A stretch of 64,000 nucleotides of DNA, taken from the NCBI GenBank assembly GCA_020747065.1, contig JAGMVK010000006.1:2790001-2854000 (forward strand). The letters run 5' to 3'. Below are positions 1 to 64,000 of this stretch, piece after piece. Every line of letters begins with the position of its first letter. The stretch's first letter is position 1. Source of the DNA: Cadophora sp. MPI-SDFR-AT-0126 (lineage: Eukaryota; Ascomycota; Leotiomycetes; Helotiales; Ploettnerulaceae). The notes beneath the pieces were generated by a model. The model was not told the origin of the DNA. It ran no database searches and saw only the letters and a program-made list of their open reading frames with translations. Made by a program: the position numbers and the translations under genes.

Positions 1-968
1 GTCTCCGAAGAGTTTGTGATCCATGAACCCGTCATCTCTGAGGAGCCAGGAGTAGACTACGAAACCGATCATGAGCACGATGCTAACCAGGAAGGGCCCC
101 AAGACATGAGGATCGGTCCATGAGTATGAAGTTACGGACCATTGGAGGCCAATTGAGAACAAGGCTAGACCGCCGCCAATGAGAATCAGGCCGAGAAAGT
201 CGAGTTTCCGCAGCTTCTGAAGCGTCGTGAGTGACAGCTGGAGGTCTCGCGGAGGTGGCCGATAGCCGACCGCGACACCCAAGCAGCCGATAAAGTACAG
301 GGTTGCTGCAACGTACCAGTAGATCCGATAATTCTCTAGTTCGTTGTTGCGAAGGAGTGCGCCTCCCATGAGAATTGATATGACCCCGCCGATACCCATC
401 GACATGGAAATAGCGGATTGTGCTAGGCCTCGGTGCTGCCGAGGAATGATCTCAGAAGCGATTGCGAAGGTGGTTGCTTGTGAGGCCAGGGCTGGTCCGG
501 ACAGAATAAAACCAGCCATGAGAGTACCCATGTTCTGGGCTCGAGAAATGACCAATGGGCCCACAGCACCCATGGAGGATAGGATGATCATGAGCCATTT
601 CCGTCCGAAGTAGTCGCAAGCTTGACCCACCACGGGCATCAGCAAGCGACTCTATCAAGATAATCGAGCTGAACCATACCGACTTGCTTGGATCGCCGAA
701 GAGAGTGGCCATGGCCCGGGCCAAGAGTCCTGATCCGATGATAATGACGAGCTGAGAGAGGGCCAGGAAACAGATAGACTATGCATAAGGTCAGTTTGTG
801 CCGGATTTCCACTATATCGATGAAGATGCCACTCACCGCCACTGCTATGTATGTCGTAGTGTGTATCTTGACATTCTCCTCAAAGTCTGACAACCTGTCG
901 AGGCTCTCCACCATTTCCTCTGTGGCACACTCCTCCGTCTTGTTATCCGAAGCAGGCATTGTAGACAT
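1..968 (-). pseudogene. MFS transporter (TRI12/siderophore-type), frameshifted, cut by window edge
   Basis: Polytopic major facilitator superfamily transporter, expected in the plasma membrane as a drug or metabolite exporter. Exon 1 runs 968-837 (start MSTMPASDNK) and a 58-bp GT-AG intron covers 836-779. Exon 2 continues to the window edge, so the C-terminus is missing. The sequence has the TRI12-like block GDPSKSVWF, then QACDYFGRKW (the DxxGRK loop of MFS proteins), then LPRKH-like IIPRQHRGLAQ and PPPRDLQ. Around 645-655 the frame must shift by one base between IILIES and LMPVVGQ; no GT donor is present that could turn this into an intron. Upstream and downstream of that point the frame is open. 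It is divergent from the dioxygenase gene at 1475 and shares its promoter region. I read it as a recent pseudogene or a sequencing error in the cluster's transporter. The family call is firm; the substrate is unknown. Confidence 0.75.
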
Positions 969-1474
969 TCGAGAAATACGTTTCGTGTGAGGTAAGACGA
1001 TAGATAGTCTATTGTCGTACTTGACAAAGGGAGTGAAGATCAATACCAGAATCTGGAAGGTAGAGTTGAGATGATCTGGGGGATCCAGACCCACTAATTA
1101 TACTACTACATGCACGCGCTTCACCTGGACCCAAACCCACCCAGAATCCGGGGAAGACATGGGGTAGGGCGCGGGCGTAGGTACCTTTCGTACCTTGGGC
1201 GCGGGGCACTTTAGTTTCCGGGGTAATGAGATTGGGTGGGGTTGGGTGGGGTATCCTTGTGGAGGTGAGGCCCGGATAAGCAGCCCACAAGATCTTGTAG
1301 AGCCTCGGAGCGTCCTAGGGAGCTTGCACACCAGATGACCCGGACGCCTCCATCTTTTAGCAAATCTATGTATGTGCGAGGTTCAAAGGGACCAAAGGAT
1401 ATCCTTTTGATTTAAAACTACGACTAGCACTTGGCAACCGAAGCGTAACACTATCTAAAATTTCCCTGTCAATT
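969..1474. promoter_or_regulatory. Shared divergent promoter region with G-quadruplex motif
   Basis: This 506-bp gap separates the divergent transporter and dioxygenase genes, so it must hold both promoters. The + strand at 1234-1251 reads GGGTGGGGTTGGGTGGGG, which fits the G3+N1-7 quadruplex pattern with very short loops. No coding sequence is seen here. Regulatory function is an inference from position. Confidence 0.4.
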
Positions 1475-3082
1475 ATGACTTCAGTATTGGACGCCTCCAA
1501 GTCTCTTGACTGGGCTGAAGACTAGCAAGAGCCTCAGTATGGGCTCACGTCGCCGTGGTCGCATTACTACGCTCCTGCCGACACAGCTCCTCATGGCCGC
1601 TTCCAAGGAGAGTTGGACGACGTTGTTGTCTACGGAGAGATACCCAAGGAGATCAACGGCACGTTCTACCGTATGACCATTGACCCTGCCGTTCCGCCTC
1701 ATCCCAAAAATCCGTTTCTTGAAGGCGACGGGAACCTTACCGTGTTCCAGTTCCAGGATGGGCGTGTTCATATGAAGATTAAATATGTCGAAACCGAGCG
1801 CTACCTACTGGAACGAAAGGCAGGCAAGCGGCTCTTCGGTACCTACCGCAACCCATTTACCAACCATCCGTGCGTACGCATGGCGGACGACTCCACAGGT
1901 AATACAAACATCGTCTACTGGGGTGGAAAGCTACTAGCACTGAGTGAACGTAGCCTCCCCTACGAGATGGATCCCGATACTTTGGAAACTCGAGGCTTCG
2001 ACCCTTTCAGTGGCCAAGTCAAAGCAAAGACCTTTAGCGCCCATCCTAAAGTCGACCCCTTCAACAACGAGCTTGTAACGTTTGGCTACGAGGTAAAGGG
2101 CCTTGGGACCCCCGATATCTGCTATTATTCTATTGATCCATCGGGAAAGATCAAGGATGAGGCATGGTTCAAGGAAGATCAGAACGGTATGCCACATGAT
2201 GCATGGCTTACTGAGAATTGGCTCATCTTGTCATCCATGACCTTCAAAGTGAATTCCGATGAGGATATGAAGGCTGGCGCACACCATTGGGAGTTTGTCC
2301 CAGACCGTCCATCGGTCTTCTGGCTAGCTCCACGTAAGGCAAGCACGCCTCGTGCGGCGGACTGGAAGGTCGGCGAAGTGCGAAAGTACACCTGGAACAA
2401 CGGTGTCATCATTCACTGTGGCGCAGCTTGGGAAGAGGAGGATGGCACTCTTCGACTCGAAAGCCATTTCGTGTCGTTCAATGTCTTCTTTGACTTTAAT
2501 CCTCCGGGCATGGGGCCACCCGAGATTCCCACAGGAGACTGGGTCCGTTGGACCATGGATCCAAAGCTGCCATCGGGTGCTCGACTTGCGGACCCTGAGA
2601 TTCTGATGCCTTACGTTTGCGACTTCCCGAAAACCGACGAGCGTTTCCTAACCCGCAAGCAAAAAATCGTTTTCTTGATTTCCTGTGACGCAGGCAAAAA
2701 GGCCACGCCCGGCATGTTTCGCTTCAACTCCATCGTCAAGCTCAATACAGAGACGAAAGACATGATGGTCTTCGCCCCTGCTCCAGACGCTCGTGTGGCA
2801 GAGCCAGTCTTTGTCAATCGATCCAAGGATGCTCCTGAGGGCGATGGGTGGATTATCTGCTGGACAGATAGGCCTAGCAGACCTCGAGGGGAGCTGGTCG
2901 TCTTGGACACAAACGACTTTTCGAAACCTGTTGCTGTGGTTCAGTTGCCATTCTCATCACGCATCCAAGTCCACGGCAACTGGGTCGACAATCCGAATCC
3001 CGGCCAACCATTACCTCGATTGACGCGGCCGGTCAAGGATATACAACCAAGTATTCATGGTGCTTTGGATCGAATTGACTAA
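1475..3082 (+). pseudogene. Carotenoid oxygenase / stilbene-cleaving-type dioxygenase with in-frame TAG
   Basis: Fe(II)-dependent RPE65/carotenoid-oxygenase family enzyme; members cleave C=C bonds of carotenoids or of stilbenes such as resveratrol and lignostilbene. The four iron-binding histidine contexts are all present: SAHPK, MPHDAW, VIIHCG and QVHGNW. It is a clear paralogue of the intact gene at 18923-20653 (shared PHGRF, EIPKEI.GTFYR, ETERYLLER, AGKRLFG, DAPEGDGW). The ATG at 1475 is in frame with the body, but codon 17 is TAG (1523-1525). The frame then stays open to the TAA at 3080, and homology to the paralogue's N-terminal part begins just after the TAG (QYGLTSPW). Three readings are possible: a disabled gene, read-through, or a very short 42-nt intron (1484-1525, GT...TAG) that would restore an open frame. 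The next in-frame ATG (1673) would remove conserved sequence. The body is about 520 residues, close to the paralogue. Confidence 0.8.
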
Positions 3083-4144
3083 TCATCATCACAACGCGAA
3101 CTACGATGAGCCGGGAACTACAACCACTTTGTCGTTCTTTCGTTTCTTGTCATTATCGAAGTTGTAGCAAGTTCCTCAAACTACTGCATGGTTCATAAAT
3201 ATAAAGCTTGAGTCTCGCGAGTTTTCAGCCATTTCTGTCTTGTGCCCCCTCGTCCAAAATGGTGGCCGAGAATGAAGAGAGAGACACACTCTAGGCAGGA
3301 AGCCAACGCTACTAATTGCATTCCACATCTCTGTACTAGTGATATATTACACTCTGCTCGGCTACTCGTGCTAGTGCTCGTACACCGTAAACGATACTAG
3401 CAATATACCTCCCCCGCTGAAGGATATCCTCTCGAAGCGAAACCACTAAGTTTTTGGCCACTAAAATTTTGTGCTCATTATAAATATTTAGGTAGGACCT
3501 TAAGACCAAGCAGAACGAGAGCGAGGGCTGCCAAAAGCAACTCAACGTACCCGGGTATCGGCCACGTACCTAATTAGATGAAAAGGATGAATGTTGGGAA
3601 AAGGATGAGGTGACGTTAAGTTAGAAATGCTTTGGTGTTGAAGTATGCCTGATTCAACCTGAGGTTATATAGCTGCCCATATCTAGCTAGTATGGTACTC
3701 ACATAATTCATTCTGTACAGTTGACAGTATAGGTATCAAAACAGCCATGTATCCTTGTACACGGACACCGCGTTCTCACCGAGCCGACGGTTGCTGCCTT
3801 ATCCCTTATTTCAATGACTGTCAAACCTTCGGAACCGAAGACCACGTGGTCATTGACGAGCAAGCAGATTTGCCGAATATAAGACTCTGTTCGTGTGTCC
3901 GCGGGAGGAAGATTCCGCGGAACCCCGCTTCGACTCATCCGGGGAATTCCACGCCGCCGCATGATGGACGTCGAACATTTCATTGATCGTTGTACCTGGC
4001 GGATGCCTACCCCTCCGTATGTTTCGTCATACCGTCTTGGGAGGAAGGTGGACTTTTACATCAATACGAAGTCCCGTTCATTCTCTATCTTCTCCGAGTT
4101 GTTCATCTGCTTCAAAATCAAAATTATATCATCGTTATATCAAT
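3083..4144. other. Intergenic region with palindromic element
   Basis: No gene is recognised. At 3370-3401 lies an imperfect palindrome (arms GCTAGTGCTCGT and ACGATACTAGC around ACACCGTAA) that resembles an element at 7167-7194. Each lies upstream of a + strand cluster gene. Confidence 0.4.
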
Positions 4145-5171
4145 ATGGAGCGAAAAGAGTACGTCTTCAAGCAAGTTGCCGCTGGAGAGGGCATCGACGC
4201 GACGGTATGGTATAAAGCAGAAACTTCAACCACAGCGAAGCCCATTGGTAGGCAATTGGTACGCAATTGTGCACTAGCTCGCAGCTGACTTTGGGTAGTG
4301 TTCTATGTTCATGGGGGGAATTTCATCGTCGGACACAAGGACTTGCTTTCACCGGACTATGCAGAAACGCTGCTCAACCTGGGTTTCGGCGCGGTTGTCT
4401 CTCCAAATTATCGTCTCAGCCCAACTATCTCAGCATACGATGGTGCGGTGACGGATACTAGGGACGCTTACAATTGGACAATAAACAAGCTGCCAGCCCA
4501 ATTTGCTCAGGATACGGGTGTGAAACTGGATCCCCAGAGAATCGTGGCTTTCGGGCATTCAGCAGGAGGGACTCTAGCCTTATTAACGGTCAGTAACCAC
4601 CTGGTGAACTACATAACTTGACACTAATATCCCATGATAGGCCTCGAGCCCTGAGCCTCCTAAGGCCATCTTGGATATCTTTGGAATGAAGTACTTGACA
4701 GATGAATTTTACTACACCCCGAATCCAGCCCTCGCGAAGATTCCAGATTTTGATCAAGATTTTCTGGACAAGATATTTGCGGAAAATCCTCCACCAAACG
4801 GTGCGCCGCCTCCATTTGGTCCGAAGGGACCTGACTTCAGCAAATGTCGAGCAGCCTGGTTGTTTGACAGCATGAAGCGCGGCACTTTCTTGAAGGGGGT
4901 CATACCTGACGGCAAGTATGATAGAGTGGATCCTGCGACCATATTCTCGTCCTCGTTTCCTCCTACGTACTTCATCCATGGCGCTGCAGACACAGGTGTT
5001 CCCGCTCGGTTCTCAGAGAAAGCTCACGCGGAGCTCAAGGAGAAAGGGGTTGAGACGGAACTAGTGATAGTAGATGGGGCCGCTCACAACTTTGATGCTG
5101 GCGCGAAGCCAGGCGATGAGAAATTTGCTATCCTGGAGAAAGGTTTCAAGTTCTTGAAAGCTCACGTCTAG
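4145..5171 (+). CDS. Alpha/beta hydrolase (HGG / GHSAG type)
   Basis: Esterase-like alpha/beta hydrolase, 307 aa, probably cytosolic because no signal peptide is seen. Exons are 4145-4247, 4299-4588 and 4641-5171, with two GT-AG introns of 51 and 52 bp that restore one frame. The oxyanion-hole motif YVHGGNF lies near residue 39. The nucleophile elbow GHSAG puts the serine near residue 122. An acid candidate sits in HGAADTGVP and the catalytic histidine in AAHNFDAG. The fold-3/HSL-like arrangement fits enzymes acting on small esters or lactones. The frame is intact, unlike its neighbours on both sides. In this cluster it could hydrolyse an ester or lactone made by the oxygenases; this is an inference. 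Confidence 0.85.
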
Positions 5172-5589
5172 CTTGCGTGGAAGTAAACTCATTTCTATAG
5201 AAGTGGCATGTGTCTAAATTGCTAAGGCTTCGGAATTTGACGCAAATTTTGGAAACATTCTTTACGTTTTGCTTCTCTCTCTAGAGAACCAACACCCTGC
5301 ATCCTGTGTTTACTTCTAGACCACGGTATTCTGCAGTATAATACGTGATCTGTTGCACACATGCAACGCTGGACCCGCGCGTAGAATGGGTTTCATTACA
5401 GTTCTCGACTCACTGTCCGATATTTTCTTCTGTCTTGTTTACACACAAGCAGAAAGATAAGATATTGAACACTGCAGCAGTGCAACTGGCGTCATGTGTA
5501 TAATAATGACAGGGCCACTACGTACGGTAATACCACTCTCGTCATTTACAATTAAAGGCCATTCTTCCCATTTGTGGCATCTCTTCTAT
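5172..5589. other. Short intergenic region
   Basis: This stretch lies between two convergent genes. Nothing beyond presumed 3' untranslated sequence is seen. Confidence 0.4.
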
Positions 5590-6545
5590 TCAGCAACGCG
5601 TACCCATAGTCTCCACCGTTGGGGTTGCGTAAATCGTATGAATGTGAAACCGAGCTGGTTCCGTGCTGTTGAGAAAGACTCCTGAGTGATGGTCGAATTC
5701 GACAATAATAATAGGACTCTGTATCTTGTCATAGAACGGGTCGACATTGGTGAACGCGCCAATCCAGCAGAACTGAGTGTCCTTAATGTGTCGTTCAATC
5801 TGAGCGAGCCTGTTCTTCCGTGCCTGTGCGGGCAAGTAGACGACGAACTGCTCGACGATCTGGAAGAGTAGTTGAACGAGGCTTGTTTCGAGCCCGCCCA
5901 CAGGAAGTCCTTCGTACGGCACGATACGATTATCCTGACAAGCCCCGCAAAGATGCCGCTGGTCTGCGGGTTCCATCGATCCTCTGGAACTTCTGGCGGT
6001 TGCGTCGTCTTGAATATTTGCGCCTTGGATTGAAGCTCCTTCGAAAGTGACTGCATGAATCGCAAGCCTAGATCCTGCTCGGATTGGAGGATTTGAGTTC
6101 CTTGTTGGGTCCCCCGGTCGATCACATTAGGTTCTGCACCGATGAAGGTTGGAGCGACGACGATCTGTGTCTTCCAAATGCACGCTAAGACAGAGATGAT
6201 GCCCGTAAAGTAGCCACCCAAATGGCTCGGTCGTTGAAGGGCTTCCAAAGATGAGGAAATTATAGGATCGCATATTGAGCACCCCAGGGGCATTCTCACC
6301 AGTTCCCCAAGGAACTCGTTTGTCTTCATGGCAGACAATGCTTTTTGGCACCCTTCTGGTGAAAAGGTAGTTTGGATAACCGAATGCACAGCAGTCCCCA
6401 CTACCTCATCTACATTTTCAAGCCTGATTCCATTATGAAATAGGTAGAGCTCGGGGTTCGCCCAAGCTCGCCTCTGTGGCGCATCGATGGGATGTATGAC
6501 AAGCTGTTTTTCGTCGTGACTTAGCAAGGCCAGAAACTGGTTCAT
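5590..6545 (-). pseudogene. DUF3500 protein gene, broken by three frame changes
   Basis: The DUF3500 family has no firmly established function. The start ATG is at 6545, followed by a normal N-terminal part (MNQFLALLSHDEK... FLGELVRMP). Near 6300 the homology moves to another frame (SYNFLIFGSPSTTEP, then LYGHHLC). Near 6180 it returns to the first frame (TQIVVAPTF, GAEPNVIDRG). At about 5968-5970 it moves to the third frame, giving DQRHLCGACQDNR and then the family's C-terminal signature FDHHSGVFLN and EPARFHIHT. The last shift is explained by loss of one C from a CCC run (W-N-P-A-D-Q). No GT...AG pair explains these changes as introns. It is a decayed gene; the family assignment rests on motifs recalled from DUF3500 proteins. 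Confidence 0.75.
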
Positions 6546-6717
6546 GGCATGGACAATCGATTGAACATCGACAGCGTCATCTTCTGGAGTATATAGACCT
6601 TAAATGGGTTTTCCTGTCTTGATTTAGTGCTGTATTATTAGATAATTGACTAGAGGCTTAACTTATCAACAACTTATTAGTCAATCAGTTAACGTCGATT
6701 ACTCAGGGGTTTTCAAG

Positions 6718-6769
6718 TAAGTTAGTAAGTTGAGTTTTTTGGCTGACTTACGATTGACTTACTAACTTA
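6718..6769. repeat. 13-bp perfect inverted repeat
   Basis: Arms TAAGTTAGTAAGT and ACTTACTAACTTA are exact reverse complements separated by 26 nt. The surroundings are AT-rich and carry related fragments such as AACTTATTAG. It may be the end of a small inverted-repeat transposon or a cruciform-forming element; which one is undecided. Confidence 0.5.
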
Positions 6770-7166
6770 TTGGCCACCTTGTTCGTCTCCTTCCTCCTTC
6801 TGTGGGTTTGAGCCTACCCGATCCCCAGAACTCGGTAGTTTCTAGATAGGCGGGGAAACACTCCTAATATCTCTGATGATGACGAGCATGTAATTCTCGT
6901 TCCAGTTAGATTGAAATGGTGTCGCGTTACACCATGCACGAGCGGACGTCAACTGAAGACCGGGCAACGCAATCAACCACGTGGATCTAAGGAAAGTAAA
7001 ACCAAAAAGGGGGCGTAGAGAGGAGATCCGGGCCCAATCCAAGACTGCCCACCTCTAGCTGAACGTTAAACATTTCTTTCCTGTGGGACAAGCGAGGTAG
7101 TACTTACATAATTCCCCGGATACCGTGGCTATTTCCGTGGGTAACAGGGGTTGCCTTTATTCCTTA

Positions 7167-7194
7167 GCTACTCGTGTACTGTAAACGAGCTAGC
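7167..7194. repeat. Palindromic element, second copy of the 3370 element
   Basis: GCTACTCGT and ACGAGCTAGC form arms with one unpaired C around GTACTGTAA. The copy at 3370-3401 shares CTCGT, GTAAACGA and CTAGC in the same order and orientation. It lies 216 bp before the ATG of the carboxymuconolactone-decarboxylase-like gene. It could be a regulator site or a repeat footprint. Confidence 0.4.
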
Positions 7195-7409
7195 GTGCAA
7201 CAGAAAGTCTTCTTCTCGGGCTTCATGGACACGACCTGAAAGCACCTGCAGAAACTTTGACCGATGAGAATAAGAAAATTGATGATAATTCAATTGACAT
7301 ATCATATGAATGACGTGGTCACATTGCCAAGAGTCAAAAAAACATACCAAAACATCAAGCTCCCGAATCTTTCAATCGTCCGCCTATCCATTCATCCAAT
7401 CCACACAAC

Positions 7410-8391
7410 ATGGGAGACTCTGATGATTTCAGCAAGAAATACACCCAGGCGAATGTAGCCAAAGACGCAGCGAAATATGATGAGGCTCTATTCGGACAGT
7501 GGCAAACACAGCTCCAGAAAGTCTTGCCGAATGCTACCTCCGGGCTAACCAGTGGCATCCTTGTAAGAAATAAATCCACCCCAAGAGTTTATATCCGGAA
7601 CTCACACTCTACTAGGTAGCGATGCTCTGTGCCCAAGGACGCGGCGATGCAGCCGGAGCGCTCTTCAGTGATTCTGTAGCATCTAACAAGGCTCACGTCT
7701 TGGAACTGTTCGCAGTCATTCGAGAGGCACTCACCTTATCCATGGGCTTTGTTGGATTACCAAATGTCATGCCAGCTATATTTGGTTCGGTTGCCGAGCT
7801 GAAGAAAGGAAATATCACTGATATACAAGTGAACCAGAGGTACGGAATATTCCCACTCTTGAGAAGAAGTGCGTGGAAAGACAAGTCCACTAACTTTGAT
7901 CCGCTGGTGGAGGCCTACCTTCAAAGATGCTAATTATGAGGAGACCGGACGCGAGGTCCATCAAAAAATATACCGGGGAGTGGGAAATCCTGAAGTTGCT
8001 GCTATGGTTGCTCAATACTTTCCAGACTTGTGTAAGCAATGAGCCAAATTCGACAGGTTCCAGAGGTATGTTGAACTGACTTGAAGAAACCATAGCCTAC
8101 CTGGCCACAAGCAGTGTCTTTGGGTATGCTATTGGGGGCTGTGAAATCTTGCCCTTTCGAGAACGAGAGCTCGTCGTAGTCAGTGCGATTATTGCTCTGG
8201 GAGCATCTCGACAGGCACGCAGTCATTGCAAGGCTGCAATTCAGCTTGGTAATGCACCAAAAGTCCTGGAGGTTCTGGATGAGATTGCTCAAAACGTAGC
8301 AAGATGGAATGGAAGGGCCCTTCCAGACCGGTTAAACGTGCCACAGCTTGTGGTCGAGCTGAATGCCGAGTTGGCGAAGCTCAATGCATGA
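7410..8391 (+). CDS. Carboxymuconolactone decarboxylase (AhpD-like) family protein
   Basis: A 263-aa protein of the CMD/AhpD-like fold, a family that includes 4-carboxymuconolactone decarboxylases of the protocatechuate branch and disulfide reductases. Exons are 7410-7562, 7616-7839, 7913-8031 and 8096-8391; the introns are 53, 73 and 64 bp and carry branch-like CTAAC or CTGAC. The C-terminal half has the family core RERELVVVSAIIALGA, then QARSHCKAAIQLG, and an amphipathic helix LEVLDEIAQNVARWNG. The middle part (DFAxx-like HVLELFAVIREALTLSMGFVGLPN) is a second helical repeat, as in fungal members of this size. The frame is intact. In this context it may act late in ring-cleavage metabolism, but fungal CMD-like proteins have other roles, so the reaction is an inference. 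Confidence 0.75.
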
Positions 8392-8693
8392 TATTTGAGA
8401 TAATTTCTCATACTGTAGACAAGAATACAATCGTTAGGGAACTTGAATGCACAAGAGAGTTTGCATCTTGTGAAAGTTTCATATTCTACTCTCCCCTACC
8501 CATAAATAATGTTGGAGATCTCCCGTGGAACCTCCCGGAAGTATAGATCTCAACATGGGTGATAGACACTAGATTACTCTATTCCCGTTGAAAGATGAAA
8601 GTCTTGGAGAAAATTTATTTAGATTCATTTGCTGGTTATATACCGCGTGGTCCGATACATCCGAGGAAGTATAGCCTTCCCCTATGCGCTTGT
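8392..8693. other. Short intergenic region
   Basis: This lies between convergent genes. Only presumed 3' untranslated sequence is seen. Confidence 0.4.
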
Positions 8694-10337
8694 TTAGAAC
8701 CAGTGACCAGAACGCCGGGGGATGCCAAGATGAGGATAGGGTCGGAGTGGTAAGGCATATTCCAGGAATAGTAGCCGCTGGATATAGCTGAGGGCAGAAA
8801 GATGCGGAGTGTATTTTTTCGCGGGTAGAAAGCTTCGAGCGTCTAGTGAGAAGCCAAGAATGCCACTAAAGTAAACCAACAGACTGGAGCTCGGCTGGCT
8901 ATCAACAAACTCCTCGGTGCTGAACGTGATGCTTAATTGAAAGACCAGCTCTAGAAGCTCATCCACAGCAGAACCGGCGTTGCCAAACCAATCTTCCTGG
9001 TACTCATCTTCGGCCCCTTGTCCAACACTTCCATCGCCATCATCGACATCTCCCCGTTCTCCTTCAACACCACCCTCAGTGTCTTCATCATCTTCATCAT
9101 TCTCCCTTTCTTCAACCTCATACTCATCTCCCTCATCAATTCCCCCTCCTTCATCGTCTCCTTCCTCTCCCCCCTTCGTCTTCGGCACCACCCCCACATT
9201 CTCGTCTCCATCCCCTGGCCTTTTACCCTGAGCAAGATCATCCCTCCATGCCCGGTGCTCCCAGAGCGCTCGCATCTGGCGGAGCTGCTTCTTTTTGAAT
9301 CGGATGCCAGTCAGGCGGCGACGTACGTCTACGGGCATTCGGTAGGCACAGAAGGTAAAGGCGAAGAAACGCTTCAAGAGTTGGTGATACTTCTTCTTGC
9401 TTGACTTCAGTGAAACTAGAGTAAATGGTTTAGGGTAGCACGTCTGGGGTGTAGGGCTCCGGAGTCAGCAGAGAATCGTACGGCCAGCGTGCTGCATAGT
9501 CTCCTCACAACGATCAAGCACATGACCTACGGCTACCATCAACAGGGCAATCTTGGCCTCATCATCTTGCGGACTCACGAGTCCTTGATCCGTGGGGTTT
9601 GAACTTGGTCCAAGGACGTGATCTGTCCACGGAGAGCCCCAGGGCATCTCGGCAAGACTCCGTAAGATATCACGGCCGAAGCCCTGGTAAGTGATTTCCC
9701 AAGGCGTCCGCTCCATTCACGGACGTGTTCCGGCTAGTGTTGATGCGATCGTATTCGTGCCCTGTGTACGCTCTTGTTCTTCAGCCCTTGTACGCTCTCG
9801 CTGGCGTGCCGACTCTATATGTTCACTCACACCTCGGCCAGCAACCTACCGAATCGTGCTTCCGTTCTTCTTAACAATCCAGTATCGCCAAGAGGCGCCG
9901 TGAGTCCAAGTCTGTAAATAGACATTGTCATGAAGGTTACCAATCCTTGCACTTGTAGCCTGGCAGCCACCCAAGTGCTTCTGTAAGATATGCTTTGTGG
10001 GTTCGTGATAATTGACGGTGCGATAGCTGCAGCACGCGAAGCCTTCGTGCACTCCAAGTCGAGGGTGAATTTCGGAGCCATCAGCCCGCAACGGAACCTC
10101 TGCAGGATTGCGAAATCCCTGAGGGTATCGAGCATTCAGGTGCTTTGTCAGACCTCTCCGGTCTCCCTGATCAATATGGTGCTTGTCGCGGAGGTGAGAC
10201 GTGGCCTGGGATCGCTCAACAGCGAGAGCGTACCCGCACTCACCGCAAACCAGCAGCTGCTCCTTTGGTTCGACATAGAGGTGGAGACGTGCAAGAAAGG
10301 GGTCCGAGGCAGGCAGGCTCCATATCGAGTCAATTCA
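8694..10337 (-). pseudogene. Relic of an OrsD-type (C2H2-like/DUF3505) protein with three in-frame stops
   Basis: On the minus strand one frame runs from 10337 to 8694 and is interrupted only by TAG (9846-9848), TGA (9717-9719) and TGA (9465-9467). The conceptual product starts with two zinc-finger-like units: LLVCGECGYALAVERSQ followed by HLRDKHHI, and FACCSYRTVN followed by HILQKHLGG. It continues through NGSTIR, RTPWEITYQGFGRD, LDRCEETMQHAGRT, YHQLLKRFFAFTFCAYRM, FKKKQLRQMRALWEH, a long Asp/Glu-rich stretch, and ends in YFSGILGFS and RLLFLEYALPLRPY. These blocks match my memory of large fungal proteins carrying the OrsD domain (Pfam OrsD, DUF3505). Normal family members are much longer, so the C-terminal part is missing as well. 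The function of the family is unknown. It is a dead gene lying inside the cluster. Confidence 0.65.
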
Positions 10338-10833
10338 TGGATAGTATTCTAAAATGGATGGCCAATCGGTTTTCTACTACAACATAACCCATGCGGTTTC
10401 TTCCTCGCGCGTGATAGTCTTCGTGCGTGCCGCAGGCTAGCACTCTTGTGCCGAAAATCTAAGCCAATACGAGAGTAGCAGCTAGTAAAGCGTGACCTAT
10501 CCACCTTTTTGGATGATGCTTGGCAATGTTTTGCTGGTGGACGTGGCACTCGGCAACCAAAGTGGACTACCACGGCTCCTACCCGCGCCAACAGCCAACC
10601 CTTTCACTTCGTTTCAGGGCAGTTATGGTTCTTTACGTACTTCGATACAGTTCAATCTAAGCCCAAGTTCCCGGTATTTTCACCGACTTGACCTGTCACA
10701 ATATAGAGGGACTGCGTGATTTAGACGCTGAAAAGGGGCTTGATCTTGAGGAAAACAAACATCCATAAATTCCTTGGTAGAAAAACTACATCACTCATGC
10801 CTCCAGCAAAGTCTGTTCTCAGACGGCTCCTAA
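10338..10833. other. Intergenic region upstream of the OrsD relic
   Basis: Several short open frames exist on both strands, but none carries recognisable sequence. It probably contains more of the degraded 5' end of the OrsD-type relic. Confidence 0.3.
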
Positions 10834-11772
10834 CTACAGACCTGCGAGCAAAGCCTGGCGGTGTTCCAAGAGCCACTCCCGCACTGTCTTAGGTTTCCTG
10901 TCAATAGTCCTCTCGACAAAGTTGTTCAAAGCCCAACATACTTCGTTTGCTTGCTCAAATTTGAAGAAGTTCCACATCGTCGTTGCTGTGTTCTCACCCA
11001 GGAAAGGCCCATAAAAGCGGAAGAAAGATTCTTTACTGCCGTCATATGGAATTGGCCGTCCCAAAACATCGCTAACAATTTCAGCAACCTCCCTGAATTC
11101 GAGCCAGTCTGTTCCATTGTTCATGGTGTGAAATTGGCCGATGTGCTTTGCGTTATCCGAGAGGAGGAGCTTCCCGGCCACCTCTGCAATGTCTCTCGGG
11201 TCGATGAATGGCACGCGGTGTTCAGGCCAAATGAATTTCTTCTCCAATTGTACAGACTTTATCTGCAAGAACATGTTGTCGACGAAGGTAGCACCGCTGT
11301 TAATATAGGTCACCGGCAGTCCGCTCTCATCGAGGATTGCCTTGGCAATAGGATGTTGGACCGGTAGACTTCTTCCTCCTTTAAGGGTATCTGGGACTCG
11401 GTGCGGGTTGAATTCAGGAAACACGCCCACGAGCCGCACGATGTGAATCACGGTGCCCCACTTCTTAAACGCCGTGACTAGATTCTCCATAGGCTCCCGT
11501 TCAGCTGTGCCGGAAGGCGTGACCACGAATGCCCCATCTATGCCCTCGACAGCCTTTGTCAGGGTTGGAAGATCGTAGAAGTCGGCGACAACAATTTCAG
11601 CCGACGCGAAGGCTTTCTGGAGGCTTTCTTTCTTCTCCGGGGCACTTGTTGCAAGCCGGAGCTTAATGTCAGGACGCTTGCGGGATAGAAATTCTGCAAG
11701 AGGCTTGCCAATGTGACCGCTGGCTCCGAAGATCAGGATGCTCTTCAGGGTAGGCTTCAAAAAATCCGACAT
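10834..11772 (-). CDS. NmrA-like NAD(P)-binding protein
   Basis: A 312-aa atypical short-chain dehydrogenase of the NmrA/HSCARG type. The start is the ATG at 11772 (MSDFLKPTLK); the open frame extends further up only through a TTG codon. The Rossmann signature ILIFGASGHIGKPLAEFL lies at about residues 13-30. It is followed by the acidic strand IVVADFYD, the conserved GAFVVTPSG, and the substrate-side part AILDESGLPVTYINSG, then VPFIDPRDIAEVAGKLL and the C-terminal EIVSDVLGRPIPY. It is a single exon of usual family length. NmrA-like proteins either sense the NADP redox state as regulators or act as reductases. In the cluster either role is possible. Confidence 0.8.
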   Translation of the reverse strand: MSDFLKPTLKSILIFGASGHIGKPLAEFLSRKRPDIKLRLATSAPEKKESLQKAFASAEIVVADFYDLPTLTKAVEGIDGAFVVTPSGTAEREPMENLVTAFKKWGTVIHIVRLVGVFPEFNPHRVPDTLKGGRSLPVQHPIAKAILDESGLPVTYINSGATFVDNMFLQIKSVQLEKKFIWPEHRVPFIDPRDIAEVAGKLLLSDNAKHIGQFHTMNNGTDWLEFREVAEIVSDVLGRPIPYDGSKESFFRFYGPFLGENTATTMWNFFKFEQANEVCWALNNFVERTIDRKPKTVREWLLEHRQALLAGL

Positions 11773-13076
11773 TTCGAAAGTGTATAATCGATGTTTATGC
11801 AAAGAGCGTCTCGTTTTAGATGCTTGGTTAGGTTTGCTATGGCTTGGGAGGTGGGTAACTATATATAAAGACTGAGGAGAGAAAAAGGTTTAGGACAAAG
11901 GTGCAAAAGCAGTCAGCTCGTCCAAAACTTAGTTTCCTATTCAATAGATAAGGTTTTGAACACAGCTCCGCAGGAGGTAAACATCTGCCCCGGAGCCAGG
12001 CAAACTTCGGCCTTCGGGCACGTAACAAAGCCGCGCTCCGCTGGGAGCAGGCTTGAACCCCTCTGGGTACCCTAATCCGGCCTACCCCCGCTTTAAGGGT
12101 TCATTCAGGCCTTTCCCCTTCCTTCTTTTCCTTTAGATTGACGTTTCTAACGTGCTCCACGGGTATGCGAGTCACAAAGGCGCGTCGGCAACTCGTGCCA
12201 AGACCCCACCAAAACCCAGTAGGGTGTCAGGGTTGGTAGTCGAATACACACCTTCACGCGTGCGATTTGAGACTCTTCTTGACGAGAGATATTCTCAAAA
12301 GAGACAGGGAGACCGGCCACTACGATCGACCAGTTCCTAATTTAAAAGAGATTCGAGAACACTTCGATATAGATTACTGTGATAGTACCCCTCTTGCTAC
12401 TTTCGCACGTCACCGATATTATAATCACTTACCGAACTGCAAACCTTTTAGTTCCAAAACACGATAAACCTTTTCAATTAATAACTACGATAGACAGCTT
12501 AGTTATTGGAAGACAGGTCTTCATACAAATAAAACGATTACTCAGAAGGATATCCTTCGACGTAAACGTCTCTTACGTGCTCGAGAGGAAAAAAAGAAGT
12601 TAAATTATATTCAGTTTGCTTTCCATTCAGATCATAAGTCTATTATAACTCAGGCTGCGATTAGATAAAAATCATAAGTCTCTTCTTTATTTCATTTTTT
12701 GCGAAAGAGAAATAAAATAATTCACCTGATTTCCCTGGAACCACCGAAACTATCCCAAACCTTCCCAACCCCCAAGGACAGGCTCGACGTCGGGGAATTC
12801 ACTTTCCCCAGCACTAAACCCCAGATCTCTCCCATCTGCTGACAAAGTTGACTTGGGTATTGGTGGGTTGCTTGGCCACCTCTGAGAGGTGCCAGATCAT
12901 TTGGCGAGGCATGTCATGTCGTTCCCCGGAATCAGGGTGCTCGAGTTTCGATGCGTACGGTCCGTGGATAAATGTGGTAGTGTTCTAGGATTTATTTTTG
13001 AGCATACCTGTTTGCCGGGCGCTTTCCAATATTTTTGATGAGTTCTTCGCTTATAACTAACCATAACTGACTGAAA
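11773..13076. other. Intergenic region with degenerate AT-rich coding relic
   Basis: Positions 11773-12150 show no gene. From about 12330 to 12662 one + strand frame is open except for one TAA. It reads NLKEIREHFDIDY, ATFARHRYYNHL, then TITQKDILRRKRLLRAREEK and IQFAFHSDHKSIITQ. I do not recognise the family. The composition becomes AT-rich here, unlike the neighbouring genes. It looks like the remains of a mobile element or foreign gene. The rest (12700-13076) is presumed promoter of the monooxygenase gene. Confidence 0.35.
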
Positions 13077-15206
13077 ATGGTTTCCGATCTCAACAACGGT
13101 ACTAATGGCAGCATAGCTGCAAATGCTGAGCCATATGTCACTGACGTTTGTATCATTGGAACTGGTCCTGCGGGCGGGGCTTTGGCCAGTTTCCTTGGGC
13201 ATTATGGTATTGATGACTGTCTATATTCAATTGTACGAACGGTAGAAGTCTGACGAGGTGATTGCTCTACTTAGGCGTGCGGGGTATCATGGTCGGCAAA
13301 ACGAACTCGACGGCAACGAGTCCCCGAGCACATATTACAAACATGGCAACCTTAGGTAACAGCCATCCCAAAATTGCTTGTCCGAAGCCGATTTCACTGA
13401 CTGGGAGAAAGAGTGTCTTCGAGATATAGGACTAGAAGAGGAAGCTCGCAAAACTGGTCTCGACAAGTCGTTCATGAGGTATTCCCATTGGTGTGAAAAT
13501 ATGGCTGGCAAAGAAATTGCCCGCGCCCCTTCATGGGGCAATGGAACGATTGCAGAGGTGCGTATGCTTTCAAAAGTTCATTGGATCAAATGCCTTTGAA
13601 CAACGACAGTTAATCATGATAAGGTAGGCTGAGTACAAGGCAGCGAGCCCATGCGAGCCGCTTGATCTTGCACAGACGCTGCTGGAGCCAATACTGTACC
13701 GGAAGGCCGTAAATAGTGGATTCGTTTGCCGCTTTAACACTGCCTTCGTCTCTTTCAAGGAAGATCCCAACAAAGGTACTGTCGACGTGGTCGTGAAAGA
13801 CCTTGTTTTTGGAACAGAACATGTCATACGATGCAAATATCTCTGCGGTGCGGATGGAGCCAGAAGCAAAGTCATGGGACAACTAGGCCTTCCATTAAAA
13901 ATGGGAGAAGGTCAGGGTACCGGCGTGGTGAACTTGCTCCTCAAAGCTGACCTGTCTCGCCATATGAAGTACCGTGAGGGAAATCTACATTGGTGTTTCC
14001 AGGAAGATCACTTGAACGAAGGTCTTGTGTGGGTGGTACACCCTAGAATGGTAACCCCGTGGATGGAATGGGTGGTCGGCTTCTTTGTCGCCCCTGGGTC
14101 CCAGCCAAAGACTGAAACCCCGGCCACTCGGGAGGACTGGGAGAGAAGAGTCAGGAAGTTCATCGGGGACGATAGCATTCAGTTTGAAATCCTGGATATA
14201 TCTGACTGGCAATTGAGTAACACGATTGCTCAGCAGTATTCAAAAGGCAGAGTTCATTGTCTGGGAGACGCTGTTCATCGCCACACACCCGGCGGAGGAC
14301 TAGGGTCGAATACTTCAATTCAGGATGCATATAATCTAGCGTGGAAAATTGCACATGTTCTTAAAGGTAAGAAAATAGAAGCCTAGCAGAGATCAACGGT
14401 ACCTTTGGCTGATTGCTTCATATAGGCAAAGCAGGCACTGAGCTTCTGGAAACGTACTCTACCGAGAGACAGCCTGTGGGAGCACACGTTGCTTACAGGT
14501 ATGTCTTGCGGTTCTACAATGAGATCATACTAGCCACTGTCTCTAATCCGGAAACAGAGCGATGGAGGTTGTTAAGTACCATGCCAATATCTGGCGGGCG
14601 CTCGGCTTGAATACACCGGACCTTTCGGGGTTGCAAAACGGAGTCAGCAAACTGAGTATGGCGAGTGATGAAGGCCGCAAGGCACGAGCAGCCCTCCGTC
14701 ATGCGATTGAAGAGACTTGTTATGAATTGAGGGGAATAGGTATTGAACTCAACCAGCGGTACAAATCAGCCGCGGTCTATCTCGAGGACGAAGGGGAGCC
14801 TCCCGTGTTGGACGAGCCGCTGTTACGGTATTACAAGTCAACGTATCCTGGATCACGCTTGCCACATGCATGGCTCAATACCGCCGTTCCCGGTCCCCCC
14901 ATATCTACGGTCGACCTAGCTGGAAAAGGCCGCTTTGCAATTTTCACAGGCATCGGCGGGGACCAGTGGAAGATTGCCGCCAAGGAAGTCTCGAGGGAAT
15001 TGGACATTGAGATAACCTCCTATAGCATAGGGTATGGTCAAGACTACAAAGACCCTGGCTTTGAATGGGAAAAACATAGGGGGGTGGAGGAGTCGGGTTG
15101 CGTCCTCATCCGTCCCGATCGATTCGTGGGCTGGCGTTGCCAGCAAGTATCACAGGACTGTGTCTCGAAGCTCACGCAGGTGCTCAAGACTATTTTGGCG
15201 CTCTGA
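13077..15206 (+). CDS. FAD-dependent aromatic monooxygenase (phenol hydroxylase / TfdB-like)
   Basis: A 603-aa class A flavoprotein monooxygenase that would hydroxylate a phenolic ring using NAD(P)H and O2. Exons are 13077-13206, 13275-13355, 13412-13557, 13634-14366, 14426-14498 and 14558-15206, all joined in frame by GT-AG introns. The FAD dinucleotide motif IIGTGPAGG lies near residues 26-34. SPRAHITNM follows, as in the phenol-hydroxylase/2,4-dichlorophenol hydroxylase branch. The DG motif is CGADGARSK and the GD motif is CLGDAVHRHTPGGG followed by SNTSIQDAYNLAWK. The C-terminal part has GIELNQRY, SRLPHAWL and SGCVLIRPDRFVGWR, the usual thioredoxin-like tail of this group. The fifth intron (14499-14557) was chosen because it gives VAYRAMEVVKYH in frame. 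It is preceded by an AT-rich relic and followed by a gene-poor stretch. Confidence 0.85.
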
Positions 15207-16706
15207 GATATCTGAATAGCACATCGATATAGATAGGGTGGAAGAACAAATCCGGCATAAAGAGAATTCCAGTATGTAGACCATTACTCTCATATGTATA
15301 ATCTCTGTAGAAATTTTGGGAAGTATCCGCTAGTTTGGTGAGTCCGGTATAAATTAAGCCGGTATATTCAGAGTTTACTGCAGGAGACTGTAGTTATCTC
15401 CGAGATCTTTGCAGTTTTTACTCATCTTTTGGCTTCAAGGACGCGGTAACGGGCAATGCTCCCAGTTATACATACACTGTATCGATAAGGTCACTCCGGA
15501 TATACTTTCGCGACACAGCATCAGCATACAAGGGACTTTATATCCAGCGGAGGCAACTGGCGGTGAAGGGAGATATGGCTGTTGAGTCTCTACCCTATCC
15601 CTAATCGTCGATACCCTCCTGTTGTCGTCGTTGTTGTTGTTGTTGTTTACTCAGTATGACTGATAGTCAATCATCCATATCTAGCGCTTTCGACCTCCTT
15701 TCCTCAGTGTCAGCCACCTCAGCGCCCCTGAGCTTACACATGCGGGCAAGAGATTGCGAGCAGTTGACAATAGCCCTATTTAAGGAGGAACACAATGCAG
15801 TCAAAGCGTGGTCTCTTGGCCAAGAATATTGTAGCGCACGTTGTTGGTTAACAATTCCAAATCCAATCAATTATTCTCGGCTTGAAACGCCTGACGAGTG
15901 GCCATGGTGGAGAGGGCATTGCTGAGGTTATTCTGCCTGTACTGAAAGAATATACAATAAAAAATAAACTGGGGTATTCGTTGCCGATAATGCTGGCTCC
16001 AACAATGATGCAGCCAAAGTGATTGAAGGGTCTCGGTGTTAAGATAGGCATCATTTGACAATCATCTTGATTGAGCATGCGGGAGAAGAATGTCAGAAGT
16101 TCCACCCGATAAGTTAGTGCATTCTCAGAATCAATGGATCCATGATACTGTCTGGTGTGAGGTTGTTAGCGGCATTTCTGTGTCCATACACTACCAAGAA
16201 GATATAGTAGCCGGTCCATGACCGCGAGTGCCGTCAGCGCGCGATGGAGAATGAACAGCCATTTCATCGAGAACTCTACCTAGCTCGTTCTCCTTCCTTG
16301 TGCTGGGATTTCGCCGTCTCAATCGAGAAGTGACCTGTCTTTTATCGGTCGCTGTGAAGATGCCCTTCTACCGTATTCGAACACAGAGGGAGCACAAACG
16401 TGGATTATTTACAAGACCCAAGTGGATGTTGGGAGAACTTCAAAATTTGTCTATGATGGAGCCATAGAATGTCATCAGATGGGACAAAAGGATGCTATGG
16501 TTTATTCCTCGACTTTGTTGTTGCTAACACCAGCGGGGGCGGTGTTACGCAATGCTCAGATAACAGGGCATACAATGATCATGTGTTCGGTCAAGCAACA
16601 GCTAGCATTTTGGCATTTAAAACTAGTGAGCGCAATTACTCGTTTTTCAAATTCTCGAATCTCGCCCAGGCCGCCCTTTGAGATAGATATGGCCCAATCT
16701 AATTGA
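15207..16706. other. Gene-poor spacer
   Basis: This 1.5-kb stretch has a few short open frames (for example 15656-15925 and 16422-16706 on +) without recognisable motifs or introns. A short TTG/GTC repeat lies at about 15620-15648. Nothing can be supported as a gene. Confidence 0.35.
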
Positions 16707-17919
16707 TCATGGCTTCGAATTCAGTAGCCACTCGATGCCTTTCACCGTATCTTCTTCCCGCTTCTGGCTCTGCGCGGTTAGTTGTGGGAAGAATTCCCAG
16801 AAATGATGAGGAAGGCCAGGATAGAAATCAACCCGGGTAGAGATGTTGTTCTCCTCCCGAAGGACTGACTCGTAGATCAAGGCTTCATCTCTCAGTTGGT
16901 CAAGTCCACAAACCTGAAAGTAGGTAGGCGGTAGTCCAGCGTGTCCATTGGGATTATTGAAAGGAACGAAAAGGGAAGAATGGATATCAGGTTTGAGAGC
17001 ATCTAGTGTGCGCGTTAGTAGATTTTTCGAGGCTTCATTTACAGCGAAAATTCTGTTGTGAGGATTGTACTCACCCATACACAGAATCACCATCTCATAC
17101 GGCGGCGGCCCTAAACCTTCATTCGTCTTAAAGCTCAGATACCTGGCCCGGTACTTTTCAGGGACAACAGGAGGCGGTAGGATTGTTGGTACACTCAAAA
17201 ATTGACCAGTGATTTCGACTGGATTCCCCTCGTCACGATTGATATGTGCAATCACGCAAGCCAGATTACCACCAGCTGAGACTCCTCCAACAATAAAGCC
17301 TTCATTAGTGTCAACTTGGACCGCCGAGGCATTTTTAAATAGCTGGGCAGATGTATCAGCCAGAAATGAACTTATAGTAGAGGTCCATTTTGGCCGAGTC
17401 AGGAGGAACTTACCCATTTGGTTGCATCCCAAGCATCATTCACGCCAGTGGGGAACGGATGCTCCGGGGCAAGTCGGTATCCCACACTAACAACAACGAT
17501 ATTGAGTGAGGAGACGATCCGTCTATAGGTAGCACTCTCGTCTGTATGATGTCCCATGCAAAATCCGCCGCCATGGAAGGCTACAAGCATAGCATTCCCC
17601 TTTGTGGCTTCCCTATTTTGGGAGTAGACCCTCGCTTCAATTATAGTGCCATCACGGGCTGGAATCTGAATATCATATTCTTTGACAGTAGTGAAACCGC
17701 CTCGTTCCTTCTCCATAGTAGCTGGCCGAAGGCTGTCGACCATGGAGCGCCAAGCCTGTATATCTAATCCAGACGCCGGCGGCGGCACATGTTTTAAGAT
17801 CTGTGGCACTTAACATCTGTCTCCAGCATACTGAGCTTGTGGGAAATTACCTCTAAGTATTCACGATCTGCCTCATTCTCGATTGCCCCGTCATTGTTTA
17901 CTTTCATAGATGACACCAT
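16707..17919 (-). CDS. Alpha/beta hydrolase, hormone-sensitive-lipase type (fold-3)
   Basis: A 364-aa esterase/lactonase-like enzyme. Exons are 17919-17851, 17800-17411 and 17342-16707. The first intron (50 bp, GTAATT...CACAG) joins MVSSMKVNND...DREYLE to ILKHVPPPASG in frame; without it the large open frame has no ATG. The oxyanion motif AFHGGGFCMG lies at about residues 98-106. The nucleophile elbow GGVSAGGN puts the serine near residue 175. The acid is in GLDQLRDE (about 301) and the histidine in GLPHHFWEF (about 332), so the catalytic set is complete. It has no signal peptide. It differs from the hydrolase at 4145 in sequence type. It lies tail-side of the intact dioxygenase on the same strand, which suggests co-regulation, and it may cleave an ester or lactone intermediate. 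Confidence 0.85.
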
Positions 17920-18922
17920 GATTTGACAAGTCTTTGTAATTTACGCTGAGACTGAAGAAACTTGATTGGAGGGAAGGACAGGATCTTATCTTAGGGACGA
18001 GCTCATTGATATATTTGGCTCTTCATTCATCGGGGACGAAGTGATCGCTTCAGTGAGATGGTCAATGCAGTGGGATACTCTAACTGGATAGAAGGCTGCC
18101 TGAATATCACAGAGCTTTTGTCGGCAGCAAAGTCTCCCCGGAAGCCTGGTTCATCTACCAGCAAATAACAAGGAAGCCAAAAGAGATGAGTCAAGCGTCA
18201 TTTGAGTTCGAACAGGGATTTTGTGCAGCTCCCCGGGGGACCTGATACCCGTTCGTCCCAAGTCTTCCCTTACAAACTCTTAGAGCTTCCATGGGCGCCA
18301 GAAACATCAGTAAAACGGGCTCGTTGCTAGTCTTAGTACTCGATCCGGGGAGGACTTGCCCATGGACTACGAATGGAATGGAAATGGCTTAATTCTAACC
18401 CAAACCCGACCGTCTTTCATCAGTCTGTAAGTTTCGAGCACTCAACGAGGCTCCGTAAGTAGTGATTTGTACGAAGCCTCTCCTGTTGTTGGTGTTGGTG
18501 CTAGGCTATACTGTAGCTTCAGGGAATACAAGTTGAATTGACTTCCCTGGCCTCAACCTGTGGCACAAAAGAGAGCTCTTATTGGTGCATTAGTGGAAAA
18601 TTTGGCACGGTAATAAGTTAAAGTTATCTGAGCCGGATTGATATTCGGTCTTTTGTATTTATCATCTATTCACGAATTTTTTTTAATTTGAATTGCAAAT
18701 TTTTAAATCTGACGAATCAGCAGCCCAAGATATGAATTTTTAATTGAAACAAAAAAATCGATTCATTTGATCCAAATTCATTCGAAAAACTCCAAAACTT
18801 CAGCTTCAAAATGACAGCCGTAAGTACAAACCATTTACAACGCAGCTACAAGCTAGGATCCTTCCTGCATTTCGTACGTGCCGTCACACTGGCTGCTCAG
18901 GCGACAAATGAAACTCATTCAA
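17920..18922. other. Intergenic region, AT-rich towards the right
   Basis: This is presumed promoter of the hydrolase plus the 3' side of the dioxygenase. From about 18600 to 18800 the sequence is strongly AT-rich with T and A runs. No gene is seen. Confidence 0.4.
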
Positions 18923-20653
18923 CTATTCAATCTTTGTTAAGGGACCATATCTGGCTGTAGGCCTAATGCGCTTAATCGGCTTACCCAGGGGAGGAAGTGG
19001 CGTTCCCGGATGTGGGTTTGGTACCCAGTTGCCGTGTACCTGCAAGCGGGTCTGGAAAGGCAATTGGATGACGGCGATGGGATTCTTCATGTCTCTCGTA
19101 TCAAGAAGGGTCAACTCTCCCTTTGGGGATGAGGACCGAAAGGTGTAGACGAGGAGCCAACCATCCCCCTCAGGCGCATCGTCCGATCGACGGATCAAGA
19201 CTGGCTCTGCGAAGCCTCCGTTGGGCGGGGCAAAGAACTCGTCAGTTTGGCCCGTCTCAGTATCAAGCCGAACTATCTTCTCAAACCTAAAGGCATTGGG
19301 CGCCATGCAGGTCAAGTAAACGATTTTTGTGCGTTGTGTTACGAGACGGTCGTCGATGGCTGGGAAATCCGTTAAGCCCCGGTACAAGATCTCCGGATCG
19401 GCAACTTTGGTACCACTCGGCTTCGTAAGATCAAGTTTCCAGCGAACCCAATCCGAGGTGGGAACCTGGCCCTCCGCGAGTTTCGGCAGCTCTGAACCAT
19501 CTTCTACCGTGAAGAACGGAAAAGTATTGAATGTCGCCCAGGGACTCTCCAAGGTAAGTGTACCATCCTTTTCCTCCCAGCCACCGCCAGTGTGAATGAC
19601 CAGACCGGGCTCGTAGATGTATGTGCGGAATTCACCCTCCTTCCAGCCATGTAGCTGTGGACCGTTGGGACGACGTGGAGCGACGAGGAACTCGTGAGGC
19701 GCGTAAGGGGCATAGACCCAGTGGTCCGCATTCTCCTCTCTCATATTCTCGTCCTTATTCACCCTGAAGGGCATGTTGGATAAGATGATCCAGTTTTCCG
19801 TGACCCAAGCGTCATGCGGCGAGCCTGGTACATCCGTCTTAAACCAGAATTCGTTTGAGATCTTGCCGTCGGGACTCACTGAGTAAGTGCAATAATCAGG
19901 ACTATGTAGACCCTTGGCGGCCATCGAGTATGTTACAAGTTCATTGGTGAGACGGTCCTCTTTGGGATGAGCAGTAAAGGCCCTGGCTTTGGTTTGACCG
20001 CCATAGGGGTCGTAAGTCTTGGTCTCCAGCGTGTCAGGGTCAACGGAATAAGGCAGCCCTCTCTCTGCCATTGCGAGCAGCTCGCCACCCCAGTAGATGA
20101 TATTGGTGTTAGCTACATTGTCGTTTGCCATGCGAACGCATGGATGGCAGTCGTATGGGTTACGATAGCGACCGAACAGCCGCTTACCCGCCTGGCGCTC
20201 GAGGAGGTACCTCTCCGTCTCGATATACTTCATCTTCATCGAGACCTTGCCATTGATGATACGGAAAGCGCTGATCATCCCGTCACCATCAATAAAGGGA
20301 ACATCGTCTTTCGGTAGTACGTTAGGATCGGGATGAAGGCGGTAAAATGTGCCGTCAATCTCCTTTGGGATATCACCGAACACGACTAGGTCATCCGCCT
20401 CGCACTCAAAACGGCCATGTGGAGCTTGATCGATCGGGTTGTAGATCAACTCCCACGGAGATTTCAGGCCGTAGTGATTATCTGCAGACTTCTCCTGCTC
20501 GTGGCTGCCATCAACATCAGCCTTCTTGAGAACGGGAATGTCCGTTTGTGGAGTGACAGGAATGTAAGGCTTTACATTAACCCGCCCGCGCTCAACATTA
20601 CTCGGGGCTCCATCGAGGATAGCTGGCGCAACGATGTCTGCGGAGGGGTCCAT
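18923..20653 (-). CDS. Carotenoid oxygenase / stilbene-cleaving-type dioxygenase, intact paralogue
   Basis: A 576-aa single-exon protein starting with ATG at 20653 (MDPSADIVAPAI). It belongs to the Fe(II)-dependent RPE65/carotenoid oxygenase family, a seven-bladed propeller with four iron-binding histidines. These are seen at about H229 (TAHPKED), H280 (SPHDAWV), H354 (LVIHTGG) and H540 (QVHGNWV). It has no signal peptide. The first 60 residues are poorly ordered and specific to this copy. The remainder matches the damaged paralogue at 1475-3082 along its whole length. Fungal relatives cleave carotenoids, retinal precursors, resveratrol or lignin-derived stilbenes; the neighbours (phenol hydroxylase, CMD-like, CrtC-like) favour an aromatic stilbenoid over a carotenoid, but this is an inference. 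It is divergent from the secreted CrtC-like gene at 21521. Confidence 0.9.
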   Translation of the reverse strand: MDPSADIVAPAILDGAPSNVERGRVNVKPYIPVTPQTDIPVLKKADVDGSHEQEKSADNHYGLKSPWELIYNPIDQAPHGRFECEADDLVVFGDIPKEIDGTFYRLHPDPNVLPKDDVPFIDGDGMISAFRIINGKVSMKMKYIETERYLLERQAGKRLFGRYRNPYDCHPCVRMANDNVANTNIIYWGGELLAMAERGLPYSVDPDTLETKTYDPYGGQTKARAFTAHPKEDRLTNELVTYSMAAKGLHSPDYCTYSVSPDGKISNEFWFKTDVPGSPHDAWVTENWIILSNMPFRVNKDENMREENADHWVYAPYAPHEFLVAPRRPNGPQLHGWKEGEFRTYIYEPGLVIHTGGGWEEKDGTLTLESPWATFNTFPFFTVEDGSELPKLAEGQVPTSDWVRWKLDLTKPSGTKVADPEILYRGLTDFPAIDDRLVTQRTKIVYLTCMAPNAFRFEKIVRLDTETGQTDEFFAPPNGGFAEPVLIRRSDDAPEGDGWLLVYTFRSSSPKGELTLLDTRDMKNPIAVIQLPFQTRLQVHGNWVPNPHPGTPLPPLGKPIKRIRPTARYGPLTKIE

Positions 20654-21520
20654 AGTGTGTCATGGGGTGAACAATATGCTCAAGAAGATGAAGGCCGTTC
20701 GTTGTCCAGGTGCCTCGACCAGTAGACTAGAATAGGTGGAGAACAGCTTATATTCTGCACTCGGCTCAAGATGAATCTCCGGCTTTTAGAATATTGAGTT
20801 ACCGCGAACCAAACCACTGCACTACACGGAGTCTTCATCGTCGAAACCGACTTCTAGACATTCTACTCCACGGAATCTATCTTGGGGGGGCCATCTGGCA
20901 TCTGCGTATGGTAATGTCAAGCCGCCTTTACACCCCATTCCACGGAACCATCGCTTAACCTGGAAACCGCTAATAAATTGCCGCCGGACGACAAGGTTCA
21001 CGCATCCTCAAAGACCTTTAACAGCCTTTCGTAAGTAATCTTGGACTACCTGATTGGTGTCCTACAGAACGAGTCACAGTCCTTGTAAACCCTCCCTGGG
21101 CTGGATTCGTCGTGAGCACAGGTTCCACGGAGGTACCGAAAGCTACGAAACCTAATCTATAGCCGTTCATCGGCTGAAGCTAGGTTGTGGGATTTCTGTT
21201 CCCCCATTTCTCTGTAGCATGGGTTTGACATTTGGAAGGACTTCTTCAGGATCGGGATAGTAGTCTCGTAGTTCATTTAAATTTATGCCCCCGTGCACCT
21301 CCTAGAATCATCCCGTGGGTTTTGTGGTGAAGGTGCAAAATAATCTGGGGAACTAATCCGGGGAACCGGCCAATACCACCAATACCTCTGGACTGGACGG
21401 TTTTCTTCAAGATGATGATAAATAACCAGCCGAACGTCTGCTCCTCTTCCTTTAGGACACATAGCAGCAACCACTCTTAGTGGCCATTCTACAGCACCGC
21501 TAGAACAATCTTAAATCAAT
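20654..21520. promoter_or_regulatory. Divergent promoter region between dioxygenase and CrtC-like gene
   Basis: This 867-bp gap must hold the start regions of two outward-facing genes. No coding sequence is recognised and no binding site can be named with confidence. Confidence 0.4.
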
Positions 21521-22667
21521 ATGTGGCCATCGATATCAGAGGTAGTCCTCGCCTGCTATATCTCGTTTGCGGTCAGGGCGGAGAGATACGTCCCTGAAAA
21601 TGGGAGCCTGCTCGCTGATGTCGTACGTGCACCAACCACTCCTGCTCTGGAGATGCTGTTCCATCCAGCGGGAGGTCAAGCTAATATCGAGCCATATACA
21701 GAATACACTACCGCTCACCTATGATATAGCAGGATCTCAATCGGCGGCGGTCAATGCTCAAGGCTCATTCTGGTCATCCTCCTACATTCATGGATCCAAC
21801 AACCGTGACTACTTTGTCATTTCCCATGCTGCAATTGTGCCACTTCCGTTTGGGAATTCAGTATATCGTGCTTCTATGCTTGACATCACGAGTCCAGCTG
21901 CGTTGTACGAGAGCTTTGAAACGTTCTCCAATGTTTCGACTCTCTTCTCGGACAACGGAGACTTCAGCGCTCAATATCCCGACTACTTTTTTGGCGCTGC
22001 TAACCCCGGGTCCTCGGCCACAAATCTGCGAACGTGGAGCACGGTCCCAGACGTGAGGTTCGACTTGAACTTCGACTTTTCTTCACAGGTTCTCTTGAAC
22101 GGCGGACTGGGGACCTTTCCAGGCGCTTTCAACACAACAGTCAAAGAGTGGAGCGTGCCCGCTTGCAAAACTCGTGGCTGGCTGATTGCGAACGGTACCA
22201 ACGTCACCGTCAATGCTGACAAGTCCTTGACCTGGTACGATAGACAATGGGGTGGAGCGCCAGCGAATTGGACGTGGTTTCAACTGCACATCCATAGCCC
22301 ACAGCCTGGACAGCCCGATATCCCTTTCTCAATCTGGACATATGGCGACGCGACAACCGGCGTGCTCGGTTTTGCGACTGTGCGAGGACCAGTGGGAGCA
22401 ACTCAGGGTGTTATACCCGTGAAGTCTTTGAAACCCTCTTCACGAACATATATTTCACCATCGTCCAATGTTGTCTATCCGTTAGACTGGGTCTTGGAAC
22501 TGTCTGACGGGACGAATCTTGCAATATCGAGCGTGCGACCGAAGCAAGAACTCGTCGGAGCAAACGGGGCTTTCCCGGCGTACGAAGGTTATGTCGCCGT
22601 AAGTGGCGTCCTCGCAGGCAAGCAGAAGGCAGTTGGATATGGTATGGCGGAAATTGTGCCACCTTAA
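21521..22667 (+). CDS. Secreted CrtC/AttH-type protein, kievitone-hydratase-like
   Basis: A 355-aa predicted extracellular enzyme of the hydroxyneurosporene-synthase (CrtC)/AttH lipocalin-like superfamily. In fungi this superfamily includes kievitone hydratase, which detoxifies an isoflavonoid phytoalexin, and some cyclases. Exons are 21521-21622 and 21702-22667; the 79-bp intron has GTACGT, a GCTAAT branch and TACAG. The first 20 residues form a signal peptide (hydrophobic VVLACYISFAV, likely cut near VRA). Several N-glycosylation sequons follow (FNTTV, NGTNVT, NWTW). The superfamily signature appears as LTWYDRQWGG followed by NWTWFQLHI, with an FSIWTYGD strand and a C-terminal GYVAVSG. Joining the exons removes the early stop of the first frame. 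It would act outside the cell on a plant-derived or exported substrate. The exact reaction is unknown. Confidence 0.75.
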
Positions 22668-23565
22668 AGCAGTGCCCTGTTTTGACAGGTTCTGAATATA
22701 TTGACTGAACTAGTCTTTGTCGTGTGGACAGATCTCCATACATATACAATCCGTTCCTCGTCATGTGCAAGTGCACACCATCTATCACTTGCGTTGTTCT
22801 AGCCAATTCCTCACCCTTCTTCGCTGTCCCAGTGCCTGTCCGGTTTCCCCTACCTTCTCTGCCTTTCCGTCTCCGCTCCTTCGCTACTTTAGTCACTTGG
22901 TCCCGCTTTCCTTGAGATTCAGCCTCAGATGTCTGTTTGCGTGTCGACCTGGCCCGGAGGCTAATTGATGGTGAGAGAGCAGTGGCGTAGTCGATCCGTG
23001 TTCGTTTCTTCCGTGCTTCTAGCTAATTGAGTGATAGATGCAAAATCAGGAAGAATTAATGAACAGGAAACAGGGCAAACTCGAGCTTTATATAGTAAAA
23101 GCATATGCATAGGTTGTTGAGATGTCAACCGTGCACTCTCCAGAAGTAAATAGTCAGGCTCCCGCCCACCTAGACTGTAACCAATTCAAAATGCTCTATA
23201 CCTTTCAATATAGGTTACGTCCATACCGTAGAAGGCGGACGGAAGTTTACATGTGATTATAAAACACCAACCATTTCATAAAACCAATCCAATTAAAGAA
23301 GAGCGGAAATTAGCCTTCTCTGAAAAGAGACCCTAGTTCCCATAAAGGGCAGCTGGTACAAAACTAAAGCACCACCAGTATGGGGAATGCAAAGGCTAGT
23401 CAATGAACAGCAAAACATGCGGAAAATGCGCATCATTCAAGCAAAATACAAGGAACCGCACCTTCTATTGAATAAATACTATATCTTTGCAGAGGATAGC
23501 AAACGAGAATTCTTCTAACCGTATGCTGCAAGAATTACAGAGTATAACAACCCCGCGATGGATGT
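22668..23565. other. Intergenic region between convergent genes
   Basis: Only short open frames and AT-rich patches are seen. It is long for a convergent 3'-3' gap, but nothing in it is recognisable. Confidence 0.35.
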
Positions 23566-25475
23566 TTAAGGCGTTTTGAGGTACGGCTCAAATGGTACGC
23601 CAGCGATCGCAGCCTTGATCTGCAATGCCAAGTACCGACCATATAATCTTGCCATTGCAAGCTCACCCGTTGCATACCATATGGCAGGATCTGTAGGAAC
23701 ATTCGTCATTATAGTCCCAACGGCATGGATTCACAAGGCTGGAAAACTTACGCCTCTGTGGTGCGAAAAAGCCAGGCGTTTCGCCTTCCTCGTCCCTCCC
23801 AGGTAAGTCCTCCAGTAGGGCCCCAATTTTCGGCCCAACTATTTCCTCAACGCCAAGCCGTACATTGTTCTTGAAGCCCGTGCAGAAGACGATTACATCT
23901 GCGTCCAGAGCGCTGCCGTCAGTGAACATGAGGCCGGTTGATGTATAGCTTTCGATTTCACCACCCTTGATCTTGATCAAGCCTTCGACAATCATTTTAG
24001 AACACCCTACATCAAGATAATGTCCCCCGCCGCGCTCGCGGATCTCCTTCATAAGATTCGGGGCCCTTTTTGTCTTGAATCCCACACGTTCTAGTGCATC
24101 AAACTGCTCAGGATTCCTGGTCGAAAACGATCGAAACGCGAACCGCGGCAGAGCTTCGTAGAATGTCGACGGCAAACCCCATTCTGTTTGATCCGATTCA
24201 TGGTAGTTAGATTCTGAATTGTAGTTCTGGTTATGAGCGACTTTGAAGAAATCAAATGGCACTACAATAGTGGGGCTTCGCTGAACCATTGTCACCGATG
24301 GTAGTTCCTCTTCGACCATGTCTTCGGCAACATCATGTGCTAGAAAAACCATTAGACATATGGTAGTTTTGACTACGTTGCTGATATAACTCACCGGTAT
24401 TAGCTGTACCCACCACTACGGCTCTCAGACTCTTCCACTCCCTCGGAGACTTGTAGTCGACGGAATGGATGACAGTCCCCTTGAATGTCTCTCGATTCGG
24501 ATAGTTCGGCATGTATGGTTTTTGGTCGCTTCCTATCGCAAAGATTATATGGCGACCCTTGAGAGTAAAGTTGGTGCCATTTTGGTTTGCTTTGACCGTC
24601 CATATCTTTGCATGCTCATCCCAGCTTGCAGACTCTACTGCGGTCGAAAGTCGAACGTCAAGTCCGTACTCATTCACATACTCTGTGAATCCGCGAGCGA
24701 GGTCCGTTCTGGTAAGGAAGTACGGATATTCATCACTTCGGAATGTCTGTTCAAACGGCATAGTGGCATACCACTTCCCCGTATGTAACTTAGCAGAATC
24801 ATATCTGTTCAACCAATTACCGCCGATTTGTGCGTGCTTCTCTAGTGCAATGGCTTTCACTCCAAGTGCCTTGAGGCGACCGAGCGTGGAGAGACCATTT
24901 TGGCCCGCCCCGACGATAACGCAGTCCACCAGTTCTACCTCGGTGCCATTGGACCCTTGAGTGCTGTTGGACGCTTCACCATTTGGTAACGGTGCTTGCA
25001 CCTTCTCAAGCACGTCGGGATCACCTAATGTATCGGCCTTCTTCAGGAAGGTGGCCATGATCCAAATCTTCCACCCTACCTTACCATCCGGAATAACGAA
25101 AATCACCCCGGAGCACTCAGCCGGTAATGACCCTCTAGTCTCGAACGTGAACCGCGCACGAATAAATCCGATGGGGCCAAGCTGCATTGCTTTCGTGCTG
25201 CCTTTTTGAAGCCTGAAGTTAGTTGGCTGGCGGAGGCTGGAGAGTTCCTTCCAGGCCAACACAATGTGTTGGGGCTGGTGGAAAGTGCGAAAGCAATTAG
25301 TGAAGGCCAGAAGGTCGCGCCATGCGGCGTGTGCATAGACATCCTGCTCGCTCAGGGAATTGAGCTTCTCGATGCAAGACTGTACCGCTGCGTCGGCATC
25401 TAGGTTGTCTGGCAGTTGGCAATAGGGTAAGGTGTCAATTGGAGCCAGTGGCGGAGATTGGAGTTCGGTGGCCAT
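23566..25475 (-). CDS. Flavin-containing monooxygenase with N-terminal SnoaL-like part
   Basis: A 597-aa class B-type flavoprotein monooxygenase. Exons are 25475-24395, 24339-23752 and 23690-23566; the introns are 55 and 61 bp. The last junction gives QRHPAIWYATGELAMARLYGRY, a typical FMO C-terminus. Residues 1-170 have no nucleotide-binding motif and look like the SnoaL/NTF2-like domain often fused to fungal FMOs. The FAD motif VIVGAGQNG lies near residues 187-195. GGNWLNRYDSAKLHT follows, then the FMO fingerprint FKGTVIHSVDY (FxGxxxHxxxY, not the W form of Baeyer-Villiger enzymes). The second dinucleotide motif is VVVGTANTAHD, which lacks the middle glycine. It likely oxygenates a soft centre or a ketone using NADPH. 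It is the rightmost member of the cluster. Confidence 0.85.
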
Positions 25476-26612
25476 GTCTACTCTAGTTCTTCTATCTGTA
25501 AAGGCAATCAGAATCTCAATGTATCCGAATCAAGGGTATAGGGAGAGAGGTATGCATACCTCAGAGGATTGTTACAGGATGGCCAATACAGAGAGAGACT
25601 GGATAAGAGGTTTAAGATTCGAGTCAACTGCTGATCGAGAAAGGGACCGAAAGGGCTGGATATTTCTTACCCAGCTAATTCGTTTGGTATCCAGCTACTT
25701 AAGACGTTTGGCAGCCTTTGGCAGACTTTGCTTAATCCCACTAAAGCCGAAAGGACAACTCCCGTTGGCAAAGCCGACGAGACACTTGGGTAGGGTTTCG
25801 TGATAGTCCCTCACTCCGCGAGTCTTTCCCCGGGATTTCTATTACGCACCTGGTATTGGGGATAGTGCAACGCGCTGTTTCGGCGCACGGAGTGAAGTAC
25901 ATGCCGTCCCGCAAACGATGAGCGCACTGAGAATGGGCCACCTGCGTGCTACACCCATTCAGGCCAAGTTTAGACAAGATTCGATCTGAAGCAGGGCAGC
26001 AAGCACAGTGTTTCGCAGCAGACGAATTCCCCGGAATGCGGGCGAAAGTGGGTCATACGCCCCACGTTGGGGATGCTCCATGGCGAGTAGGGTCTCGCGG
26101 GGACTTCCTCAACTTCATGGCTGTCCCGCGGGGCACGCTCTTGTCGCCAGCCGCAGATGGCGGTCAGTTACACCTGTAACTATTTGTATAATTAAACAAA
26201 TCTGGCACCAACCCCAACTAATCAGAGCATCTCGGCACACCTGACATAAGCAAAGTAATCCTAATTTAGCCACAGGTCATGTCAGAATTCCGTAGTACTG
26301 ATGATGAGAGGGCGGCAAAACCTTCCCACTTGTACCAGAGCTTTCATAGTTGCATAGCGAGCGCCGCTCCATATCCCCGGAAAAGCATTTCAAGTCCGGT
26401 GATATCTATTATTTGTCCCGAAAAGGACTTGAAATCAAAGGGTCCACGGATCTCACCGAAACGCTACTTGATCGTAGATCGGAAGATGGCCTATAGCCTC
26501 ACTAGGGCTCGGATCTGGATGTGAAATTTCACCGGTACACGGTTTACATCCTGCACATGTAACTTCGTGTAAATTCATACGTGTACGTATAAAGGTACTT
26601 TGATTACACGTG

Positions 26613-26640
26613 TAAAGTACATGTAAACACATGTACTTTA
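26613..26640. repeat. Perfect 12-bp hairpin in AT-rich island
   Basis: TAAAGTACATGT and ACATGTACTTTA are exact reverse complements with an AAAC loop. Further ACATGTA and ACACGTGTA palindromes lie just upstream. It could be a mobile-element end or repeat-mutated DNA. Confidence 0.5.
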
Positions 26641-26951
26641 TATTAAATCCTTATGCAAGACTTATTCCTACTTTATAAAAAAATTATCCCTGATAATCAT
26701 AACTTATGGATTTAATCCTCGGTTTCATATTTTTTCGACGTCGATGTACATTTATATACTTTACATAAGTATATACTCGGATTACGTTGTGTGTAATATA
26801 TTTACTTCTTAAGTATATATAAAGAAGTATAAGTACTTCTTCGTTTATATATTATTAGTTAGCGAGATTATAAGTAGTAAATGGTATTCGTCTAATTAAT
26901 TAAGACTATAATTGTAGATGCTTTATATAAGCCATCTAAACGATTGGCAGC

Positions 26952-27323
26952 ATGAGCGAATCAGGTCTTTCCAATTCAAGACAGATTTCCAAGTCGGAGT
27001 GCAAGTTATCATCCATGGTATTCCACTTCAGGCACTTCTGTGATGAGAACAAGCAGGACATAATTACCATGGGAAGCGTGCTTGATCCTGATACACATTC
27101 ACCATCATGGTACAAACTCATCGAGCTTTTGACTTCTGATGATGACAGATTGGGATTCAGTTTCAGAGAGTCGGATTTTATGGTGGTCAACAACCATGTT
27201 CGAATACGCAACGAGCGACAGTTCACAGCTTGCTTACAGTATTTGCAAAATATGGGTATCTTGAATTCTGAAGTATTGATTTGCGATGGTGGTTCATTTT
27301 CTCGGAGTTCTACAAGCAGCTAG
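26952..27323 (+). CDS. Hypothetical protein, doubtful
   Basis: The open frame starts with ATG (MSESGLSNSRQ) and runs 123 codons on the edge of an AT-rich island. I do not recognise it. It has a mixed polar composition (HFRHFCDENKQD, WYKLIELLTSDDDRLGF, FRESDFMVVNNHVRIRNER) that looks more protein-like than random. A frame change near 27295 would extend it (FLGVLQAASKVWQ). It may be a fragment of a longer gene. Confidence 0.3.
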   Translation: MSESGLSNSRQISKSECKLSSMVFHFRHFCDENKQDIITMGSVLDPDTHSPSWYKLIELLTSDDDRLGFSFRESDFMVVNNHVRIRNERQFTACLQYLQNMGILNSEVLICDGGSFSRSSTSS

Positions 27324-28220
27324 TAAAGTGTGGCAAATTCGATGCCTCAATGAATGACATGAGTTACCCGACAGAGAATTTCTTCAAACCAAAACCCCAG
27401 AGCTGAAAAGGTAGATCCGATGAGGATTGCTCCCGCATCCGCAATTGCCTACTTTATTATTTCAAACGCTCATAGGACAGTTCAATACATATCATAAATA
27501 AGAACAAGCTATTTTGGAGATCTTTCATCCAACTCTCGCTTCCCCATCTCCTCATCTTCATATCTACTCTTTGATAGCTTTACCTACTTCTTTCCATTAT
27601 TAACTATGCCCACCTACCATTGATCAGATAATCGCGCCTATACCTCGATCTTCTACCTTTGATAATATCATACGATCTCCGCGGCTTCTTACGCCTGCCA
27701 GGCGGATATCTAGGTACTTCTGTGCAGTCTTCAGAGATGCCAGTGAAACTGTGCCGGACCTTCTCTCATCTAACGTCTTCGACGTACCACATCACACTTG
27801 GGCCTTACTACTTGTGCCCACAATTGTAGTATTGCATGTAGTGGTAGCATATCTCGCTTACTTGGTACGATTGGGGTGTGATAGGGATTCTTTTGTTTGG
27901 AACAGAGGCTGTTGAACTTCGTAAGAACTTGACATCGGGAAGATGGGAGTTCGGCACCGCCAGAAACGGACTGTGGATGCATAGCAAAAAGAACCATATC
28001 ATAACTAACCTTGACGTACATGCAAAAACTCAAACATGATCGATGCTGATAGGTAGCCGTGTATTAATTAATGCTTCAGAGTGAACCAGACACAAGGCGT
28101 AGACTTTACAACACAAATGAGCATTGAGATCACGGGCATGAATGTCGTCACAAGCTGCTAAGATTGCGACGGAACGTACTAGAATAAAAGCACAATGTAA
28201 TGTAAATTTTCATACAATCT

Positions 28221-29809
28221 TTACAAAATCAGTGCAACCAATAAAGTACCCGCCAGTAGACCACCAGCGAACCTCCGCATCTCAGGTCCTGCACCGCCAG
28301 TAGCAATAACAGGGGTAGATGTGCTCGTCCTGGCACCTGTCACACCAGAAACCGTCTGATTAGCCCCTACAGATGCAAAAATCCCTCCACTTGCGCTGGT
28401 TGCGATAGTGCTCGCCACAGGGATCGCTGTTGTCGTCATACCTGAAGATGTACTGGTGGCGGCTCCGACCCTTGAACTTCCTTCGATCGAACTCTCGGCT
28501 GTGGTGATGACAGGGGCTGGGGCTTTTGTTACGCTTCCCGCTTCCGAGGTCGTGGTTGCGACTACGACGGCCGAGGAAACGAATGTCGCTGGTCCAGCAT
28601 TTGCCCAGGGTGCAACGACGCACTGAGATGCAAGCTGGTTGTCCACGTACTTGCCATTTTGTTTGGAAGGTGTCAGGCTCAGAACATAGGTCGTCGCGAA
28701 GGATCCAGCTGCCCAGGCAATATAGCCCAAGAAGACATCGGAGTTGTCATTCAAAAACTTATTCTGGGCACAGAAATCCATGAAACACTGTCCAATTAGT
28801 AATTATCTCTGTTTGAGGTGGACTTGGGCTACTTACAGAGTCTGTGCTACCAGCTCCTGTCTCACTGACCAACGCCTGCCTGCCGTTCTGTCTCAAGAAA
28901 TTGGCAGCAATGGCGAATGCGTCAGCGATGTTATCCGTCGTGCATTCGGCGTGGTTTCCAGAATTATCCACGTCCAGATACTTGTGAAGGTCCAGAATCA
29001 ACCCATCAAACGTCCCATCCGGATTTGTGACTTTGATCAAAGCATCTCCAGATCCGCTGCTCACGAACTTCCCAGCACTGGCGAAATTCGTTCCCGGAAG
29101 CAGGATCATTTGAGACGAAGCGCCAGCGTTTCTGATGGCAGTGACTGCTGCCTGAACACTGTTCGCCCATGTTGGAACATCTACATCATGAGGCTCATTC
29201 ATGAGGCCAAAGATCACTTTGTCGTTGCTCTTGTATTTTGTTGCCAGCTGACTCCAAACATCCGCAAACTGGGCATCTGTTACTGCACCGGAACTCTGAC
29301 CGATGATTTGATTATTGAATCGTGCGAAGTTGTGGAGGTCGATGGCACAGAATGCTCCCAGACCGAGACAAGCTTGCATCAGTTGATCGTATTTTGCAAA
29401 ATTGTTTGAGTCAAGAGTCCCGCCGAGTTTATTGTTCACCAGGAACTGCCATGATACAGCTAGACGGGTCAGTCGTGACTCACTCAGAGGAGCGCCGACT
29501 TACGGAACCGAAAGATATTCATCTCGTCATCATTTACGAAATGTTGCATCTGTCCCAGGGCATCTGACCCCATTGGGGATTGGGACTTGCCAGTCGGACA
29601 CGTTCCCTGCTGTGGTCAGCCTGTGAATTATGATTCGAGGCATTTCTACCTACATCGATTTCACATCCAAATTCGAACCCAGCGAGATTCATTCCCTTAA
29701 AGGGTTCAGTACTTCAATTGAGACACAGAAGCAGAAAACTGACCATATACTGAACCTTCCCGAAAACCCAGGGGACTCCGCCCAAAACCAAAACTGACTT
29801 CAAAAGCAT
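28221..29809 (-). CDS. GH5 endo-beta-1,4-glucanase with GPI-type anchor
   Basis: A 466-aa cellulase-type glycoside hydrolase family 5 enzyme (EG-II/Cel5A group) cutting internal beta-1,4-glucan bonds. Exons are 29809-29744, 29695-29654, 29606-29504, 29459-28837 and 28787-28221, all in frame. The signal peptide is MLLKSVLVLGGVPWVFGKVQ. GMNLAGFEFGCEIDG follows, then the IFRFPVSWQ strand. The acid/base Glu is in FGLMNEPHD (about residue 159) and the nucleophile Glu in ALVSETGAG (about 270). IDLHNFARF carries the conserved substrate-side residues. After the catalytic domain comes a Ser/Thr-rich stretch of about 110 residues and a hydrophobic C-terminus (FAGGLLAGTLLVALIL), typical of GPI attachment. 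No cellulose-binding module is present. It probably acts at the cell surface on plant wall or fungal glucan. Confidence 0.9.
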
Positions 29810-30591
29810 GCTGTGAGAAACGAATGTGAGTAGTGAACGGAAAGAACGAATGAATCGACGACGTGCAAAGTATGGGCAGCCTCAATGGGCGGGAATGCAG
29901 TCAATCTAATATACAAGACGCACAGCTCAGCCACTCGATGTAACTTGGATGATCAAACTCGGTAGACAGAGGCATGATTGAAAAGACGCCTTGGCACTCC
30001 ACTCCCGTCTATTTCGGATGGGTTTTGTGAAATGCATGAAGTCTTCGGATGAACAGTCCACAGGTGGATTGATAAATGGACGAATGATAGCCCTCGCATG
30101 GAACTGCAACGTCAGTGTGGCAAGTCAAACCGCAGTGGTTTCAGGGTTTGGCCCAGTACCCGAGATGGCACGTGATATCCCATGTCTCTCGTCACGTTTC
30201 GCGACACTTACTCCTGTATCGAGCAGATAATGTGCGATCAAATGGGTCAAAAGGTGTTGAAAGGGATTTTAAAGAAAACTTTCGAGGTATACTCCACTCA
30301 GAAGGGACATGGCTAACGAAGCAGCTCCTCATCCCCTGGCGTCATCCGGCATGTCCAACTTGAAGCCGATAATGCCTGCTAAGTCACAAAAGTTGTAGAA
30401 GGAAGATACAAGTTTCGATTACTGCCACTTGCTTGATGAAATATATCGCCAGTGGAAGTAATGTAGCATCTTTTGGATTGTGATGGCTGACATCAGGGGA
30501 TGTATGCCCCAAAAATTATGACTGAAATCTTTTATCGAAAACATACCAGCATATTGAAACGAGTCCAGAACGCAAAATCTTTCTTTCCCCA
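29810..30591. other. Intergenic region
   Basis: This is the presumed promoter of the GH5 gene and 3' region of the large secreted gene. No further feature is recognised. Confidence 0.4.
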
Positions 30592-33500
30592 TTACTGCTT
30601 CCAAGTACAAGTTACAGTCCACCACAAAGCAGAATCCCCGCTGCATTCAATGTGCCTGGTATCCTGGTCCTTTGGTGGATTAATGCAGTCAATCGTCCGA
30701 TCGGGACACTTCAAAGTCCCTACGTGGGCTCCCGCATTGGCATTATCTGACAAACAGATCAGTACATGATAATATCTCGCCACGTCTGAAAGAACAGGGG
30801 GGTATACGTACTGTACTGATCGATAGTCAGATCAAGAGTGAAGTTACAACCTTCGTTATCGAAAGTATTAATTCCGTCAAGCTCTTTAGGAGGGTCACCA
30901 TCGACAACATTCCCATCCTTGACGAACCAGTCATCAGAGCGCTGATAGTCATCCCGGTCACAGATGTTAGTGCTGGCATAGTCAGGGTCAGGAGGACCTT
31001 GGTAAACGGTCCATTCAGCAGAACAGCCTTCGCCTACACAAAGAAGGGAGTACTCGATGAAGATAGTGTGGTCGGTGAGGGTGGGGGTGGGACTAGGAGG
31101 GGTGGTTGTAGTTGTTGGTTTTGGCGTTGCTGTTGTAGATGGTTTAAATGTGATGGGACCCGTGCTGATTCCTCCACCATTCGCTGGGGGAAGTGCTACT
31201 TGAGTTGTACTTCCGCCGTTGGCGGTCGGGTATCTGCTGAAAACATTGTGGCAGGGATTACTATCGTCTGCGCATGGGTCGACGCCCTCTATTCAGGAAG
31301 TTAGTATGGGTTACTAGTGAAAGGTTCTGTCTCTGAAAGATTGTCGACCTGCCAATGGTCTGCGTCGATGACAATCTAAATGTGGAATTACACGTACCAC
31401 CATCGGTTGTGTCAGGACTCTCGTCACCAGAGCATCCCATGAATTTATAAACATTGGGGTCGAGAAATCCTCCCGTGGTTTGTCGACCTTTGATGTCTCG
31501 TGCGTGGGAGCGAGTCTCGTTGACGCTTGTCTCGACTTCACGTTTGTGCCGGGCAGCAAATCCAGGCGGTGGATCGGTACACTGTCATATATATCAGTCA
31601 GCTATTTCACTGCACCGAAAATCATGGATTCCGCGCACGGGAGGTAAAAGCGACTCATCAGTCTGCTGACTGAGATGGCTTCAGGATGGGCTATTACGAA
31701 CCTGTTCCTCAAGTACGAGGTTGTCCATTCTACCAACAGCGGAAAATCCATCCGCCAAGTTCCACTGTGAGCCATCCCATTCGTGTTTTCCGGGAGACGG
31801 ATAGTGACAATATGTTGACGGGACAGTAGCATAGACAGCGTAATCATTAGCTGTTGGATCCTCGACGACAATGTCTCCATCAGGGTCCACGTAATACATC
31901 GTTTCGGGCGACTTTCGATTCGTGTTTGGTACATCAAACCAAGGATCCCACGTGCGAACACCATTGACCCAGTAATCATTCACTAAGGTGAATTCTGGAC
32001 CGTAGACTGCACAGAAGTTATCGTTCACCTGGTCTTCTGGCAAATAGCCTGTGAAGCTAGGATCGAAATCCACGCAATATACAATCCCATTGGGGCCGAT
32101 TCCAGGGTCTCTTCCTGTTTGTTGCTTTTGGTACGCGTTGTATCTTGTAGCGACAGAATTAACCCAGTTTCTAAGGTGAGATCCGGCATTCTGATTCTCC
32201 AGTTGTTCTCCAAATGCTCCTCTGATCCGAAAATCAGTACATGGTTGTGTTCAATAATTACCAATCCAGGATTCGAAATCGATTGACCCGAAGACCAAAC
32301 CCCAGACTGATCCAACTTGGGGAAGGAAAAGTACTTACCCAGGAATGAGTCGAAGCACTGATGTGCCATCTGCATTGCGATTCGGGTTTCCCGAACCAAA
32401 AGGGTACTCTTCGACCTGGCATTTGTCCAGTTTCCAGCCGGCCTGTGGATTGTCATCAGAACCAGAGAAATAATGTCCTTCGTACCTATTGGGATGGGAC
32501 AGTCAGCTGAAGAAGAGGAACTCACTCTACATTGGTGAAGTGAAGGTGTAAAAAGAGGTCCGCTTAGGCTTGACTCACCAAGGATCTGTATCGTGCAGTG
32601 TTGATTTGGTAACATGGGTCAGGATTGATGTCGCACCCCGAACGTTGATAGCTGATTTCGCGTTTCCACATACGTTGGGGAATAGATTGTGAGGGCATGT
32701 GTACGTGGCGTAGCACTGACCCTGTGCTGGTTGCTTTGGATTTTGGTTTGGAGCAGGACAGAAATCCACACGCTTATTTAACTTGAACCCGAGCGTGTCC
32801 AGACCTCGATGAAGAATGGAAGACATTAAGCCACGCTTAGCCGATGCCGGACAGCATGATTTCTCATTTTGTAGGTAGTCTTTGACAGAATCGAGATTGT
32901 TGTCAACGTTTCGTTGGCATTCGCCCATTTGTGCGCCAGCATCGCAGCTAATGGTTCCAGAGGCAGGATCGAAAACAGGATAGTTACCATTGTCACACAT
33001 CCCCGTGTCTGTTTCTAGCTCGCAAGGATCATCTTCGGGCTCGTCATTTGGATCGTTTGGATCAGGTTCAGGCGTTCCCGATGGGCGTGGAGATTCAGGC
33101 GGGTCATCATTCACGGGAGGGGGACCACTAGGGCTTGGACATTGCCCTGAAACCACAATACCAAAGATTTTGATACAGGGTAGATGAAAAGTTGGAAGCT
33201 CTGGAAATTTCGGCCACCATTTGAATTTAACCCATGGGATAGGGGGCACATCCCAGACGATCACAGGTTGACATCCGCGGCATGGCAGAATGACTGGAAC
33301 AATAGTTGTTGATGAATCGGAGCCCGTCGTTGTGATCCAGATATCTGAGGTCACTGGGAATTCGGTGAAGTCCTGGAGGGAAACACCCGGAGGAATCGTG
33401 GTCATAGTGGATGTTATTGTGCCAGTTGGTTTTTGAGGGCCGACTGTGATTGTAGATCCATCTGTTGTGATTGTCTGGATCCCTGTGATTGTTGAACCAG

Positions 33501-36500
33501 GTGGTAGCGTCAAAGTAATTACAGAACCATCGGGCTGAGGGAAGCTTTAGCATACACTCATTTCACTTTTACCCAAGACTTGAGGTATAGGCTCTGCCCG
33601 AAGATTACCAAAAACGACGGTGCCAGCAAAAGAAAACATACCTCAGTCAAAGTTTGCACATTGCTTGTTGGTGGACCAACAGTGATCGTCTGTCCATTTG
33701 TTGTGATTGTCGTAGGACCAGTGATTGGCGATTGACCTGGGTTGATTGTCAGAGTAACTGGTGAGCCGTTTGCGTCAGTTAGAGTTTCAGTCGTAGGTCC
33801 AGTGCCGGGAGGGAAAGTGACTGGTGGGCTGCCACCGTCGCCTCCTGTAGGTGAGCCAGGTTGACCAAAACCAGGACACCAAGCAGGTTCAGGGACACAA
33901 GTGGGTCCCGGGCTCCCAAATGTCACCCCGCTCGCTGGGGAGGGGGCGAGGACTGCTGGGCCTTGCGGAGATTCTTCGTTCCCGTTAAACGCTGAAGCGG
34001 CAAATTCGAAGTTCTAGTGGAAGGATTTCGGGTCAGCATTACCAAAATTCGCCATTTGGAAAATTCATGAAGCGAATAGAAAACAATGTCCGAGAGAACA
34101 ATGCCCTTGTGTGCTTGATTAAGATCATCATCCATCTGAGACATATGCATCGTCTTGATGATAGGGAAGAAACAGAAAATCACTCACCCAAATGCCTGGA
34201 AACAGAAAGTATATATCGGCACAAGAATCTGTGACATTTGCAGCTATAGTAAATTTACTGCCTGCCTCGTTGACGTTGCGAGCCCATAGGTGATAGCCTC
34301 CGGTAGAGCCGGTACCTGTCCAAGTAATGCTATACAAGAGAAGATCAGTTAACTATCAAATTGATCAAGAGAGGGGGTTTAGGCACATACTGGGCAGTGG
34401 TGGGATCATTTGCATTGATCGCAAGGCCTCCTGGGGAAGGGGGCTTGCCCGCGCCAGGCACAACATGATTGGCAATAAAAGGCAGTCCCTGGCCATTCTT
34501 GTTCCAGGTAACAGGCGCAACTAGATAATTTTTGCCGTGCTCGAGGCCTGTAATGACTGCCGGCGAACTCTTAAATGCTGTTCCAGATATGAACTGACAA
34601 TCATTGGGGTCAGTGTCCCAGTAGATGACATTATACTCCACTATTGAGTCTGAGTTTGCGCCTCCCGGGGGATCCCATGTAACGCTAAATCCGTCTGCAG
34701 TAGGCTCTACATTGACGTTTTGAGGAGGATCTGCAAGCTGTGGTGTGGCAATCGCCGACAAAGTTCCAGAAAATGTGCCCTGCCGCGTAGGGCCGGCACG
34801 AGGACGTACAGAAATAGAGTAGGTCCATCCATCAAGTGGCCACTGGCAGTCCCAACGGTTTGAAGCCACCGAAGTTGGAGAGAATTGATAAAACGGCTCG
34901 CCCCCATTGATGGCGACTTGAACATCGTAGCTGTATGCACCATACACCGGATCCCACTAGATACCATAAAGTCAGCATGTATAATGCTTAATCTGGAGGC
35001 GGAATTTGGGCATCTCTGGACAAGGCAAATGACGCAGTAATGTGACTAGTTTCCCTTAAGTTACTTACGGTAGCAGAAACCCCTTGCGGAGAGGAAAAGA
35101 CCCGGAGATTAGTCACTCCTGGCAACGGGCGAACTAGACTACTGTCATCCTGTGCAGGAACAGCAAGTACAGTTGTGCCAATTCCAAAATCATTGACAAG
35201 TGTTTCGGAGAATGCGCTGGCGATTTGATATTCGCCCCATGCATTCGGGTGCAGACCGTCGTAGCCTGATGGCAGGTTAGTTGCATGAGAATGAGTCCAT
35301 TGAAGTACAGTACATACCTGCTGGACAGCTGGCGGGATGACAATCCTATAATCCGAAAAGTACAGTTATTAGCAAGGACCTCTTTCAGTCGTCAGTAGAA
35401 ACGGTAGTAGAACGGCATTGTGCACTGGGACTTCAAAGAGAGAGGTCTTTCCAGTACAGAAAGGATCCTAAAGGAGCTGGGATGCCTAGCCCGATCAAGA
35501 TGTCTGGCAGTTATCCTGATACTCGAGCAAGAATAGCTAGTCAGATTTACTCACATAAGCTTCTTCAAGGTGTACCAGACGAATTGGTGACTGAGCAGTA
35601 TTCCATTTTGCAATATAGCCGGACAGCTCCGCATTGTATTTGGTGGTGCTGTCAATGAGGTCTTGTCTGCCACCAATGAAAGATCGTTGCGGGACATTAG
35701 CAAGAGCAATCTTGATATTCGGATTTGCTGCCCGGGCATTTGTGATGAAGGTATCAACACTATTGATCGTACCATCAGCGTCGCTGTAGAACCAGCCCAT
35801 GTCGTTGAAGCCAAGCATGAAGAGAATGAGATCTGCGGGGTTAGCTTGAAGAACGCCTTGAATAAGGCCTTTGTCTACGGCTACAGCTCGTCCTAATGGT
35901 TAAACGCTCGTTAATATTCATCTCCAGCAATCTGGTTGTTGAACGGTACATACCCCTAGGGAACGTCAGTATCAGCAGATAACGGGAGAAAGTTTCAAGC
36001 GGAGGGTAGTAGTGGAAGAAAGTTTGCTTACCAAACAGCGAAATGATTACTGTTCGACAGAAAGGCCGGGTCGACATCAGCAGCATACCCTCCACTAGTC
36101 TGAGGACCAGCATCAGGAGCTTGGGTGCCATAAAGAGGCGGCGGCTGCGGTGGCTCCGCCTCCATCGGTTGCATCTATCTTCACAGTTAGTTTCGATTCT
36201 TCCAGACTTGTGGAGAAGTTTGAGAATAGGAATTGCATACTGTGCCGGTGTACGGCCCGACAAATTGAACATTGACACCGTTGTTCTTGAAGAATTGCCA
36301 AATTCGGTATCGCCAAGTGTAATCACCTTGTTGACCTATTTCATGGTAAGCGAGATGACTTTCAAGTCATGCAGCAGGTTGGCTGCGGATGATACAAATG
36401 AGAAAGAACACAAGTTTGAAGCATTTGTTATCGTACCATGAGTCATTGAATCACCAACGACCATCACTCTAAGACCAGATTGACGGCGGTCCCGACCTTG

Positions 36501-36920
36501 AATACTGGGCCCAGTTCCATTCGACATTGCGACCAGCTTAGCGATCATGTCTTCCGCCTCAGGGAACACAATTCCAGCCTGGATGGGAGGCAAGCCAGGG
36601 GCGATCTTGCTGACAGCCTCATATTCTGGAACAGCCGTGATGTTCTTTGGAAGAGGGAGTACTGGTCGGTTCACGATTTGGCTCGCTTCCCATGCAAGAG
36701 AAGATGCCAGGTGCACAGCCGATGAGAATGCGATGGTACTGGGAGTCGTTGATGTTGAAGATGCATCACTGGCGGCGCGAACAGATGCGAGAAACAATAG
36801 AAAGCTGTAAGTCAGCACGCAACGAAGACTTCGGCAAGCGCCAGAAGACGCCTTTCTGAGTGTCACCGCCATCGCTACCAACAAGTGATAACAGGAGTTG
36901 CAGGTGATTTTGAATGACAT
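30592..36920 (-). CDS. Large secreted SGNH hydrolase - FN3 - probable NucA/NucB-type multidomain protein
   Basis: About 1600 aa over 15 exons: 36920-36437, 36335-36241, 36174-36032, 35892-35555, 35345-35318, 35265-35069, 34956-34391, 34329-34188, 34013-33642, 33534-32579, 32485-32339, 32221-31702, 31581-31398, 31288-30812, 30746-30592. Start may also be the second ATG (36872). Order of domains: signal peptide (CVLTYSFLLFLASVRA); SGNH esterase with VMVVGDSMTHG (Ser), LGFNDMGW and DGLHPNAWGE (Asp-His); fibronectin-III region (PPQNVNVEPTADGFSVTW); two Thr/Pro/Gly-rich repeats of the form DGSxITxTxPPGxT; a Cys-rich core (CYATYTCPHNLFPNVCGNA, CQVEEYPFGSG, NQNAGSHLRNWVN) that resembles the bacterial-type NucA/NucB deoxyribonuclease; a Thr/Pro linker; and a Cys-rich tail. 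All junctions except exon 3/4 fit in frame. At that junction the best splice sites (36031/35893) leave the frame one base off; a GTAATC donor at 36044 would repair it but drop a conserved HFAVWG. Confidence 0.75.
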
Positions 36921-38529
36921 GATCTCCTATATATGTATTCCATCAATGCATTTTTTTTCTACATCATGTGTCGGACACTCGGTCTCTGTCTCGCGCTGCA
37001 GGCTTACCACCCATCTACCATTTTGACGCAGGGGTTCATGGCCAGAATCGTTTAGGGCTGAGGATTTCCTCAAGCTACTGTTAGTCTGAATTGAAGCCAT
37101 TTGACCAATGATGAAGGAGCCGTGTGTTGAGAAACTTTCGCATATGGTCGAAATGTCAATGTACGCGCCAAGGATCCTCTCAAAAGGCATTTCCACCTTC
37201 CTTTTACGTGCATAACTTGGCCGCAGCTCACGCCAGTTCTAACCGTCTCGTAGAGCCTTCTAGCTACTCAGGGATGGACTGTAGAGCTCGCTTGTGCAAA
37301 TAATTAAAAGACCCCGAGATTTAGGGACGTGATCTGCAGAAACCTGACAGGATTCGAGTTTTAGCTGCGGGTATCTCTAGGATGACTTGGGATGGAACTA
37401 GATTGGGAATCGTCTGCAAAGTAAAGGCCCAGCGCAGTGGCACAGCCCAGGAATGCTGCCTAGGGTCAAGGTGTACTCCGAGTGCAACCAAACTGTGCCC
37501 CCAACCTAGGCATACACGACGCTGAGCAGCGAAGGATGGCCAGAACTAAGAACGGCCTGGGAAGATGGTTGTGTAGTAGTCTTACTTTCTCCTCGAATAA
37601 TTGTGCCTCTTCATGGTTATTCCGTTGGCGAGCCTTTTACGAGACTTGTTGAAAACCACGATTTAATGATTCAATCGATAGGCACACTTCAAATGCTGTC
37701 GAAGATTGTTGACATCCCTACAATGTCTTAGCTGCACTCTCGAAAATTGGGACCGGAAATCGTTATCAAATTGAAGGGAAGCGGGCTTCTGCATCTCATG
37801 ACTTCTACAACTAGAGCAATATGTGCGTTTGCGGCGTCTGCGCCAAGGTGGCCAAGCTCTCTCAGTGCGAGAAAAGCTTTGTTAAGCTTCTCTGCTGATT
37901 TGCAGCCCGCGGGATCTGGACAAATGGGAACATATACCCCAGCGAATGGTAGCAATGGAGCGGCCTGTGCCGTCGTGTGTGCCTGCTGTAGTATCCTCGT
38001 AAAAACTTAGTTGCAGGACAAGCGCCGGGGCGTGGGATCCTTGCTCATTAGAAGAAATGTCATGACCCATCAAATAAAGATTCAGACGAACCTGCCCGAA
38101 CGCCCGAGGAGATAGCGCTGAGGTGAGGGCATCTAACCAGCTCGTCTGGTCTTGCTCTTACAGAAAGTCCGAAGCAGGTGATCAAATCAGGGTGAGTGAA
38201 AGCTATGCCCCCTGTTCCCGTCTATCATGACAGCCCGGGGCATGGGGCGGAGCCGAGACTGCGGCACAAGCGAGACTAAACAAATCCCTGCTAGAGCCCC
38301 ACGAGGGTCAATCAAACTTCGCAAGCGCTGTGTGACAGCCGGATATCAGCACTACCTTGTGATTGCCAAGGACATTGCACATATACATGGAAATTATCAA
38401 GACCATGTAGCAATCCCACAATCACACTGCGAGATCCTCCCTCTCTTAGACCCGCCCAGGAACAGTTGACCAATACTACCCACTGCGCCGCCTCACATTT
38501 TCGAGCCACACAAAAAAGGACACTCGAAA
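36921..38529. promoter_or_regulatory. Long divergent intergenic region
   Basis: This 1.6-kb gap lies between the outward-facing secreted multidomain gene and the Trp-rich protein gene. Short open frames are present but carry no motif. No RNA gene is recognised. Confidence 0.4.
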
Positions 38530-39544
38530 ATGGACGAAGCACGACGCGCCGGTATTCAAAATGCACTTCAAAAGTATCGCGATGCGGTCTCGCAGCACAA
38601 TTCCACCTTGCTGCAGTCCCTGGTGAACATGATGGAAGAGGAAGACCTTCCCCCCAAGGTGTCCGAGAAGATTGCCAACCAGCTGCACGTACGGGAGCTT
38701 GCTCGATACCTGCAGTGCACCATCCCTGACTCCGTCAAGTCGCCCCGAGACATCCTCGAGGAAAGCTTGCAGGTGGAGCTGACCAGATTGTGTAACCTGG
38801 ATGGAGTTTCCAGTCGTCCAATCAATGCGGATTTGAGGCGGGAATACTTTGATGGAATCAAGGCGTGTATCGCAGAGAAGAATGTTGAGGTCACACAATT
38901 CCCTCCGGCGGACTTGGAACACCTGTGCACGCTCGTCAGTGGCGTCACTGGACCAGGTCATTATTACTTTCTGATTTCAACCTATTCGAAAGGATCATGC
39001 TAACACATTCAAAAGGAATACCGAATGAGCGCAAAGCGCAGCAAATCGCGTTCGTGTCTGTGATCGAGAATGAGGATCTGGAGGACATGATCAATTCCGT
39101 TCATGTTCCTTCTCGTCGCGATGCTGGAGGAGAGGATGATCCATGGATGGAGCTCTGGCCAGAGTGGGAAATCGCCGTGGCGTTCCAGATTGGAGGTGGT
39201 CCTCACGAATGGGTGAGTGCAAATAATCACCCCATCTTGTGTCTTCCCGTGTTCGAGTTTCATGACATATGCCATGAGTGAGGACCTTGTAGTATCTTGG
39301 ATAATGAGTTTTTGCTGGATCAAGAACTGATTGTGATAAGTGCGGATCTTATGCACTCTACTGTCGGAATGGGGACCAAGGCCAATGGGGGTGGAGGTAC
39401 GGTCTTCACGATAACGATTGGTGCAGCGATGTCTATGGCAGCGTCGAGGACTTTCTGGCTTTCTATAGCCACTACAGAGAGACGTCAGAGGAGTGGGTTA
39501 GAAAGAACTTCAGGACTGTGAAAGGTGTCTTAAGGATGCGTTGA
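38530..39544 (+). CDS. Unrecognised protein with Trp-rich C-terminus
   Basis: A 275-aa protein from exons 38530-38956, 39016-39212 and 39341-39544. The first intron joins VTGPG to IPNERKAQQ. The second (128 bp, GTGAGT...ATAAG) joins GGGPHEW to CGSYALYCRNGDQ. The ATG is in good context (AAAATGG). The N-terminal half is helical and charged (ALQKYRDAVSQHN, KVSEKIANQLHVRELARYL). The C-terminal half has WMELWPEWEIAVAF and GWRYGLHDNDWCSDVYGSVEDFL. I do not recognise a named family. A Smi1/Knr4-like immunity/regulatory fold is conceivable from the Trp/acidic pattern, but only weakly. Soluble, no signal peptide. Confidence 0.6.
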
Positions 39545-39602
39545 GAACTCTAGCAAGCACTTCTTCAAAGCAGACAAATTTCGTTTGGCGACAGTCGCAG
39601 TT

Positions 39603-41726
39603 TTATATTCTTGGTACTACGAATTCTGTGAGACAATACAAACTCACTATTCCAGCGGCGCGAGAAGAATGTAACATCTTTATGCCAAACATGTAATGGG
39701 AGAGTATGTGACACCCCACAAAGAGCCCTCTGAACTGGAAGTGTTTTGGCACGGCGGTCCTGAATGCCTTGGCTGTGGCATCAGGAAATCGTCGACAAGC
39801 CATCACGTTCAACACCCACACGGCCAGATACAAGATACAAATGGCAACATCCGGTTTTGCAGGATCCAGTGAACGCGTCTCTCCCTCAATGGCATCGATC
39901 AAAGTCCCCAGCGCCTCTTCTTGAAGGTGGCTGTGATATTTTCGAAAGCGCCCCAGCCTGTTACGAGCTTCAAAATAATGAAGGCCTCTCCGCCAGTAAC
40001 TGACAGATGCAATGGTAGGTTCTCTGTTCGCCCCAGATGCCTTCGACTTCGGTGCTTGACCGAGAGTAGGGCTTTCAACAATGGACAGTTTTGAGCTAGT
40101 CTGACTGGCCTGTGTGGTACAGCTGGCCTCAAGTTTGAGGCCAAGTACGCGCAGAGCAGTGTCGTTACCAAGGCTAAGCTTGGAATCAGGCACTGAGCGG
40201 AATGTGGTAGCTAAAGTGCACTGATTCTCTTCATTGTAGAAGCTTATCCCATCATCTGGGCTTGGGTTGTAGTAAGCCGTCCACTCACAATGTGGAGACA
40301 TGGGGTTAGGATTAGTGCTTTTGTGATATTTTAGCATATTGTTGAAATCATGAGAGTTGCAGTTGACTCACCCTACTCGAGTCCTTCCAGAACTCTGATC
40401 TGTCTCGCCTTTGCTGAAATACCCTGCTTCGCTGACAACTGCCTCTCCAGGTATGACGCAAAGGTATCTGGTTGTCATAGAATCGAAGAGGCGTACAGTA
40501 GCACCAGGTTGTATCTTCCACTGCTTTCGCTGTTTTCGTTGATTCCGGAGGTTCTGTGCTATTTGTGGAAGTTCTTGGACATTCCATTTGTATCGTTCGA
40601 GATATTTGTCCTGGAAGAAGATTCGGTGAGAGCCTTCAACCGACCATTGCTTTCCCTCCTCACTTGTGAGACCAGAAGAGATTGGCCCGCTACCTGGGAG
40701 ACTCTGCTTCCACATCATGGAGTCACTCCAAAGGAACCCAGCTCCTGGAATATAGAGAGTATATTGTGTGTCATGTCGGAGGCTAAAAGCAGATGCCGTC
40801 TGTGCAGAAGCTGACTTGACAGCTGGAAATGGAGTAATGTCTCGACGAGCCGCTTCTGATAGATAGCGTAGATTATAATTACCACCAGCTGCTGACTCTG
40901 ACATTGGGAGAACGGCGCCGTGGAGTAGCACAAACGATAGCGGGCAAATTACCAGTGCTATGGACAGGTTTGAGATCCCCTCCCAAATGATGGCAACCTG
41001 TCGACTGTCATTTGAATGTCATATCAACGGGTGTTGGTCATATTTACTGGTGAGCAGTGGTGATCTGCAACTCTCCGGGCAAGTGTCCTTCCTCGAGTCA
41101 GGAATACCAAAAAGTATGATACAAGCGAGTCTAAGTAGTTACAGCCAAGTGCAAAGCCGGTGAATATGAGAAGTTCCCCCAGGCCAAGGAAGAATAATGT
41201 TTGCAACCATCGGGGGCTATGATCATAATTGGTCGTGATTAGAATCGATGTTATCAACAATGCATCGGCGACTTCATTCAGCTATTGAGGTGTCAGCGCT
41301 AATGTAAGGGAAAGCTACCAGGGAATTTCGTACCAGTGACAGAAGATCCTTAGATGTAGCGCAGCTAGATGACCAGATCATACTGAAAAATACAAGGTAG
41401 CTTGCCGCGCTTCTCGACAGATTGCTTGGCGTACAAGAGTTCAGCATGCCAATAAACATTACTCCAATCAACATCCATGAAATACCTGAGGCAACGTTGA
41501 GAAGTAGACGTGCATTTGGAAATGAGCCGATGACAAGCGATAATGGAGGAAAAAGCTCTACGGTGAGCTGACCTCTAGTCGTGAAGCTGGTCAAGACATC
41601 GTACAGGGCGACAACTTCAGGTTTGTAAAATGGCCTTGAACTGTATATTAAGGCGAAGGCAAGTAACAGAAGCAACGGAATGAAGATCGATTTCCAGCGA
41701 CTGAAAGATGCCATATTCCAGGCCAT
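39603..41726 (-). CDS. Unrecognised multi-pass membrane protein
   Basis: A gene model of 630 aa from exons 41726-41334, 41281-41123, 40997-40372 and 40317-39603, all in frame. The start is the first ATG in the open frame (MAWNMASFSRWK); further 5' exons up to about 41900 are possible. The N-terminal third has at least four membrane segments (SIFIPLLLLLAFALIY, SWMLIGVMFIGML, TLFFLGLGELLIFTGFAL, LVICPLSFVLLHGAVL). A soluble part follows (YTLYIPGAGFLWSD; basic helix RNQRKQRKQ) and a C-terminal part with two more hydrophobic stretches (ICILYLAVWVLNVMA and FVGCHILSHYMFG). I know no named family for it. It is convergent with the Trp-rich gene, with only 58 bp between stop codons. Confidence 0.55.
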
Positions 41727-42984
41727 GGAACGTGATATTGCAGATTCCAACCCGTCATTAGTTTCGGGGAGAGCACGTCCATGCCCAAGAAATTAACTAG
41801 AAATAAGCATGCGGCGCAGTATTGGCTGTTGATCGCTAGCAGGTCAGCAAGGTTCACTACCCCAGTCTGTGCACTATTTTTGCCCCGGCAGTACTCTGCA
41901 GGAAAGCATCAGCAACACTAAATTACGAGCTTGACCGAGCATGGGGCTGGATCCCTACTGTTGTCACTTGTCGTTGTCGTTCTCGAGGCGGATCCAATTT
42001 ATGTTCGGCGAGGTGTCGCAGCTGAACATTCGCTGAACTCCAACCTTACACTACACAACTACGAATTGTCTTGTAAGAGCAAGACCCCCATAAAAGGACC
42101 TGTTTGTAACTGTTTATTTATTACAGTTTTTGAAACTTTAGTGTGACCATAGGCTTTCTAAATATCGCACAAGTCGGGGTCGTGTGGACATTCCCAGTTG
42201 TCACTTGTCTTCGTCGGTCATAAATTTGATCAATTTAGCCTCGTCTTTGAAGCATCATTACTTTGCATTAAAGTTACGGGATATCGAGGAACTGATTTGA
42301 TGATCATGGAAATACACTGAAGGGTTGGCAGATATCGATCTGTGAGGTGGACGGTTGACCGATGTCTGGCCGCTGGGAAGAGTTTGACGTAGAAATGGAT
42401 GGGGACATGATAATATGTGCGTCGTTTCATTATCTGAGAGGTCATGTTCAAAGTTCCAGCATTGTCACATAAGTACGCATGAAATATCCCCTCCCCCGTT
42501 TCGTGGTGCTGGTACTCATTCCAGCCGAATGAGGGAGTCAAAACGACTCAGTGGGACCTGAAAAGAAACCTCTGGGCGTCCTCTGGGCGTCTTCAGTACA
42601 ACTCACCACATTCAAAACTTTTGAAAGTCTTTCCATTCTCAAGATACACTAGGTTGGTGATACAGATCTTCGCGCCTGCCAGATCTGGGGCAAAAGGAAG
42701 GCGGCGATGCATTCCCACTTCTCGTTTCGACTGGAGGGAAGTTACGGATAAGGTGTATGGTAGTTACCTCTTGAAGGTCTTACCAGTCATCTTCTCCAAT
42801 GCGTCTTTAAGTTGCATCAAACATCAGAAACAACCAGCAATTATTCGGAAACATCCCTATCTCTAGGTTTCACGCGAGCTTACAGCCTCCCATCATTATC
42901 ATTTTCCGACAGCCCACGTCCAAACTTGAAGCATCATACTCGAACGGCGCCAACTACTAAGCCAGCCTATCGTTCGTCGCTACA
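41727..42984. other. Intergenic region
   Basis: No gene is supported. The left end (41730-41930) may hold 5' exons of the membrane-protein gene, since an open frame with LAINSQYCAACLFLVNFLG lies there. An open frame at 42230-42541 (-) has no ATG at its start. Confidence 0.35.
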
Positions 42985-43633
42985 ATGAGAACTTCAATGT
43001 CCCCCATCTGGTTCGATACGTGCCCTGCTATTTCACCAGTCTTCCTCGTCGACTACTTGGACCAATGCCCAGCCTTTCACAACATTACGCAGTCTGCCAG
43101 TCCAATCATTTTCGAAAACATGGTGGCTCCAATCATCAACCTCCCCACAAGATGTCCCCTCGATTACAGACATTTTACCGTCGTTTGGAATCATTACGAT
43201 CCTCTGCCGTACCCAGCACAACTTCTTGTGGTTGTACTTTTCGCTGCAGCTCCAGTAAGTACCTTTTTCAAGTGCCTCAAGAATCTAACCGGACATGTCT
43301 TCTTTACCAGAAACAATTGCTGACCACCCCTTTCAGTTGTACTTCAAGATTTACGATTCATTTGCGGTCTACTTCGGCATACATCTTTGCTGGGCTGGCA
43401 CTATTCTCGTCTTTCTATACTACTACCTCTCAGAGATCAACTGGGAGGTGGTACGTACTCTCGTCCCCATTCAGTTTGTGCTATGGGCTTATCAGCTTTA
43501 CCATTGCTTGGCCTTCTGGGACCGTTTTGAGGATGATATGAAGATACCTTCCATGATTCTCTCTGGGTGTATGACCTTCACAGGAATTGTGTTGCACATG
43601 TTCATCAACTACCTGGAAAGAAAGTATAGGTAG
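42985..43633 (+). CDS. Small multi-pass membrane protein, unrecognised
   Basis: A 188-aa protein from exons 42985-43254 and 43337-43633, joined by an 82-bp GT-AG intron with a pyrimidine-rich 3' end (CCCCTTTCAG). The N-terminal 75 residues are Cys/Pro-containing and look extracellular (MSPIWFDTCPAISPV). About four membrane segments follow: LLVVVLFAAAPLYF, VYFGIHLCWAGTILVFLYYYL, TLVPIQFVLWAYQLYHCLAFW and MILSGCMTFTGIVLHMFINYL. The family is not recognised. Both junction and frame are clean, so the gene is probably real. Confidence 0.6.
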
Positions 43634-44106
43634 ACAGAAGTCAGTTCAACTCCTTGACGATACCCGAAGTGGTACTGGGCTTGCTTAGATTTTTACTTGA
43701 ATGGAAGCGGCCGGGTGGAAGAGGAGGTGGAAGAGGAGATGCCGGTGCTTGATCGTGTTGTACAGCTCAGAATCAGGAGCTAAGCCGGCTGGACTGGCTA
43801 GGGCTGTGATTTATCTTGTTGGTGTCTCAATAACTCTAGGGAGCCAGAGTTTAGAGAACCAGAGTAGCGAGCTCCGGACAGCGAGCGACTGAATGAATAG
43901 GCGTTAGACCTGTTGCGAGTACATATCTCTCTCATAGTCGAGCATTGAGGCTATCACGAAGTACCTCTGAAGCCACCAGGATTCACCGCCTACTTCTTTC
44001 GTCAATTGCCCATCACTTCGCAAGCGAGCGATGACGTCTCAATCACTCGGCATGAACCTCAAGAACCCGCCAGAACAACATCAAATCTTCATACAAATAT
44101 TTCAAG
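43634..44106. other. Intergenic region
   Basis: A GGAAGAGGAGGTGGAAGAGG purine stretch lies at about 43716-43739. No gene is recognised; the right part is the acylphosphatase promoter. Confidence 0.4.
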
Positions 44107-44579
44107 ATGGCAAAAAGAGCAAGTTCTCTCTGTCAGGTCCCCTGGGTCTAGCTAACAAATCCCCAGTTATCATTTCGAGTCCATGGCGATGTTCAAGGTG
44201 AGTGCTGTCAACAACCAGAACAAAGAAGCTCCAGTCTGACGACTTAAAAGGGGTCGGATTTCGGCAAGTGATATTGAGCCCATCAACACAGCTCTGAACT
44301 TACAGTATAGATACTTCACTCGCAAGAAAGCGACTTCCTATGGTGTGACTGGATGGGTTAGGAATGCACCAAACAACAAGGTGGGCTAGACGCGCGAGTA
44401 TCGGTCGCAGGCTGCTGACTGTTGCGCAGGTCGAAGGGGAAGCCCAAGGCGAGGACGATGTTATGCAGAAGTTCATGAAAGATGTTGAGAGAGGGCCAAG
44501 TCATTCGGCAGTAGAAAAGGTTGAGAAGCAGGAGATTGAAGTTGTTGATGGAGAGACGGAATTCGAGGTGCGAAGTTAG
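44107..44579 (+). CDS. Acylphosphatase
   Basis: A 91-aa acylphosphatase (acyl-phosphate hydrolysis, cytosol), exactly the usual family length. The frame is recovered only with five exons: 44107-44118 (12 nt), 44167-44197 (31 nt), 44251-44263 (13 nt), 44311-44380 and 44430-44579. Introns 1 and 3 are GC-AG with the strong donor GCAAGT (48 and 47 bp); both have CTAAC or CTGAAC branch points. The product begins MAKRLSFRVHGDVQGVGFR, which carries the catalytic Arg (about residue 19), then GVTGWVRN with the catalytic Asn (about 37), then KVEGEAQGEDD, the standard third motif. The C-terminal ETEFEVRS completes the fold. No other reading of the 5' part gives the conserved VQGVGFR block next to TGWVRN. 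Confidence 0.85.
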
Positions 44580-45033
44580 AGGGCTTTGAGGCGACTATCG
44601 GTCCTCCCTGGAATCAAAGATTTCTCGTCGACTTGTGAATATTGCATGTTGATTACTCAGAAGCATCGATGAACCAAGGTAATCCGATATATTTGAGCTT
44701 CCTGTTGACATGGGTGGACCCAACCCTTGTAACTTGCCGAGATGAACCTAGTCTGGGCGAACACGAAAGGGCAGCCCAATACGATTCAATTTCTCATCCT
44801 CGAAACGCCAGATAACAAATCGTTCCGATTGTACTCGAATCCGTCTTATTTTTAACACACGTGATCATTTTCCCCCGGCATTCTTGTCCCGTCGGGTCGG
44901 AGTCTCGGCGATCAAAGATGCCTCGGCCCAGATTCCCCACGCTTACTATTCATGACTTCAAAAACAACATCAACTCCGCTCCAATCCGCAACTCTTTGCA
45001 ATTCACTTCCCTACCATCACTACAGCCTTCACA
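44580..45033. other. Intergenic region
   Basis: This is the promoter region of the thiolase gene. No coding sequence is recognised. Confidence 0.4.
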
Positions 45034-46429
45034 ATGACCGAAAGACTCAGCTCTATTCTCAAGCACCTGACACCTGGTTCATCTGGGCTGTCTCAAATGT
45101 ATGCTGCGTCGCCTCCAAAGGAAAGCACATGCTAATCATCAACAGCACCTCAAAGAATGCCGACGATGTAGTTATTACCCTCGCTATCCGAACACCCCTC
45201 GCAAAGGGTTTCAAGGGAGGCTTCAAGGATACAGAGCTCGACTATCTCGTTTATGCCCTGTTGAAGAAGGTCATCGAGAAGTCCAGAATCGACCCGCAAC
45301 TCGTCGAGGATATCTGCTGTGGCAATGTATGTTCACAAGTCTGCGAAGTTCTACAGCTGCTAAGAACAATTCCCAGGTCTCCGATGGTAAAGCTGCATAC
45401 AAAGTCCGCGCAGCAGCTCTTGCTGCCGGCTTCCCAAACACCACCGCCGCCTCTACCGTGAACCGCTTCTGCTCGTCCGGATTGAAGGCTACACAAGACA
45501 TTGCAAACCAAATTGCGTCTGGAAACATCGATATCGGTGTTGCAATGGGTGCAGAAATGATGTCCGTCGGCGGTGATCGTTTGGAAAAGCCATTCCACCC
45601 CGAGATCCTCGAGAACCAAGAATCCAGAGACTGCATGCAGCCCATGGGTCAGACATCCGAGAACGTAGGCAAGGACTTCAACATCAGTCGCGAGCAGCAG
45701 GACAGATTCGCCGCGGAGAGTTATCAGCGTGCAGAGGCTGCACAAAAGGCAGGATGGTTCGATGATGAGATCGTACCCATCGTTGCCGAGGTTAAGGATC
45801 CCAAGACTGGAGACGTTAAGAAGGTCACTTTGACCAAGGATGAAGGACCAAGGTGGGGTACAACCTACGAGGGATTGAGCAAGATTCGTCCTGCTTTCCC
45901 AGACTTTGGTGACAAGTCTACCGGAGGAAACTCTTCACAGGTTACGGATGGAGGTATGTTTATTCTTTCCAGTCAATGCCTCACAAACTAATCATTTTCA
46001 GCTGCTGCCGTTCTCCTGATGAAGCGCTCCCGTGCCATCGAACTCGGACAACCTATCCTCGCCAAGTATGTCGGTGCTACCGTTGCCGGTCTTGCTCCAC
46101 GTATCATGGGCATTGGTCCATCCATCGCCATCCCCAAGCTCCTCTCCAAATACAACATCACCATTGATGATTGCGACATCATCGAGGTTAACGAGGCATT
46201 TGCCTCCATGGCCGTCTACTGCAAGGACGTGCTCAAGATCCCACACGAGAAGATGAACATTCGCGGTGGAGCAATTGCACTCGGTCACCCTCTGGGTGCT
46301 ACCGGAACTAGACAGATTGTCACAGGTCTTAGTGAGGCCCGGAGACAGAAGAAGAAGATCTTGTTGACGAGTATGTGTATCGGTACTGGACAGGGTATGG
46401 CGGGTCTCTTTGTCAACGAACAGTTGTGA
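45034..46429 (+). CDS. Peroxisomal 3-ketoacyl-CoA thiolase
   Basis: A 416-aa acetyl-CoA C-acyltransferase that does the last step of peroxisomal beta-oxidation. Exons are 45034-45098, 45146-45326, 45377-45953 and 46002-46429. The N-terminus MTERLSSILKHL contains a perfect PTS2 signal (R-L-x5-H-L), as in fungal Pot1-type thiolases. The acyl-accepting Cys lies in NRFCSSGLKA (about residue 114). The middle signature is QPMGQTSENVGKDF, the loop is NEAFASMAVYC, the His motif is GGAIALGHPLGATG, and the second Cys motif near the end is CIGTGQGMAG. Length and order match the family. Fatty-acid induction is expected from known thiolases but no site was identified. Confidence 0.93.
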
Positions 46430-46588
46430 TTGTATTTTACTTTAGCATTTGGCTTTCGGGTTTCCAAAAATACGAATCGCTCTTGTTTGACTTGGTTTTG
46501 TGTCATCCGTCACGTGTCTGCGGGGTAGCCTAGGCTGCTATATATTGTTAAAGGTGGCGAGTGTCATCTTTCAGGAACATGCTTCTTA

Positions 46589-47920
46589 ATGGCTATCATG
46601 GAGCCTCTTACTATCGGAACCGCTGTTTCCGGCTTGCTTACCTCGGCCATCAAGTCACGCCGTCTTTTGAAATCATTCATGACATCTCCAGATTCACCCC
46701 AGTCCATGAAAGTAGTCCTTAATCAACTCATCTCCATCTCATCTGTCTTGACAGGACTAAAGCCGTTCTTGGATAACCCGGCAACCGTTCCCAGCGAAGT
46801 CCATGGTCTCATCAGCACCCAGTATCTAGTCGTCCCCTTGACTTCGTGTGTTATGACATTCTCACAACTAGAGCGTCTCCTTGACACGGTTCGGACAGAC
46901 CCGAAAGGGACAAATCGACTGTATGCCAGAATGGAGGGCATTAGTTCTCTTGATTATATAAATGCCTCCTTACCAGAGGAAGATGTGACATGGAGCGCCG
47001 AGAACTCAGAAGCTTACCTGGCCTCTCGTCGACGTGGAAACGGAGCAGAGAAAGATGTCGTTGGTCTAGCTGTCTTGGACGATGGACTAGACTGGATGAG
47101 TCTTGCTGACTATGATGAGGGCAGAGAGGGAGACAGCGATGAGGATGAACAGCTACCAGTGCTCAATAAACGAAAGTGGGATGAAGAGCAGGTTGGAGAC
47201 GTGTTGAAGAATTTACAAACTTGTCAAGAGCTACTAGCGATCTTGGCAGGTTTGTTCCCCGAGTACGTCTCCTATCCTCAGTCTACTGTCTCTTTAGCTG
47301 ATATGAGAAGAACCTCACAACCAGAAATCTCGATAAGTAGGCTATCAGAACTCACCTCACAGATTCTGAAAGATGACACGCTCAAGGCGATGCACAATAT
47401 GGAGATGTTCGAGCCCCATGCCAAACAGCCAGGCACCTTGGATGTTCCGAGCCCTGACTCCACCACAAAACATCCAACGGCAAATAAGTGGCAACTTGCA
47501 TCACAACTATACCTGTATGGAGATCTCGCCAAAGACTCATCGATCACCTCCCCAGCTCAAAGACCTCCTCGTCACGACATCTCCCATCAACCCATTCCAA
47601 TCCTCCCATCGCACATTACAAATAGAGCATGGTACCGCTTCCCCCTCCCTCCCACCGATCCCAATGCCACCACGTTCCACATCACAGTCAAATCACTAGC
47701 GGGGAAAATCATCCCCTGCAAAATCTCAACTTCGACAACTTGCCTGGAGCTCAAACAGGTCATTGAGAGGACGGAGGGACCGCGATTACATCAGCAGTAT
47801 CTTGTGTGTGAGCCGGATCATAGGTGGCTGCCTGAGGATGTTGTTTTGTATGAGAGGGGCGTTGGGGAGGGATCAAGGATTCATCTTTTGTTGCCGTTTT
47901 GGGGGAGGGGGAGGATGTAG
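46589..47920 (+). CDS. Fungal Helo-like N-terminal domain protein with C-terminal ubiquitin-like domain
   Basis: A 443-aa single-exon protein. The start (MAIMEPLTIGTAVSGLLTSAIK) matches the fungal N-terminal domain found on many STAND/NLR-like and phospholipase fusions (amphipathic first helix, then FMTSPDSPQSMKVVLNQLISISSVL). A second in-frame ATG (46598) gives the usual MEPLTIG start. The centre is acidic and low in structure (DEGREGDSDEDEQ), followed by a helical part (LKNLQTCQELLAILAGLFPE). The last 80 residues (TVKSLAGKIIPCKISTSTT, ELKQVIERTEGP, then EDVVLYERGVGEGSRIHLLL) read as a ubiquitin-like beta-grasp without a C-terminal Gly-Gly. There is no NACHT or NB-ARC motif. The role is unknown; a signalling adaptor in stress or incompatibility responses is a guess. 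Confidence 0.7.
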   Translation: MAIMEPLTIGTAVSGLLTSAIKSRRLLKSFMTSPDSPQSMKVVLNQLISISSVLTGLKPFLDNPATVPSEVHGLISTQYLVVPLTSCVMTFSQLERLLDTVRTDPKGTNRLYARMEGISSLDYINASLPEEDVTWSAENSEAYLASRRRGNGAEKDVVGLAVLDDGLDWMSLADYDEGREGDSDEDEQLPVLNKRKWDEEQVGDVLKNLQTCQELLAILAGLFPEYVSYPQSTVSLADMRRTSQPEISISRLSELTSQILKDDTLKAMHNMEMFEPHAKQPGTLDVPSPDSTTKHPTANKWQLASQLYLYGDLAKDSSITSPAQRPPRHDISHQPIPILPSHITNRAWYRFPLPPTDPNATTFHITVKSLAGKIIPCKISTSTTCLELKQVIERTEGPRLHQQYLVCEPDHRWLPEDVVLYERGVGEGSRIHLLLPFWGRGRM

Positions 47921-48400
47921 GGGATTGTTTGTGGGTTTGTGATGGTTGTTGAAGAGGGGCATTTTGATGAGTTGTTGATCGAATATGTACTACGTATTAC
48001 GATTACAGTCATATCTTGAGTTTGAAAGGTTTCGCAATGGAGGAGCTTCTTATTTGATAGCAAGAAGAGTCTGCAATGCTGGATGTTTTCGGAAGAAGTA
48101 GAAATTGAACCCACAATAAGCGAGCGCTTCCGAAGTTTAGGAATTTATTTGTTTAGAGGTGTCAATTTTTATTGAGATATGGCAGCTCATTGATCGAGTA
48201 TCAAAACTTCGGACCAACTAACATGATACAAATCTTCAAGCAACAATCCTCGCCTCCGCATCAACAAAGGAAAGGGGGCGGGGGAAGGTCCTAGCGAGAC
48301 ACGCTAGCTGCTCACCGCCGGCAGAAAAGTGTCGATACCAAAATTTCTGGTCTGCGACATCACTCTCATCACAGCGCAATCCGCAGCCAGACACACCACC
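47921..48400. other. Intergenic region
   Basis: Presumed 3' region of the ubiquitin-like gene and promoter of ESF1. Nothing else is recognised. Confidence 0.4.
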
Positions 48401-50509
48401 ATGCCGAAGCAAAAAGGCCCCAAAGGCGCTGCAGCTGCAGAAGCCTCCGATATAACTGATCCGAGATTCTCCAATTTCTCCACCGACCCTCGTTTCCGGC
48501 TCCCATCAAAGAAGCACACCCGGACGAAAATCGACAAGCGGTTCTCGCGCATGCTGAAGGATGACGATTTCTCCAATTCAGCGACCGTCGATCGATATGG
48601 CAGGAAGCTGAGCACAACTGGGAAGAAGAAGGCGCTGGAACGGTTGTATGTTCCAGACGAGGAAGAGGAGGAGGAAGAGGGGGAGATAGATGTGGAAGTG
48701 GAGGATGATGAGGTCGTGGAGAAAGAATTGAAGCGCGCGGAGGCTTATGACCCTGCAAGAGGCGGTGGATTTTCTTCGTCTGAAGATGAGGATGAGGACG
48801 ATGAGGAAGAAGGAGGGGTGGACATTGTTGAGGAGGAATTCCCAGATTTGCAAGCTGAATCGGCCGCAGTGGAGATGGGAGAGGTTTCTTCGAGGATCGC
48901 TGTCGTGAATATGGATTGGGATAATATCAGATCCACAGATCTCATGGCAGTCTTCTCGAGTTTTGTGCGACCAGGAGGAAAGATTCTAAAGATCTCGATA
49001 TACCCCAGCGAATTTGGAAAGGAGCGGATGGAGCGAGAGGAATTGGAGGGGCCGCCAAAGGAGATTTTCGCCAAAAAGGAAGAGGAATACTCCGAGGTGG
49101 ATTCTGAGGAGGATAGTGAGGAAGAGGAGGAGAAGATCAAGAAGAATCTGTTACAAGCGGATGATGGCAAGGAATTCGATAGCGCGGCTCTGCGACAATA
49201 CCAGCTCGATCGATTACGGTATTACTACGCGGTGGTAATCTGCTCGGACAAGGAAACAGCACAGAACGTCTACGAAAACACGGATGGCTCAGAATACCTG
49301 TCTTCCGCGAACGTGTTCGATCTACGATTCATCCCCGATGGCGTAGAATTCGACGATAAGCCAAGAGACGAATGCGAGAGTGTGCCAGCCGGGTACAAAC
49401 CTATCGAATTTGTCACAGACGCGCTACAACACTCAAAATCCAAACTCACATGGGACACAACGCCAGATGAAGCATCACGGAAAGACGCAATCAACCAAGC
49501 CTTCAGTGGAAGTCGCAAAGACCACCTCGACAACGATCTCCGAGCATACCTAGGCAGCGACTCCGAAGAAGAAAGTGAGGAAGAAGCAGAAGCAAGAACC
49601 GACGGTCCAAAGCTTTCCAAGAAAGAACTCGCACGGCAGAAAATGCGCGCAGCTCTCGGCCTCTCCGACGATCCTGCTCCATCGAAGAAGGACAAAGGCC
49701 CAGTAGGAGACATGGAAGTCACATTCACAGCCGGTCTCTCGAGCAAAGCCTCCACCGGCGTCTTCGAGAACGAACCTCCCCTCGAGGAAACAACAGCAGA
49801 GCGCTACATCCGTCTCGAGAAAGAGCGCAAAGCCCGCCGCAAAGAAAAAGCCAGAGCCAAGCGCGAAGGCAGAGATCCCGACGCCGAACCACAACCCGAA
49901 CAAGAACCCGAGAATGCAGATCTGGGATTCGACGACCCTTTCTTCGCTACAGATGAAGCTGTCAAGGAGACGTCCTCGAAATCAATCCGCAAAGAAGAGC
50001 GTCTCAAAAAACGCGAGGCCAAAGCCGCTGCCGCTGCAGCATCTGCTTCGCAACGTGCTGAACTCGAACTGCTCATGCAAGAAGATAATGGAACAGAAGA
50101 AGGCGGAGCTAATCTCGATCACTTCGATATCAAAGAGATCGCGCGCGCTGAGAAGCTCAAAAAAAAGAAGGGTAAGAAGCATAAGAAAGAGGAGGGTGAA
50201 GGTGGGAAGAGAGGCGGTTTACAGCAGGGCTTTGAGATGGATGTTGGGGATGAGCGGTTCAGCAAGTTGTTCCAGAGTCATGAGTTTGCGATTGATCCGA
50301 CGAACCCGAAGTTTGTGGCAACGGAGGGTATGAAGAAGTTGTTGGAGGAGGGGAGGAAGAAGAGGAATAGAGACATAGGGGACGGGGCGGCGGAAGAGGT
50401 GGCTGTGAAGAAGAGTAAGAAGAGGAAGAGTGGTGAGGGTGAGGGTGGAGATGAGAAGGGGGAATTGAGTAGCCTGGTGGAAAAGATTAGTAAGAAGGTC
50501 AGGCAATGA
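48401..50509 (+). CDS. ESF1: Pre-rRNA processing protein ESF1
   Basis: A 702-aa nucleolar protein needed for 18S rRNA maturation in the small-subunit processome. The start is the ATG at 48401 in a strong CCACCATGC context; the open frame extends upstream only through a GTG. Features in order: ITDPRFSNFSTDPRFR and KIDKRFSRML (ESF1 N-terminal motif); acidic blocks of Glu and Asp (about 85-160); an RNA-binding-like core with SRIAVVNMDWDNIRSTDLMAVF and ILKISIYPSEFGKERM; YYAVVICSDKETAQNVYENTDG; a second acidic and basic stretch; and the C-terminal NUC153 motif DERFSKLFQSHEFAIDP followed by NPKFVATEGMKKLLEEG. Lys-rich tail for nuclear localisation. It is a single exon with no disruption. Confidence 0.93.
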   Translation: MPKQKGPKGAAAAEASDITDPRFSNFSTDPRFRLPSKKHTRTKIDKRFSRMLKDDDFSNSATVDRYGRKLSTTGKKKALERLYVPDEEEEEEEGEIDVEVEDDEVVEKELKRAEAYDPARGGGFSSSEDEDEDDEEEGGVDIVEEEFPDLQAESAAVEMGEVSSRIAVVNMDWDNIRSTDLMAVFSSFVRPGGKILKISIYPSEFGKERMEREELEGPPKEIFAKKEEEYSEVDSEEDSEEEEEKIKKNLLQADDGKEFDSAALRQYQLDRLRYYYAVVICSDKETAQNVYENTDGSEYLSSANVFDLRFIPDGVEFDDKPRDECESVPAGYKPIEFVTDALQHSKSKLTWDTTPDEASRKDAINQAFSGSRKDHLDNDLRAYLGSDSEEESEEEAEARTDGPKLSKKELARQKMRAALGLSDDPAPSKKDKGPVGDMEVTFTAGLSSKASTGVFENEPPLEETTAERYIRLEKERKARRKEKARAKREGRDPDAEPQPEQEPENADLGFDDPFFATDEAVKETSSKSIRKEERLKKREAKAAAAAASASQRAELELLMQEDNGTEEGGANLDHFDIKEIARAEKLKKKKGKKHKKEEGEGGKRGGLQQGFEMDVGDERFSKLFQSHEFAIDPTNPKFVATEGMKKLLEEGRKKRNRDIGDGAAEEVAVKKSKKRKSGEGEGGDEKGELSSLVEKISKKVRQ

Positions 50510-51903
50510 TATTCCTCTCCGAATGAATGAATAAATTATGTCCAAGAGAGATCCAGGTTCCGGTGCATATTTGTACTTCTTGCTGGTGAAGGTTCCTTCG
50601 TGTTCTAGTCTGCCAATGGATGGCATTATAATCCAACAAACTATCTTGCTTACCCACCAATTCACTCACGCTCCATGGCTGCTATACCAGAGAGCTGTAA
50701 GTCAAAGCTATCCCACTCCATTCCATGCTATCCTATTTCACGAACCTTCTGGCATTCCATATCAAAGTGACTGCCCAAACATTCTGACCCCGTCTATTCT
50801 CTTCAAAATACTGTCAGTCAAGATCATATATCTCATTTCAAGAGTACTCGCTTGAGAAGTAAAGCATAGCATTTATTCAAACAGCTGTCTGTCACTTTTA
50901 AAAATTCTCGCTTCGAGCTTTCCGAAGTAAACATCGACTATCTTTACCCGTAGCGAGGTTGCTCACCAGATGGCAACCACTTACTGAATTTACGCTGATT
51001 TCAGGCATTATGCATAATACTAATCTTGGATAATATAAATTCAATGTCGAAGTCATATTCTTATGGTTTGATTTTCCATCCTACAGATCCATGGTGAAGT
51101 GCAGGCTTTGCGAGTGTGTCATTTCTCACTACTGCGTTGTATCCTCTATAGATGGTGTCAATATGTACCCAACTTGTACTCAGATCTATGGATCTGGCTC
51201 CCACTTCTCCTAGCAGTCTGGTAGGTACACTGGATATTAAAACCTGCCTCCAGTAACCATTAATACAATAACAGCAAGTCACTCTGCTATCCACGGATGT
51301 GCTTTTCATTTCGCATCCATTTCGTCACTCCAAAGTCAAAGTGAAGTCCTGTATTTTGAGATCTTTTAATTTTCTACCTTAAATATCATATTTCTATTTC
51401 GCTTTTATTGCTTTGCTTTGCTTTTGTAATGTGGCAATCCATCCATCCATCCATCCATCCATCCATCTATCCATCTATCCATCTATCCATATCCGACTTC
51501 CACCATAAACTGCTGTAGAATAATAACTAATGTACATCGATCAATCCCAAAGCGTAAATTTTGAGAAAGTGATATGTGATAGCCCTACGAACGCAGGCCA
51601 TTGCTGTGTGAAGAAGTATGTGAAGTGTAAGTCTAGAACTATTTTTCCTTCGCCGTCTATTTGTTCAGCCGCGATGGAAATGGATGTATATTGTATGTCG
51701 ATGTTGAAGTCGAAATTTCTAGAAGAACATGTATGCAGAAATCCGGTGTTGAATCTGAATCTGATGTCGAAATTCGATCGTAGTCCTACATGGCAGTCGA
51801 CAGGTGATGGGCAAGTTGGTGAATGGAACGATAATGGTGAAGATGTGTCGATAAGTGATAGGAGTGCGTGAGTAGTCTGAAGTCGATCGAGCCAGGTTTC
51901 ACT
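50510..51903. other. Intergenic region with ATCC microsatellite
   Basis: This 1.4-kb gap lies between convergent genes. It contains an (ATCC)n/(ATCT ATCC)n tract at 51437-51490. No gene is recognised. A small open frame at 51530-51871 has no motif. Confidence 0.4.
51437..51490. repeat. Tetranucleotide microsatellite (ATCC)n with ATCT variants
   Basis: About thirteen ATCC/ATCT units follow each other without a gap, pure ATCC first and alternating ATCT-ATCC later. Confidence 0.85.
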
Positions 51904-54900
51904 TCAGATGTCCTCGTCTTCATCCTCCACCTCCATGACATTCCCATATCCCTCCACACCAACATTATCCCAGCCAAGCGCCTGATGCTCCGCACTCCCA
52001 CCCCGTCCCCAATTCGGACCACCCCACTGAGTACGACCACCTGCTCTACTACCCTCGCCATTCCCACAGGGAGAGTCACCTGCATCGGACTCCCCTCCAG
52101 CTTGGCTTCCCCCACCACCATATCCCCCACTACCACGGCCACCGGAACCACTACCACCACTACCTCCAACCTCATCACCACTCTCATCCTCATAATCCGC
52201 CTCCACACTCAAGATCTCGCCATCCCCATCAGTCTTCAAGAACCCAAAGAGATTAGCAAGCTGCTTCAAGCTCAACGCCTCTCTCTCCTTCGTTTCCCCA
52301 TCTCGCATCGCCTTCTCCAGGTTCTCCAACTTGTGCAATTGCATAGACAACATGCGCATATCGACGGAGTTCTTGACCACTAGGCGCGTCATGTACGTCT
52401 CTTTGTTCTGTCCTATGCGGAAGATGCGACCGAATGCTTGCTGCTCGACGGCGTGGTTCCACCAAAGGTCGAGCGAGATGCAGCGGTTGGCCCAGGGGAA
52501 GTTGAGACTGGGAGAGGGAGAAGAGGTCAGTAAAGTCTTACACTGGGAAGTCACAGATTGAGTCGGAGAAAGAGGGATGACATACCCCACACCACCGCAC
52601 TTCAACCCAGCAATCAAGATCTTAGCATTCTCATCGTCGCGGAATCGCTTGATGGCTTTCTGTCTATGCTCAAGTGACGAGTCACCGGTGAGGTACAGGA
52701 AGCCCCATCCTTCACCGTTGCAGATCCGACCGACGATGCGAGCTAGAGTTCGAAACTGAACGTAGATGACGACCTGGAAGTCCAAATTAGTTCTGTGTTC
52801 CACCTCATCCCCGAGTTTTAATGTCTCCACTTCGTTTTGCGACATTGAGAGTAACAATTAGATGGAGAGTGATGGGACATACCTTATCCAACGGCGCCTC
52901 CTCGAATCCCTTCAATAGCAGTGCCTTCAAAGCAGTCGTCTTCGTGCTCGGCGTCAATGCAAAGCCCTCCTCGCGATCACTCTTGGTCACCCGGCTACTA
53001 TCAATCGTCATCGGTTCGAAGCCCATGAGATCCCTTCCTTTACTGAACTTATCGATCTTAGGTTCAACATCATCCTGACTTTCCCGACCTTTACCTTTTC
53101 CTTTACTCTTGGAGCGGCGCCGGCTGGATGCGGATGTAGAGTCGTCGTCGATGAGGGGGCTGGGCAACTCCTGGATGTCGTTGAAAATTCGGTTGCACTC
53201 AGGGCAGATCATGAAATCATTCTCTTGAGCGGCGAAGGCATTGATGAAGGTATTGATGCATTCGCGACAGAAGATGTGACCACACTGTATCCTAATTAGC
53301 CTTTGCCTCTCAGCTCCCAACCTACTCAGCAAGAGACAACTCAATATCACAACCCAACTTGAGGACATGGCAAACACTCACATCAGTCTTTCTCGGCTCG
53401 GTCGGAAAATCCGAACAGATCGAACACGTAACTCTCTTATATAGGGCTCCCTCATCCAGCGTACCCAGCGGCCGATCCATGTCAAATGTATGGCCAAACG
53501 ATGACTGTCCAAACGGCAGCATCTCATCGTCTGGGGCGTCTTCACCTCGCGCCAGGGCTTCGGCGCCGTGCGCATCAGATGTTTCGACCCACTGCGTTGG
53601 GACCCTCGTCAGTACAGTATCAAAGTGATATATTCAATGTCACGAAAATATTTCAGACATTCGAATCCTGGTCTGCGAAGGGAAATGAGAGGAGAGCGGA
53701 CTTACTAGCTCGCACTGCTCGTAGAATGGCTTATTAGCCGTATTCAACTTCGCCAGCCGAGTCTTCAACTCCTGAACATCCTCCATAGTCCAACTCTCCT
53801 TGATCGTACGTTCCAACATGAAGGGATGTGAAGTGCATTGGCGCAAGCGGAGGAGTTGGACCATGAAGACGCCATAGTTGCGGCTAGCTTCGCCTTTCTT
53901 GAAAAAAATATTGAGGTTGCTGCGAAAGCGGTTCTCGGTCTATGGATGCCATTTAAGTCAGCTATAATATTTTCAAGTATCAGTATCCAAACTCGTCTGG
54001 CAACATTGAAAATCCCAGTTCTCATATATCCGCTCACTGAGACACTGTGGCTAGGAATGGGGAGAATACTCACAATACGGTAGATGATAGTCTCCTCTGG
54101 CGAGAAATGTAAGTATTGAATGCTCGGATGTGGTTTGGGTAGAGTGATGATCGGGCGATTGAGGATTGAAGTCTTCATAGTGCGACGCATCATGGTGTAG
54201 CTGAGGAGGGTGCTGATACGGCTCAAACAGTCTTTGGCGCTAGGATCACAGAAATATTTCTGAAATGTCGACCAGTCCATGCTGTAGTTTGCCTTTAGAA
54301 AGCGGAGATAGGGGAAGAGTCTGTTGCGATGGATTCGGTTAGCACTCCTATTTTCCTCCAAATGTTTTGTCGATGCCAAGTATGGCAGAGATGGACAAGC
54401 GAGGGGAAAATCAAGGGAAACTCACTCCTCCAATCTGTTCAACAAAGGCGTACCAGTCAAGCACCACCTATAAACACTCTTGAGATTCTGGCATGCCAGA
54501 CTCGTTCGTGCATTGTTGTTCTTGATAGCCTGCGCCTCATCCAGCACCACCCGATACCAGTTGACCTGATGCAGCAATCCCATATTCTCAACAGCGCCTT
54601 TGAGCCAAGCAGGATATCCCTTGCGAGCGATCTCGAGCCGACCCTCCTTGTCGGGAAACGGGAACTGCTTCATCACTTCGTTATAGGACGTCACGACTAT
54701 GTCGATGTCTTCGAGGATCGAGAGGGACATATTAGAGGAGGTCTTGTAGTGCAGGATTTTGGGAAACATTTCCTTGTTTACGTGGAATTCGATTTCTTCG
54801 ATCCATTGTTTGACGATTGTTGCGGGACCAACGATGAGTGTAGCTTTGACTTTGCGGCGATTATCCTCTGCTTAATATCAGCACAGCCCATATCCCAATC

Positions 54901-57161
54901 TTGGTTCGAAGAACGCAATAAGGAAGGACGATTAAAACAGAGCACTTACCAGGACCGGGCGGATTGCCCACCATACATGCCAACGTCTGTACCGTCTTTC
55001 CCAGTCCCATACTATCAGCTAGTAGTCCCCCATGCGGCGGCTGACTACTCAACTCTCGCTGCACCATCCACTGTGCACCCAGTAACTGATGATGATAGAG
55101 CGTGCTCTTCATTCCCTTGATCAGCCACTTGCCATCCTTCGCCTTACACTTCGCGTACCCAAAACTCTTGCTCGCATCTCTGAGCTTCGCCTTGTCACTA
55201 CGCACCGCTCCGCGAGTAAATGCGTCTTCAGGTTCTGGGATATTTGCGAATAGGCGTTGGAACTGAGTGGTCTTGACCTGCGGCCCGGAAATGGTATCTT
55301 CGGCTGGGCGGTTGTAGATTGGATTTTGGAGGCGATCGGAGATAGGGTCGTTGTTCATAAGGTCTTCGAGGATCATGTGGGCGACAGGGTCAATGTTGCT
55401 GAATGTTCTGAATTTACCGGATGCAAGTAGACTCTGACCATTGGTTACAAGGCCTTTGCCTTTTGGCCCCTTCTTGGCAGGCTTCTCTTTCTCTTTGCCT
55501 TTACCCTTGTCCTTAGCTTTAGCCTTAGGTCTGCCTCTGGCAATAGGAGACTTGACCTTGCGGCGAGAAGGAGGAGCTGCTGCAGCTTGACGACCTTTCT
55601 TCTTCTGTGCCTTAGCTCGCTCCTTCTCACGGCGTTGCTCATCTTGACGTTGCATGTACTCTTTGGGGCCCTTTGCAACCTTGGCGCGTCTCTTGCGAGG
55701 CTTACCAGATTTGGTGAGACCGAGATCTGCTTCAGCTTCAGGACCGTCTTCTTCGGCCATGATACCAGCCATGGCATCATCATCATTGTATTCTCCCTCG
55801 CCAGCGTCGTCTCCAGCGTTAGAATCGGCATCCTTAGACTCTTCTTGACGACGTCGACCCTCTTCAACTGCGACTCGCTGACGCTGTTCCCGACGACGGC
55901 GCTTGAGTGTCTCCTCTCGTGTCTCGGGTAGGAATAGAGAGTCAGGGTCCTCTTCTTGCTCCTCCTCATCATTGCGAGATGCAGCAATACGGAGGCGTTC
56001 TCGGGTCTCGATTCTCTGTGTGAGTTTGTAGAGATTCAAGGATTCATCAGCTGTGATTGTCTTGGACCGTTGCTTTCGGAGTAACAGGTTCTTGAGCTTG
56101 AGCATTTTCTCATACTCGAGGTCGGTCTCGTCTTCCTCGTCCATCCAGGAGTTGTCTTCGTTAGCATCCCCCATGACGGTATCGACTTGATCGGAGATAC
56201 CAAAAGCATTGTCTTCGAAGTGCTCGAACTGGCCTGAAGGAGCGGGACGCATGTGTCCTCTTGAACTGCCTTCTCCATTGTTCTGAGATTTATTCCTCTG
56301 AAACATGGCGCGTTGAGCAGCTAGGATTTTTGCGGGATCAAGTTGTTTTCTTGGTGGGGTTTCCTTACGGATGGGTGGCGGAGTAGGAGTATTGTGGATA
56401 TCATCTCTTCTCTCCTCCTTGATGAATAAAACCTCATCGTCGTTAACCCGAGGGCTCTGTGAGCTCCACTTATGACGTGCAGCAACTGAAGCTTCTTGAG
56501 GATCAATGATCATGAAGTCATCATCATCATCTTCCGGTTGAAGTGGTTGGGCAGACTTGAAAGTCGAAGGTTTTTGGACGGGTCTACCAAAAATGGATGG
56601 TGTTGGTTGACCGCCGAAGACCGAAGTGGTAGGTCTGGATGATGGTGGAAGTTGGTGAAGAGGGCCACCGAAAATGGTAGTCGAGGCGATTTGTGGCGTC
56701 AAAGTTGTCGGGGATGAAGGCTGGCGATTTCGAGGTGAAGCGGTTGATGCAACACTCTCAGCTTGTGGTTCTTCGGGAGTTCTGACAGGTTCCTCGACAT
56801 CCAGGCTCCGGGTAGCTGATTGTTGACGCTCGGCATTGGGGAGATTGTCGTGAGTGAGGTCCACTGAATCATGGTCTTCACTCTTGATTTTGGAAGCTGA
56901 ACTCGACTCAACTCCATTGTTGGCGTGGACTCGTTCTTGGTCTGGCTCACCGACAGAAACAGTACGCTCAATTGATGGAATCAATTCTTGAGCAGGAGAT
57001 GGTCGATGAGCTTGATGGGGTGGCTGTTCAGTCTCTTGCTCAGGTTCTTGTTCTTGTTCAGTCGCCAACTCAGGCTCTTCGTCATGCTGGTAGCCAAAGC
57101 CGAGTCCCATGGGGTCATGAAGGCCGTTATCGTGGAGAGCGAAATTGAAGTTTTCCTCCAT
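51904..57161 (-). CDS. RING-finger SNF2-family ATPase (Rad5/Uls1 type)
   Basis: A 1512-aa nuclear chromatin/DNA translocase from eight exons: 57161-54950, 54867-54426, 54320-54074, 53939-53706, 53591-53382, 53284-52883, 52773-52586 and 52507-51904, all in frame. The N-terminal 600 residues are low-complexity and charged. Helicase lobe 1 follows: YHHQLLGAQWMVQRE, GGLLADSMGLGKTVQT (Walker A), VVLDEAQAIKN (DEAQ box), WCLTGTPLLNRLEELF. The RING finger is inserted between the lobes: CSICSDFPTEPRKTDCGHIF, CRECINTF, CPECNR. Lobe 2 has LTGDSSLEHRQKAI, ILIAGLKCGGVGLNF and QAFGRIFRIGQNKE. The RING between lobes places it with Rad5/Uls1 (a SUMO-targeted or ubiquitin-ligase translocase), not with Rad54. 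The tail is Gly/Ser-rich and acidic. Uls1-like is favoured by length, but this is not certain. Confidence 0.88.
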
Positions 57162-60100
57162 GATGGACGATGGCTGCTCGATACGAGATGATTATTCTTA
57201 AATTTGAATGTGTTTATGGAGAAGGTTGGGCTCTTGTAAGGAAGTAAGTACTTGAGATGTAGTTGTCAGACGGTCGATGACCGAGGGTTGCGAATATTGT
57301 TTTGTTCTCGAACCTGAGATGAGATGTACTCTAGTTCAAGTATCGGTGAAACGAGGTTGGTTGGTTCTGTATTGATTTGAGACCCGCCTCTTTGGATATT
57401 GAATACTGAGTATCTTGGCCAAAAGTGAGTCTAGTGTTCAATTAGCAACTGACCAAAATGTGAAGGTATTGGAAAATCAGATGTGGACGGAGTGAATTGC
57501 AGATTTTGTGAAAACATAGGGATGAACGGTACATGTAGAAGAGAAAGATACGAGAGAGTGAAAAGCAAGGTTCTACTGACGATATCAAAGGCAATGCAGA
57601 AACCCTGAGAGTAGGAGACAACTTCGAAGAGGAGAATTCTTTGGCCTGTTCTTATAAAGAGAGCAAGGCGGTGATTTGAAATGTGAAACTGGGAAGACCA
57701 GAAGAAAGAAAGAGCAGTAAGAGATTTCACATACCTTGGGTACTTGACTGTTAAAGTGCTATTGTTTGTGTGGTGAGAATTAAGAAGAAGCGATGTCGTG
57801 TTGAGGTTGATAGATGTTGATGTTGATGTTGAAGAGAGATGCCATGAGGAGAAGCTAGAGGCTCTTTAAATAGTCTGGACAGCCAAAAATAAGCGAGGGG
57901 GTTGCAGAACGGTCAATACATGAGGTAGGAAGTAACGCATTTGAGGAGGAAGGCATGCTGGGAGGAAGTCATATAGAGAGGAAGGTAGGAACTACTACTC
58001 AGCCCGAAAGGCAAGAAGGTCCCAGATATACACAGACACCTTTATCACAATTCATTATCAAGCAAGCTCCTCAATTCCTCTCTCAACGTTCCAGGAAACT
58101 CGCACCTGATGTCTGCATCAAGAACAGAAACATTTAACACTTGTAATGAACTCCTCTCAACACTTGAATGTAATACTCTTCTCATCCCTTTCTCTCTCTC
58201 TCCCTTTCTATCGCGCTGCTTGAATCTCAAGTGTAAAATAAAGTATCACGGCCACTCAGAACCACCACGCCTCGTCTCGTCTCCCCTCGTCACCCCTCGT
58301 GAAGACGAAAAGAATCTCATTGTCTAGTAAGCTAGTGAGTAAACAAGCCATTAAACAGCCAAGAAGCCTCGGGGGCTAGCTAGAGTCAGTCAGGGTCATA
58401 AAGAGAGTCTTTTAGAGCCATACCTGCTTCGCTCGTCTTAAACCATAGAACTTAGGAATCAACATTTTGCATCACTCTCTTCGGGATACCTTAACTTTCC
58501 TTTCTCAGCCCTGTTCAGATAACCCAACAAAAGTCGTAGAATTCCTACACTAACTTTAAGCTTTGACTACTCTCTTCTATCTTCGAAACTCTATCTATTA
58601 CAAGTCAGTATCATAAACAATCTTCCTTAGCTGACGATTGTCAAGGAGTTCTCAAAGGAGAGGGGAAGAATCGAGAAAGAAAGAGAGAATCGACAAGTGC
58701 GATCAGTGAAAAGTAAACAAGCATAAGGATAATTCAAGGCAGAATGCAGACAGACAGACACATAGACAGATACATGCCGAAACCGGAATCGATCGCAGAC
58801 GAAACGTCGCTAGTAAATAAGCAAATAATTCAGCGAGGATGTTCAACTCCAATTCCAATCCCCTCCCCTTTCCTTGATCTTTCAACCCACCTCCCCCTTC
58901 CCCCCCTCTCCAAAAAAATCTTCAAACTCCAACTCCAACTCCAACTCCAACTCCAACCTCACGTTTGAAACCCCAATCTCCTTCCCTCCTCCATATTTAC
59001 CTTTGTCCCGACACCGTGCCCACCGTGCCCACCGCACCTAGCCAGCCAACGACGACGACGACAAGGACCTATCCGGGATATATATGTATGGCCTTGAGAA
59101 TCAGAAAGTTAAATACAAGGCCTATTCCAGGCACATATATGTATGAATGAATAAATGAATAAATAACCAAGCGATCGAGCCACGCCACATAGCGTACTGC
59201 CTTCCACTTCCGATTCTGCTTCTGCGTCGAGCTCAAACCCAAATCTAAACTCAAATCCAAATCTCCAAAATCCAAATCCAGGACCGGGACTAGGAACTCA
59301 ATAAGTAAATAGTTACCTGCGCTCAGATTAAAGTCAACTCTCATCTCCCGCTCTATGTCTATCTCCGTCTTGATCTCCGTGTCCTATCGCTATCTACAAA
59401 CATAGAATCACAGAATCACCAGCTTGATTGTTAATCAAATCACACTCACATTCTACACCCACACTCACACCCCAAACCAGTTCTTCAACGTCTTTACTTT
59501 TCATTTCCTATCCTCTCAATCTCAACCTCAAATATTTACAGCGATTCCCCTCCCTCTCTCCCTCCCTCTCCATCATCTCCACTCCTCTCCTTTACCCTCC
59601 CCTTCTCCAAATTCTCATCACACTTCCACCACCACCACAGTACGACTCACACACATCCACCTCAAATCCCCAATAAACGCTTCTGCAGGATTCAGATAAC
59701 CGCCAACGCCCGGCCACTCAAAGTACGAGCCGATAAAAGAGAGAATAAAATCCAGACATTACAATTCAACTAGACGTATTCACACACAAAAAGAAATCAA
59801 GAAAAAGATTTGATTGCGAGTTGCGGATATAATACAAGGAGAGAAAAAAAGGATCGTGAGGCGAGATCTACGATTCGTGTAGTGTAGTGTGCTGGGTATC
59901 GCGATTGGTCGAGTCGGGGATGGAATGTGATGAGATGGAAGAATCCCGTATGTCGTGAGCCTATTCCAGCTCATTTGAAGATAAGATGTGCCGAATTGAG
60001 ATTCGAGGGTTAGGGAATCTCTGTCGAGATCAAGGGAAACGAGAAGGTGGCTCGGGTGTTGAAAATATAACGTAACGTATTGCTCTCGGAGCAGAAGTGT

Positions 60101-60260
60101 CGAATGTTTTTCGGACATCCGATGGTATAAAGGATCATCTCCTGTCGTATTTTGTGGTGTATGAGTTGGGTATGGTTGTGGTGTTGTTGACCAAGACCTC
60201 GCTGAGCGTCAAAACCATCGCTTTAAAAACAAAAACAAAAACAGCTCGAAATCAACCACT
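57162..60260. other. 3.1-kb intergenic region with simple repeats
   Basis: This very long gap lies upstream of the SNF2 gene and downstream of the exchanger gene, both on the minus strand. It contains (GTTGAT)n-like sequence near 57808-57832, pyrimidine-rich tracts (58860-58920, 59530-59620), and (CTCCAA)n at 58927-58957. Open frames here are repeat-driven. It may hold a long leader or an unrecognised non-coding transcript; nothing can be supported. Confidence 0.4.
58927..58957. repeat. (CTCCAA)n microsatellite
   Basis: Five CTCCAA hexamer units in a row, within a pyrimidine-rich tract. Confidence 0.75.
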
Positions 60261-62176
60261 TTAACCAGCCTCCGTGACGAGATTGCCATTCCCATCCGTT
60301 TGTGGATAGTACCAGGCGCACACTGCAATGATCAAATACAAGCATTGCAGAAGCATGCCCTCGAGCCCTAGAAACAAAGTCAGTACAGCCTCCAGCAAAG
60401 TCACCAACGCAATACAGAACTTACAATGCGACTTCCCATCCCCAATCAAATAATTGACCAGAAGCACAGCCACAAATAGTACCGCAATCTGAAACCCATC
60501 AAAACTCAAATCCATGTCCTCCTTGCCCATAATCCACCCAATAATCACCAACAGCGGGATCAGAAACAGCGAAACCTGCATACTACTCCCAACGGCTACG
60601 CCAATGGCTAAATCCATTTTATCTTTCACGGCTACCGTCACGGCTGTGGCGTGCTCCGCAGCGTTTCCGACGATGGGGAGGAGGATCAGACCGACGAATT
60701 CGATGGAAATGGCGCCGCTGGCTGTGATTGCGCTGATGGAGTCGACCATGAACTCGGCGCAGAGTCCAATGACGGCTGTTGCTCCGGCAAGAGTGGCCCA
60801 AGCGACGGCGATGTGCAATTGTGGTTCCTCTTCTTCATCATCGGCATCTTCGTATGCAGTGGCGTTGATGAGTTCATCATTTGGAGGGCGATCTGCAACG
60901 GTAGCTCGGCCAGCTCCTGCTGCTACTCCTCCTGCTTTCGCGAGACCCTTGGATATGGCCCCTGCGGGAACCTTGTGCTTCCGTGGTCGCATAGCAACTT
61001 TCTGACTCTCCTCGTTGAACATGACTGCGTGGGTCTTGAGCTGGAAATACAGATATCCGAGATAAACAACCAGGAGAATGACCGATGTTCCTCGCGAGAG
61101 AGCAGCAACGTGCGATTGGGACTTCACAGCGCTGAACTCATCGAAACATGTCGGAATGATGACGCTCCCTACTGCGAGAGCGAGGAGCGAAGCAGCGGTC
61201 TGAGCGACGGTCTTGTTGAAGAACTGCTCTTCGCGGCGGAGACCTCCGAAGAAGAAACACATGCCAAGGACGAGAAGGAGATTGGATAGAATACTGCCGA
61301 TGAGGGAGGTTTGTACGACGAGGACTTCGTCGTGAGCAAGAGCGATGATTGCGACGATCATTTCGACGGCGTTTCTGGGATTGTTAGCTGGACTCTCTCA
61401 AAGGAAGGATGAACATACCCAAACGAAGCATTCAAAAGACCACCTAAACTTTCCCCAACATGAAGAGCAATCTCCTCAGTTGCAAAACTCAACATAGCCG
61501 CCAGAGGAATGATCGCAATGAAATTGACCACGAAAACAGCCTTCTTATCCACTCCAGCATAATTCAGCGCAATTCCAATTGGAGCAGCCAAGAGTAGAAG
61601 ATTAATCCAAGAATTGAAAATCGTTCGCTGGATCTGGTTCCGAAGGGTAAATGGCTCCTTATGAGGTAGGACCTTGCCCTTGTACCACGGTCTCTTCTTT
61701 TCTTCCTCCTGCTCCTGTCCCTCTCCCTCAGGCACCTTTGCCTTATTCTGTTTCGAAAACCTGCTCAGGAATCTCTTTCGTGCCTTCTCCTCCTGACTTC
61801 TCGGCCGTGTAGATGTGCGATCCACAGCCGTCTCTTCGCTATCCGCGGCCTCTCTAGCCTTGCCATTCGAACTCGAGGCCGTAGTCATCTCGTACTCATT
61901 GTCCTTGGAAGTTCTAGGTCTCTCCTCCGTCCCTTCACGAAATTGTTGCGAATGAAATGCAGGTTCGGTCTGTACTGCAGATAATGGCGCCTCGTCCATA
62001 TCGTCAGGTCTCCTTTGTCTCTGCCCAGCCTCGAGGTCGTTTCCTGATGGCGTCCATGTCTTCGCCCTACCGGTCTTTCTGAATGGATTCCAGGAATCGC
62101 TGTACCATGCTTCCTTTCGCGCTTGGCGCTTTATTGAATCTGGATACTTGTTAGCATTAAACATCCATGGGAGCAT
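60261..62176 (-). CDS. Vacuolar Ca2+/H+ exchanger (VCX/CAX family)
   Basis: A 604-aa cation/proton antiporter of the CaCA superfamily, expected in the vacuolar membrane, moving Ca2+ in against H+. Exons are 62176-61419, 61374-60425 and 60367-60261. About 180 hydrophilic, charged N-terminal residues precede the membrane part, longer than in yeast Vcx1. The membrane core has the first repeat motif GGLLNASFGNAVEMI (GNxxE) and the second PIVGNAAEHATAV (GNxxE). About eleven hydrophobic segments are seen, with a cytosolic acidic loop (DADDEEEEPQ) between the two halves. The C-terminus is short (LYLIIAVCAWYYPQTDGNG). The last intron joins DGKSH to WLEGMLLQ in frame. Fungal paralogues differ in N-terminal length, so no gene symbol is given. 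Confidence 0.9.
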
Positions 62177-62702
62177 CGCTGAAGGTCTGCATACGCATAT
62201 TAAAAGTCATTTTGGATTATGTTGTAGGAAGAAAGTCTGCTGTTCTTTGTTGATTGAGCGGACTGAGTATATCAACGGGGCGCACTGCTGGCGTTTGGTG
62301 CCAACAAGGTAGAATCAGGCGGAATGTAGAAAGCCCGATTGGTTGCTGGATGCGTTGATGTGAGGTGTCGGGCGTGATGTGCAACACGAAATCTGTCTGT
62401 CGCACGACAATATCGTGATCTTATCAATCTTCGAGTCCAACCCCGTCCTGTACTGCGGGGCGAATTGATGTTGTCAATCGGTGCTGAGAATTCGCAAATT
62501 GATTGCGTCTCCAAGCTCAGCCCAGCCTCGGCGCGAAGCTTGTTGCTGATGATGCGATGGGGGCTGAGGAATAAATGGACCTGGGTCGCGTGGAAAGCCT
62601 CGTGGCAATTAGACAAGCAAGGCTCGGATTGTATACCTGAGCTGAAGTCGGTCTGCGGGGTAGAGCAGAGTCAGGCTGACTTGTTGTCTTCGTTGTCAAA
62701 GT

Positions 62703-62740
<38 letters not shown>

Positions 62741-64000
62741 GAGCGCAGAATGGAAGAGAGGAGAGGAGAAAGGGAGACAGAAGATGAAGGAAGGCCTTAA
62801 AGTTGGTGATGGCACGGCCAGGTTTCTTGTCTAATCTCGGTGGCTTTGCTATCAACCCCTGTCGTTCTTTATGATCATGGAGATCTAACCGCTTCAACGC
62901 CCCACAGGGCAATCCACAGGTCCGCGTAATTCCCAGCTGTTAACTTAAGCTCGAGCAATAATAGCGTCAGATAAGTGAGAAAGAAACGCATCGATCGAGT
63001 AAGAAGCTGCATCTCGGGTTTACTGGTATATTTTCAGCCTAATACATACCATCAGGCCTGATTTCTGGCCGTAGATGCACTGTTACTGGCTTGACATGCA
63101 GGTGTTTTCACCTGAAGGCTGAATCCAGACCAGACCAGGCCACAGGCCATGCTGCATGCGCCACCAGGGTACAAGTAAGTCAGAGGACAAGAAGTAACAG
63201 CTCCATACAGGGGCACGCAGGCATCGGCATTGCAACTTGAAACACAAATCGGAACATTTGTACTTGTCGGACTGGGGATGACGACAGCGGTATTTACTTC
63301 ACTCGACGTTATATACAATGTAGCATCTAATCTACTGTAAATTGGTCACTCCTCTCTCCTCACGATTTCTATTCATAAGAAAAGCCTCCTGTTCCCCTTG
63401 TTCTCTTTCCCTTCTATATTTTTCTGATCAAAAACTTGGCCAACTTGGCACCAAGAATCTTGGATTGTGCTTGACTTTGCTTGACGCGCCAAATAAGCTT
63501 CATCACCAAGACTCTGAACTCTTGGTTTTTCTCACTCTTGGCTCTCGCCCTCGCCTCACCAGCCTCTCAAACTCTCTCTTCCTCCAGGTAGCGGATTTTA
63601 TCCGTCCACTCAAACGCCGCCGACGCAATCAGCCACAGCACAGAGAAACAACCAGCGCATCAAGCATCATCGCGCAGTGCAGATCCATCCATCTATCGCA
63701 CATCCAATCATAAATTCCGCTATTGGTCGAACGAATAAACAAAACAAAACGCTTTCAGTTAAATGCGAGAGAAGAGGTAAATTAGTAGTATTTAAGGTTT
63801 TTGGTCCTGGCGTCAGATGGTGGCTCAGGATGCTTGACCTTTCCCACCCTTTTTTCCCTTACTGCCTTGTTCCAGCAGACAGACAGAAATGTTTTGTATT
63901 TCTCTCGGGTCTTTCTAGCGCACGTTGGGTGTGGCTGAGCTAAATTGAAAGCGTCGATTCGAAAGTGATTAAATTTTTCCTAACTAAATACCTTCCTTCC
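62177..64000. other. Intergenic region to window end
   Basis: It contains the exchanger promoter, a (TTG)n tract at about 62703-62741, and a minus-strand Cys-rich open frame at 63052-63318 that has no ATG. No gene is supported. The right end has only short open frames. Confidence 0.35.
62703..62741. repeat. (TTG)n trinucleotide microsatellite
   Basis: About thirteen TTG units follow each other. The minus strand reads as a poly-Gln stretch, but no gene around it is supported. Confidence 0.85.

What the first reader, a model, noticed from the sequence alone, without database searches (positions are those of the whole stretch)
1..25475. Putative aromatic or phytoalexin catabolic gene cluster built around two stilbene-cleaving-type dioxygenases
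Within 25 kb lie two carotenoid-oxygenase-type dioxygenases, a phenol-hydroxylase-type FAD monooxygenase, an FMO, a CMD-like protein, two different alpha/beta hydrolases, an NmrA-like protein, a secreted CrtC/kievitone-hydratase-like protein, a DUF3500 gene and an MFS exporter. No PKS, NRPS or terpene synthase is seen, so degradation or detoxification of an imported aromatic (stilbenoid, flavonoid or lignan) fits better than biosynthesis. I do not know this gene combination as a described cluster.
Basis: partly seen in the sequence, partly recalled or inferred. Interest (0 to 1): 0.75.

Follow-up and report, generated by a model that had tools for sequence, protein, structure and literature searches.

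The report
Decaying fungal aromatic-degradation gene cluster
A root-associated fungus carries a row of about eleven genes that look like a kit for breaking down a plant-type aromatic compound; the kit seems pieced together from smaller sets found elsewhere in the same genome, and part of it is already broken, so it is a new variant of a known kind of cluster rather than something without precedent.

Summary
A catabolic cluster is the best reading, with four corrections. (1) CCO1 has an in-frame TAG after codon 16, DUF3500 has one stop and four frame changes without introns, and the MFS gene an apparent frame change. Intact CCO1 and DUF3500 relatives in Leptodontidium sp. 2 PMI_412 are both listed on a 64,128-b contig. 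(2) The FAD enzyme resembles 2-hydroxybiphenyl 3-monooxygenase, not phenol hydroxylase. (3) Both CCOs belong to a clade (57 of 128 rows compared) lacking the lysine that binds the stilbene 4-hydroxyl, so 4-hydroxystilbene cleavage cannot be assumed. (4) The cluster looks modular: CMD-like+FAD+DUF3500 recurs on C33, CCO+ABH1+MFS on C19, FMO+ABH2 (weaker matches) on C2, C10 and C18. Outside the window 11 between-family pairs lie within 10 kb, against 0.9 under uniform placement. Stilbene-dioxygenase degradative clusters are in print, with other ring-cleavage genes. Substrate unknown.

The parts
1..968 (-). MFS transporter (MFS_1/TRI12); continues to about C35:2789116 outside the window (locus L009); apparent frame change at about 636-679 with no room for an intron
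   Evidence: frame change inferred, not confirmed by alignment to a homologue (one search found no Pfam match in the upstream piece)
1475..3082 (+). CCO1, carotenoid-oxygenase/lignostilbene-dioxygenase family, Ser at the LSD lysine position; in-frame TAG at 1523-1525
4145..5171 (+). ABH1, alpha/beta hydrolase (BD-FAE / Abhydrolase_3), 3 exons, open model
5555..6614 (-). DUF3500 pseudogene: one in-frame stop, four frame changes, first about 62 residues not found
7410..8391 (+). CMD-like protein (weak PF02627), 4 exons, third intron uncertain; one further relative found in the genome
9849..10334 (-). fragment with an OrsD domain; not thought part of the pathway
10834..11772 (-). NmrA-like NAD(P)-binding protein
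13077..15206 (+). FAD aromatic-ring hydroxylase of HbpA/TfdB type, 6 exons, 605 aa, open model
16707..17907 (-). ABH2, Abhydrolase_3 esterase, 3 exons
18923..20653 (-). CCO2, carotenoid-oxygenase/lignostilbene-dioxygenase family, single exon, 576 aa, Ala196 at the LSD lysine position with Arg198
21521..22667 (+). CrtC/kievitone-hydratase-like protein with a signal-peptide-like start; exons 21521-21622 and 21702-22667
   Evidence: signal peptide judged by eye
23566..25475 (-). flavin-containing monooxygenase with N-terminal extension, 3 exons, 597 aa

Best explanation
An accessory catabolic (degradative) gene cluster, about 26 kb (C35:2789.1-2815.5 kb), in a root-associated Cadophora. It looks like a composite of modules that also occur apart in the same genome: (A) CCO + ABH1 + MFS; (B) HbpA/TfdB-type ring hydroxylase + CMD-like + DUF3500; (C) FMO + ABH2-type esterase; plus a probably secreted CrtC-like hydratase and an NmrA-like reductase. 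Proposed working (inferred): the secreted hydratase and the hydrolases trim an imported plant-type aromatic; CCO2 splits a conjugated C=C next to an aromatic ring into two carbonyls; the FMO and ABH2 oxidise and hydrolyse side chains; the FAD enzyme ortho-hydroxylates a 2-substituted phenol to a catechol-type ring; DUF3500 and the CMD-like protein act at or after ring opening; the MFS exports substrate or by-products. Shown: gene content, module recurrence, family assignments, broken reading frames in CCO1 and DUF3500. Inferred: order of steps, substrate, and that the cluster is degenerating in this isolate, with ring opening left to paralogues such as the C33 copy.
For: Gene content. Module B: C33 has CMD-like, FAD and DUF3500 within 5 kb, and that CMD-like gene is the only relative found outside the window. 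Module A: C19 has an ABH1 relative (44%), an MFS gene and a CCO of the same Lys-less type within 7 kb. Module C: FMO with ABH2 relatives on C2, and by weaker matches on C10 and C18 (FMO 22% identity there). 11 between-family pairs within 10 kb outside the window against a mean of 0.91, 0 of 20,000 uniform placements. CCO1 (98.8%) and DUF3500 relatives of Leptodontidium sp. 2 PMI_412 are both listed on a contig of 64,128 b. A DUF3500 protein, AN10530, is proposed to act on 1,2,3,5-tetrahydroxybenzene in A. nidulans gallate catabolism (PMC12388069, passage). The C34 DUF3500 has a fumarylacetoacetate-hydrolase-family gene next to it. Left flank: pogo-type transposase and kilobases down to 21% GC; CCO1 and DUF3500 broken.
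Against: No expression, metabolite or assay data. No aldehyde dehydrogenase, known ring-cleavage dioxygenase or transcription factor appeared in the 31 window sequences scanned, though CCO products are aldehydes. The whole cluster was not shown in any other fungus: best non-self CCO2 relative 63%, best FAD relative 60% (120 best listed each, about 8,000 candidates scored). The protein database is clustered at 90% identity, so a near-identical orthologue could be hidden; the isolate's own FAD protein was not listed either. The only solved DUF3500 relative is called a dehydratase, not a dioxygenase. At one of the four DUF3500 loci (C12) no aromatic-catabolic neighbour was confirmed. The uniform null ignores that accessory genes gather in certain regions, and several matches counted there are weak. 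The Arabidopsis host suggested by the strain name makes no stilbene phytoalexins (both recalled).
Confidence: 0.68

Rival explanations
1. One reading: a working stilbene-degradation cluster in which two LSD-type enzymes cleave 4-hydroxystilbenes such as resveratrol or lignostilbene.
For: Best sequence matches of both CCOs, and the best fold matches of the CCO2 model, are lignostilbene dioxygenases and CAO1, ahead of carotenoid cleavers. All four iron-binding His are kept. The active-site Tyr is kept in CCO1, CCO2 and 124 of 128 rows. In LSD4 the Tyr and Lys bind the 4-hydroxyl (PMC8191317, passages).
Against: The Lys is Ser in CCO1 and Ala in CCO2. CCO1 is interrupted. The presumed host is not a stilbene producer (recalled).
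Confidence: 0.2
2. No pathway: unrelated accessory genes gathered next to a repeat-rich stretch, partly decaying.
For: Transposase and AT-rich flank, OrsD fragment, broken genes, no regulator found in the scanned sequences, no whole-cluster conservation seen.
Against: Pairs of the same families recur at six other places in the genome, C2, C4, C10, C18, C19 and C33, and CCO1 with DUF3500 in a relative.
Confidence: 0.15
3. A tailoring-only part of a biosynthetic pathway (for example with a backbone enzyme elsewhere); NmrA, FMO, CrtC-like and FAD enzymes also occur in such clusters.
For: CrtC-like proteins serve in biosynthesis too (recalled); the only solved DUF3500 relative comes from nucleoside-antibiotic biosynthesis; the third-ranked FAD relative type is the aklavinone hydroxylase RdmE (191 bits).
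Against: No backbone enzyme among the scanned sequences; closest FAD structures are HbpA and TfdB, catabolic phenol hydroxylases (roles recalled); DUF3500 sits beside aromatic-catabolic gene types on C33 and C34.
Confidence: 0.1
4. Carotenoid or apocarotenoid turnover.
For: Family PF03055; CrtC name.
Against: Carotenoid-cleaver structures rank well below LSDs: 129 against 303 bits for CCO2; no phytoene synthase, desaturase or rhodopsin among the scanned sequences.
Confidence: 0.05

Closest known systems
Gentisate catabolism (GC) cluster with sdoG of Aspergillus fumigatus and relatives (Greene et al. 2014, PMC3914699)
   Same: Stilbene alpha-beta-dioxygenase, a hydroxylase and an MFS gene together; spotty distribution; read as possible stilbenoid breakdown (abstract and passages)
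   Different: GC clusters carry gentisate 1,2-dioxygenase, fumarylpyruvate hydrolase, C6 regulator and sometimes aldehyde dehydrogenase, with sdoG only variably present; none of those four was found in the window sequences scanned; this one has HbpA/TfdB-type FAD, CMD-like, DUF3500, FMO and CrtC
Degradative gene clusters defined by 13 core genes including stilbene dioxygenase (SDO) and phenol 2-monooxygenase (PMO) (Gluck-Thaler and Slot 2018, as cited in PMC10735191)
   Same: Same kind: core genes for plant-metabolite degradation clustered in fungi (passages)
   Different: The 2018 paper is not held, so its cluster models could not be compared; the FAD gene here is closer to HbpA/TfdB than to phenol 2-monooxygenase
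Resveratrol-cleaving CAO1 (N. crassa) and bacterial LSDs
   Same: Sequence family, four His, Tyr; fold for the CCO2 model
   Different: Phenol-binding Lys replaced by Ser or Ala with Arg two residues on
2-hydroxybiphenyl 3-monooxygenase HbpA / 2,4-dichlorophenol 6-monooxygenase TfdB
   Same: Full-length similarity of the FAD enzyme
   Different: Fungal, substrate unknown
Kievitone hydratase of Fusarium (PMC5805349)
   Same: CrtC-type relatives; FsKHS has a 19-residue signal peptide (passage) and the start here looks like one
   Different: No alignment to KHS was made; substrate unknown
AN10530 of A. nidulans (DUF3500, proposed in gallate catabolism) and ApmL/Amc20 (9x86)
   Same: DUF3500 family; fold tested on the Leptodontidium relative P0243
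   Different: The window copy is broken

Membership tests
Stilbene/lignostilbene-cleaving dioxygenase (LSD branch of CCO family) | PF03055 domain; closest solved structures are LSDs/CAO1 | tested here: met
   for both; fold for CCO2 only
Stilbene/lignostilbene-cleaving dioxygenase (LSD branch of CCO family) | Four iron-binding His | tested here: met
   CCO1 and CCO2 keep all four; 128, 128, 126 and 126 of 128 rows, the rest gaps
Stilbene/lignostilbene-cleaving dioxygenase (LSD branch of CCO family) | Tyr and Lys that bind the 4-hydroxyl of the substrate (Tyr-101, Lys-134 of LSD4; passages) | tested here: not met
   Tyr kept; Lys is Ser (CCO1) or Ala (CCO2); 57 of 128 rows have A/S with R two on, 66 of 128 have K, 5 other
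Stilbene/lignostilbene-cleaving dioxygenase (LSD branch of CCO family) | NCBIfam LSD equivalog cut-off | tested here: not met
   CCO2 309 bits, cut-off 800; CCO1 not scanned there
Stilbene/lignostilbene-cleaving dioxygenase (LSD branch of CCO family) | Cleaves a 4-hydroxystilbene | not testable with these tools
   needs an enzyme assay
GC cluster with sdoG | gentisate dioxygenase, fumarylpyruvate hydrolase and C6 regulator next to sdoG | tested here: not met
   no such Pfam match among the 31 window sequences scanned; short exons could be missed
SDO/PMO degradative gene cluster | homologues of the published core queries clustered within 6 intervening genes | tested here: inconclusive
   CCO and FAD genes cluster, but the published queries were not available
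HbpA/TfdB-type FAD hydroxylase | FAD_binding_3 plus Rng_hyd_C, full-length match to HbpA | tested here: met
Fungal phenol 2-monooxygenase | closest to 1pn0/1foh | tested here: not met
   67 and 62 bits against 444 for HbpA
DUF3500 | PF12006 over most of the model in one open frame | tested here: not met
   matches PF12006 in two frames; one stop, four frame changes; it is a pseudogene of the family
Kievitone-hydratase/CrtC-type hydratase | CrtC/lipocalin relatives and the Asp and Trp residues of RgCrtC (D268, W283, W285; passages) | tested here: inconclusive
   Lipocalin_9 27.2 bits (cut-off 26.2), CrtC 18.9 (cut-off 22.5); 7a0q 158 bits; WYDRQWG and WTW seen by eye in the protein, no alignment to RgCrtC
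CMD (carboxymuconolactone decarboxylase) | PF02627 above cut-off | tested here: not met
   20 bits, cut-off 23

The most novel reading that the evidence does not exclude
Fungi hold an uncharacterised subfamily of lignostilbene-dioxygenase-like enzymes in which the substrate-anchoring Lys is lost once and an Arg appears two residues on. These enzymes recognise a different alkene (for example O-methylated, prenylated or 2-hydroxylated styryl aromatics), and modules built around them (CCO+ABH1+MFS) combine with a polyhydroxybenzene module (HbpA-type hydroxylase + CMD-like + DUF3500) to make new catabolic clusters, this window being one such combination in decay.
Probability: 0.35. Interest if true: 0.65.

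Novelty: new variant of a known kind. Interest (0 to 1): 0.45.

Why it matters
If the modular reading holds, one genome shows how fungal degradative clusters may be assembled from small recurring sets and lost again. The Lys-less CCO clade (57 of 128 rows compared; members are listed under names such as 'isoeugenol monooxygenase' and 'lignostilbene dioxygenase') is a defined target for testing substrate range. The DUF3500 link to an HbpA-type hydroxylase and a CMD-like protein gives a concrete lead for a family of unknown function whose role in gallate breakdown is only proposed.

Tried and rejected

In one search the loci outside the window were typed by hand from the tables, exon pieces of one gene merged (9 CCO, 8 FAD, 3 DUF3500, 1 CMD-like, 8 ABH1, 27 ABH2, 25 FMO); window loci were dropped; an ABH1 and an ABH2 hit on the same gene were not counted as a pair. 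Several hits are weak (down to E about 1e-3) and may be distant family members only. NmrA, CrtC and MFS were not part of that count.
Full report
WHERE. The window is C35:2790001-2854000 of a 54-Mb, 38-contig assembly. The protein of CCO2 is listed as P0121, 'lignostilbene dioxygenase [Cadophora sp. MPI-SDFR-AT-0126]', 99% identical over 89% of the query, on a contig of 2,982,448 b, the length of C35. The taxonomy is Leotiomycetes, Helotiales, Ploettnerulaceae. That the strain comes from Arabidopsis roots is recalled; the listing did not show the strain name.

GENE CONTENT. From left to right: MFS (-, runs out of the window), CCO1 (+), ABH1 (+), DUF3500 (-), CMD-like (+), OrsD fragment (-), NmrA-like (-), FAD ring hydroxylase (+), ABH2 (-), CCO2 (-), CrtC-like (+), FMO (-). 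On the left lies a DDE_1 transposase ORF (L009:6396-8198); of the ten kilobases C35:2779-2788, eight have 21-39% GC and two 44-47%. On the right, 25530-28000 shows no ORF over 127 aa, and then comes a GH5 cellulase. Ten further ORFs from the gaps gave no match above a Pfam cut-off. In all, 31 window sequences were scanned with Pfam (10, 6 of 10, 5 of 6, 10).

WHAT IS BROKEN. Against the intact Leptodontidium relative P0243, the DUF3500 sequence aligns in five pieces at 86-96% identity, in frames -3, -2, -3, -2 and -1 that overlap by at most 14 bases, so no intron fits; one in-frame stop lies in the first piece, and the first 62 residues were not found within 5401-7300. CCO1 reads MTSVLDASKSLDWAED, then TAG at 1523-1525, then 518 open codons; its relative P0147, 98.8% identical over those 518, reads through. 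A splice that avoids the stop cannot be excluded without RNA data. In the MFS gene the distance between two stretches that look conserved is 43 bases, one base off frame; this is an inference, since Pfam found nothing in the upstream piece. CCO2, FAD, ABH1, ABH2, CMD-like, CrtC and FMO give open models.

CCO ACTIVE SITE. In LSD4, Tyr-101 and Lys-134 bind the substrate's 4-hydroxyl and Phe-59 stacks on the ring (PMC8191317, abstract and passages); PbLSD docking names Lys135 (PMC6097328, passages). The PDB alignments printed show Lys there in 9g88, 6n1y and 5v2d. I aligned 128 sequences: CCO1, CCO2, six other CCOs of this genome (best ORF each, one of them only 336 aa) and the 120 listed relatives of CCO2, of which P0121 and P0227 are proteins of this same isolate. 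At that column 66 have K, 46 A, 11 S, 5 other. A or S always goes with R two residues on (57 of 57), K never (0 of 66). In a FastTree tree the 57 form one clade with support 1.0, and CCO1 and CCO2 sit in separate deep branches of it, so they are not a recent tandem pair. A third member in this genome is the C19 gene, seen as LLALAERGLPY and not in the tree. Iron ligands and Tyr are kept. By sequence both CCOs, and by fold the CCO2 model, are LSD-branch rather than carotenoid-branch. The NCBIfam LSD equivalog cut-off is not reached by CCO2 (309 bits, cut-off 800). My reading: they cleave a C=C, probably next to an aromatic ring, but whether it is a 4-hydroxystilbene is open.

MODULES. Searches of the same genome with the window's own proteins or families gave: CMD-like, only one other place, C33:1463737-1464509, with an FAD gene at 1465186-1467036 and an intact DUF3500 at 1467326-1468678 beside it. 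ABH1, best other place C19:92515-93402, with an MFS gene and a Lys-less CCO at 97242-99072. FMO with ABH2 relatives on C2 (a CCO starts 7.6 kb beyond the FMO), C10 (an FAD gene beyond) and C18; ABH2 with FAD on C4. The C10 and C18 FMO matches are weak (22% identity, E 3e-10 and 3e-5). Counting pairs of different families within 10 kb, window excluded: 11 observed, mean 0.91, 0 of 20,000 uniform placements reached 11; with CCO, FAD, DUF3500, CMD-like and ABH1 only, 4 observed, mean 0.12, 0 of 20,000. The null is uniform and ignores the clumping of accessory genes.

RELATIVES. CCO1 and DUF3500 relatives of Leptodontidium sp. 2 PMI_412 (P0147, P0243) are each listed on a contig of 64,128 b: most simply the same contig. 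Best other relatives are 63% for CCO2 (Bisporella) and 60% for FAD (Ilyonectria). Because the collection is clustered at 90% identity, only the 120 best are listed, and the isolate's own FAD protein was not among them, absence of CCO2 or FAD in Leptodontidium is suggested at most.

OTHER ENZYMES. FAD: HbpA 444 bits, TfdB 350, RdmE 191, phenol hydroxylase 67. CrtC-like: only 7a0q (158 bits) in the PDB at E up to 1; the start MWPSISEVVLACYISFAVRA looks like a signal peptide by eye; kievitone hydratase also has one (PMC5805349, passage). FMO: the stretch FKGTVIHSVDY fits the FMO rather than the Baeyer-Villiger fingerprint (motifs recalled).

COMPARISON WITH PRINT. Greene et al. 2014 describe gentisate clusters, part of them with a stilbene dioxygenase, sdoG, in three fungal classes, with loss and horizontal transfer (PMC3914699, abstract and passages). 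PMC10735191 (passages) lists SDO and PMO among the 13 core genes of degradative clusters after Gluck-Thaler and Slot 2018 (not held). [quoted passage not shown] So the kind is known; this gene set differs in its ring-handling part.

VERDICT. New variant of a known kind; catabolic reading likely, stilbene reading open, cluster partly decayed.

Noticed in passing
L009:6396-8198 (-) and C35:2779000-2789000: pogo/Tc-type DDE_1 transposase ORF and kilobases down to 21% GC border the cluster on the left, which could favour mutation of the nearest genes.
   Followed up: partly
window 9849-10334 (-): Fragment with an OrsD domain; no complete gene was recognised around it.
   Followed up: no
L032:5459-6849 and 7772-8248 (C34): Another DUF3500 gene next to a fumarylacetoacetate-hydrolase-family gene.
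   Followed up: partly
C2:1588.9-1601.8 kb, C10:18.2-25.5 kb, C18:707-716 kb: Recurrent neighbourhood of an FMO and an ABH2-type esterase, with a CCO (C2) or an FAD ring hydroxylase (C10) close by; C10 and C18 matches are weak.
   Followed up: partly
L038:223-1683 (-) (C19:90223-91683): Thiamine-diphosphate enzyme beside the C19 CCO+ABH1+MFS set; possible aldehyde lyase or decarboxylase step.
   Followed up: no
window 56001-60000: Abrupt change of GC skew from +0.26 to -0.29 between neighbouring 2-kb stretches.
   Followed up: no
P0243 model mb721fc9234a7: DUF3500 fold clearly matches only ApmL/Amc20, named a dehydratase, which sits uneasily with the proposed dioxygenase role of AN10530.
   Followed up: partly
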